From the IMG/VR virus record IMGVR_UViG_3300028364_000080, positions 1-35,911 of that record: a stretch of DNA of 35,911 bases. One strand, written 5' to 3'. This DNA comes from a virus. Positions 1 to 35,911 of this stretch are shown here, in pieces (the stretch's first letter is position 1; each line of letters opens with the position of its first letter). Made by a program: the position numbers and the translations under genes. Below the pieces are notes generated by a model that saw nothing but the letters and a program-made list of their open reading frames with translations, did no database searches and was not told the origin of the DNA.

Positions 1-37
1 GAGAACTAGACGGCCCCTTAGTGTTGGTTTGGTTTGG

Positions 38-88
38 TTATCCACAGGCTGTGGGTAAACTACCTAACCTGTGGATAACTTATCCACA
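38..88. other. Left-end DnaA-box cluster
   Basis: Three perfect matches to the DnaA box TTATCCACA lie at 38-46 (+), 70-78 (-) and 80-88 (+). A one-mismatch copy, TGTGGGTAA, lies at 50-58 (-). The pair at 70-88 forms a palindrome of two boxes around one base. T/G-rich direct repeats (TTTGG units) precede it at about 25-38. The cluster sits just upstream of the terminase genes and mirrors another cluster at the right edge. It could be part of a replication origin that becomes continuous on circularisation, or terminase binding sites beside cos. Confidence 0.75.
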
Positions 89-114
89 ACGCTTTTATTT
101 GGGAGGGTTGCTTT

Positions 115-561
115 ATGTCGAGGCCAGTTCATAATCCTGTTGGCAACCCTACTAAGTCTGTGCTACCTGCTGAGCCTAAGTCTGAGAACCTGGTCAAGCG
201 TGAGACTCCTCCGGTGCCTAGTGCGCTGGGCGTGATTGGCGCTGTGGTGTGGGCTGAGGTGTGGGAGGCTGGCGGGGATGCGTACCATCCTGCTACAGAC
301 AAGTACGTGATTGAGCGCTACGCTTCTCTTGTTGAAAGGCGCTCAGATTTTCTAGAGATTCTAGGCTGTGAGGGGTTCATTACTGAGGGTTCTCAGGGTC
401 AACAGGTGGCCCATCCTGCTGCTAAGCTGCTGGCCGATGTGGAGTCTAAAATGGTGGCACTTGAGGATCGACTAGGCTTGTCCCCTGAGGCTCGTTTGAG
501 GGTTGGTATTTCAGCGTTGGAGCACAAGAGTAAGTTTGATGCGTTCATGGATGACAACTAA
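115..561 (+). CDS. terS: Terminase small subunit (P27-like)
   Basis: 148 residues. The likely role is recognition of the packaging site and loading of the large terminase subunit. The C-terminal stretch around residues 115-135 (LGLSPEARLRVG) resembles the conserved end of P27-family small terminases, and the middle is helical with an N-terminal proline-rich tail. GGGAGG at 101-106 precedes the ATG by 8 bases. It is the first gene from the left edge, the usual place in cos phages. Unusually, it is separated from the large subunit by nrdJ. The assignment rests on motif resemblance and position, so it is good but not certain. Confidence 0.75.
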   Translation: MSRPVHNPVGNPTKSVLPAEPKSENLVKRETPPVPSALGVIGAVVWAEVWEAGGDAYHPATDKYVIERYASLVERRSDFLEILGCEGFITEGSQGQQVAHPAAKLLADVESKMVALEDRLGLSPEARLRVGISALEHKSKFDAFMDDN

Positions 562-757
562 ACCACTGCGTGTGGTATGTTCTAATATCAACACAGCTGC
601 TCATTTTGTTGCTTTGTGTCGATATAAGGTTTGCACAGAACTTCGCTACCGTTCTGTTGCATGTGGAGGGGTGAGCGGCTTAGCGTGCGTTTGTCGGTGA
701 ACGCATTAACCCTAGGTGTTAAGTGCGCTCCTCCTCCTGATTTTCTTCCAGTAAAAG

Positions 758-829
758 TTGCATATCGTGTTGGGGCCTGGTAGGCTCGTTTATCGTGCCT
801 ACACCAGTAGGTACGTCTATCTACTGTGT
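758..829 (+). promoter_or_regulatory. Possible promoter and hairpin leader of nrdJ
   Basis: Within the 282-base gap 562-843, TTGCAT (758-763) and TAGGCT (781-786) are 17 bases apart, a plausible but weak promoter. A hairpin pairs GTAGGC (780-785) with GCCTAC (797-802). A second pairs ACAC/AGTAG (801-810) with CTACT/GTGT (821-829), with one bulged C. The hairpins share bases 801-802, so full formation of both competes slightly. I could not recognise a B12-box or cobalamin riboswitch despite the downstream B12 enzyme. A shorter stem, TGCGTT/AACGCA, occurs near 687-706. Confidence 0.35.
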
Positions 830-843
830 AAAGAGGTTTTAGC

Positions 844-2787
844 ATGACTAAGTTCGGCCCTATTGGCAAAGAGGTTTATGAGCGTACGTACTCAAGGGTT
901 AAGCAAGATGGGACTTCTGAGCTATGGTCTGACACTGTGCGGCGTGTGGTTGACGGTAACATTGAGCTAGCGCCTGATGCCGTGTTTGATGGTGAGCGTG
1001 ATGCTCTGATTAATTTGATGGAAGATTTTAAGATTATACCTGCTGGTCGTCATTTGTGGGCTAGTGGGGCTAATACAAAGCTGGGTTTGTATAACTGCCA
1101 TAGAGCAGGTTGGGATGAGACGCTTAGTGGTCATTTCCTGTTTACGTTTGATCAGTTGATGCTTGGAGGTGGCGTTGGGGCTAACTACTCCTCGGAATAC
1201 CTGCAACGTGGACCAAAGGTGAGCAGTGCGGTCACTTTTGTGCCGTTTATGAGCGAAAAACACCCTGATTTTGAGTTTATGAAGGCTGATGTGATCGCTT
1301 TTGAGGGTAGTTTCTCCACTAATTACGTGGTTGAGGACTCTCGTGAGGGTTGGATTGAGGCCCTGAGGCTCGTAATTGAAGCTCACACGCTCGCTTACGA
1401 TAGCGTGGTTAGTGTGGATGTGTCCGGCGTTCGTGGTCGTGGGGTGCCCATTAGGGGCTTTGGTGGCATCGCTTCTGGGCCTGAACCTCTTGTGAGGATG
1501 CTTACTCTGGTTAATGACACGCTTAATGGTCTGGTCGGGCGGTACCTGACTCCATTGTCGGCTATGGAAATGGACCACAACATTGCATCCTGTGTCATCG
1601 CTGGCAACGTGAGGCGTTCTGCTCGCATGAGCATTCTGCATTGGCAGGATGCGGATATTCTTGATTTTATTGATTGTAAAAAGGATTCTGCTTTGCACTG
1701 GTCGACAAATATCAGTGTTGAGGTCGATGACGCCTACTTCGCTGCTGTGGCGGCTGACGACTATATGGCGTGTGCTGTTCGTGATGCGTTGGCTGAGGGT
1801 ATGTTCACTAATGGTGAGCCTGGTGTGTTCAATTCTTCTCTGGCTTCTGTGGGTGAGCGTGGTGACGTTCGTTCTACTAATCCTTGTGGTGAAATTGCGT
1901 TGGAGGAGTGGGAGCAGTGTTGTTTGGGTCACGTTAATCTGGCTGCTTACGTTGGCAACCACGCTGGCGCTAAAACGGCTTTTAACCTGATGACACGTTA
2001 CTTGATGCGTGCTACTCTCGCTGAGTCTTCTGATGCTCGTCAGGAGGCTGTGAAGGCGGCTAACAGGCGTATCGGGGTTGGGTTCTTTGGTTTTAATGAT
2101 TGGGCTGTGCTGCAGGGCTTTGCTTTTGATCGTATTCCGTATTCTGGAGATTTAGAGGGCATGTTGGGGGCTTACCGTGAGACTGTGGAGCGTGTTGCTC
2201 AGTCTTACGCTGTGGATCTAGGAATTAATGTGCCTGTGAAGACTACTACTGTTGCTCCTACTGGCAGTATTGCTAAGTTGCCTGGTGTGTCTGAGGGGCT
2301 TCAACCTCCTTACGCTAGGTACTTTATTAGGCGTGTTCGTTACGCTGCTAACGACCCTAGGTTGGAGGATTTGATTGTGCAGGGCTATGATGTTGAGCCG
2401 TGTGTTTACACTCCTAACACTGAGGTTGTTTCGTTTGTGTGCCGTGATACGCTCATGGACTATGCGCCTGCGTGGCTGGTTAAGCAGTCTGATGAGATTA
2501 GTTTGGAGTCCTACTTTGAAGTTCAGGCGTTTGTTCAGCGTGTTTGGGCTGATAATGCTTTGAGCATTACAGGTAATTTCTACCGTGAGGATACGTCAGT
2601 GGTTGAATTGGCGGATTTGCTCACTAAGTGGTTGCCGCTTGTGAAGGGGTTTACTGCTATGCCTGAGGATGGTCGTCCACAGTCTCCTTATGAGAGATTG
2701 ACGGCTGAAGAATATGAGGCTGCTGCTCATAAGAGCGTTGGGCAGGCTATGGATGATTGCGCTACTGGTGCTTGTCCTGTGAGATGA
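844..2787 (+). CDS. nrdJ: Adenosylcobalamin-dependent ribonucleotide reductase, class II monomeric
   Basis: 647 residues. It reduces ribonucleoside triphosphates to dNTPs using vitamin B12 (class II). All expected cysteines are visible and correctly spaced against the Lactobacillus leichmannii enzyme. C85 (YNCHRAG) and C359 form the active-site disulfide pair, C348 in NPCGEI is the thiyl radical cysteine, and C639/C644 (CATGACPVR) are the C-terminal shuttle pair. At 647 residues it is somewhat shorter than the roughly 740-residue model enzyme, yet looks intact. The start is the ATG after AAGAGG. It lies between the two terminase genes, an unusual place for a nucleotide metabolism gene, and has its own leader. 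Confidence 0.95.
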   Translation: MTKFGPIGKEVYERTYSRVKQDGTSELWSDTVRRVVDGNIELAPDAVFDGERDALINLMEDFKIIPAGRHLWASGANTKLGLYNCHRAGWDETLSGHFLFTFDQLMLGGGVGANYSSEYLQRGPKVSSAVTFVPFMSEKHPDFEFMKADVIAFEGSFSTNYVVEDSREGWIEALRLVIEAHTLAYDSVVSVDVSGVRGRGVPIRGFGGIASGPEPLVRMLTLVNDTLNGLVGRYLTPLSAMEMDHNIASCVIAGNVRRSARMSILHWQDADILDFIDCKKDSALHWSTNISVEVDDAYFAAVAADDYMACAVRDALAEGMFTNGEPGVFNSSLASVGERGDVRSTNPCGEIALEEWEQCCLGHVNLAAYVGNHAGAKTAFNLMTRYLMRATLAESSDARQEAVKAANRRIGVGFFGFNDWAVLQGFAFDRIPYSGDLEGMLGAYRETVERVAQSYAVDLGINVPVKTTTVAPTGSIAKLPGVSEGLQPPYARYFIRRVRYAANDPRLEDLIVQGYDVEPCVYTPNTEVVSFVCRDTLMDYAPAWLVKQSDEISLESYFEVQAFVQRVWADNALSITGNFYREDTSVVELADLLTKWLPLVKGFTAMPEDGRPQSPYERLTAEEYEAAAHKSVGQAMDDCATGACPVR

Positions 2788-2805
2788 TTCAGGAGGGTCG
2801 TCAGT

Positions 2806-4266
2806 ATGGTTAAACAATACGATTACCCTACTGATGGCCCTAGGGTCACTAAGTTTTGTCGAACCTTTCTAACCCTCAACGGCTCATTTGCAGGTCAGCC
2901 ATTTATTCCTTTGGAGTGGATGGAAGATGTGTTAGCGGACATGTTCAGGCTGGTGCCTTCTACAGGCATGCGTAAGCACAGAACGTATCTGCTGGGTGTA
3001 CCACGTAAGAATGCTAAGAGTACTCTGGGCGCAGCTATTGCTGTTTACATGCTAATTGCCGATAAGAGCGACAAGGCTCCTGTGATCATTTCTGCTGCTG
3101 GCGACCGTAAGCAGGCTCGTCTTGTGTTTGATATGGCTAAAGAGATGATCATGGCGTCCCCTGAGCTGAAAGAGCTTTGTTCTATATTTCGTGACGAGAT
3201 TAGGTGCAACCATAACGGCGGTATTTACAAGGCTGTGTCTGCTGATGCTGGTCTGGCGCATGGACTTAACCCTTCGTGTGTTATTGTGGATGAGTATCAT
3301 ATCCATAAAAACAAGGATCTTTACGTCGCATTGAACACTGGTTCTGCCATGCGTAATTCTCCTTTGACGCTGGTCATTTCTACTGCAGGGTTTGATGAGG
3401 AGGAGTCTCCTCTTGGTGAGTTGTATTCGTATGGCAGGCGTGTTCAATCTGGGGAGGTTGACGATTCAGCGTTCGGGATGACGTGGTATGGTCCTAGGGA
3501 GACTGAGGGCCTTGATTACCTAGATCCTGCTGTGTGGGCGGCTCATAACCCTTCGTGGGAGATTATGAATCACGATGAAATGGCAACTAGCGCCAAACAA
3601 ATGCCTGAGTCTGAGTTTGTAAGGTTCCGCCTTAACGGCTGGACGGCTACGGAAACGGCTTGGTTTGCTGCTGGCGTGTGGGAGGCTAGGGAAGATTCCA
3701 GTAAGGCTTTGGTGCCTGGTGACTTGATTGTGCTGGGCTTTGATGGCGCTTGGAAGGGAGATAGCACGGCACTTATTGGCGTGCGTATGTCTGACCTGCA
3801 CATTGAGGTTCTGGGGCATTGGGAGGCACCACCTGATTCTCCACATTGGCGTACGCCTGCTGAGGAGGTTGAGCAGACTATTCGTGATGCTGTTGGTAGG
3901 TTTGCTGTACGTGAGGTTGCTGCGGATCCTTACAGGTTTGAGCAGTCCCTACAGAGGCTTGCTTCTGAGGGCGTTCCTATTGTGGAGTTCAAATCTAACT
4001 CTTTGGCTCGTATGGTACCTGCTACTCAAGCCTTTTATGATGCCGTGATGGATAGTAAGTTGTCTCATAACGGTAATCCTGCTTTGGCCCGCCACGTTCG
4101 TAACGCTGTACTGAAGTCTGATCGACATGGAGCTAGGGTAACGAAGAATTACAAGAGTAGCAAGTCTCATATCGACTTAGCTATTGCGGCTGTTATTGGT
4201 TTGTCAAGAGCTGTTTCGTGGCGTGAGTCTGCTCCTGCTCCTGAAGCAGAAATGCTTATTTTGTAG
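2806..4266 (+). CDS. terL: Terminase large subunit
   Basis: 486 residues, the ATP-driven DNA translocase and nuclease that fills the head. The Walker A-type motif VPRKNAKST is at residues 65-73 and Walker B VIVDEYH at 159-165, with the ATPase in the N-terminal half. The C-terminal RNase H-like nuclease shows LGFDGAWKGD near residue 308 with later acidic sites (ADPYRFE; HIDLAIAA near 450). AGGAGG lies 11 bases before the ATG. It is of the Terminase_1/HK97-like group. It follows nrdJ by 18 bases and probably shares its transcript, so nrdJ expression may be tied to late packaging genes. Confidence 0.95.
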   Translation: MVKQYDYPTDGPRVTKFCRTFLTLNGSFAGQPFIPLEWMEDVLADMFRLVPSTGMRKHRTYLLGVPRKNAKSTLGAAIAVYMLIADKSDKAPVIISAAGDRKQARLVFDMAKEMIMASPELKELCSIFRDEIRCNHNGGIYKAVSADAGLAHGLNPSCVIVDEYHIHKNKDLYVALNTGSAMRNSPLTLVISTAGFDEEESPLGELYSYGRRVQSGEVDDSAFGMTWYGPRETEGLDYLDPAVWAAHNPSWEIMNHDEMATSAKQMPESEFVRFRLNGWTATETAWFAAGVWEAREDSSKALVPGDLIVLGFDGAWKGDSTALIGVRMSDLHIEVLGHWEAPPDSPHWRTPAEEVEQTIRDAVGRFAVREVAADPYRFEQSLQRLASEGVPIVEFKSNSLARMVPATQAFYDAVMDSKLSHNGNPALARHVRNAVLKSDRHGARVTKNYKSSKSHIDLAIAAVIGLSRAVSWRESAPAPEAEMLIL

Positions 4267-4275
4267 GAGGTTCGT

Positions 4276-4413
4276 ATGGTAGTTACTTTACTGATTGTTG
4301 TGGGGTTGTGTTTGGTGGTGGTTGGCTCATTTATGGTGTCTCCTGGGTTGGCTGTGGTGGTTGTGGGGGTTGGGCTTCTGCGTCTAGCTATTATGATGGG
4401 CGGTAAACCATAA
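4276..4413 (+). CDS. Small two-helix membrane protein
   Basis: 45 residues, almost entirely hydrophobic (MVVTLLIVVGLCLVVVGS, then a second segment ending LLRLAIMMGGKP), consistent with two transmembrane helices. GGAGG at 4266-4270 sits 5 bases before the ATG, and the TAA overlaps the portal start by one base (TAATG), indicating translational coupling. A membrane protein between terminase and portal has no obvious assembly role. I recognise no family and assign no function. Confidence 0.7.
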   Translation: MVVTLLIVVGLCLVVVGSFMVSPGLAVVVVGVGLLRLAIMMGGKP

Positions 4414-5681
4414 TGGGTTTTCTAACTAGATTTATGGGCGCAGCTGAAGAGCGTAGTGCCGATACTGTGACGTGGCACGATATTTTTGGTCGTGACGTGG
4501 ACCGCCCTTCTAACACTGTTGCGGGGCAAATGATTACTGACACTTCCGCACTGCAGATTTCTGCTGTGTATGCGTCTATCCGTATCCTTTCTGATGGTGT
4601 CTCTACGCTACCTTTGGGTGTGTACAAACCTAAGGGCAAGCAGCGCATTGAGGCCAAGCCTGCTCCTGATTGGTCTAAGTTTGAGGCTGGGCCTTACACT
4701 AAGATTGATGTGGTATCACAAACTATGGTTAGTTTGTTGCTGCAAGGCAACGCTTACATCGCAACGTATCGTGATGGTGATGGTCGGGTTCAATACCTAG
4801 AGGTTCTAGATCCGTTTGCGGTCACTCCTAAGTTGGTTGGCGCTACTGTGGTGTACGATATCATTGGGGTATCTGGCGCTAAGTCTCAACTAACCAAATA
4901 TGACATTTTGCATATTAGGGGCATGACGATGCCGGGCCAGTTGGAGGGACTATCTCCTGTGGCGTATGCTCGTGAGACGCTTGGGCTATCCAAGGCCGCT
5001 ACTGAGTTTGGTGGGGCGTTCTTTGGCAACGGCGGGTTCCCTGGGTTGGTTGCTGAGGTTCCTGGCACGTTGTCCCCAACTGCTCAGACTACGCTTAAAC
5101 GTAACTGGCAGGATTTGCATGGAGGCTCTGGTAATGCTCACGCCTTGGCTGTTCTCACTGAGGGTACTAAGCTGAGTAAGATCACCATCGCTCCTAATGA
5201 TGCTCAGTTCTTGGAGACTAGGCAATTTCAAGTGAACGAGGTTGCTCGCCTTTATGGCGTTCCTACTTCGTTGTTGCAGCAGGCTGATGGGCCTGAAATG
5301 GGCCAGAGTATTCAGGATAAAAACACACACTTTGTGCAGCATTCTCTCAGGCCCTGGGTTGAGCGCATTGAGGCGGCGTTCTCATGGCTTGTTGTGTCTG
5401 AGGGTCGTTTCCCTAATGGGTTTGTCAAGCTAAATCTTGATGGCCTGTTGCGTGGTAACCATGAGACACGTTACGCCACTTACGTTTCTGCTGCTACTTC
5501 TGGCATTTTGACTATTAATGAGATACGTGCTATGGAGGATTTGGAGCCTGTTGAGTGGGGCGATACTCCTATTAGTGTGCAAGTGCAGTCTAAGACTGAT
5601 GAGCCTGCTGAGGCGGCTCCTGTGGCGGCTGTGCCTGATCCTGCTGTTGATCCTGTGGAGGTTGAAGATGAGCAAGAATAA
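4413..5681 (+). CDS. Portal protein (HK97 family)
   Basis: 422 residues. It forms the dodecameric ring at one capsid vertex through which DNA passes and to which the tail connects. The N-terminal motif around residues 45-70 (QISAVYASIRILSDGV, then LPLGVYK) and the later RQFQVNEVARLYGVP segment are typical of the phage portal family PF04860. The C-terminus is acidic and proline/alanine-rich. The gene overlaps the preceding small membrane gene by one base and the protease gene by 14 bases, as is usual for an HK97-type head operon. Confidence 0.93.
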   Translation: MGFLTRFMGAAEERSADTVTWHDIFGRDVDRPSNTVAGQMITDTSALQISAVYASIRILSDGVSTLPLGVYKPKGKQRIEAKPAPDWSKFEAGPYTKIDVVSQTMVSLLLQGNAYIATYRDGDGRVQYLEVLDPFAVTPKLVGATVVYDIIGVSGAKSQLTKYDILHIRGMTMPGQLEGLSPVAYARETLGLSKAATEFGGAFFGNGGFPGLVAEVPGTLSPTAQTTLKRNWQDLHGGSGNAHALAVLTEGTKLSKITIAPNDAQFLETRQFQVNEVARLYGVPTSLLQQADGPEMGQSIQDKNTHFVQHSLRPWVERIEAAFSWLVVSEGRFPNGFVKLNLDGLLRGNHETRYATYVSAATSGILTINEIRAMEDLEPVEWGDTPISVQVQSKTDEPAEAAPVAAVPDPAVDPVEVEDEQE

Positions 5682-6363
5682 GAACGCTTTTGAAAGACGT
5701 ACCGTTTCTGAGGATGTTGAGTTTCGTGAGAATGAGACTGGTGGCGTAACAGCTTATGGTTACGCTGCTAGGTTCGATTCTGCGTCTCAGAATCTTGGGG
5801 GCTTTGTGGAGCGTATCGCTCCTGGGGCGTTCAAGCAAACGTTGCAAGAGGCTGATATTCGTGGGCTTTTCAATCACGATCCTAACTATGTGCTGGGGCG
5901 TAATCGAGCTGGAACGTTGCGTATGGCTGAGGATGATAAGGGCCTGTCTTATGAGATTGATCTGCCTAACACTTCTGCTGGGCGTGATGTCGCTGAGCTG
6001 TTGCGACGTGGTGATGTGTCTGGGTCGTCCTTTGGGTTCCGCATGATTGAAGAGTCGTGGTCCGAAACTGATTCTGGGTTCCCTGAGCGCACTGTTGCTG
6101 TTGCAGCTTTGCGTGACGTTGGACCTGTGACGTTCCCTGCCTACACGGCTGCTGAGTCTGCTTTGCGTAGTCTCGCTGAGGTTCGAGGTTTGTCTCTTGA
6201 GCGGCTTGTTGCTGCTGGCGAGGCTGATTGTTTGCAGGAGGTGCTAGCGGAGCGTGCTGAGGTGCGTGAGGAGGCTCCTTCTGCTGATGAGGATGAAGGT
6301 AATACTGATGATGAGGGTCGGGCCATCCCCGCCCTTATTCGTAGGTTTAATCACCTTCTGTAG
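5668..6363 (+). CDS. Prohead protease (HK97/U35 family)
   Basis: 231 residues. This maturation protease cleaves the capsid delta domain during head assembly. The conserved core is GYAARFDS (31-38), NHDPNYVLGR with catalytic His70, and GSSFGF with probable catalytic Ser121, matching Peptidase_U35. I chose the ATG at 5668 because GGAGG (5657-5661) lies 6 bases before it; the open frame further upstream is only a shadow of portal. The C-terminus beyond about residue 165 is rich in Glu/Ala and may be a scaffold-like tail. Confidence 0.92.
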   Translation: MSKNKNAFERRTVSEDVEFRENETGGVTAYGYAARFDSASQNLGGFVERIAPGAFKQTLQEADIRGLFNHDPNYVLGRNRAGTLRMAEDDKGLSYEIDLPNTSAGRDVAELLRRGDVSGSSFGFRMIEESWSETDSGFPERTVAVAALRDVGPVTFPAYTAAESALRSLAEVRGLSLERLVAAGEADCLQEVLAERAEVREEAPSADEDEGNTDDEGRAIPALIRRFNHLL

Positions 6364-6382
6364 ATGGTCGGGCTAACCCCGC
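6316..6382 (+). repeat. 17-base near-identical direct repeat at the protease/capsid junction
   Basis: GGTCGGGCCATCCCCGC (6316-6332) recurs as GGTCGGGCTAACCCCGC (6366-6382), 15 of 17 bases alike and 50 bases apart. Each copy can fold as a short CGGG/CCCG hairpin. One copy is inside the end of the protease gene, the other directly after its stop. The role is unknown. Confidence 0.55.
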
Positions 6383-6407
6383 TATCAAATGTTAATGCTG
6401 TTTTTGG

Positions 6408-6426
6408 TAGAGCCTACCTGGCTCTA
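6408..6426 (+). promoter_or_regulatory. Hairpin in the capsid gene leader
   Basis: TAGAGCC (6408-6414) and GGCTCTA (6420-6426) pair perfectly around a five-base loop, 25 bases before the capsid ATG. There is no T-run, so it is unlikely to be a terminator. It could be an RNA-stabilising or processing hairpin for the highly expressed capsid message. Confidence 0.45.
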
Positions 6427-6451
6427 ATCTACTACTCTATCGGAGGATTTT

Positions 6452-7639
6452 ATGTCTATTGAAATGCTGAAGAATGTTTTTGAAAGTCGCCGTAAGGCGC
6501 AGGAAGAGCTTAAGGGACTCTATGATTCCTTTGAGGGTCGGGAACTTGACGCTGAAGGCAAGCAGGCTGAAGAGCGTATCGGCGGTCTACTTGTAGACTT
6601 GCAGAAGCGTGAGCAGAACATTGCTACCATGCTTGACGTGGACGCTTCTGCTGATGCCGCTCGTGCGGCTAGCTTTGAGGCGCCTGGTAAGGCTCCTGTT
6701 GAGGTTGCTACCGTGTCGGATAACGACACTTTCCGTAGCCTCGCTAATCGTGGCGTTGGCGCTTCTCATGAGTTCCGTGATAACGTGACTCTTATTAAGG
6801 GCACTGCTACTGACGGCGCTGAGCTTGTTCCTACTACGCTTAGCACTACGCTGATTGAGTTCATGCGTGCTTCTTCTACGGTTATGCAGGAGACTGCTAC
6901 CGTTATCAACACTAGTGGTGGAGAGAGTCTTGTTCTGCCTACCGTCACTAGCTATTCTGCTGCTTCTATCGTGGCTGAGAACGGGCAAATCGGCAATGAT
7001 GCGCCACAGTTCACTACTGTTTCGCTTGGGGCGTTCAAGTACGCTTTCCTGATTCCAATTTCGTCTGAACTTCTGGCTGATCAGGGCTTTGATATCACTC
7101 CTTTCCTGGCTCGCCAGGCGGGTGTGGCTCTTGGTCGTGGCGCTGGCGCTCACTTCGTTAGCGGTACGGGTTCTGGTCAACCTCAGGGTGTTGATGAAGC
7201 TACCACTGGTGTGACTGCTGCTTCTGCGACGGCTATCACTGGTGACGAGCTTATGAATCTTCAGCATTCTGTTGTTGATGCATACCGTGCTAACGCCACT
7301 TGGATCATGAAGGATTCTACTAGCCTTTTGATTCGTAAGCTCAAGAGTACTGACAACCAGTACCTGTGGGCACCTGGCCTTACGGCTGGCGCTCCTGATA
7401 CCCTTCTGGGTAACCCTGTGAAGCTTGATGACAACATGGCTGCTGCTGCTACTGGCAATGCTTCTGTTGTTTACGGTGACATTGGTGCAGCTTACGCTAT
7501 TCGTATGGCTGGCGGCGTTAATGTTGCGGTGTCTAATGACTTCAAGTTCGACTTTGATGTCACTACGTACCGTTTCACCATGCGTGTCGATGGTAAGATT
7601 GTGGACGGCAACGCTGTTCGCAAACTTGTTCAGGCATAA
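6452..7639 (+). CDS. Major capsid protein (HK97 fold)
   Basis: 395 residues, the main shell protein. Residues 1-65 are a charged predicted coiled coil, the delta domain that serves as built-in scaffold and is removed by the protease. The rest matches the HK97-type capsid family PF05065: a segment near 125-135 (ELVPTTLSTTLI), FLIPISSELLADQGFDI near 200, and a C-terminal beta-rich P/A domain ending FTMRVDGKIVDGNAV. CGGAGG precedes the start. It is followed at once by two strong hairpins, as expected for a gene needing much more product than its neighbours. Confidence 0.95.
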   Translation: MSIEMLKNVFESRRKAQEELKGLYDSFEGRELDAEGKQAEERIGGLLVDLQKREQNIATMLDVDASADAARAASFEAPGKAPVEVATVSDNDTFRSLANRGVGASHEFRDNVTLIKGTATDGAELVPTTLSTTLIEFMRASSTVMQETATVINTSGGESLVLPTVTSYSAASIVAENGQIGNDAPQFTTVSLGAFKYAFLIPISSELLADQGFDITPFLARQAGVALGRGAGAHFVSGTGSGQPQGVDEATTGVTAASATAITGDELMNLQHSVVDAYRANATWIMKDSTSLLIRKLKSTDNQYLWAPGLTAGAPDTLLGNPVKLDDNMAAAATGNASVVYGDIGAAYAIRMAGGVNVAVSNDFKFDFDVTTYRFTMRVDGKIVDGNAVRKLVQA

Positions 7640-7640
7640 T

Positions 7641-7664
7641 AGTACCGTTATCGGTACTGTTTTG
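7641..7664 (+). terminator. Rho-independent terminator after capsid gene
   Basis: AGTACCG (7641-7647) and CGGTACT (7652-7658) pair perfectly around TTAT and are followed by GTTTTG, giving a classical small terminator directly after the capsid stop codon. Confidence 0.75.
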
Positions 7665-7673
7665 TAATCTGGT

Positions 7674-7717
7674 GGGTAAGGGCCTTAAGACTCCTCCTGG
7701 TCTTTTGGCCCTTACCC
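7674..7717 (+). terminator. Second long hairpin after capsid gene
   Basis: GGGTAAGGGCC (7674-7684) and GGCCCTTACCC (7707-7717) form an 11-bp perfect stem. Inside it AAGAC (7687-7691) pairs with GTCTT (7700-7704). Only a weak T-tract follows (TCCTTTAAG). It could act as a back-up terminator or as an RNA stability/processing element limiting read-through into the connector genes. Confidence 0.65.
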
Positions 7718-7748
7718 TCCTTTAAGTTAGTCTTTGGAGGTGGTGAGT

Positions 7749-8354
7749 GTGGGAGATTACGCAACACTGAGCGAGGTTCGTGCAGGTGATGGCATGGATG
7801 ACATCACTGTGTTTCCTGACGCCACTATTAATGAGGCTATTGATTTCGCTGAAGAGCTGATTGATCGTTACACAGGCACTAGTTGGGTGTACAAGGCTTT
7901 TACTGTCACCATGAGCGGTAACGGTAGGCGCTCTTTGCTGCTCAAAGACGATGAGAGTAGGGTTATCATTAACCCACGCACCCTAACCTCTGTTGAGGTT
8001 GATGGGGTTGCTGTAGCCTCTGTGGCTGGTTGGGGCTTGCATCCTGATGGTGTGGTCGTGCGTGATTCTGGCGTATTTGACTCCTCTACAGTGGGGCGTA
8101 ACGTGGTCATTGTTGGCACTGCTGGATTGACTGATGTTGTTCCTAAGGATATTGCCTGGTGCGCTCGTACGTTGGCTAGACAATACGCTCTTGATTTGGT
8201 GTCTCGTATTCCCGATAGGGCATTGCAGATACAAAATGACTTTGGTTCTGTTACGTTGGCTCAGGCTGGTAACCATCCTGATAGACCTACTAGTCTTCCT
8301 GAGGTTAACGCTCGTCTTGCTAGGCGCCGTCAGATTAGCTACGTGTTCTCTTAG
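7749..8354 (+). CDS. Head-tail connector protein
   Basis: 201 residues. It resembles the adaptor proteins (gp6/Gp15-like) of actinophages that attach below the portal: an N-terminal helical part (YATLSEVRAGDGMDD, then INEAIDFAEELIDRYTG) and a beta middle with INPRTLTSVEVDG. GGAGG at 7736-7740 is 8 bases before the GTG at 7749, which I choose over the upstream TTG that contains the RBS itself. It lies directly behind the capsid terminators and before the tail terminator gene. The assignment combines sequence pattern and conserved order. Confidence 0.75.
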   Translation: MGDYATLSEVRAGDGMDDITVFPDATINEAIDFAEELIDRYTGTSWVYKAFTVTMSGNGRRSLLLKDDESRVIINPRTLTSVEVDGVAVASVAGWGLHPDGVVVRDSGVFDSSTVGRNVVIVGTAGLTDVVPKDIAWCARTLARQYALDLVSRIPDRALQIQNDFGSVTLAQAGNHPDRPTSLPEVNARLARRRQISYVFS

Positions 8355-8364
8355 GAGGGTTGTT

Positions 8365-8805
8365 ATGACTGTTTCCACTATGGCGGCTCTTAAGTCTGCT
8401 ATCAAGGCGGCTATCGCTGCTGATACCGACCTGGCTGGTGTGCAGGTTTACTATGGCGATCCTGGCGACAAGGGTAGGCGTGAGTGTATCTGGCTTGGAG
8501 CTTCTTCTCTTGGCGAACAGGAGCACCCTGCTATGAAGGCGGGCAAAAAGCGTAGGCGTGAGGATTATGACCTTACTGTAATCATTGAGGTTATGTCTAA
8601 GCGTACTCCTGAGGCTTCTGAAGCTCGTGCTGTTCTGTTGTGTGGTGAGGTTGAAGATTTGTTAGCCGCCGATACCACTGTGGGTAGTGTTCCTAATTTG
8701 TTGTGGGCTTACGTTTCTGATATGGAAATGAACACTACTGAGGGTGTTGATGGCCCTAGGTCTGTTATTGATTTGACTATTCGGGCTGTTGCGGATTTAC
8801 TGTAA
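8365..8805 (+). CDS. Tail terminator / minor connector protein
   Basis: 146 residues. N-terminal helix (MAALKSAIKAAIAADT), then beta strands with VQVYYGDPGDKGRRECIW and the charged segment KKRRREDYDLTVIIEVM. This pattern occurs in actinophage proteins that cap the tail tube next to the head. TTAGGAGGG precedes the ATG at 8365, and the longer open frame upstream overlaps the connector gene and is not credible. It precedes the tail tube gene, the expected place for a tail terminator. An alternative is a second head-tail connector. Confidence 0.6.
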   Translation: MTVSTMAALKSAIKAAIAADTDLAGVQVYYGDPGDKGRRECIWLGASSLGEQEHPAMKAGKKRRREDYDLTVIIEVMSKRTPEASEARAVLLCGEVEDLLAADTTVGSVPNLLWAYVSDMEMNTTEGVDGPRSVIDLTIRAVADLL

Positions 8806-8832
8806 GCCTACTACTTATGAGGAGTGTCTATT

Positions 8833-9804
8833 ATGGTTGCTTTGCAAGATAATGCTATTCAGGTTGGTAAAGAGAGTACTTATGGTACTCCTGCTACGCT
8901 CACTACAGGCTTTGAGGGTAAGGCCGATAGTTTTCAGCGTGCTCAGGAGCCGCTTGAGTCTATGGGGTTTAGGCCTGGCATGCAGGCGCTGAGGTCTGAT
9001 CGGCGTACCCAGGTTAACATGGGTGGTGAGGGATCGTTGGAAATTGACGTGCTTGATGAGGGGTTTGGCCTGTTGATGCAGGCTATGCTGGGGTCTATTA
9101 CTGGTCCTACTCAGGTTGCTGCTACCACTGCGTATACGTCCACTGCGGCTACCACTGTGGATGACCCTAACGATTCATATACCGTGCAAGTTAACCGTAT
9201 TGATATGGGCGGTAACAGGCGCAACTTCACTCATCACGGTTGTGTCATGACTGGTTGGTCGCTCACACAAGAGGTTAGTGGGCTGCTTGTCGCAGCTATG
9301 GCGTTTGACTTTGAAGACGTGGACACTACTACTACTGCTGGCTCGTCTACCTATCCTTCTGCTAAGCCTTTCAACTGGACTCAATGTGTTGTGTCGTTGG
9401 ACGGGGACGCTACTGATGTTAACTCCTTCTCGCTTGAGGCTGAGCTAGGGCTGAAGACTGATAGGCGTTTCCTTCGTGGTTCCGAGCTTAAAAAGCGCCC
9501 TGTGCGTTCTGCTATGCCGTCGTTCAGCGGCGCCGTGGACATGGAGTTTGAAGACTTGACTGTCTACAATGACTTCGTGGCTGGTAATGTGGTGCCTATT
9601 GTGGCCACTTGGACGGGTAGCGAGATTGAGTCTGGTCATAATTATTCTCTCACTGTCACGTTGCCTGCCTGTCAGTATGACGGGGAGTCTCCTGTTGTGA
9701 GCATGGATGACGTGCCTACTCAGGCTGTGCCGTTCAGGGTTCTTCATAACGGCTCTGATGCGGCTGTTACTATGGCCTACAAGAGCACTGACACAAGCCT
9801 GTAA
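8833..9804 (+). CDS. Major tail tube protein
   Basis: 323 residues, likely the stacked-ring tube protein. The N-terminus (VALQDNAIQVGKESTYGTP), the Gly/Glu-rich GGEGSLEIDVLDEGFG and the beta-rich body with SLEAELGLKTDRRFL are typical of long-type tail tube proteins in actinophages. GAGGAG (8819-8824) is 8 bases before the ATG at 8833, so the GTG nine bases upstream is rejected. It lies before the chaperone and tape measure genes, the normal order. Confidence 0.85.
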   Translation: MVALQDNAIQVGKESTYGTPATLTTGFEGKADSFQRAQEPLESMGFRPGMQALRSDRRTQVNMGGEGSLEIDVLDEGFGLLMQAMLGSITGPTQVAATTAYTSTAATTVDDPNDSYTVQVNRIDMGGNRRNFTHHGCVMTGWSLTQEVSGLLVAAMAFDFEDVDTTTTAGSSTYPSAKPFNWTQCVVSLDGDATDVNSFSLEAELGLKTDRRFLRGSELKKRPVRSAMPSFSGAVDMEFEDLTVYNDFVAGNVVPIVATWTGSEIESGHNYSLTVTLPACQYDGESPVVSMDDVPTQAVPFRVLHNGSDAAVTMAYKSTDTSL

Positions 9805-9814
9805 GGGGTGCGCT

Positions 9815-10225
9815 GTGGTTAAACCTAACCTAAAAATGGAGCTTACGGGTGTGAAAGAGTTGAAGCGTGAGGCTCGTAAGGTTGCTAGCAACAAAGAGAT
9901 TAACAAGGCTCTTAAGGATGCCAACAAAGAAAGTGCTGATTTGGTTGCTGATCGGTCTACGTCAACTGTTCCTGTTAGGTCTGGTCAGTTGAAACAGGCT
10001 ATTAAGGGTCACGCTACTTCTAAGGTCGCTAGTGTTAAGGTTGGCGGTAAGGCGGCGGCCTACGCTGGTCGCATACACTATGGTGATCCTGGTGACTCTC
10101 CTATTAAGGGGCAACCGTTTGTTCATGAGGCGTTAAGTGATGTGTGGGATAAGGTATATGATTCGTATGAGGCTGCTATAACAGATATTGCTATGCGGCT
10201 TAATACTACTGGTGGTTTAGGCTAA
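9815..10225 (+). CDS. HK97 gp10-like tail component
   Basis: 136 residues. It contains the VPVRSGQLKQAIKGHAT motif and Y/GRIHYGDPG, then QPFVHEAL, characteristic of HK97 gp10-like proteins, which assist head-tail joining or tail completion. AAGGGG at 9803-9808 is 6 bases before the GTG at 9815; the ATG at 9836 is an alternative. Its place after, rather than before, the tail tube gene departs slightly from the common order. Confidence 0.75.
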   Translation: MVKPNLKMELTGVKELKREARKVASNKEINKALKDANKESADLVADRSTSTVPVRSGQLKQAIKGHATSKVASVKVGGKAAAYAGRIHYGDPGDSPIKGQPFVHEALSDVWDKVYDSYEAAITDIAMRLNTTGGLG

Positions 10226-10243
10226 TACTCAGGAGGTATGATA

Positions 10244-10498
10244 ATGAGTGGTAAAATGATTATTGACATGGATAGTTTGACGTTTGATGAAATGGATGAG
10301 CTTGAAGTTTTATCGGGTTCAACCTTTGATTCTTTGACGGATAAGGGCACACCCAAGGCTAAGCTTATGAAGGCTCTTGTGTTCATTACTCTTAAGCGTA
10401 GTGACCCTAATATCACGTTTGAAGAGGTGGGTAAGATGACTCTTCAGGCTATGGACTTCACTGGGGATGCTACGGGTACGCTTGTAAACCCTACGTAA
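10244..10498 (+). CDS. Tail assembly chaperone G
   Basis: 84 residues, acidic N-terminus with mostly helical predicted structure (DMDSLTFDEMDELEVLSG, later LMKALVFITLKRSDP). It matches the small chaperone that coats the tape measure before tube assembly. AGGAGG (10231-10236) is 7 bases before the ATG at 10244; the ATG at 10238 is too close to the RBS. Its end carries the slippery heptamer AAACCCT two codons before the stop, and the -1 frame continues into a T-like extension. Confidence 0.8.
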   Translation: MSGKMIIDMDSLTFDEMDELEVLSGSTFDSLTDKGTPKAKLMKALVFITLKRSDPNITFEEVGKMTLQAMDFTGDATGTLVNPT

Positions 10499-10686
10499 GC
10501 CATAAGGTTAGGCATTTGGTGGCTGTGACTATGCACTTTAATATTTCATGGTCTGAAGCTAAGTGCCTAACTATGGCTGAAATTGGTGAGCTGCTACGTA
10601 TTGTGGATGAGCGTGAAAACCAACGCAAACAGGAGGAGCGACGTGGGTCCGCTCGTGAGCGTGGCATGACTCCTGTCATGAACTAA
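10244..10686 (+). CDS. Tail assembly chaperone GT frameshift fusion
   Basis: A -1 slip at 10486-10492 would join the first 83 residues of G to 64 residues in the next frame, giving 147 residues. The extension (YVSHKVRHLV, then HFNISWSEAKCLTMAEIGEL, then a basic coil QRKQEERRGSARERG) has the W-S-E-A and T-x-x-E features seen in T domains of actinophage chaperones. In lambda-type phages G and GT act in a fixed ratio on the tape measure protein. The position directly before the tape measure gene supports this. The T part has no convincing RBS of its own. Confidence 0.75.
10486..10524 (+). promoter_or_regulatory. Programmed -1 frameshift signal
   Basis: AAACCCT (10486-10492) fits X XXY YYZ exactly in the G frame (A AAC CCT) and sits just before the codons ACG TAA. 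Five bases further on, AGCCA (10498-10502) can pair with TGGCT (10520-10524), a possible stimulatory stem at the usual distance. The -1 frame is open from before the site to a stop at 10684-10686. Confidence 0.75.
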
Positions 10687-10697
10687 AGGGGTGCTTA

Positions 10698-12395
10698 ATG
10701 GCTAAGCCAATCAAGATTGAGATTAAGGGTGACGCTTCTGGCGCTCAAAAGGCTTTTGGTAAGGTTGAGAAGGGTCTTGGCGGTCTGGGCGGGCCTATTG
10801 CTAAAATGGCTGGTCTTATGGCTGGCGCTTTTGCGCTAGGAAAGATTGTGGATTTTGGGGCTGAGTTGTTTAGCCTCGGGTCTGATTTGGAGTTGCAGTC
10901 TCGTAAAATCTCCACTGTGTTTGGGGATAATGAGACTGGCGTACGTGCTTGGGCTGATTCAGTTAATGAGGCGTTTGGCATGACTGAGACTGGCGTTGCC
11001 AACATGGCTGCCCAAACGGCGGATTTGCTTAAACCTATTGGCTTCACTTCTGAGGCTGCTGCAGCTTTGTCTACTGAGATTGTGGGCCTTTCGCCTGCCT
11101 TGGCTGAGTGGTCTGGCGGTACTCATGACGCTGCTATGGTGTCTGAGATTCTCAATAAGGCTCTGCTGGGTGAGACTGAGGGCCTTAAGGCTTTGGGTAT
11201 TTCCATCAATGGGGCAGACAAAGCTACTAGGGCTTTGGAGATTGCACAGCGTGACGGGCGTACTGAGGTCACTGCTATGGATGAGGCTCTTGCTATCCAA
11301 GAGCTTGTGTTGGAGAAGTCTACTGATGCTCAGGATGCGTACACCGGTGGTACGGATACGCTAGCTGGTAAGCAGGCCTTCCTTAAATCTAAGATCGCTG
11401 AGGTTAAGGAGTATCTAGCTACTAAGCTGATGCCTGTGTTCGCCACTGTTACCCAGTGGGTCATTGATGAGCTTGTTCCTGCTTTGGGTAGGTTCGCTGA
11501 TCGTATGCGTGACTTGTGGGCTGAGCATGGACCTAAGGTCACTGAGATTATGACTACCATTAAAGACGCCATCATGGACGCTGTTGACTGGATTCGTGAT
11601 AACGAATACGTGATGCAGGCTCTAGGTATCACAGTGGGCGTGCTGCTTGTCGGCGCATTTGCTTCTCTGGCTATTTCTGTCATTGCAGCGTTGGCTCCAT
11701 TCATTCTTGTAGCTGCTGCTATCGCTGCTCTTACGGCTGGTGTGCTGTGGGCGTACAAGAATGTTGGTTGGTTCCGTACCACTATGGACTTCCTTGGCGG
11801 CAAGATCAAAGAGGTAGCAGGTTGGGTTAGAGACAACTTTGTGCCTGGTCTGCGTGTGCTAGGAGACTTCATTACAGGTACGGTTGTGCCTAAGGTTAAA
11901 GGGTTCGCTACTGAGGTTGGTAAATGGATTGGCGTAGTTGCGAGGGTCGTCATTTCCGTTAAAGACAAGATTGGCGAGATTTTTGACAAGGTAAAAACTG
12001 TTGTCACTACGGTAGGCACTAAGATGTCTGAGATAACAGAGAAGATTAAGGCTCCATTTAGAACAGCTATTCAGTGGGTCAAAGATAAATGGCAGGAGCT
12101 TAAAGATACTGTCACTAGGGCTATCAGCATACCTAACCCATTTGGGTTCCTTGGAGGTGGTGGCGGTGGGGCTAGAGCCTTGGGTGGCACTGTTGGATCT
12201 TCTGGTGGTTATCGTGTGGGTGAGCGAGGCCCTGAAACTATTTTCCTTCCTGCTGGTGCGTCGGTGGCGTCCTCTGTAGAGCGTGGCTCTGCTGGTAACG
12301 CTAGCACCATTAATGTGAATGTTCAATCCAACGCCAACGCACACATGATAGCTTCAGAATTGGCTTGGGTGTTGAGGACTACGGGAAGGGGTTAA
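10698..12395 (+). CDS. Tape measure protein
   Basis: 565 residues, short for this family; with about 1.5 angstrom per residue it would predict a tail of about 85 nm. It begins with a Gly/Lys-rich segment (GDASGAQKAFGKVEKGLGGL), then a small hydrophobic stretch at about 30-55 and long helices. A hydrophobic region at about 305-355 (GITVGVLLVGAFASLAISVI and onward) probably inserts in the host membrane. The C-terminus is Gly-rich with GERGPETIFLPAGASV, common in tape measure ends. AAGGGG lies upstream. Confidence 0.9.
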   Translation: MAKPIKIEIKGDASGAQKAFGKVEKGLGGLGGPIAKMAGLMAGAFALGKIVDFGAELFSLGSDLELQSRKISTVFGDNETGVRAWADSVNEAFGMTETGVANMAAQTADLLKPIGFTSEAAAALSTEIVGLSPALAEWSGGTHDAAMVSEILNKALLGETEGLKALGISINGADKATRALEIAQRDGRTEVTAMDEALAIQELVLEKSTDAQDAYTGGTDTLAGKQAFLKSKIAEVKEYLATKLMPVFATVTQWVIDELVPALGRFADRMRDLWAEHGPKVTEIMTTIKDAIMDAVDWIRDNEYVMQALGITVGVLLVGAFASLAISVIAALAPFILVAAAIAALTAGVLWAYKNVGWFRTTMDFLGGKIKEVAGWVRDNFVPGLRVLGDFITGTVVPKVKGFATEVGKWIGVVARVVISVKDKIGEIFDKVKTVVTTVGTKMSEITEKIKAPFRTAIQWVKDKWQELKDTVTRAISIPNPFGFLGGGGGGARALGGTVGSSGGYRVGERGPETIFLPAGASVASSVERGSAGNASTINVNVQSNANAHMIASELAWVLRTTGRG

Positions 12396-12396
12396 T

Positions 12397-13263
12397 ATGG
12401 CTGCTGGTGATTTGATTACTGCTGATTGGGAAATGGAATATAAAGGGCTACTTATTGGTGGCGAATCTGCGTATTCCGTCTCTCAAATTGATGGTCTTAT
12501 CGATATGCCTGACATTGTAACTGGTGATCAGAGCAGGCTCAGGCGCCACGGTTTACGTGCTGGGGATGATTTCCTTAGTGGTCGACCTATTCAGCTTACC
12601 GTGGAGGTTTACGGGGCTGATGAAGGCACGTTTAATACCGCTATGGAAGCTATCAAATTGGCATTGCGACCTGGGCAACCTGAGGCGCCTTTGGTTATGC
12701 AACTCCCTGGTGTAGCTGGTGGCGCTAAGGTTCAGGTTAATGTTAGACCAAGACGGTTTAAGGTAGCCGTAGGCAGGGACTTCTATTACCGCATTCCTAA
12801 TATTGTGGTGGAGTTCTATTCTACTGATCCTAGGTTGTTCGCTAACGCTATCGGTTCTGATTCTGCTACTCTGCCTACAGCGGGCGGCGGTCTGTCGTTT
12901 AATGCGTCCCCCGACTTTTCGTTTGGTGCTACGTCTATTGGTGGGGAGTTGAATCTAACCAACGACGGAAACTTTCAGACTCCTGTTGTTTTCAGAATTG
13001 ATGGCCCTGTGCAGACTCCTAGGCTAATTCATAATGGGTTGGATAAGGAACTTAAAATCAACCTAAATCTTTTAGCAGGTGAGTTTCTGGTGGTTGATTC
13101 TGCTTCTAGGTCTGTGCTGCTTAATGGCACTGCGTCACGCTACCCTGCTTTAGTTGTTTCTGAGTGGTTTGACTTGGAGCCGGGCAACAATCAGATTTCA
13201 TTTAGAGGAGCCACTACGGCTGCTGGTTCGTGTACTGCTACTTTCCGTAGTGGTTGGGTTTAA
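12397..13263 (+). CDS. Distal tail protein (Dit-like)
   Basis: 288 residues. It likely forms the ring linking the tail tube to the tip. The N-terminal beta domain (MEYKGLLIGGESAYSVSQI, then DMPDIVTGDQSRLRRHGL, GDDFLSGRPIQLTVEVYG) and the FYYRIPNIVVEFYSTDPRLF segment match the siphovirus distal tail family in actinophages. The second half is a beta-sandwich ending in YPALVVSEWFDLEPGNNQIS. It directly follows the tape measure gene, as expected. Confidence 0.85.
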   Translation: MAAGDLITADWEMEYKGLLIGGESAYSVSQIDGLIDMPDIVTGDQSRLRRHGLRAGDDFLSGRPIQLTVEVYGADEGTFNTAMEAIKLALRPGQPEAPLVMQLPGVAGGAKVQVNVRPRRFKVAVGRDFYYRIPNIVVEFYSTDPRLFANAIGSDSATLPTAGGGLSFNASPDFSFGATSIGGELNLTNDGNFQTPVVFRIDGPVQTPRLIHNGLDKELKINLNLLAGEFLVVDSASRSVLLNGTASRYPALVVSEWFDLEPGNNQISFRGATTAAGSCTATFRSGWV

Positions 13264-13274
13264 GGAGAATATGT

Positions 13275-14303
13275 ATGACTGTTAAAAATCCAGCTTTGTA
13301 TCTACAAGCAGAGGCGCATCCTGCTGAGGATTTCCGTCATTTGGTATCTAAGGTGTATGGTGATCAACCTGGCGTGTTTGGCAATGGTATGGCTGTGACG
13401 CAAAATGCCACGCCAAACATGTCTGTTGACATTGCTGGTGGTAGCGTTCTGGTTGCGGGCACTGAGGCTACCTATCAAGGGCTGTACCTTTGTCACAATA
13501 GGGGCGCTACTAATTTGGTTGTGGCAGCTTCTGATGTGACAAACGCTAGGCGTGATTTGGTCGTTGCTCAGGTTGAGGACTCGGCTTACTCTGGTGCTGT
13601 TGATGCTTGGAAACTAGCTATCGTCACAGGTACTCCATCAGCAGGGGCCTTTCTGCCTGCTGTGCCTGCTAACTCACTTGTGTTGGCTACTATTCTGGTT
13701 GGTGCTAACGTCACTACTATTGTAAATGCTAACATCACAGATATTCGCAACAACACTCAAACCCATGGGCCTACTACGCTACGTAACCGTGGTCTTGCCC
13801 CTGCACCTGGTGTAATCGTTTGTAGGTCTAATAATCGACCTGAGTTCCCATTCATCGGCATGGAGATATACGAGACAGACAAGGGCTTGAAGTATATCTA
13901 CGATGGCACGGAGTGGAGGCTGATAGGTGGTCTGCCTGCATCTATTGTGAAGTCAGTAGTGGGTTCCACTGGGACAGTTACCACCTCAGAAGTTACTTTG
14001 GCAACGATCTCTCTTGAACCTGGCACTTGGATCATCTCGGGTTCAGCAACCCCCAATGCTTCTATTGCCCAAGATACTGAAGTTGTTCTTAGTCTGTTCG
14101 ATGCGGGTCTGGTTCGACGAACGTTCACTGCACACAACTACGACTTCGATTCTAGTAGTGCGCTGGGTCGAGCATCTCTTGCATTCACTTTCGTCTACGT
14201 CAATCCGTCAACTCAGAACTGGACATTGACCATTCGACGTACTCAAGCTGGTGGTTCGGTGTCTGTTTCCGGCGCTCACTTCGTCTGTCAGAGAATCGCC
14301 TGA
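13275..14303 (+). CDS. Minor tail / probable receptor-binding protein
   Basis: 342 residues. The first ~165 residues (AEDFRHLVSKVYGDQPGVF, then SVDIAGGSVLVAGTEATYQG, RRDLVVAQVEDS and ANITDIR) match the shared N-terminal part of actinophage upper baseplate/fibre proteins. A linker with KGLKYIYDGTEWRLIGGLP follows, then a C-terminal beta-rich head (GTVTTSEVTLATISLEPGTW onward) probably contacts the host. AAGGAG is 7 bases before the ATG at 13275. From about 13975 the codon choice shifts (CGA, TTC, TCA, GAC), suggesting the head domain was exchanged. Confidence 0.7.
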   Translation: MTVKNPALYLQAEAHPAEDFRHLVSKVYGDQPGVFGNGMAVTQNATPNMSVDIAGGSVLVAGTEATYQGLYLCHNRGATNLVVAASDVTNARRDLVVAQVEDSAYSGAVDAWKLAIVTGTPSAGAFLPAVPANSLVLATILVGANVTTIVNANITDIRNNTQTHGPTTLRNRGLAPAPGVIVCRSNNRPEFPFIGMEIYETDKGLKYIYDGTEWRLIGGLPASIVKSVVGSTGTVTTSEVTLATISLEPGTWIISGSATPNASIAQDTEVVLSLFDAGLVRRTFTAHNYDFDSSSALGRASLAFTFVYVNPSTQNWTLTIRRTQAGGSVSVSGAHFVCQRIA

Positions 14304-15202
14304 TGTCAAGAATGCCTGGCGCCACCTGGCGCCCACTCAAAGAAAACGCTACCCAGTCAAAGATTACACCTACACAGGTGATCATGCATACTGCTGTGGA
14401 TGCGCCAGGGAAGACTAACTTACCTGGCTACTTTGATCGCTTAGATATCAATGTGGAGTCACATTTCTGGATTCCTTTTGATGGTGAAATTGTACAGATG
14501 ATGGACACTGAGGTTCGTGCGGATGCTAATAGGCGTGCTAATAGGCGCCCCGATGGTACTGGTGCTGTGTCCATTGAAACTGAGGATGACGGCAACATTT
14601 CTAATCCGTGGTCTATGGCTCAGTTGGAATCTATCGTTAAGGTGATCAGATGGCTCAATGAGGAGCACGGAATACCTTTGGTTAGGTGTGCTGGGCCTGA
14701 TGTACCTGGTATTGGGTACCACGCTATGTGGGGCGCTCCTTCTGATTGGACTCCTGTTAGGGGTAAAACGTGTCCTGGTCCTATTCGTATTAAACAATTT
14801 GATGATGAGCTGTTGCTTGCTCTTAAAGCGCCAGCAATGAAAGGTGTTGCTATGGTTATGATTTCTAAACCTCAAGCTGATGCTACTGTTGACTCTGCGT
14901 ACCGTGCGTTTTTGCATCGTGAGCCTGAGGCTTCTGGTAAAACCTTTTGGTCTAGTGCGTTGCAGGATGGCATGACTAGAGAGAACTTCCTTTGGTCGTT
15001 CTTGGCTAGTGCGTCTCCTGAGGCGGCTACTTTGCGTGCAGACATTGCGGCTAACAGCCGTGCTGTGGCTGGGTTGCAAGCTGCTGTAGCTGAGTTGTCT
15101 AAGGATATGAAGGCTGTCCAGGCTGCGAAGGCTGGGGCTGTGGATGAGCAGGCGCTGGTTGATATGGTCGTTGCACGACTGGTAAAGCGTTTGTCTAGCT
15201 GA
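14303..15202 (+). CDS. N-acetylmuramoyl-L-alanine amidase lysin with DUF4214 domain
   Basis: 299 residues. Residues 1-185 form an Amidase_2/PGRP-like domain: candidate zinc ligands are His29 (VIMHTAVD), His140 (GYHAMWG) and Cys157 (GKTCPGP). It would cut the amide bond between muramic acid and L-alanine. Residues 192-240 (YRAFLHREPEASGKTFW, GMTRENFLWSFLAS) resemble the DUF4214 module. The end is a long alanine-rich predicted coiled coil (residues 240-299). It starts inside the previous stop (TGATG). There is no signal peptide. It lies inside the tail module, so a virion-associated role is an alternative to a holin-released endolysin. Confidence 0.88.
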   Translation: MSRMPGATWRPLKENATQSKITPTQVIMHTAVDAPGKTNLPGYFDRLDINVESHFWIPFDGEIVQMMDTEVRADANRRANRRPDGTGAVSIETEDDGNISNPWSMAQLESIVKVIRWLNEEHGIPLVRCAGPDVPGIGYHAMWGAPSDWTPVRGKTCPGPIRIKQFDDELLLALKAPAMKGVAMVMISKPQADATVDSAYRAFLHREPEASGKTFWSSALQDGMTRENFLWSFLASASPEAATLRADIAANSRAVAGLQAAVAELSKDMKAVQAAKAGAVDEQALVDMVVARLVKRLSS

Positions 15203-15213
15203 GGAGGCGTGGT

Positions 15214-16332
15214 ATGGCTGAGTATCGTTTGATTTATACCCGTCTCAATGATGGAGACATTGTAGGTGAGTTTCCTGTTCTGTCGCTTGGTTGGACTGAG
15301 GGACTCAACCAACCAGGCAATGCTTCTGCTGTGCTGTTACTTGAGGACACGGCTACGTTTGAGGTTGCTGATGCTGAGGGTTCAACTACGGTTGACACCC
15401 TTGTCTCTCCTCAGCTAGTGACTATGGAAACGGTTGTGCCAGGGGCTACAGGCGTTTACGTGGAGCGTGATGGTGTGATTCTGTTTGGTGGCGTGCTGTG
15501 GGCTGCTCAGTTGGACGTTGGAGCTTCTACGCTAACTGTTTCCATTGAGGGGTTCATGAGCTATTTCAGGCGTCTGGTGATTTCTAATACTCTGACGTAC
15601 TCTAATGTGGATCAGGGCACCATTGCAAAATCCATACTGGACTACGCTCAGGGTAAACCAGGAGCGGCTTCTATGCTTGTAGTTCCTGCTCCTGGTGTGT
15701 CTAAACCTAGGGATCGCACTTACTTGGCGTACGACCGTAAGAACGTGGCCGAGGCTGTTGAGGAGTTAGCTTCTGTGTCCGAGGGGTTCGATTTCTTCGT
15801 TACTCACACTTGGGACACAGACAACGAGTCAATAACGTCTGTTTTTTCAATGGATGCAAACCTTCTTGGCAGGCTTACTAGTATCGTGTTTGAGCTAGGC
15901 GTTAATGTGACGCTGTTGAACTTGTCTGTAGATGGCACGGCGGTAGCCAACTTTGTTGAGGCCATTGGGTCTGCTGAGGATACTCGTGCTCTAATCGGTA
16001 CCGCCTTTGATGCTCCTTCTCTTAACACCTTTCCACTGTTGGAGGCGGTAGAGTCCTTCTCTGATATCACTGAAAGGTCAACACTTATTGATAAAGCGAG
16101 CCTTAGGCTCAAACGTGGTCTGCAACCTACTAGGCGTGTTGGGATAGAGGTGTTTGCGGACTCTGAACCTGTGCTGGGTTCGTACCGTGTGGGTGATCGT
16201 GTGGTGGTACGTGGTTCCTATGGCGCACTAGAGCTTGACGACACGTACAGGATTGTCGAATACGGGGTTGCCGTAGACGGTAGCGGTAGGGAAACTATCA
16301 CTATGGTTTTAGTTCCTGCTGTGTCGTTCTAG
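15214..16332 (+). CDS. Minor tail protein, baseplate hub type
   Basis: 372 residues. It resembles the actinophage tail protein usually encoded after the distal tail gene. N-terminal beta region (YRLIYTRLNDGDIVGEFPVL, RDGVILFGGVLWAAQLD, TVSIEGFMSYFRRL), a middle VAEAVEELASVSEGFDFFV, and a C-terminal domain (SYRVGDRVVVRGSYG, DDTYRIVEYGVAV) typical of gp27/Tal-like hub proteins. GAGGAGG lies 9 bases before the ATG. The lysin gene separates it from the receptor-binding type gene. Confidence 0.75.
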   Translation: MAEYRLIYTRLNDGDIVGEFPVLSLGWTEGLNQPGNASAVLLLEDTATFEVADAEGSTTVDTLVSPQLVTMETVVPGATGVYVERDGVILFGGVLWAAQLDVGASTLTVSIEGFMSYFRRLVISNTLTYSNVDQGTIAKSILDYAQGKPGAASMLVVPAPGVSKPRDRTYLAYDRKNVAEAVEELASVSEGFDFFVTHTWDTDNESITSVFSMDANLLGRLTSIVFELGVNVTLLNLSVDGTAVANFVEAIGSAEDTRALIGTAFDAPSLNTFPLLEAVESFSDITERSTLIDKASLRLKRGLQPTRRVGIEVFADSEPVLGSYRVGDRVVVRGSYGALELDDTYRIVEYGVAVDGSGRETITMVLVPAVSF

Positions 16333-16351
16333 GGTTAAGGGAGATTGTCTA

Positions 16352-16852
16352 ATGGCAGATATCGTGTTGAGTCCGAGCATCATTGCTGAAATTAACGACC
16401 TGAAAGATAGGGTGAAGGTGCTAGAGTTGCGCCGTCCAATGACTGGGGTCGCTATTCCTGTGGTTCCTTTGGGGGCTAATCGACCCTTTGGTTTTTGCAG
16501 TCTGGACGTCACTACGTTTTCGGACTGTTTCAGGTGCGACGTTATGGTTACCGCTCCTATTCTGGACTTTGATGTTCAAGTCACCAGTGATTTTGGTGTT
16601 GGTATTTCTACGGTTGAGTGGAGAATTAGCGGTCAAGACTTCACTAATGATGGTCCTGTTTTGACTATCGCTACAGGTGGTGGAGTGAACTACACCCAGG
16701 ATCAGGGAAGGGTTGATTTGCGCCCTATCTTGGGAGCGGATGTGATTTTTAAGTATGTGAGGTTTGATCTTGAGGTTAAGCGTACTGGCGGTAGCGGGGA
16801 TGCTGGCGTTCGTTTGGTTAGACCTCTTTTGTTGAGGTTGCCTACTACTTAG
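16352..16852 (+). CDS. Minor tail protein, small coiled-coil plus beta domain
   Basis: 166 residues. Residues 8-28 form a short heptad helix (IIAEINDLKDRVKVLELRR), the usual trimerisation stalk of small fibre or tip proteins. The rest is beta-rich (VTTFSDCFRCDVMVTAPILD, FDVQVTSDFGVGISTVEW). AAGGGAG precedes the ATG. It is the last structural-type gene before the membrane/holin genes. The receptor-binding or tip role is inferred from architecture and position only. Confidence 0.6.
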   Translation: MADIVLSPSIIAEINDLKDRVKVLELRRPMTGVAIPVVPLGANRPFGFCSLDVTTFSDCFRCDVMVTAPILDFDVQVTSDFGVGISTVEWRISGQDFTNDGPVLTIATGGGVNYTQDQGRVDLRPILGADVIFKYVRFDLEVKRTGGSGDAGVRLVRPLLLRLPTT

Positions 16853-16867
16853 TGAGAAGGCGGGTTT

Positions 16868-17161
16868 ATGGAGATGAGCGTTATTGTTGGTGTGCTTGCT
16901 GCTGCTGGTGGTGGGCTGTTTACGGAAATGTTCAGGGCTTGGAGGGGCTCTAAAAAGGATAATCTAGATTTGTTCTACCCGACCTGGCAGGCTGAAATGG
17001 TGCGGCTACAGACTGAAGTTGTGTTGCAGCGTGTTGAGATTGTGGCGCTAGGTAAGGTTCTACTTGAGCTTGGTGCAGATCCTTTGGCTGTGCGTGTTGC
17101 ACTTGAGGATCGCATTAACTCTAAACAAGAGGTTGAGCGTAAGTCTAAACGTGAGGAGTAA
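16868..17161 (+). CDS. Membrane-anchored coiled-coil protein of lysis region
   Basis: 97 residues. The first ~18 residues (MEMSVIVGVLAAAGGGLF) form a likely membrane anchor. The remainder is helical and charged, with LQTEVVLQRVEIVALGKVLL and the Lys/Glu-rich end KQEVERKSKREE. AGAAGG lies 7 bases before the ATG. It directly precedes a two-helix holin candidate, a common pair in actinophages, so a part in lysis timing is inferred. Confidence 0.6.
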   Translation: MEMSVIVGVLAAAGGGLFTEMFRAWRGSKKDNLDLFYPTWQAEMVRLQTEVVLQRVEIVALGKVLLELGADPLAVRVALEDRINSKQEVERKSKREE

Positions 17162-17165
17162 TTCT

Positions 17166-17381
17166 ATGTTCGTAGGTATTCGTGAGGGTTGGAAAGATAT
17201 TGTCGAGCGTAGCGTTTGGACGTTCTTGCAGGTTGTGCTAGCGGTAGTGGTTGTGGTGCCTGCTGAGGAGTGGACTGGCGACCTGTTTAGGTCTGCTGCC
17301 TTGGCTGGCGTAGCGGCTGTTGTGTCTGTAATCAAGAACGTAGCCGCACATTATGAGCCGGTCGAGGATCATACTCGGTAG
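17166..17381 (+). CDS. Holin candidate
   Basis: 71 residues with two hydrophobic helices, WTFLQVVLAVVVVVPAEEW and AALAGVAAVVSVIKNVAA, an amphipathic N-terminus (GIREGWKDIVERS) and a polar C-terminus. This is the layout of small r1t-type holins, which open the membrane to release the lysin. GAGGAG is 6 bases before the ATG at 17166. A strong terminator follows, marking the end of the late operon. Confidence 0.75.
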   Translation: MFVGIREGWKDIVERSVWTFLQVVLAVVVVVPAEEWTGDLFRSAALAGVAAVVSVIKNVAAHYEPVEDHTR

Positions 17382-17397
17382 CGATGTTCGACCATCC

Positions 17398-17433
17398 AAA
17401 CCCTCAGTGGGCCTAACGGCTCATTGGGGGTTT
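17398..17433 (+). terminator. Terminator at end of late operon
   Basis: A 16-bp stem pairs 17398-17413 (AAACCCTCAGTGGGCC) with 17418-17433 (GGCTCATTGGGGGTTT) around TAAC, with three G-T pairs, followed by TGTTTGCGTTTT. It is 17 bases past the holin stop codon and separates the late genes from the next promoter. Confidence 0.85.
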
Positions 17434-17448
17434 GTTTGCGTTTTGGGG

Positions 17449-17476
17449 TTGACAAGCGTGCTGGCTCGTGTAAGAT
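17449..17476 (+). promoter_or_regulatory. Consensus sigma-70 promoter P1, leaderless
   Basis: TTGACA (17449-17454), a 16-base spacer and TAAGAT (17471-17476). The expected transcription start, about 7 bases after the -10, coincides with the ATG at 17483, so the transcript is probably leaderless. The promoter is nearly identical, spacer included, to that at 18203-18230. Confidence 0.85.
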
Positions 17477-17482
17477 GGGGGT

Positions 17483-17674
17483 ATGAACATCACATACATC
17501 AACAACTCCTACAAGCCCACCGCCGCCAGCATCGCCCTTGCCGGGGTCGCCTGGGAGCACAAGGGATGTCTGGGAATCATCCACGTAGTTGCTTTCATCC
17601 GCTCCGAGGATCCCACCATCACACTCTCCGAGGCCCGGAGCCTCGTCCGCCTGGTGGACCCCTCCACCTACTAA
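17483..17674 (+). CDS. Small protein of moron cassette, unknown function
   Basis: 63 residues, beginning MNITYINNSYKPTAASIALA and ending in EARSLVRLVDPSTY. No family is recognised. The start coincides with the predicted transcription start of P1, and no RBS is present, which points to leaderless translation, common in actinobacteria. Codon use (GCC, CTC, ATC, TCC) is much more C-rich than that of phage genes on either side, suggesting acquisition from a host or other high-GC source. A hairpin terminator follows two bases after the stop, so it is a self-contained promoter-gene-terminator unit. Confidence 0.75.
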   Translation: MNITYINNSYKPTAASIALAGVAWEHKGCLGIIHVVAFIRSEDPTITLSEARSLVRLVDPSTY

Positions 17675-17675
17675 T

Positions 17676-17734
17676 CTGAGTCAAGAGGGGAGCACCCTGG
17701 CCAAAAGGGTCTGGGTGTTCCCTCCTCAACTCAG
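17676..17734 (+). terminator. Long bipartite hairpin terminator
   Basis: The outer stem pairs CTGAGT (17676-17681) with ACTCAG (17729-17734). The inner stem pairs GAGGGGAGCACCC (17685-17697) with GGGTGTTCCCTC (17713-17724), with one bulge and one G-T pair. No long T-run follows. Its position directly after a promoter-driven small gene supports termination. Confidence 0.7.
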
Positions 17735-17758
17735 AGGTACAAATAAGGAGAAATGAAC

Positions 17759-18193
17759 ATGAACCTGTGCGCCCTACTGCTTACCCTGGTGATGGCTGGC
17801 TACCCGCATCGCACAGAGGCTGTCTGCGTAACGCCAGCGGTAGCAGAGGCTAAGGGTCTGTCTCACGCTGCTGGCTGGTACAACGGGGATGAAGACAAGG
17901 TTTACGTTGTCTACTCTCCTCAGGTATCGCCAGACTACGTGCTAGCCGTGCTCGCTCATGAATTGGTGCATGCTGATGACCTGAGGATCGGTACGCTAGT
18001 GAACGGCTACCCTAGCTTCTATTCCCAAACGAACACAACCTACGATATCGAGCACTACGCTCGCTTGGTCACCCACATAAATGGCTCATGGGCCATCAAT
18101 GAAACGTTCCCTGATGCGCTACCTACCGCCCATGAGACGGCTCATTTCCGAGCCTTAGGAGTCCTTCCCTCATGGAGTACAAAAGAATCTTGA
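17759..18193 (+). CDS. Secreted putative HExxH metalloprotein
   Basis: 144 residues. AAGGAG at 17745-17750 is 8 bases before the ATG at 17759; the ATG at 17753 is too close. The N-terminus (MNLCALLLTLVMAGYP) looks like a short signal peptide with possible cleavage near TEA-VC. The middle contains LAVLAHELVHADDLRIG, an HExxH zinc-protease motif (HELVH), followed by DIEHYARLV, which may give a third ligand. Short zincins of this type usually cut peptide bonds, but the fold and substrate are unproven. It sits in the moron-like cassette between two promoters. A cell-wall or superinfection role is possible but speculative. Confidence 0.65.
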   Translation: MNLCALLLTLVMAGYPHRTEAVCVTPAVAEAKGLSHAAGWYNGDEDKVYVVYSPQVSPDYVLAVLAHELVHADDLRIGTLVNGYPSFYSQTNTTYDIEHYARLVTHINGSWAINETFPDALPTAHETAHFRALGVLPSWSTKES

Positions 18194-18202
18194 TGCAGGG
18201 GG

Positions 18203-18230
18203 TTGACAAGCGTGCTGGATCGTGTACAAT
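18203..18230 (+). promoter_or_regulatory. Consensus sigma-70 promoter P2
   Basis: TTGACA (18203-18208), 16-base spacer, TACAAT (18225-18230). The core and spacer are nearly the same as in P1 at 17449. It starts 10 bases after the stop codon of the HExxH gene and drives the next small gene group; the transcript would start near 18237, giving a leader of about 22 bases with AAGGAG. Confidence 0.85.
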
Positions 18231-18258
18231 GGCGATAGGAACCAACAAGGAGCAAGAC

Positions 18259-18432
18259 ATGATGCACAAGTACGGCACCACCAAGGCATCCAGGGCCATG
18301 GAATCCCAGGACCGGGAGAAAGACCTCCTACGGTCCCTCATCGGCCACCTGGCAGACAATCCACTGGCGGACCCCACAGAGCAATTCGATACCATCCGGA
18401 TGCTCGTGAGCATGGATCGGAGAAGCCGATGA
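18259..18432 (+). CDS. Small charged protein, unknown
   Basis: 57 residues (MMHKYGTTKASRAMESQDRE at the start), mostly helical and charged, with DPTEQFDTIRMLVSM near the end. AAGGAG (18247-18252) is 6 bases before the ATG at 18259; an earlier ATG at 18229 overlaps the -10 box of P2 and cannot be used from that transcript. Codon use is C-rich like the first moron gene. The stop overlaps the next start by four bases (ATGA). No family is recognised. Confidence 0.65.
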   Translation: MMHKYGTTKASRAMESQDREKDLLRSLIGHLADNPLADPTEQFDTIRMLVSMDRRSR

Positions 18433-18602
18433 ACAAGGATCCCAACGTCCCCGAGCTGGAATCACTCCGAGAGAGTGTCAGCGACATGTATCGGTCACGC
18501 TGCCAAGACGACAGGGGAAGGTGTGGCCAGGGTGGGGCGGCCTGGCTACTAGTTGCCACGCCGATCAACACCAATGGCTTGTCAGTTGAGGCGAGCCGAT
18601 GA
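18429..18602 (+). CDS. Small hypothetical protein coupled to upstream gene
   Basis: 57 residues, starting MNKDPNVPELESLRESVSDM. The ATG overlaps the previous TGA (ATGA), which supports translational coupling. The first half looks like a real helical protein (codons GAG, CTG, AGC), but the second half runs into the start of the next gene, whose frame has the typical phage codon pattern. The C-terminal part may be a recent read-through extension. Function unknown. Confidence 0.5.
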   Translation: MNKDPNVPELESLRESVSDMYRSRCQDDRGRCGQGGAAWLLVATPINTNGLSVEASR

Positions 18603-18894
18603 CTTCTGGCAGTTCGCTGCTGAGGCTAGGGGTGAGGCGCCAGTATCTCGTGAGCGGTCTGTGCGCTGCTGCTCAGGTCTTCATGACTCTCGCCACCCTC
18701 GCCAGACTTTCAACCTGGGGGCTACCTGCAACGATTGCGTGGCCTCGGCGGCGACGTCGGCTGAGAACACGCCAGAATCCTCAAACCGTGACGCTGTGAC
18801 GTTGTTACTTGCTTTTCTATTAGTATGTGGGGGCCTACAGGGTAATAGAGAATTGGTGTCACTGCGTCACAGAGTCACACCAGGAGGGTGCTGA
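18574..18894 (+). CDS. Cys/His-containing small protein, possible zinc binder
   Basis: 106 residues from the ATG at 18574. Of the overlapping frames here, this one has the GCT/GAG/CGT/GGT codon habit of the phage between about 18600 and 18800. It contains RADDFWQFAAEARG, then CCSGLHDSRHPRQ and ATCNDC, a CC-H-H-CxxC set that could bind zinc. After about residue 75 the sequence becomes hydrophobic and then overlaps 8-base-period repeats, so the C-terminus may be poorly conserved. No clear RBS. Family unknown. Confidence 0.5.
   Translation: MACQLRRADDFWQFAAEARGEAPVSRERSVRCCSGLHDSRHPRQTFNLGATCNDCVASAATSAENTPESSNRDAVTLLLAFLLVCGGLQGNRELVSLRHRVTPGGC
18788..18878. repeat. Opposed 8-base-period GTGAC / GTCAC arrays
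   Basis: GTGAC occurs at 18788 and 18796, with a near copy GTTAC at 18804. GTCAC occurs at 18858, 18866 and 18874. Both groups have exactly 8-base spacing and are reverse complements of each other, facing across a more AT-rich stretch (18801-18857). They lie just before the replication module and could be operators or initiator-binding iterons. Confidence 0.6.
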
Positions 18895-18927
18895 GCGGAG
18901 AATCCTGGTATTCTTCTAGGGTGAACG

Positions 18928-18966
18928 TATAAAAACGGGGTGTGCTGAGTGGTAACTAAGTAAGAG
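18928..18966 (+). promoter_or_regulatory. Promoter/leader element of replication module, copy 1
   Basis: ACGTATAAAA gives a -10-like TATAAA (18928-18933). Nine bases later a 24-base block (18943-18966) begins that is identical to 34659-34682. The block ends with TAACTAAGTAAG, which has TAA in all three frames. There is no good -35, so an alternative sigma factor or activator may be needed. It precedes the RecB-like nuclease gene. Confidence 0.65.
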
Positions 18967-18992
18967 GCAAACTACCAAAGGTGGTACTGTGC

Positions 18993-19796
18993 ATGACTGT
19001 TCCAAAGATCCAAACCCTCAAAAAGCAGGGATCCCGATTCTACGTCCATCCAACCAAAGAATTGGAGGCTATCGGGGTCACATCGGCTCTGAACATGCTA
19101 CCTAAAGAGTTCCTGAAGTTCTGGGCTGCTAAGCTGGTCGCTGAGACTGCTGTTGATAACGTGGGGGCTACTGTAACCATGCTGGTTAATGGTGATCGTG
19201 ATGGAGCTATTGACTACCTGAAGCGTGCGCCTATGCGCAACACTGGTAAGGCTGCCGATAACGGCTCTGCTGCTCATGACTTGTTTGAGCGCCTGGCTAG
19301 TGGCGAGAAGCTCACCAAACGTGACGTCCATCCTGATATGCAGGTGTACGTGGACCATTTCCGTGAGTTCATGAAGCAGACTCAGTTTGAGCCTATGTTC
19401 TTGGAGGGCACTGTTTGGAGCGAGACGCACGGCTACGCTGGTTCGTTTGATGCAATTGGATATGTGACGGTTAAGGGTGAACGCTCACTGCTGCTGATTG
19501 ACTGGAAAACTACCCGTTCTGGTGTGCATGCTGAAGTATGCTTGCAATTGAACGCCTATGCTGGTGCGGACTATATCGTTAACGAAGACGGCGAACAGGT
19601 GCCTATTCCTGCTCTTGATGGTCTGGCTGTGTTCCACGTCCGCCCTGAAGGCTGGCAATTAGTACCTGTGGCGCTAGACACTGAGCTGTATCTGGGTGTG
19701 TTTCAGGGGTTGCAGAAGGTTCTTGAGTGGGAGAAGACGCTGAAGAATCGTGCGCTAGGCAATCCTGTTCTGAGCGGAGGTAATCCTGTGTCGTGA
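18993..19796 (+). CDS. RecB/Cas4-like PD-(D/E)XK exonuclease
   Basis: 267 residues. The nuclease core shows GSAAHDLFERLASG, then ETHGYAGSFDAIG with Asp153, LLIDWKTT with Asp170 and Lys172, and the QLNAYAGA helix, the order found in RecB-family nucleases that resect DNA ends for recombination. AAAGGTGG (18977-18984) is 8 bases before the ATG at 18993; the GTG at 18981 lies inside the RBS. First gene of the replication/recombination module, behind the repeated leader element. An iron-sulfur cluster cysteine set as in Cas4 is not apparent. Confidence 0.85.
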   Translation: MTVPKIQTLKKQGSRFYVHPTKELEAIGVTSALNMLPKEFLKFWAAKLVAETAVDNVGATVTMLVNGDRDGAIDYLKRAPMRNTGKAADNGSAAHDLFERLASGEKLTKRDVHPDMQVYVDHFREFMKQTQFEPMFLEGTVWSETHGYAGSFDAIGYVTVKGERSLLLIDWKTTRSGVHAEVCLQLNAYAGADYIVNEDGEQVPIPALDGLAVFHVRPEGWQLVPVALDTELYLGVFQGLQKVLEWEKTLKNRALGNPVLSGGNPVS

Positions 19797-19856
19797 TGCG
19801 TTGGATAGTTTCATTTAAGATTTGTATTCAAAAGAACAATCAAGGAGTGTGTTTGT

Positions 19857-20564
19857 ATGGCTATTAACATTTTTGCAGTGGATGGGGATTCGGCTGTTAA
19901 GCAGGATGCTTATGAGGATTCGCCTATTGTGGGTCGTTTCCGTGCTGGCTATCAGGTTAACAAGTTGCCTGTTGGTCTGTCGGCGTGGCGCTTCACCACT
20001 TCTGATAAGAAAGTGGCTGGTAAGATTGCAGAGCTGCTTGGCTCTGAGGACGACAATCCAGTTTCTGAGTGGGACACTTCTACAGGTGAGATTTACCAGG
20101 TGTTTACCACTTCTGATGAGGTAGATATTGTGCTTGATGGTCGTGGGTCTGCTAAGGCTTCCCTGGTGCTGTGGGGCGCTCAGAGCAAGATTCTTGAGAC
20201 TGATGGCTCTTACCTCTACGATGATGATGGCAAGATCACTGAGGATCGCTGTGACATGACGTACGGTAAGACGCTGAAGGAGCTTAAGGAAATGGCTCGT
20301 GTTGGAAAGGGGCCTAAACCAAACCTTCAAGTTTACTTTACTATCGCTGCTGCTCCTGAGTTGGGCAAAATGCGTTTCTACGCTGGTGCTTGGACGGCTA
20401 TGGATGAGTTTGATGAGGCTAGCGATATCATGGAAACTGCTAAGTCGCCGCAGTTGTTCTCTCTCGAAATGGAGAAGAATGAGTTTACTAACGATAAGGG
20501 AGAGGTCATCAAGTACACTCGGCCACGTCTTATTCACAAGGGTGATGCTGAGGAGCCTTTCTAA
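19857..20564 (+). CDS. phiC31 gp3-like protein
   Basis: 235 residues. The pattern SPIVGRFRAGYQVNKLPVGL, then SAWRFTTSDKKVAGKIAELL, EWDT, VDIVLDG and LVLWG resembles the gp3-like family (PF18897) that includes the phiC31 recombination directionality factor. In phiC31 gp3 switches the serine integrase to excision. No integrase is visible here, so a general role such as DNA binding in replication or recombination is more likely, matching its place between two nuclease genes. AAGGAG lies 9 bases before the ATG. Family call from remembered motif pattern. Confidence 0.7.
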   Translation: MAINIFAVDGDSAVKQDAYEDSPIVGRFRAGYQVNKLPVGLSAWRFTTSDKKVAGKIAELLGSEDDNPVSEWDTSTGEIYQVFTTSDEVDIVLDGRGSAKASLVLWGAQSKILETDGSYLYDDDGKITEDRCDMTYGKTLKELKEMARVGKGPKPNLQVYFTIAAAPELGKMRFYAGAWTAMDEFDEASDIMETAKSPQLFSLEMEKNEFTNDKGEVIKYTRPRLIHKGDAEEPF

Positions 20565-20764
20565 TGGCAACTACTGATATTGTGGTACCAGGGATTGTCA
20601 TTGTGTTCATTTTGGCTCTACTTGTTGGGGTTGTGGCTGTGCAGGGCGCTGCTGTGGCGTTTGTGTTTGGCTGGTCATTCTGGCGTGGGGTTGTGCTCGT
20701 TCTGCTTGTGCAGGGTCTGGTGAGCGCTATCATGCGTGCTAATGCCGCTTATGGCGAACGCTAG
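20564..20764 (+). CDS. Small two-helix membrane protein
   Basis: 66 residues, with hydrophobic stretches VPGIVIVFILALLVGVVAV and WRGVVLVLLVQGLVSAIM. The start overlaps the preceding TAA (TAATG). It lies between replication proteins and overlaps the next gene by 14 bases. Possibly it tethers replication or excludes superinfection; no family recognised. Confidence 0.7.
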   Translation: MATTDIVVPGIVIVFILALLVGVVAVQGAAVAFVFGWSFWRGVVLVLLVQGLVSAIMRANAAYGER

Positions 20765-21104
20765 TAAGCGTAAGGGTGATGCTTGGGAAGTGGCCTGTGT
20801 CAAAGCTTTGAAAGAGGCTGGCTTCTCCCAAGTGTCTCGCCTTAGGCAGAACGGTAGGAAAGACGTTGGGGACTTGGGCGGCTTGGAATGGTTCGGCTTG
20901 GAGTGTAAGGATGACAACTCTTTGTCTGCTGTGAAGATGGTTGAGCAGGCTGATCGTGAGGCTGTGCATGCCATGAAGCCCTTTGGCGTTGTCCTTAGAA
21001 AGTCCCCTAGACGACCTGCTGATGAGATGGTGGTGATGATGAGTTTCGCCACGTTTGTGAGGCTCAACAAGTATATGGAAGATTCTCGACCAAAGGGTCG
21101 CTAA
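20751..21104 (+). CDS. Hjc-like Holliday junction resolvase / PD-(D/E)XK nuclease
   Basis: 117 residues from the ATG at 20751 (MANASKRKGDAWE). Active-site signature: Glu13 in KGDAWE, Asp38/Asp41 in RKDVGDL, then Glu51-x-Lys53 in GLECKDD. This is the layout of archaeal Hjc-type resolvases, which cut branched DNA. Later residues (DREAVHAMKPFGVVLRK) fit the same fold. In-frame GTG 20736 and ATG 20742 are upstream alternatives; all lack a strong RBS and rely on coupling. Confidence 0.75.
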   Translation: MANASKRKGDAWEVACVKALKEAGFSQVSRLRQNGRKDVGDLGGLEWFGLECKDDNSLSAVKMVEQADREAVHAMKPFGVVLRKSPRRPADEMVVMMSFATFVRLNKYMEDSRPKGR

Positions 21105-21116
21105 TCGGTTCAAGGT

Positions 21117-21148
21117 GTGGTAGCCTGTTGGGAGGAGCAGGCTACTAC
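21117..21148 (+). promoter_or_regulatory. Hairpin upstream of primase gene
   Basis: GTAGCCTG (21120-21127) pairs with CAGGCTAC (21138-21145), and three more pairs extend outward, one of them G-T, to 21117-21148. The loop TTGGGAGGAG is purine-rich and RBS-like. No T-run follows, so a regulatory or RNA-processing site is more likely than a terminator. Confidence 0.5.
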
Positions 21149-21185
21149 TCCTTAAACTTATTGGGAAACTATGAAAGAGGTGCTG

Positions 21186-23507
21186 ATGAAGCTTTCAGCC
21201 ATTGTGTCTGCTGTGGGTGGTGAGGTTGTTGTTGAGGGTGATGGGCTGCTGTTGTCTTGTCCTGCTCACGCTGACTCTCATCCTTCTCTCAGGTTGGATA
21301 TGAAGCCTGATGGTAAAGTTCTGCTTGCCTGTCGTGCTGGTTGTTCCATCCATGATGTGATGGCTCGTGCTGGTCTGGTGTTCGCTGATTTGTTTGATGT
21401 GGAGCTTGATATGGATGTGACTCCTGTGGTGTCCTCTTTGGGGGCGCCTGATGTTGCGTCTCGTGCTGTGATGGCTGGGGTTGTTGCTGATGCTCAAGCT
21501 GAGCTGAGGTCTGGTAACCCCGCTGCTGTAGCGGCGTTGGAGTACGCTGAGCGTAGGTTTGGTGTGTCGCCTATGAATGCGCTCAACCTGGGGCTTGGGG
21601 TGTCTAATGGCCGCCTGGTGGTGCCGTTCCTAGATCCTGGTGGGGTTGTGTCTGGCTACCAGGGGCGTGACATCACTGAGTCTCATCCTGTGCGTTGGTT
21701 GGGCCCTGCTAATCCTGCTGGTGGTGGTGGATGGGCTAAAGTTGGTTGGTTCAGTGGTGAGTATGATGAGGTTGTGATCACTGAAGGGCCAGGTGACGGA
21801 TTGACGGCTAGCGCCGTTGGTTACCCTGTAGCCATGATTCGTGGCGCTAAGCTGGCTGCTGGTGTGCTTGATGAGCTTGTTGAGGGGCTGAGGGGTCGAC
21901 CTGCTGTGGTGGCTGTTGACTCTGATGCTGCTGGTGTTCTGATGGCTAGCGTTCTCGCTGAGGGGCTGTACGCTGCTGGCGTTGCTGTGTTTGTAGTGCC
22001 TGTTCCGTTCGGTGCTGGTGATTTGAGCGAGGCGTACGAGTCTCATCCTGAGCAGTTCAAGAGTGAGTTTCCTTCTGCTGTGGCGTCTGCTGAGCGTTGG
22101 TACCCTCCTGCTGAGGATGCGCCTGAGGCTGATGGCTTCATTGATGTTACTCACTTGGGTATTGCGTGCGCCTTTGCTGATTGGCTTGGCGACTCAATCA
22201 AGTTCGTACCTTCTGTTGGGTTCCACGTGTACCGTAGTGGTGTGTGGGTTCCCGATGATATGCACCTAGTGCGTAGGCGCTTGCATGAGTTTCGAGATGA
22301 GTACCGTGCTCGCCATTCTGAGGCTGCTGCTCGTGCGTTCATGATGTTGGGTGACGGTTACGTGATCGGTCGTGTGATGACTGAGCTTGAGGCCGTGGTT
22401 GCTGTGCCGCTGGACATGTTTGACACTCACGCTGATAAGCTGGTTGTAGCTAATGGTGTTGTTGACCTGAGGTCTGGCGTGTTGTCCGAGCATGATCCGT
22501 CGTTGTTCATGACTAAGAAAGTGGATGTCCCTTATCATCCTGAAGTCATGTCTGAGCGTTGGACTGATTTCCTGGTGGACGTATTCCCTGATCATGATTC
22601 TCTGCGTAGCTATATGCAGCGTTTGATTGGGTATGGTATCACTGGTGAGACTAAGGAGCAGTGCTTTGGTGTGCTGTATGGTCGTGGGGCCAACGGCAAG
22701 TCTGTATTTACTGACACGCTGCGTGACGTGTTCTCTGGCATTGCTACTACCACTCCCTTCTCTACGTTTGAGGAGCGTGCTTCTGGCGGCATCCCTAACG
22801 ACATTGCGGCTCTTCGTGGCGCTCGTCTCGTGTTCGCTTCTGAGGGGGAGGCCGGGAAGCCTATGTCAGAAGCTGTGATCAAGAGTGTCACTGGGCAAGA
22901 CATGATCACGGCTAGGTTCATGCGTAAGGAGTTTTTCACTTTCAAACCTTCGTTCCTAATCCTGATGGCGTCTAACCATAAGCCTAGGTTTAGATCACAG
23001 GACGACGGGCTTTGGCGTAGGGTTAAGCTGATTCCCTGGCGTAGATTCTTTGCTCCTGATGAGCGTGACAAAGATATCTTTGTTAAAATGCAGCTTGAGG
23101 CTGTGGGAGTATTAACGTGGGCTGTTGAGGGAGCTAAGCTGTGGTATGAGTCTGGGTTGTCTGATCCTAATGTGGTGGTTGAAGCCACTGCTGGGTTCCG
23201 TGAGAACAGCGATCCTTTGGGCGGGTTCTTCCCTGAGGTGGTGATACCGCATCCTGGCTCTACTGTGCTTGGGTCTGAGGCTTACAAGGCGTATATTGAC
23301 TGGTGTGATCGTGAGGAACTACCTCCAAAATCTGTGTGGTCTCGTAAGGCGCTGTATGATGCACTTGAGGAGCGTGGAGTGGACCGAAAGAAAATGCGTG
23401 CTGGCGCTACTTTGTTGGACGTGAGGTTGCATTCTGTGCTGGATCGTGCTAGTGTGCTGCCTGAGCAGGATAGTCCTGCTGTTGAAGGGTTGGGAGATTT
23501 CAAATGA
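21186..23507 (+). CDS. Primase-helicase (CHC2/Toprim plus D5-type SF3 helicase)
   Basis: 773 residues. The zinc finger uses C25, H28, C49 and C53 (CPAHADSH then CRAGC). The Toprim primase core has E200 (ITEGPGDG) and D245/D247 (VDSDAAG). A D5_N-like linker follows, then an SF3 helicase with Walker A GRGANGKS (499-506), Walker B LVFASEGE and the sensor LMASNHKPRF. Together they would prime and unwind DNA at the fork. AGAGG at 21176-21180 is 5 bases before the ATG at 21186, preferred to the ATG at 21171. Overlaps the next gene by four bases. Confidence 0.92.
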   Translation: MKLSAIVSAVGGEVVVEGDGLLLSCPAHADSHPSLRLDMKPDGKVLLACRAGCSIHDVMARAGLVFADLFDVELDMDVTPVVSSLGAPDVASRAVMAGVVADAQAELRSGNPAAVAALEYAERRFGVSPMNALNLGLGVSNGRLVVPFLDPGGVVSGYQGRDITESHPVRWLGPANPAGGGGWAKVGWFSGEYDEVVITEGPGDGLTASAVGYPVAMIRGAKLAAGVLDELVEGLRGRPAVVAVDSDAAGVLMASVLAEGLYAAGVAVFVVPVPFGAGDLSEAYESHPEQFKSEFPSAVASAERWYPPAEDAPEADGFIDVTHLGIACAFADWLGDSIKFVPSVGFHVYRSGVWVPDDMHLVRRRLHEFRDEYRARHSEAAARAFMMLGDGYVIGRVMTELEAVVAVPLDMFDTHADKLVVANGVVDLRSGVLSEHDPSLFMTKKVDVPYHPEVMSERWTDFLVDVFPDHDSLRSYMQRLIGYGITGETKEQCFGVLYGRGANGKSVFTDTLRDVFSGIATTTPFSTFEERASGGIPNDIAALRGARLVFASEGEAGKPMSEAVIKSVTGQDMITARFMRKEFFTFKPSFLILMASNHKPRFRSQDDGLWRRVKLIPWRRFFAPDERDKDIFVKMQLEAVGVLTWAVEGAKLWYESGLSDPNVVVEATAGFRENSDPLGGFFPEVVIPHPGSTVLGSEAYKAYIDWCDREELPPKSVWSRKALYDALEERGVDRKKMRAGATLLDVRLHSVLDRASVLPEQDSPAVEGLGDFK

Positions 23508-23710
23508 GCGACATTAAGTATATCACTATTCCGTGCTGTGAGGTTGATGGAGATTTTATTACTGTTGCTCGCCATCCTGGTTACGATGGGGCTTCGATTG
23601 AGATTGAGATTTCTGTCACAGCCGATGGCCACGAATCTACTGTGCTGCTTAGTCCTGGTGCTGTTGCTGTTATCGTGGCTGCGTTCGCTGAGTGTATGGA
23701 TGAGTCCTGA
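23504..23710 (+). CDS. Small protein between primase and polymerase, unknown
   Basis: 68 residues, beginning MSDIKYITIPCCEVDGDFIT, with a beta-strand-like body and an end rich in Ala/Val (GAVAVIVAAFAECMDES). It overlaps the primase stop (ATGA) and the polymerase start (TGATG), so it is coupled to both replication proteins. No family recognised. An accessory role in replication is inferred only from position. Confidence 0.7.
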   Translation: MSDIKYITIPCCEVDGDFITVARHPGYDGASIEIEISVTADGHESTVLLSPGAVAVIVAAFAECMDES

Positions 23711-25500
23711 TGCGTGAGCTTAAGGTTGACTTCGCTGGCGTGTCACGACCTGTGTGCGTACCTGAGTCTGAGGAGGATGCTTTGTGGGCTACCAATCATT
23801 TGATGGCTGAGCCTGGAATTATTGCTCTAGACACTGAGACTACTGGGTTTGACATGTTCGCCGATGACTTCAAGGTTAGACTGGTTCAGTTTGGCACTCG
23901 TGACTACGCTTACGTGTTTGATGTAGCTAAGTTTGGTTCTGAGGTTGCTCAGTTGGTTGATGGGTTGCCGAGGCTGGTTATGCACAATGCTGCTTACGAC
24001 ATCAAGTGCTTGGTGGTGGGGTTGGGCGTTGGTACGGTAGCTGGGCTGTGGGCTAAAACTGTTGACACTCAGATTTTGGCTCACTTGGTCGACCCTAGAC
24101 AACTATCTGATGGGGGCGCTGGGCATAGCCTTAAGGGTCTTGCTGCTGCTTACATTGATGATGGCGCTGTTCACACCCAACAGGCGCTACACATGTGGGC
24201 CAAAGAGTTAGGTATTCCTAAGGATGACTTTTGGTCGCTGGTGCCGATTGATAATCAGCAATACTTGGAGTACGCTGGCGCTGACGTCATACTCACTTCG
24301 TGGGTTCTTGATGCGCTCAAGCCCTTGATGATTGCTGGCGGCTTCAAGAGGTTGTCTGCGTATGAGCATGAGGTTGCTCGTGTTTGCACTGAGATTGAGG
24401 TCACTGGTATGCTCGTTGATGTGCCGTACCTGAAGGGCGTGGGTGAAGTGCTGCTTGAGCGTGCTGAGGCTGGTAGGCGTATCGCTGCTGGGTATGGTGT
24501 GGACAACGTCAACAGCACAGCCCAAATAGCTACGGCTCTGATTGCACTGGGTTGCTTGCTTGAGCACAAGACGCCTAGCGGGAAGTGGCGTGTGAATGGT
24601 GAGGTGTTGGAGGGTATCATTTCGGCTGGTGGTCCAGCAGCGGTTTTGGCTAAAGCTGTGATGGACGCTAAGCAGGCGGGGTCGTTTGCTGCTAAGTATG
24701 TTGATGGCGTGATAGCCAAGGTAGACGCTACGTCTAAGGTGCATGCGTCTATCCGTTCGCTTGGCGCTCGTACAGGGCGCATGAGTGTATCTGATCCTCC
24801 TTTGCACCAGTTGCCTGCTGCTGATTCTGAGATTCGTACGGGGTTCGTAGCGGCTCCTGGTTGGGTTATCGGTGCTACCGACTCTGATCAGGTTGAACTT
24901 AGGGTGCTGGCTGCTCTGAGTGGTGATAGGGTGATGATTGATGCCATCAACTCTGGCGTGGATCTTCACACCCTCACTGCTGAGTCTGCCGGTGTGTCTA
25001 GGAAGATCGGCAAGACGGCTAATTTCCTGGTGGTGTATGGTGGTGGTGCTGCTAAGCTGAGCGCTACCGCTGGCATTCCTTTGAGTGTTGCTAAGCGTGT
25101 GCTGGCGTCATTCTGGACTACTTACCCTGGTGTCAAGCGCTACAAGAACAAGCTTCAAAGCAGGTGCGAGAACGGTAGCAGAAACTTAGTCACACCTACT
25201 GGACGTAGGCTGATCATGGATCGTGATAGAGGATACGCTTCTTTGAACCATATGATTCAAAGTACCGCACGTGACGTGCTGGGGATGGGCGTTCTGCGGG
25301 CTGATGAAAGGGGTGTGACGCCTAACATGCTGATGCTGGTTCATGATGAAATTATTTGGACTGCTCGTGAGGAGGATGCTGATCGCATTGCTAAGGTTTT
25401 CAAAGAATGTTTGACGTTTGAGGATTTCCTTGGTTCGGGTGTTACACTGAGTGCTGGTTCGGAAGTCTATGGAGAAAGTTGGGGTGCTGGTTATGTTTGA
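23710..25500 (+). CDS. polA: DNA polymerase I (family A) with 3'-5' exonuclease
   Basis: 596 residues. The N-terminal proofreading domain has D41/E43 (ALDTETTG), D97 (HNAAYD) and Y188/D192 (YAGAD). The polymerase domain has motif A DSDQVELR with D391, motif B R431 and K435 (RKIGKTANFLVVYG) and motif C VHDE with D546. The 5'-3' exonuclease domain is absent, as in most phage family A enzymes. It starts inside the previous stop codon. It probably copies the genome with the primase-helicase encoded upstream. Confidence 0.95.
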   Translation: MRELKVDFAGVSRPVCVPESEEDALWATNHLMAEPGIIALDTETTGFDMFADDFKVRLVQFGTRDYAYVFDVAKFGSEVAQLVDGLPRLVMHNAAYDIKCLVVGLGVGTVAGLWAKTVDTQILAHLVDPRQLSDGGAGHSLKGLAAAYIDDGAVHTQQALHMWAKELGIPKDDFWSLVPIDNQQYLEYAGADVILTSWVLDALKPLMIAGGFKRLSAYEHEVARVCTEIEVTGMLVDVPYLKGVGEVLLERAEAGRRIAAGYGVDNVNSTAQIATALIALGCLLEHKTPSGKWRVNGEVLEGIISAGGPAAVLAKAVMDAKQAGSFAAKYVDGVIAKVDATSKVHASIRSLGARTGRMSVSDPPLHQLPAADSEIRTGFVAAPGWVIGATDSDQVELRVLAALSGDRVMIDAINSGVDLHTLTAESAGVSRKIGKTANFLVVYGGGAAKLSATAGIPLSVAKRVLASFWTTYPGVKRYKNKLQSRCENGSRNLVTPTGRRLIMDRDRGYASLNHMIQSTARDVLGMGVLRADERGVTPNMLMLVHDEIIWTAREEDADRIAKVFKECLTFEDFLGSGVTLSAGSEVYGESWGAGYV

Positions 25501-25612
25501 GGTACTTTTGTTTGGTTGGGGTGCTTGTGCGGGTTGGGTCGCTGCTTTGTTTATGGTGATTCGCCAGGATCAGAAGGAGTTTCACAAGAGGTTTGGGGGT
25601 AAGGATGTTTAA
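25493..25612 (+). CDS. Very small membrane protein
   Basis: 39 residues (MFEVLLFGWGACAGWVAALF at the start), one transmembrane helix and a charged tail, QDQKEFHKRFGGKDV. It overlaps the polymerase end by 8 bases and the next gene by 8 bases. Codon use is phage-like. No family recognised. Confidence 0.55.
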   Translation: MFEVLLFGWGACAGWVAALFMVIRQDQKEFHKRFGGKDV

Positions 25613-25772
25613 GTACCTGTGGCTTACTATAGGGTTCTTCTCTGTTGGAGGGTATCTGTACGATCTTGGTGGTGGCGTGGATAACGTCTACCGCCTGTTG
25701 TACGGTGTTACGGCTCTGATTCTGTCGGCGTACGTATACATGGCTGAGGAGGGTGGATATGGAAAGGGTTGA
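25605..25772 (+). CDS. Small two-helix membrane protein
   Basis: 55 residues: MFKYLWLTIGFFSVGGYLYD, a short Gly-rich loop, then VYRLLYGVTALILSAYVYM, and a charged end. GGGTAAGG just before the ATG may serve as RBS within the previous gene. It overlaps the genes on both sides. Function unknown. Confidence 0.6.
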   Translation: MFKYLWLTIGFFSVGGYLYDLGGGVDNVYRLLYGVTALILSAYVYMAEEGGYGKG

Positions 25773-25956
25773 GCGTATGAGTGACGCTGATGTTAAGGCT
25801 TGTATTCGCAACATTCTCGCATCCATCAACATGGATATGAGTGAGCTGATGGTTCAAGCTACGGCTGGGCAATTTAAGACTGATCGTGCTAGACGAGCTT
25901 GGTTCTGTATTGCGGCGTTCGTTGGTCCACCAGCGGAGGTTGTTGATGGTAGTTGA
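25759..25956 (+). CDS. Small helical protein, unknown
   Basis: 65 residues. GGAGG (25748-25752) is 6 bases before the ATG at 25759; the GTG at 25753 is too near. Sequence mostly helical: MERVERMSDADVKACIRNIL and then a segment with TDRARRAWFCIAAFV. It overlaps the HNH gene by 11 bases. No family recognised. Confidence 0.6.
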   Translation: MERVERMSDADVKACIRNILASINMDMSELMVQATAGQFKTDRARRAWFCIAAFVGPPAEVVDGS

Positions 25957-26365
25957 GCTTGTCAGTAAGGTTGATAGGGCTATGGCTAGATCATTCTTGT
26001 CGAGCCGTACTGAGCGTGATGAGCGTTCCAACTGCTTGATTTGGACTGGCGCACTGTCGAACGGTTACGGTAGGCTTCAAAAAGATGGCAAGATGTGGAG
26101 CGCCCACAGGTTCTCCTACCATTATCTTGTTGGCTACCTGCACAAGATTGAGCCTGTGCATCACATGTGCGCTAACCGTGCCTGCGTGGAGCCTACCCAC
26201 TTACAGAAGGTTTCTGCTGCTGAGAACATTGCCGAGATGCTAGGAAGGGTTGCTATGGAGGAGGAGTTGCAGGATCTTCGTGAGCTTCTCGATCGTAAGG
26301 ATACGCTGATAGCTGTGTTGCGTGGAGAACTAAAAGGATACGCTGAGGAGTATGATTATGAGTAA
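25946..26365 (+). CDS. HNH endonuclease (HNH_3 type)
   Basis: 139 residues. The core NCLIWTGALSNGYGRLQ, then AHRFSYHYLVGYLHKIEPV, HHMCANRACVEPTHLQKVSA and AENI is the HNH_3 homing-type signature, with the His-His and Cys residues in place. The C-terminus is a charged helix (EEELQDLRELLDRKDTLIAV). GGAGG lies 6 bases before the ATG at 25946. Such genes are often free-standing mobile elements, or may cut DNA for recombination or packaging. Confidence 0.88.
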   Translation: MVVELVSKVDRAMARSFLSSRTERDERSNCLIWTGALSNGYGRLQKDGKMWSAHRFSYHYLVGYLHKIEPVHHMCANRACVEPTHLQKVSAAENIAEMLGRVAMEEELQDLRELLDRKDTLIAVLRGELKGYAEEYDYE

Positions 26366-26699
26366 GATTACTGTTAGATCAGAAGCGGTCACGAACATTG
26401 ATATCGCTATAGCCAATCTCAAAGAGATGCGTGAGCTTCTGATTCTGGCAGAAGCTGTGGAGTGGGAGAAGCCTCAAGCGCCTGCTGAACATCCTGATGA
26501 TACGGGTATTCGATCTAAGGGTGAGTCGCACACTGATCCTACTGGTGAGACTGCCGTGGATGAGTCTCGCCTGCGTTTGAGGCGTGCGTTGTACGCTAAC
26601 CGTAGCAACGCTCTTGCTCTTCGCAATGCCGCTGTTGGTATGCATGTTTCTATGTTGGCGGCGTACCGTCCCTACTCTGGTGATCGTGAGGTGTTCTGA
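26358..26699 (+). CDS. Hypothetical helical protein
   Basis: 113 residues. GAGGAG (26345-26350) is 7 bases before the ATG at 26358, so the ATG at 26352 is rejected. N-terminus helical (NIDIAIANLKEMRELLILAE), a polar linker with HPDDTGIRSKGESHTDPTG, then a basic helix ESRLRLRRALYANRSNALAL. It overlaps the next gene by one base (TGATG). No family recognised. Confidence 0.6.
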   Translation: MSKITVRSEAVTNIDIAIANLKEMRELLILAEAVEWEKPQAPAEHPDDTGIRSKGESHTDPTGETAVDESRLRLRRALYANRSNALALRNAAVGMHVSMLAAYRPYSGDREVF

Positions 26700-27670
26700 T
26701 GTCGGTTCTGATGTTGGTAAAGGTTTGTACAACATGCGAGGTTGAGAAGTCTACCAAAGAGTTTCATGTAAGCTCAACTGGTCGCCACGGCGTTAGCAGT
26801 AAATGCAAAGCTTGCGTTAAAAAGTATGGCGCAACCAGGCGCTCTAGTGCGGCTGCTCGTGACCCGGCTGATATTCCTGTGCCCGATACTAAGTATTGTT
26901 ATAAGTGCAACACGGCGTTACCATCCTCTGAGTTTTATAAGAATCGCACAAATTTGGATGGGCTACATGGCCACTGCAAAGATTGCGCTAAAAAGTATAA
27001 CATAACCAGGCACGCTAGGTTTGCTGATCGTGACCCGGCTAACATTCCTGTGCCTGATACTAAGCGTTGTACTAAGTGCGATTTTGTGTTACCGTCCTCT
27101 GAGTTTCATACGGCTCGCACAAATTGGGATGGGCTAAACAGCCGCTGCAAAGGCTGCGTTCAGGGTGGCGGTACTTGTGGTGAATGCGGCGGAGCCTGCG
27201 ATAATCGTTCCGAGCTTTGCAAAGATTGCAGAACATATGGCAGTGGCGGATACAATCGTAAGACAATTGGCCGCCGTGAGGATCGCTGGTCGAAAACAGT
27301 TACCGTATACCTACGTACTGTTAAGCACGCTGGTAAGACGTGGACGAAAGTTGGCATAGGCTCTAAGGAGCGCTCAAACCAGTGTGCTGGTGAGGTTCTC
27401 GCATCCTTTGAGGCTCCACTTATCGTCGCTTATTACATTGAACAGCGAGTGTTGGCTTCTGCTGAGCGCATCTCTGCTGATAAGGAGTTTTGGCCTGATG
27501 GCTTGGGTGGCCACACTGAGTGCGTAGCCGATCATGCGGCGGCTAGGATCAGCTTTCATTTGTTTAAGGACAACCTAGATGCCATCATGGAAGACGTTGA
27601 TATATTCGGTTTGCCTTTGGAGCGCTGGGTCACTGGCGCACCTGGCTTTGAGATAATGGGTATCCGATGA
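26699..27670 (+). CDS. Three-zinc-finger protein with possible GIY-YIG-like domain
   Basis: 323 residues. Three tandem fingers of the pattern CxxC, then SSEF, then CxxC lie at about residues 10-40, 66-97 and 123-154, followed by a fourth Cys-rich segment CGECGGACDNRSELCKDC. Residues ~200-310 (TVTVYLRTVKHAGKTWTKVG, then an IEQRVLASAERIS helix) resemble a T5orf172/GIY-YIG-type nuclease, but key residues are not certain. Similar fingers precede endonuclease VII domains in phages. The second and third fingers arise from a 171-base duplication. It overlaps the next gene by four bases. Confidence 0.6.
   Translation: MSVLMLVKVCTTCEVEKSTKEFHVSSTGRHGVSSKCKACVKKYGATRRSSAAARDPADIPVPDTKYCYKCNTALPSSEFYKNRTNLDGLHGHCKDCAKKYNITRHARFADRDPANIPVPDTKRCTKCDFVLPSSEFHTARTNWDGLNSRCKGCVQGGGTCGECGGACDNRSELCKDCRTYGSGGYNRKTIGRREDRWSKTVTVYLRTVKHAGKTWTKVGIGSKERSNQCAGEVLASFEAPLIVAYYIEQRVLASAERISADKEFWPDGLGGHTECVADHAAARISFHLFKDNLDAIMEDVDIFGLPLERWVTGAPGFEIMGIR
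26858..27165 (+). repeat. Tandem duplication of a zinc-finger unit
   Basis: A unit beginning CGTGACCCGGCTGATATTCC at 26858 recurs 171 bases (57 codons) later at 27029 with high similarity: the linker DPA(D/N)IPVPDTK, the LPSSEF core and the RTN-DGL segment are all kept. An older, more diverged copy precedes it at about 26726-26857. Confidence 0.7.
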
Positions 27671-27843
27671 ATCTTGAAGAGCAGGTTGCAGAGCAAGAGA
27701 ATATCATCGCAAGGCTCACTGACAGACTAGAAGTCATGACTGAAGCGAACCAGATGTGGAGCGATAAATGGGAGCGAATGCAGTGCGAGTGGTGTGGGAC
27801 GTCTAACGCTATGGGGGATGGTTCTGATATGGATGGTGCATGA
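27667..27843 (+). CDS. Small coiled-coil protein with CxxC
   Basis: 58 residues. Residues 1-25 are a strong heptad helix (MNLEEQVAEQENIIARLTDR), followed by WSDKWERMQCEWCGTSN with a CxxC pair. It overlaps the zinc-finger gene by four bases (ATGA), and its stop lies in a perfect inverted repeat (27833-27851). The family is unknown; it may be a partner of the upstream protein. Confidence 0.65.
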   Translation: MNLEEQVAEQENIIARLTDRLEVMTEANQMWSDKWERMQCEWCGTSNAMGDGSDMDGA

Positions 27844-27851
27844 TGCACCAT
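27833..27851. repeat. Perfect inverted repeat at gene end
   Basis: ATGGTGCAT (27833-27841) and ATGCACCAT (27843-27851) are perfect inverted copies around one base, covering the stop codon of the preceding gene. There is no T-run. A hairpin with so small a loop is unlikely, so it looks more like a protein binding site. Confidence 0.5.
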
Positions 27852-27875
27852 TGAGAAACACGCAACAGCAGTGAT

Positions 27876-27961
27876 GTGTAAGGTCAAGCCTGTATCTAGT
27901 GCCGTCCGACACTGGTTCCAGGCTTGATCCTACACGCCGGGAAACAATTTTCAGATTGTTT
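27876..27961 (+). ncRNA. Structured non-coding segment, two hairpins
   Basis: A long hairpin pairs GTGTA-GG-TCAAGCCTG (27876-27892) with CAGGCTTGA-CC-TACAC (27919-27935), with single-base bulges, and a short inner stem AGTG/CACT. It is followed by AAACAAT/ATTGTTT (27942-27948 with 27955-27961). It could be a processed RNA, an attenuator or terminator of the upstream operon. No family such as tRNA could be recognised. Confidence 0.4.
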
Positions 27962-27971
27962 GGATTAGGGG

Positions 27972-28030
27972 TTGCGTTCTGGTTCGACCTGTGCTCTAAT
28001 GGTTCTAGCAGGGAGAACGTCTCACCTGCT
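27972..28030 (+). promoter_or_regulatory. Promoter with 5' hairpin for DUF932 gene
   Basis: TTGCGT (27972-27977), 17-base spacer, TCTAAT (27995-28000). The expected start near 28007 is also the first base of a hairpin: AGCAGGGAGA (28007-28016) pairs with TCTC-CCTGCT (28020-28030) with one bulged A. A hairpin at the very 5' end often stabilises mRNA. AGGAGG follows at 28040-28045. Confidence 0.65.
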
Positions 28031-28049
28031 CAAGCCTTAGGAGGCTGTA

Positions 28050-28958
28050 ATGCCGATGTTCGCCAATAATGCCGAAAAGTCAAACGCTCTTGATTTGGCC
28101 CTTGACGCTGGCGCCCTGTTCGATGTCCACACTGAGCCTTTGCAGGCTGGCGGCTACGTGCCAACCATTGAGGATGGCGTCTACGCTGGACAACCTGAGA
28201 AAATTGTACACTACCGTACGCTTGCTGATGGTAGTGTGAAGGTGCTGAACGTGGCCCACCCTTCTCATCCTTCCAGCAACTACTTGCAGGTGCTTGAGAC
28301 TGCTGAGGCGCTGTTCCCTGATTCCACCACAAAGGTGATGTCCCTTGATGGTGGCTCACGTCTTATGTTCACTCAGGAGATTGGTTCTGAGGTTGACTTG
28401 GGTGGTGGTGATGTGGTTCGTCCAAACCTGATGTGGACGGCTTCGCTTGACTCATCCTGGTCCACTGGTGCTCATGGTCTGGCTGATCGTTGGTTCTGCA
28501 CGAACCAAATGCCGCTGGCTAAGTGTCACCTGAAGGTTCGCCGTACGCTGAACCACGATATCAACCTGGGTAGCAAGTCCGCTATCCTGGCTACTGTGAT
28601 GGGTCGCTTCAACGAGTTTGTGTCTGACGTTTCCACACTGCGTCATATCAGTGTCACGGCTCGCCAGTTCTCTGAGATGCTTGGCGCCCTGATTCCTGCT
28701 CCTGAGGCTGATGCTCACGGCAAGACTGTGAACGCCTATGAGAAGCGGGTTGCAGCGGTCAAGTACTACTTTGGTGAGGAGTCCGATGGCCCTGCTGCTG
28801 GAACGGCTTGGGCGGCTTACAACGCCATCCAGTCTGCTGAGCTTCATACCTTTACTGAAGGTAAGAACCAGGATCGTAAGCAGGCTGAGATTGTGTCTGA
28901 GGACAAGCACCAGAACATGTCTCGTGCTGCTGGTCCGCTGCTCCTGGCGTTGGCCTAG
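28050..28958 (+). CDS. DUF932 / TIGR03299-type phage-plasmid protein
   Basis: 302 residues. The pattern NALDLALDAG, FDVHTEPLQAGGYVP, VVHY-like KIVHYRTLADG, later GSRLMFTQEIGSEVDL and STGAHGLADRWFCTNQMPLA resembles DUF932 proteins common in actinophages and plasmids. Their biochemical role is unknown. It has its own promoter, 5' hairpin, AGGAGG RBS and a strong terminator, and uses more C-ending codons (AAC, TTC, TCC), suggesting high expression. Possible host-takeover or anti-defence functions are speculation. Confidence 0.8.
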   Translation: MPMFANNAEKSNALDLALDAGALFDVHTEPLQAGGYVPTIEDGVYAGQPEKIVHYRTLADGSVKVLNVAHPSHPSSNYLQVLETAEALFPDSTTKVMSLDGGSRLMFTQEIGSEVDLGGGDVVRPNLMWTASLDSSWSTGAHGLADRWFCTNQMPLAKCHLKVRRTLNHDINLGSKSAILATVMGRFNEFVSDVSTLRHISVTARQFSEMLGALIPAPEADAHGKTVNAYEKRVAAVKYYFGEESDGPAAGTAWAAYNAIQSAELHTFTEGKNQDRKQAEIVSEDKHQNMSRAAGPLLLALA

Positions 28959-28974
28959 AAAGAAAACGAAAGAA

Positions 28975-29008
28975 ACTTGGGATTGGGGGTTGCGTCCCCA
29001 TCCCAAGT
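28975..29008 (+). terminator. Terminator after DUF932 gene
   Basis: ACTTGGGATTGGGG (28975-28988) pairs with CCCCATCCCAAGT (28996-29008), one bulged T, with a 7-base loop, followed by GTGCTTTACTT. It is 16 bases after the stop codon. Confidence 0.8.
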
Positions 29009-29064
29009 GTGCTTTACTTAACACATCGGCAACAACGCCGATCCGAGGCCCTAGGAGGCCAGCA

Positions 29065-29511
29065 ATGTTCAACACCAACATTAGCGAGAAGCACAACCTC
29101 AACCAATTGGGCATGATGTCTAGCATACCTGAAGGGTTCCACCGACACCCCACAGGTGGTGGTCTGGTTGCTGACACAGCCACGGTATCCGACACCGCCT
29201 ATGTGGGTCCCCTCGCCGTGATCTCAGGCTACGCCGTGGTCTCAGGCTGCGCTCGGGTAAGCGGCAACGCTGTGGTCTCAGGCTACGCCGTGGTCTCAGG
29301 CGAAGCCGAGGTCGCATGCTACGCTGAGGTCTCAGGCTACGCTCGGGTATCAGGCTACGCCGTGGTCACAGGCTACGCTCGGGTATCAGGCTACGCTGAG
29401 GTCTCAGGCTACGCCGTGGTCACAGGCTACGCTCGGGTAAGCGGCAACGCCTTGGTCTCAGGTGACGCTCGGGTCTCAGGTGACGCTCGGGTCACTGGTG
29501 TGATCCGATGA
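29065..29511 (+). CDS. Hexapeptide-repeat (left-handed beta-helix) protein, copy 1
   Basis: 148 residues. After a unique 17-residue start (MFNTNISEKHNLNQLGM) and the shared MSSIPEGFHRHPTGGG, the rest is 19 hexads of the form VSGYA(V/R/E), matching the left-handed beta-helix rule (Ile/Val at position one, small residues inside). Three hexads per turn would give about 6 coils. AGGAGG lies 6 bases before the ATG. The end VTGVIR is shared with copy 3. Phage proteins with such repeats are widespread but without established function. A stalk, adhesin or DNA-mimic role is open. Confidence 0.75.
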   Translation: MFNTNISEKHNLNQLGMMSSIPEGFHRHPTGGGLVADTATVSDTAYVGPLAVISGYAVVSGCARVSGNAVVSGYAVVSGEAEVACYAEVSGYARVSGYAVVTGYARVSGYAEVSGYAVVTGYARVSGNALVSGDARVSGDARVTGVIR

Positions 29512-29942
29512 CGTCTAGCATACCGGAAGGGTACCATCAACACCCCACAGGCGGCGGCCTGGTCGCTGACACAGCCACGGTATCCAACACAGCCTATGTG
29601 GGTCACCTCGCTGTGGTCACAGGCAGCGCTGTGGTCTCAGACTACGCTCGGGTATCAGGCTACGCTCGGGTATCAGGCTACGCCGTGGTCTCAGGCTACG
29701 CCGTGATCTCAGGCAACGCCGTGATCTCAGGCTACGCCGAGGTCTCAGGCTACGCCGTGATCTCAGGCCACGCCATGGTCTCAGGCTACGCCGTGATCTC
29801 AGACGAAGTCGAGGTCTCAGGCAACGCCGAGGTCACAGGCGACGCCGTGATCTCAGGCAACGCCGAGGTTTTTGGTAACGCCGAAGTCTCAGGATACGCC
29901 GTGGTCTCAGACTACGCCGTGGTCACTGGTGTGCTCCGATGA
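29508..29942 (+). CDS. Hexapeptide-repeat protein, copy 2
   Basis: 144 residues, starting MTSSIPEGYHQHPTGGGLVA, then 21 hexads, many ISGNAV/VSGYAE, ending VTGVLR. It overlaps copy 1 by four bases and copy 3 by four bases (ATGA), so the three are translationally coupled. There are more Ile and acidic turns than in its paralogues (EVEVSG, NAEVTG), so the charged face differs. The start is followed by the same conserved module as in copies 1 and 3. Confidence 0.78.
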   Translation: MTSSIPEGYHQHPTGGGLVADTATVSNTAYVGHLAVVTGSAVVSDYARVSGYARVSGYAVVSGYAVISGNAVISGYAEVSGYAVISGHAMVSGYAVISDEVEVSGNAEVTGDAVISGNAEVFGNAEVSGYAVVSDYAVVTGVLR

Positions 29943-30355
29943 TGTCTAGCATACCTGAAGGGTTCCATCGACACCCCACAGGCGGTGGCCTGGTCGCTGA
30001 CACAGCCACGGTATCCAACACAGCCTATGTGGGTCCCCTCGCTGTGGTCTCAGGTAACGCCGTGGTCGCAGGCTACGCTCGGGTAAGCGGCAACGCTGTG
30101 GTCACAGGCAGCGCTGTGGTCTCAGGCTACGCTGAGGTCTCAGACGACACTCGGGTATCAGGCTACGCTGTGGTCTCAGGCTACGCTGTGGTCACAGGCT
30201 ACGCTGTGGTCTCAGGCTACGCTCGGGTAAGCGGCAGCGCCGTGGTCTCAGACAACGCTGTGGTCTCAGGATACGCCAAGGTCTCAGCCTACGCTCGGGT
30301 AATCGGCAACGACCTGGTCTCAGGCTACGCACTGGTCACCGGTGTGATCCGATGA
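29939..30355 (+). CDS. Hexapeptide-repeat protein, copy 3
   Basis: 138 residues, starting MMSSIPEGFHRHPTGGGLVA and then 20 hexads ending VTGVIR. The first ~36 residues are nearly identical to those of copies 1 and 2, also at DNA level, while repeats in the body vary in number and charge (VSGYAR, VSDNAV, VSAYAR). It overlaps copy 2 and a vestigial fourth start (ATGATGTCTAGC, 30352) by four bases. Confidence 0.78.
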   Translation: MMSSIPEGFHRHPTGGGLVADTATVSNTAYVGPLAVVSGNAVVAGYARVSGNAVVTGSAVVSGYAEVSDDTRVSGYAVVSGYAVVTGYAVVSGYARVSGSAVVSDNAVVSGYAKVSAYARVIGNDLVSGYALVTGVIR

Positions 30356-30390
30356 TGTCTAGCACGCCACCAACCAACAAGGAGAACACA

Positions 30391-30714
30391 ATGATATTCA
30401 CAATCACACCAAATGAGGATGCCGCAAAGATCAACCTGCATGAAGACGGCAAGATTGTTGCTGTCCTTGTGAATGATCTAGATGCGATTCAAGACGCTAT
30501 TAGCCGCCGTGAGAACGTGCTGGCAGCATGCACAAACCAGGAGTGGCACGATGCTAGAGCGAAGTTGCTGAGTGATTTGGCTACCTGTCGTGCTCGTAAT
30601 GCGCAGCTTGAGCGTAGGGTTGCTCAGTTGACCTCTGGTCGTGCCCAGGTTGCCGCTGAGGCGCAACTGGAGGATCAAATGATGCTGTGGGAGGAGCGAG
30701 ATGAGGAATCGTAA
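30391..30714 (+). CDS. Hypothetical coiled-coil protein after hexapeptide genes
   Basis: 107 residues from the ATG at 30391 (AAGGAG, 30379-30384, 6 bases before). The in-frame start at 30352 is the leftover of the repeated gene start and gives an unlikely leader. N-terminal beta-type region (MIFTITPNEDAAKINLHEDG), then a helix WHDARAKLLSDLATCRARNA and a heptad coil QLERRVAQLTSGRAQVAAEA. No family recognised. Confidence 0.65.
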   Translation: MIFTITPNEDAAKINLHEDGKIVAVLVNDLDAIQDAISRRENVLAACTNQEWHDARAKLLSDLATCRARNAQLERRVAQLTSGRAQVAAEAQLEDQMMLWEERDEES

Positions 30715-30732
30715 AGTGTGGGGTCGTCACAG

Positions 30733-30761
30733 TTGACAACAGGTTGCAAGTGTGGTAGAGT
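30733..30761 (+). promoter_or_regulatory. Promoter before sigma-factor operon
   Basis: TTGACA (30733-30738), 17-base spacer, TAGAGT (30756-30761), a good sigma-70 type promoter. The likely start is near 30768, just before a palindrome (30783-30800) that could be an operator. Confidence 0.75.
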
Positions 30762-30776
30762 GTTGTTATGGGGAGC

Positions 30777-30807
30777 TGAGGGGTTATCCGATCGGATAAC
30801 ATCCTCA
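30777..30807. promoter_or_regulatory. Perfect palindrome, operator-like site
   Basis: GTTATCCGATCGGATAAC (30783-30800) is a perfect 18-base palindrome, flanked by TGAGG (30777-30781) and CCTCA (30803-30807) that add to the symmetry. It begins about 15 bases after the predicted transcription start. It could bind a dimeric repressor or form a leader hairpin. Confidence 0.7.
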
Positions 30808-30821
30808 CACCCCTGTTGTTT

Positions 30822-30840
30822 CCAGCGTAGGGTACGCTGG
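30822..30840 (+). promoter_or_regulatory. Tight leader hairpin
   Basis: CCAGCGTA (30822-30829) and TACGCTGG (30833-30840) pair perfectly around GGG and are followed by TTTGATACGGAGG. It ends 8 bases before the RBS GGAGG (30849-30853). It may be an attenuator or insulate the RBS. Confidence 0.55.
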
Positions 30841-30863
30841 TTTGATACGGAGGCTTACATGCC

Positions 30864-31064
30864 ATGAGTGATATATTTGAGATGAGCCATGATGAGTTTG
30901 AGGCTCATTTAGGTAGGCTTCATTCAGCAAAACAGGAGGGTCTTTTGTCGGCTGATGCTGTGGATGAGTGGGAGCACGAGCGTGATTCGTGGCTTGATGA
31001 TTTGATTGCGAACATTGATGTGTCGTTACGTGCCCGACCTAGTGGGGGTTTGTCTGATGAGTAG
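30864..31064 (+). CDS. Small acidic protein upstream of sigma factor
   Basis: 66 residues, beginning MSDIFEMSHDEFEAHLGRLH and containing DAVDEWEHERDSWLDDLI. Very acidic and helical. The RBS GGAGG (30849-30853) also serves an ATG CCA TGA mini-frame at 30859 that ends on this gene's start (ATGA). It overlaps the sigma gene by 8 bases. An anti-sigma or partner role is possible but only inferred from position. No family recognised. Confidence 0.65.
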   Translation: MSDIFEMSHDEFEAHLGRLHSAKQEGLLSADAVDEWEHERDSWLDDLIANIDVSLRARPSGGLSDE

Positions 31065-31821
31065 GGCTGAGGCCTTGTCTGATGAGGTTGTGCTGGCGGC
31101 TCAGGCTGGTGACGCTGAGGCTGTAGCTAAGGTGTGCGCTCGTATGCGTGTTCATATTCAGGCGTTCGCCGATAGGCGTGCTGATGGGTCTACGCTTGAT
31201 GCTAGAGATTTAGCTCAGGATGGCTACGTCGCTGTTCTTGAGTGTTTGGCTAAGTTTGAGGTTGGAGGATCGGCTAAGTTTGAGACGTACGCCAATTGGT
31301 ACCTCAGGGGTGCCATAGTTAACTCTACGTCTAAGAACTACGTGGGCGCTTCTATTCCACATGCTACATTGGGGCGCTACTGGGCTGTGGAGGCGCTGTT
31401 AGATGAGGGGCATGAGCTTACTGAGGCTCTTGATGGTACAATGTCTCTACTCACTTACATTGATGTCAAGAATGTGGTTGAGAACACAGGGTCTATTGAC
31501 AACGCTGGCGAGATTACTCCTGATGATGGCGGTAACCCCGATGACGAAACTGTGGGCGGCTTGCAGCTTGAGGCTGTGGATCACACAGATTACCACGCTG
31601 TTAATCACACTTGGGCGTTGGATTTGATTGAGAAGCTACGCTCAGAGAAGCAGAAGACTGTTGTGCTGGCTCGCTACGGGTTCTTGACAGGTGTCCCTAT
31701 CGGGGTCGCTGAGATTGCTGAAATGATGGGAAAAAGCGAGATTGGGGTTTACAAGCTGCTGGAACGTGGTATCATGGCCCTTAAGAAAATAGAAGGAATA
31801 GAGGTATCTGATGTTGGCTGA
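31057..31821 (+). CDS. RNA polymerase sigma-70 family factor
   Basis: 254 residues. Region 2 is seen as DARDLAQDGYVAVLECLAKF, GGSAKFETYANWYLRGAIVN, the core-binding and -10 recognition part. Region 4 is the C-terminal helix-turn-helix (TGVPIGVAEIAEMMGKSEIG, VYKLLERGIMALKK). A long acidic linker (TGSIDNAGEITPDDGGNPDD) joins them. It would direct host RNA polymerase to phage promoters, perhaps the unusual ones at 18928 and 34644. The start ATG 31057 overlaps the preceding gene. Its own promoter is at 30733. Confidence 0.85.
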   Translation: MSRAEALSDEVVLAAQAGDAEAVAKVCARMRVHIQAFADRRADGSTLDARDLAQDGYVAVLECLAKFEVGGSAKFETYANWYLRGAIVNSTSKNYVGASIPHATLGRYWAVEALLDEGHELTEALDGTMSLLTYIDVKNVVENTGSIDNAGEITPDDGGNPDDETVGGLQLEAVDHTDYHAVNHTWALDLIEKLRSEKQKTVVLARYGFLTGVPIGVAEIAEMMGKSEIGVYKLLERGIMALKKIEGIEVSDVG

Positions 31822-31966
31822 TGATGTGGTTCGAGCACACATGCGTAAGCATGCTAAGTTGCGTGACGACGAAACGTACGATCCAGACCTGCACTACATG
31901 ATTGGAGCAGCAGCGTTTGGTATGCTGATGCATGATGAGGAGAGTAGCAATGAAAAGGAAGACTAA
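31811..31966 (+). CDS. Small hypothetical protein
   Basis: 51 residues (MLADDVVRAHMRKHAKLRDD onward), mixed charge with a short hydrophobic patch (MIGAAAFGMLM). GAGG (31801-31804) is 6 bases before the ATG. It overlaps the sigma gene by 11 bases and the next gene by 17 bases. No family recognised. Confidence 0.6.
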   Translation: MLADDVVRAHMRKHAKLRDDETYDPDLHYMIGAAAFGMLMHDEESSNEKED

Positions 31967-32117
31967 TAGGCGTGAGCAGAATGCTAAGCCTAAGGATATT
32001 CAGCAACATTATGTGGTTGATGAGTTGCAAGAATTGGGGGATGCCGCTACAGTGTCTTCTAAGTGGCTCACTCAAGACATTCTTGAGGAGATTACTAACT
32101 GGAAGGATTACGTCTAA
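31950..32117 (+). CDS. Small basic-then-acidic protein
   Basis: 55 residues, with a basic N-terminus (MKRKTNRREQNAKPKD) and an acidic helix (VVDELQELGDAATVSS, ILEEITNW). GAGGAG (31937-31942) is 7 bases before the ATG at 31950. It shares one base with the next start (TAATG). No family recognised. Confidence 0.6.
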   Translation: MKRKTNRREQNAKPKDIQQHYVVDELQELGDAATVSSKWLTQDILEEITNWKDYV

Positions 32118-32338
32118 TGCTTGATGTATTTGTGCATCGAACAGGTGTGGTGGAGTTGCGCCAGCACACCAAAGTCTGGAACACAAGGTTTAAGGAGGCT
32201 GTGATGCCTGAGTATTCTGTCAGGGTAAATTGGAAAGTTGAGACTGAACCTACAGTATCAATCGACTACCATGAGCGCACGTGGCAACGTCAGGAACCTA
32301 TGATCAATGGCGTGACCATTTGGCAGGAGATTGTCTAA
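32117..32338 (+). CDS. Small beta-type protein, unknown
   Basis: 73 residues from the overlapping start at 32117, MLDVFVHRTGVVELRQHTKV. A second in-frame ATG at 32204 follows AAGGAGG (32192-32198) by 5 bases and would give a 44-residue product (MPEYSVRVNWKVETEPTVSI). The stronger RBS makes the shorter start a serious alternative. The coupled TAATG favours the longer one. No family recognised. Confidence 0.55.
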   Translation: MLDVFVHRTGVVELRQHTKVWNTRFKEAVMPEYSVRVNWKVETEPTVSIDYHERTWQRQEPMINGVTIWQEIV

Positions 32339-32514
32339 TGGCTCTACGTCGACGTAAGTTCAAGGTTATGGAGCCTCGTGCGTTCCCTAAGCGCCATGCT
32401 AAGTGGCCGATCCGCTATGCTTGCTCAGAGCATGGCTGGGTGAGCGACACTGCGTTCGTAGCAATTTCCGTTAGGTGCCCCTGTGGGCGTTTGGCTGAAG
32501 AGGTAAAATCATGA
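32338..32514 (+). CDS. Small zinc-ribbon-like protein
   Basis: 58 residues from the ATG at 32338 (TAATG overlap). The N-terminus is very basic (MALRRRKFKVMEPRAFPKRH). The second half contains YACSEHGWVS and RCPCGRL, a CxxH/CxC set compatible with metal binding. It overlaps the next gene by four bases. No family recognised. Confidence 0.6.
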   Translation: MALRRRKFKVMEPRAFPKRHAKWPIRYACSEHGWVSDTAFVAISVRCPCGRLAEEVKS

Positions 32515-32834
32515 CGGTAGAAGACGATTACGAGTTCCAGTATGAGGACAACGACAACATTACAAGGCTCATGTCTAGGCGCTCAGAGCTTAATACTCTG
32601 ATGAGCACCATGCATGCCGCTATGCGTGCCATCGCTGCTGATACGGCTACCGTGCTTAGGGCACATGCTGCTGGCGATGAGGATGCACGCTACCGCCTTT
32701 GGAATGAGGCTGAGGAGAATCAGCAAACTCTGCTGCTTCTGGGACGTAAGTTCTATCAGGTTGAGCAAGAATTAGCCTGGCTCAACAACTATGCTAGTCG
32801 ATACGCCGTGGATGATGAGGAGAATCAAGAATGA
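32511..32834 (+). CDS. Helical coiled-coil protein, unknown
   Basis: 107 residues, predicted all-helical: RLMSRRSELNTLMSTMHAAM, then DARYRLWNEAEENQQTLLLL and FYQVEQELAWLNNYASRY. Acidic start and end. It overlaps the zinc-ribbon-like gene and the kinase gene by four bases each, so is part of one operon. No family recognised. Confidence 0.65.
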   Translation: MTVEDDYEFQYEDNDNITRLMSRRSELNTLMSTMHAAMRAIAADTATVLRAHAAGDEDARYRLWNEAEENQQTLLLLGRKFYQVEQELAWLNNYASRYAVDDEENQE

Positions 32835-33394
32835 TCATAGGATTTAGTGGGTTCGCTCAGGTCGGTAAAGATTCGGCGGCTGAGCCTTTGATTGAGGAGG
32901 GGTTTGAAAGTCTCTCTTTTGCCGCTGGCGTGAGGCGTTTGGCGTATGAGCTTAATCAGTTTGTGGTGGTGCGTGACAAGTCTATGGGCATGAACAGTAT
33001 CGCCAAGTATCGAAGCGTTCTTGATGAGCATGGCTACGAGTGGGCTAAGCAGCACACTTCTGCTCGCCAGCTTCTAGTGGATATCGGCTCAGGCGTGCGT
33101 AACGTGATTGGCCCGGACGCCTGGATTGCTCCTGTGCGAGCAACTATTGAGAATGCTTCTCCTGGCAGTGACTTTGTGATCACTGATGTGAGGTACGCAA
33201 ATGAGGCTGCTATGATTCGTGAGTTTGGTGGCCATATTGTGCGTGTGATCCGACCTGGCGTAAAGGCTGTGTCGATGGAAGAGGAGCGTAGCCTTAAACA
33301 GTTTCACCCGGATTTTGTGGTCTACAATGACGGCGGATTTGTGAAGCTGTGGGATAGCGTCTGCGATATTGCCTCTGAATTAAGGGAGCACTGA
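32831..33394 (+). CDS. Deoxynucleoside monophosphate kinase (T4 gp1-like)
   Basis: 187 residues. The P-loop GFAQVGKD at residues 7-14 is at the very N-terminus (MIIGFSGFAQVGKDSAA), followed by a substrate region near VLDEHGYEWAKQHTSARQLL and FVITDVRYANEAAMI, as in phage dNMP kinases. It converts dNMPs to dNDPs. With NrdJ it indicates the phage supplies its own dNTP pools. Confidence 0.88.
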   Translation: MIIGFSGFAQVGKDSAAEPLIEEGFESLSFAAGVRRLAYELNQFVVVRDKSMGMNSIAKYRSVLDEHGYEWAKQHTSARQLLVDIGSGVRNVIGPDAWIAPVRATIENASPGSDFVITDVRYANEAAMIREFGGHIVRVIRPGVKAVSMEEERSLKQFHPDFVVYNDGGFVKLWDSVCDIASELREH

Positions 33395-33395
33395 A

Positions 33396-33542
33396 ATGAC
33401 TGATCCTAGCGTACCTCCTCATACAACGGGGATTTATGAGTTGAGTGAGATTGCGCACACAGGCGCTGCTACAGGCGATCTAATCTTGATCGCTCTAGCG
33501 TTCGCTATTGTTGGCATGCTGCTACTACTGACGGCCAAGTGA
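33396..33542 (+). CDS. Small single-helix membrane protein
   Basis: 48 residues. N-terminal polar part (MTDPSVPPHTTGIYELSEIA) and one C-terminal helix LILIALAFAIVGMLLLLTAK. An AGGGAG-like RBS lies just upstream. Its TGA overlaps the next ATG (TGATG). Probably tail-anchored in the host membrane. No family recognised. Confidence 0.65.
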   Translation: MTDPSVPPHTTGIYELSEIAHTGAATGDLILIALAFAIVGMLLLLTAK

Positions 33543-34081
33543 TGAATGAGGATGAGTACTGGGTGCTAAAAGACTCCCCTGCTGCTACGTTCGGGTATGC
33601 TAGTGAGCAGGCGTCTTATGCTGATTTTAGGTTCTGCGGAGGCAAAGACGGCTGTGGTGGATGGTTGCATGTGTCTGAGTTTAAGCAGGGAAACTCCACC
33701 ACACGTAAAAGGCTTGTGCAGTCCATATGTCGTGCGTGTGAAAGGCGCATAGGCAACCCTGGGCGTAAGGAGGGCGTATGGAAGAGCAGATTAAAGGGCT
33801 ATGGGATGTCACCTGATGAGTACAACATGATGCTTGAGAGTCAAGGCGGAACCTGTGCTATTCCTAGTTGCTCTAAGGATGCAGCGTCAGAGGGAAGGAG
33901 ATTGGCGGTAGACCATTGTCATAGAAAAGAGGCTGAGCTGAAAAAAGCTCGAAAACGTGTAAAAGGGGTTGTGCGAGGTCTTTTGTGTGCTCACCACAAT
34001 CTAATACTGGGTAACTGTGGTGACACTGCTGAGAGTGTGCAGGAGCTAGCCGACTACCTTTGGAGGTTTGAAAAATCATGA
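33542..34081 (+). CDS. Recombination endonuclease VII family
   Basis: 179 residues. The C-terminal half matches the endonuclease VII domain (PF02945): YGMSPDEYNMMLESQGGTCA, LAVDHCHR, VRGLLCAHHNLILGNCGDTA and VQELADYL, with the zinc cysteines and the catalytic DHC. The N-terminal half has a Cys-pair segment (FCGGKDGCGGWL, SICRACERR), often found with this domain. It resolves branched DNA before packaging. Overlaps the genes on both sides. Confidence 0.9.
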   Translation: MNEDEYWVLKDSPAATFGYASEQASYADFRFCGGKDGCGGWLHVSEFKQGNSTTRKRLVQSICRACERRIGNPGRKEGVWKSRLKGYGMSPDEYNMMLESQGGTCAIPSCSKDAASEGRRLAVDHCHRKEAELKKARKRVKGVVRGLLCAHHNLILGNCGDTAESVQELADYLWRFEKS

Positions 34082-34200
34082 AATGCCTTATTGTAGAACA
34101 AGGTGGGCCATTGTTGACGGGGTTAAGCAGCATTTTGCAGATTGAGGAGAAAATGCAAGATTCTGCTTGTGTTTCCGATGGTGTGGTGTATGATGGCTAG
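34078..34200 (+). CDS. Very small hypothetical protein
   Basis: 40 residues starting MKCLIVEQGGPLLTGLSSIL. The ATGA overlap with the endonuclease VII stop supports coupled translation. The codon pattern is average, the sequence is not recognised, and the gene after it overlaps by 11 bases. May be real but weakly supported. Confidence 0.4.
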   Translation: MKCLIVEQGGPLLTGLSSILQIEEKMQDSACVSDGVVYDG

Positions 34201-34462
34201 GCGCAAAAGCGTTGCTCCTGTGAATGAGTTCCCTGAGCACTGGTTGGTAGAGCCAGAGGTGAAGATCGCTGGTAAAGCGCTTCTGACTAAGGGCGCTGAG
34301 TTTAAAGTGGCTGGTGTGGTCGGCAAATGCCGATTTAGGCACTTCGTGACTAATCAGAGTTCAGGTGAGCAATGGATTGAGTGTTTTGATCGGCATGGGG
34401 CCTACAGGGCCTTTGATTGTGCTCGTGTGAAGACGGTACATAGACCAAAGAAAAGGAGCTAA
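34190..34462 (+). CDS. Small basic beta-type protein, unknown
   Basis: 90 residues from the ATG at 34190 (or 34193). The body contains APVNEFPEHWLVEPEVKIAG, GAEFKVAGVVGKCRFRHFVT and the basic end VKTVHRPKKRS, suggesting a small beta-barrel nucleic-acid binding protein. This is inference only. RBS is weak. Confidence 0.6.
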   Translation: MMARRKSVAPVNEFPEHWLVEPEVKIAGKALLTKGAEFKVAGVVGKCRFRHFVTNQSSGEQWIECFDRHGAYRAFDCARVKTVHRPKKRS

Positions 34463-34464
34463 TT

Positions 34465-34620
34465 ATGGGTGTTATTTACGGTTATATGCTTACTGTGGTA
34501 GGCGCTCTGGCAATCGGCTATTTGCTTGATAAGCGTGCTGAGCGGCGGTACAGGGAGTTTGAGGAGTTCAATGATGCTTGGGCCTACCACGCAGACCTGT
34601 GGGAAGAGCGCTACTTTTAA
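34465..34620 (+). CDS. Small membrane-anchored protein
   Basis: 51 residues: one N-terminal helix (MGVIYGYMLTVVGALAIGYL), then a charged cytoplasmic helix DKRAERRYREFEEF and an aromatic end. AAGGAG (34453-34458) is 6 bases before the ATG. Last gene before the repeated promoter element. No family recognised. Confidence 0.7.
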   Translation: MGVIYGYMLTVVGALAIGYLLDKRAERRYREFEEFNDAWAYHADLWEERYF

Positions 34621-34643
34621 ACGCAGTATTATGGGCATAAACG

Positions 34644-34682
34644 TATAATAATTGGTACTGCTGAGTGGTAACTAAGTAAGAG
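34644..34682 (+). promoter_or_regulatory. Promoter/leader element, copy 2
   Basis: TATAAT (34644-34649) is followed after nine bases by the 24-base block 34659-34682, identical to 18943-18966. The ACGTATAA part upstream is also shared. The block contains TAACTAAGTAAG with stops in all three frames. No -35 is clear. It sits 98 bases before the HNH gene pair. Confidence 0.7.
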
Positions 34683-34732
34683 AGAGAATATGCACAGTCT
34701 GATCCTAATAGCGCCTTACGTCTACGTATAGA

Positions 34733-34765
34733 GCTAGAGTACTCGTTAAGAGGGTTGGCTCTAGC
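34733..34765 (+). promoter_or_regulatory. Leader hairpin before first HNH gene
   Basis: GCTAGAG (34733-34739) pairs with CTCTAGC (34759-34765) around a 19-base loop. AGGAGG follows one base later and lies 7 bases before the ATG at 34780, so folding could influence ribosome access. Confidence 0.45.
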
Positions 34766-34779
34766 CAGGAGGCTACAGG

Positions 34780-35127
34780 ATGACGCTACCGCAACCGTGT
34801 TTAGAGACAGGCTGTATGGTGCTATCCTATGATGGTAGGTCTAGGTGTGCTGCTCACACTAAGGCTAGGGGCGCTGCTAAGAACGCTAAGAGGCGTAATG
34901 GTGGGGGTGAGCGTGCCCAAGCTCGCATGAGGTACAGGCTTAAGAGCCTAGATGCTTCTGTGTGCTGGCTGTGTAGGATTGAGTTTAGAGCTTCTGCACT
35001 GCAAGTAGACCATATTCTAGCTTTGGCTGATGGTGGAGTCGATACAGAGTCTAATTTGCAAGTTCTCTGCAAGCCATGCCACGACAATAAGTCTGCTGAT
35101 GAGAATAAGAGGAGAAGGGCTTACTGA
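34780..35127 (+). CDS. HNH endonuclease near genome end
   Basis: 115 residues. The HNH core is CWLCRIEFRASALQVDHILA, followed by LADGGVDTESNLQVLCKPCH and DNKS. N-terminal cysteines (CLETGC, CAAH) may hold a second metal. This type of HNH protein is often encoded next to terminase genes and is needed for cos cleavage in several phages. Across the joined ends it would lie just upstream of terS. AGGAGG RBS. Overlaps the next gene by one base (TGATG). Confidence 0.88.
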   Translation: MTLPQPCLETGCMVLSYDGRSRCAAHTKARGAAKNAKRRNGGGERAQARMRYRLKSLDASVCWLCRIEFRASALQVDHILALADGGVDTESNLQVLCKPCHDNKSADENKRRRAY

Positions 35128-35747
35128 TGCCTACTGTGTCTGTTGAAGCTAAAAAGCGCCAACGTGAGCGAGCTAGTGCTAGTCGTAAGGCTAGGCGTCT
35201 GAGTGATCCCGTGTGGGCTGAGGCTGAGCGTAAGCGGGCTAGGTACAACTATGAACGTAAGCGTGAGTTTAAGAAGTGCCCTATTCTTCATCCTCCTAAG
35301 CCTAAGCCTGTAAAGGTGTATATTCGTAGGTTATGCGGTTGGCGTGAGTGTGTGAACATATTTGAGCCTAAGGGTAGTAGGACTGTTAACTGCTCTAAGG
35401 AGTGTGGTAAACGTAGCGACAAGCAGAAATATCGTGAGTCTGAGGCCGGGCGGTTGTACCAGTACAACCGTAAGCATGCTATGCGTGCTATGATGCAGGC
35501 TGCTGATGTGGATGTGACTGCTAAGGGCAAACGTGATATACTTGACAAGTATGGTGGCTCTTGTGTTTACTGTGGGGTACTGGTGGCGGGGGGCTTGGAG
35601 TGGGATCACGAGACGCCTATTGCACGTGGCGGTAAGCACATGTTAGCTAATCTTGTGCCGTCTTGTGTGTGGTGTAACAGGAGCAAGAGCAGTAAGGCTT
35701 TGAGTGTGTGGCTTGTTGATGAGGGGTGCACCAGTCCGCCGCTGTAA
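35127..35747 (+). CDS. Second HNH endonuclease with long basic N-terminus
   Basis: 206 residues. Residues 1-60 are highly basic (KKRQRERASASRKARRLS, KRARYNYERKREFKKC). A Cys-containing middle (RLCGWRECVNIF, NCSKECGKR) could bind zinc. The C-terminal HNH motif is CVYCGVLVAGGLEWDHETPI, then LANLVPSCVWCNRSKSSK. It is the last gene before the right-end DnaA-box cluster. Together with the preceding HNH gene it may be part of the packaging or homing apparatus. Confidence 0.85.
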   Translation: MPTVSVEAKKRQRERASASRKARRLSDPVWAEAERKRARYNYERKREFKKCPILHPPKPKPVKVYIRRLCGWRECVNIFEPKGSRTVNCSKECGKRSDKQKYRESEAGRLYQYNRKHAMRAMMQAADVDVTAKGKRDILDKYGGSCVYCGVLVAGGLEWDHETPIARGGKHMLANLVPSCVWCNRSKSSKALSVWLVDEGCTSPPL

Positions 35748-35782
35748 CTGCAACAGCGTTCGTAGTTGTAGTGTGGTCTGGC

Positions 35783-35856
35783 TGGGGATAACTTTCTAAG
35801 TGCTATCCACACCCCCACCTGTAGCCTGTGGATAACTTAAGGCGCTCTGTGGATAA
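35783..35856. other. Right-end DnaA-box cluster
   Basis: Perfect DnaA boxes in minus orientation (TGTGGATAA) lie at 35827-35835 and 35848-35856. One-mismatch copies are at 35783-35791 (TGGGGATAA, -) and 35803-35811 (CTATCCACA, +). GGGTAGA tandem repeats follow at about 35861-35880. If the edges join, these and the left cluster form one origin-like region of about 220 bases. Confidence 0.75.
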
Positions 35857-35911
35857 CGTAGGGTAGAGGGTAGAGGGTGGTACGGGTATGGCAGACTGCC
35901 TTGTTCCCGTT

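Follow-up and report, generated by a model that had tools for sequence, protein, structure and literature searches.

Perfect DnaA boxes are confined to the two ends of a 35,911-nt viral genome (IMG/VR record IMGVR_UViG_3300028364_000080, the whole of which is called the window here), where each terminal non-coding arm carries four perfect or one-mismatch boxes and where the left end is common to a second contig. The reading favoured here, tentatively, is that the two arms form a host-DnaA-dependent or DnaA-assisted origin assembled on the circularised genome; that such an origin works only after circularisation is plausible and unproven. On this reading, the window would be the packaged DNA of a phiC31-like phage that has cohesive ends. 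After injection, the ends would anneal and be ligated, giving one intergenic region with all eight boxes between the genes for an HNH endonuclease and the terminase small subunit (TerS). Host DnaA would bind this cluster and open it or bend it toward opening, and the phage primase/helicase and PolA-type DNA polymerase would then load there and start replication. The terminase would later cut the concatemer inside the same region, at a putative cos site whose overhang sequence was not seen, and the outcome would be half an origin at each end of every packaged genome. In such a scheme, DnaA may perform the strand opening that initiator-bearing phages carry out themselves.

Table 1. Terminal arms, DnaA boxes and main genes of the window.
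Feature	Coordinates	Strand	Basis
Left terminal non-coding arm, putative cos end to TerS start	1..114		second contig begins at base 1
Perfect DnaA box (TTATCCACA)	38..46	+	motif scan
One-mismatch DnaA box (TTACCCACA)	50..58	-	motif scan
Perfect DnaA box, inverted pair with 80-88 (TGTGGATAACTTATCCACA)	70..78	-	motif scan
Perfect DnaA box	80..88	+	motif scan
Terminase small subunit (TerS)	115..561	+	phrog_83, E 5e-18
Ribonucleotide reductase, between TerS and TerL	844..2787	+	phrog_367, E 1e-199
Terminase large subunit (TerL), about 50% identical to phiC31 gp33	2806..4266	+	profile match and comparison
DNA primase/helicase	21171..23507	+	profile match
PolA-type DNA polymerase	23710..25500	+	profile match
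HNH endonuclease	34780..35127	+	profile match
HNH endonuclease adjoining the right end	35127..35747	+	profile match
Right terminal non-coding arm, HNH stop to putative cos end; GGGTAGA repeats just past the last box	35748..35911		
One-mismatch DnaA box (TTATCCCCA)	35783..35791	-	motif scan
One-mismatch DnaA box (CTATCCACA)	35803..35811	+	motif scan
Perfect DnaA box	35827..35835	-	motif scan
Perfect DnaA box	35848..35856	-	motif scan

Regarding the boxes themselves, a scan of the whole window recovered exactly five perfect copies of TTATCCACA, which all fall in its first 88 or its last 85 nt, and these, together with the three one-mismatch copies beside them, lie precisely where the preliminary description had placed them. 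Its further remark that none occur elsewhere holds for the perfect boxes and fails for the one-mismatch copies, 16 more of which are scattered over the window, many of them being TCATCCACA or TGATCCACA. Copies with no or one mismatch number 24 in total, compared with 7.9 +/- 2.7 in dinucleotide shuffles. Exact copies averaged 0.31 per genome in 400 first-order Markov simulations (maximum 3), and never did more than one fall within 226 nt of the circularised genome. Once the coding tandem repeats at 29.2-30.3 kb are set aside, TTATCCACA alone among the most clustered 9-mers listed reaches five copies in a 300-nt stretch. Chance was rejected as the source of the end cluster on the motif scan and the simulations, and the 9/9 match in five copies makes it very likely that the end boxes are DnaA sites.

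The window has the appearance of a whole phiC31-like phage genome with cohesive ends. Its genes, which run in one direction, encode TerS, a ribonucleotide reductase, the terminase large subunit (TerL), the portal and structural proteins, an exonuclease, a RusA-like resolvase, a primase-helicase, PolA, a sigma-like protein and HNH endonucleases. The identity between TerL and phiC31 gp33 extends across 96% of the protein and the TerL relatives located inside bacterial genomes are those of Streptomyces and Amycolatopsis; therefore, the host is probably actinobacterial. The window has in common with the phiC31-like phages (Lomovskayavirus: phiC31, Shawty, TG1 and BT1) the left-end order of TerS, TerL, portal, protease and capsid, an HNH gene near the right end, and genes for an exonuclease, a primase and a DNA polymerase. 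Unlike in these phages, the ribonucleotide reductase gene splits TerS from TerL, which are neighbours in Shawty and are separated only by gp32 in phiC31. In addition, phiC31 and Shawty encode a serine integrase, whereas no integrase-like protein was seen among the scanned genes of the window, and the ORFs of more than 350 aa outside that scan sit in the structural block. The likeness is thus one of structural genes and layout and does not amount to full membership of the group.

The proposal that the edges of the window are physical termini stood up at the left edge, and at the right edge it is synteny and layout that point the same way. A second contig, IMGVR_UViG_3300012147_000158 (17,329 bp), starts exactly at window base 1 and has five differences from the window, which all lie between 16281 and 16948. 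The annotated ends of phiC31 and its kin fall in the same gene interval, between the right-end HNH gene and TerS. Because two contigs, from samples that are possibly related, stop at one base and the annotated end of phiC31 lies there as well, the left edge is taken to be a physical terminus. In phiC31 and Shawty, TerS lies 132-144 nt from the left end and the HNH gene 45-55 nt from the right end, which is comparable with the 114 and 164 nt of the window. A second contig carrying the right end was looked for and none was found. The window has no terminal repeat, and no direct repeat joins its ends, which would fit 3' overhangs that were lost in library preparation.

When the edges are joined, the HNH stop and the TerS start are separated by 278 nt, to which any overhang bases would add, compared with 189 nt in phiC31, and the eight boxes occupy 217 nt without overhang bases. 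The start-to-start spacings of the boxes across the joint are 20, 24, 21, 101 (over the junction), 12, 20 and 10 nt, and the spacings of 10 to 24 nt are for the most part close to one or two turns of the helix. Several boxes have common flanks beyond the 9-mer, and GTTATCCACAGGCT in the left arm is an exact 14-nt inverted match of AGCCTGTGGATAAC in the right arm. As single-stranded DNA, the left arm forms strong hairpins and folds far better than its shuffles (z -5.0). No clear AT-rich unwinding element is present over the joint, where 40-nt windows are 40-65% AT; actinobacterial origins may be less AT-rich. The GC skew of the window is positive throughout and so are its gene directions, and the skew therefore says nothing about an origin. 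DnaA-trio repeats in GTAGGGTAGAGGGTAGAGGG were considered as a candidate and dropped, as by eye its TAG units, at distances of 5 and 7 nt, are out of register.

Unlike the window, the phiC31-like phages have ends without DnaA boxes. No DnaA-box cluster was found in ten TerL relatives (L012-L021, 48-64% identity; searched in the stretch around TerL) or in phiC31, phiPsal1, Shawty, DrManhattan and Tallboi, and looser TTNTNCACA clusters were absent from these as well. Relatives without boxes, which had been set down in advance as counting against the proposal, thus do exist, at 36-52% TerL divergence, the compared set consisting of these divergent relatives. As the annotated primase and DNA polymerase of phiC31 are placed as in the window and phiC31 has no boxes, such a replication module can evidently work without them. 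The lack of clusters in these relatives indicates that the boxes are special to the lineage of the window, or to the DnaA box of its host.

DnaA-box clusters are also found beside the terminase genes of other phages. The inverted pair TGTGGATAA N0-25 TTATCCACA is present in at least 120 viral-contig stretches, and a reversed-motif control in 72 stretches of the whole collection. One sample consisted of 50 contigs with the inverted pair, 22 of them with a Pfam TerL, and the pair lay 0.6-1.9 kb 5' of TerL in 15 of the 22. A second sample was selected by the presence of three direct boxes, with positions in partial contigs derived from offsets; here the cluster lay no more than 2.6 kb 5' of TerL in 17 of 24 contigs. 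Neither TerL-bearing sample (22 and 24 contigs) contained a cluster 3' of TerL within 0.6-2.6 kb. Clustering of TerL at 30% identity collapses both samples to 16 families, and clusters near the terminase are present in about 6 of these, compared with 2.0 expected for random positions (P about 0.007). The reversed motif was itself near the terminase in 4 of 14 contigs and 3 of 10 families, suggesting that part of the association probably reflects the non-coding DNA upstream of terminase genes. The control and the family-level count together weakened the first impression, 32 of 46 contigs becoming 6 of 16 families; the association is present in several lineages and is modest when counted by lineage.

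Some of the contigs have arrangements of their own. In a related group of four (L030, L034, L111 and L124), an HNH gene separates TerL from an inverted DnaA-box pair with a conserved spacer, which lies about 1 kb upstream. The viral contig L080 contains 23 perfect boxes in less than 500 nt (12862-13347), nearly all in one direction. Five inverted repeats of the type TGTGGATAA...GTAACCTAGCGTTAC...TTATCCACA are spread along one 99-kb contig (L066 / G046), and an identical or near-identical copy of this repeat occurs in G008.

The best-sampled lineage with clusters (21 contigs; 36-kb genome), that of G055 and G061, is unrelated to the window, its TerL being placed in a different cluster when the proteins are grouped at 30% identity. 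In this lineage, as in the window, the terminase genes are immediately preceded by DnaA boxes, mostly four to nine of them, and a phage PolA and primase-helicase are encoded, the latter being DnaB-like in G061. Unlike in the window, the genes diverge from the cluster, the GC skew changes sign there, and the cluster is unsplit. In eight contigs (G055, G061, G078, G060, G025, G077, G033 and G015), the majority of those that can be judged, the cumulative GC skew reaches its minimum at the cluster or no more than about 150 nt away, and wherever the sequence extends to both sides of the cluster, the skew is negative to one side and positive to the other. In G061, the cluster is inside a 221-nt terminal repeat, with the skew minimum at base 60 and boxes at 61-166. 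The minimum misses the cluster by 0.5-2.4 kb in G079, G091, G057 and G081, and it lies away from the cluster in G007, G028, G029, G043 and G066, which represent the other lineages examined. Transcription could cause the skew pattern, as most contigs of the supporting lineage also have a switch in gene direction at the cluster. The occurrence of DnaA clusters at the GC-skew minimum in an unrelated lineage lends support, by analogy, to an origin assembled by circularisation. G061 is a complete-looking 36-kb phage, with seven DnaA boxes in its terminal repeat (1-221 of L375 and the right end of L376).

The origin is favoured as an explanation because five 9/9 boxes stand at the ends of the window where 0.3 would be expected in the whole of it, and because of the evidence for physical ends, the helical-turn spacings, the excess of inverted pairs over the reversed motif, the position of clusters 5' of TerL and the skew minima at the clusters of the G055 and G061 lineage. 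It is weakened by the box-free phiC31-like relatives, the lack of a clear AT-rich element, the uninformative skew of the window, the modest association per lineage, and the skew minima that lie off the cluster in other lineages and in four contigs of the supporting lineage. Part of this evidence would suit boxes that bind DnaA without starting replication, either titrating it from the chromosome or controlling the late (terminase and structural) operon upstream of TerS, which we consider unlikely. In several lineages the cluster immediately precedes the terminase operon, at the place expected of a late promoter, and the box-free relatives still have a primase and polymerase; for titration, copy number alone suffices, as is established for datA in E. 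coli. However, titration leaves the confinement of the boxes to the termini unexplained. Counting against late control is a promoter scan that, omitting actinobacterial and phage-sigma promoters, gave no sigma-70-like match at 1-900 and a sole one in 35100-35911, inside the HNH gene.

The position of the boxes on both sides of the putative cos is what would be expected of cos-site elements, that is, cosB-like sites for TerS or sites at which DnaA acts as a host packaging co-factor, in the way that IHF serves at lambda cos. The short repeats of phiC31 (AACGACCC), located between the left end and TerS in the same place as the window boxes, and the common flanks noted above agree with such a role. 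It is nevertheless quite improbable, as five exact matches to the DnaA consensus would not be expected of a TerS site and the same 9-mer is used by unrelated lineages with other terminases; in addition, we know of no precedent for a packaging role of DnaA. A role in DNA entry is suggested by the folding of the left arm and by a T5-type phage that has a matching box pair at 19-35 in its terminal repeat_region, since repeats, palindromes and DnaA boxes are among the features of the proposed T5 injection stop signal (PMC13250531). Such a role is very doubtful here: nothing suggests two-step entry, and a stop at the extreme tips, where the boxes lie, would block nearly the whole genome. Finally, the inverted pair at 70-88, followed by TTTTAT, might mainly be a terminator ahead of TerS with the other boxes incidental, and TGTGGATAACTTATCCACA plus ACGCTTTTAT was indeed scored as a terminator-like site. 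This is most unlikely, as it would account for two boxes at most, leaving six outside the hairpin, and the stem has only three G-C pairs and would end 26 nt ahead of the TerS start.

Regarding known systems, the DnaA-dependent origins of plasmids and phage-plasmids, such as P1 oriR, contain closely packed consensus DnaA boxes in non-coding DNA, as seen in the window. Unlike these origins, the window has no recognised phage-initiator iterons and no clear AT-rich element, and its cluster is split by the genome ends. The T5-type terminal repeats also have DnaA boxes near the physical ends of linear virion DNA, but these are situated in a long terminal repeat, which the window lacks, and are discussed within the injection stop signal (PMC13250531). 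Literature combining phage DnaA boxes with cos, terminase, GC skew or origins, as far as it is accessible mostly outside subscription journals, yielded no description of a DnaA cluster divided by packaging ends. DnaA boxes in phages as such are already known. To our knowledge, replication start in actinobacterial phages is poorly known. If the origin on the circularised genome is real, DnaA is the host protein involved and a 217-nt stretch is its target, both open to direct tests, and a single site would couple circularisation with replication start and packaging. A stronger form of the proposal, possible although on the unlikely side, is that packaging cuts a host-DnaA origin in two, so that it would be inactive in linear virion DNA and switched on by circularisation, and, more broadly, that clusters beside the terminase start may represent a recurrent origin type in phages with their own helicase-primase and polymerase and no initiator. 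The survey thus raises, for many uncultured phages, the question of whether terminase-adjoining DnaA-box clusters mark origins.

Elsewhere in the window, three consecutive ORFs at 28951-30355 contain hexapeptide-like repeats (VSGYAVVSGYARVSG...) with an 18-nt period in the DNA and a raised local GC content (58%), and they look like recently duplicated beta-helix proteins.
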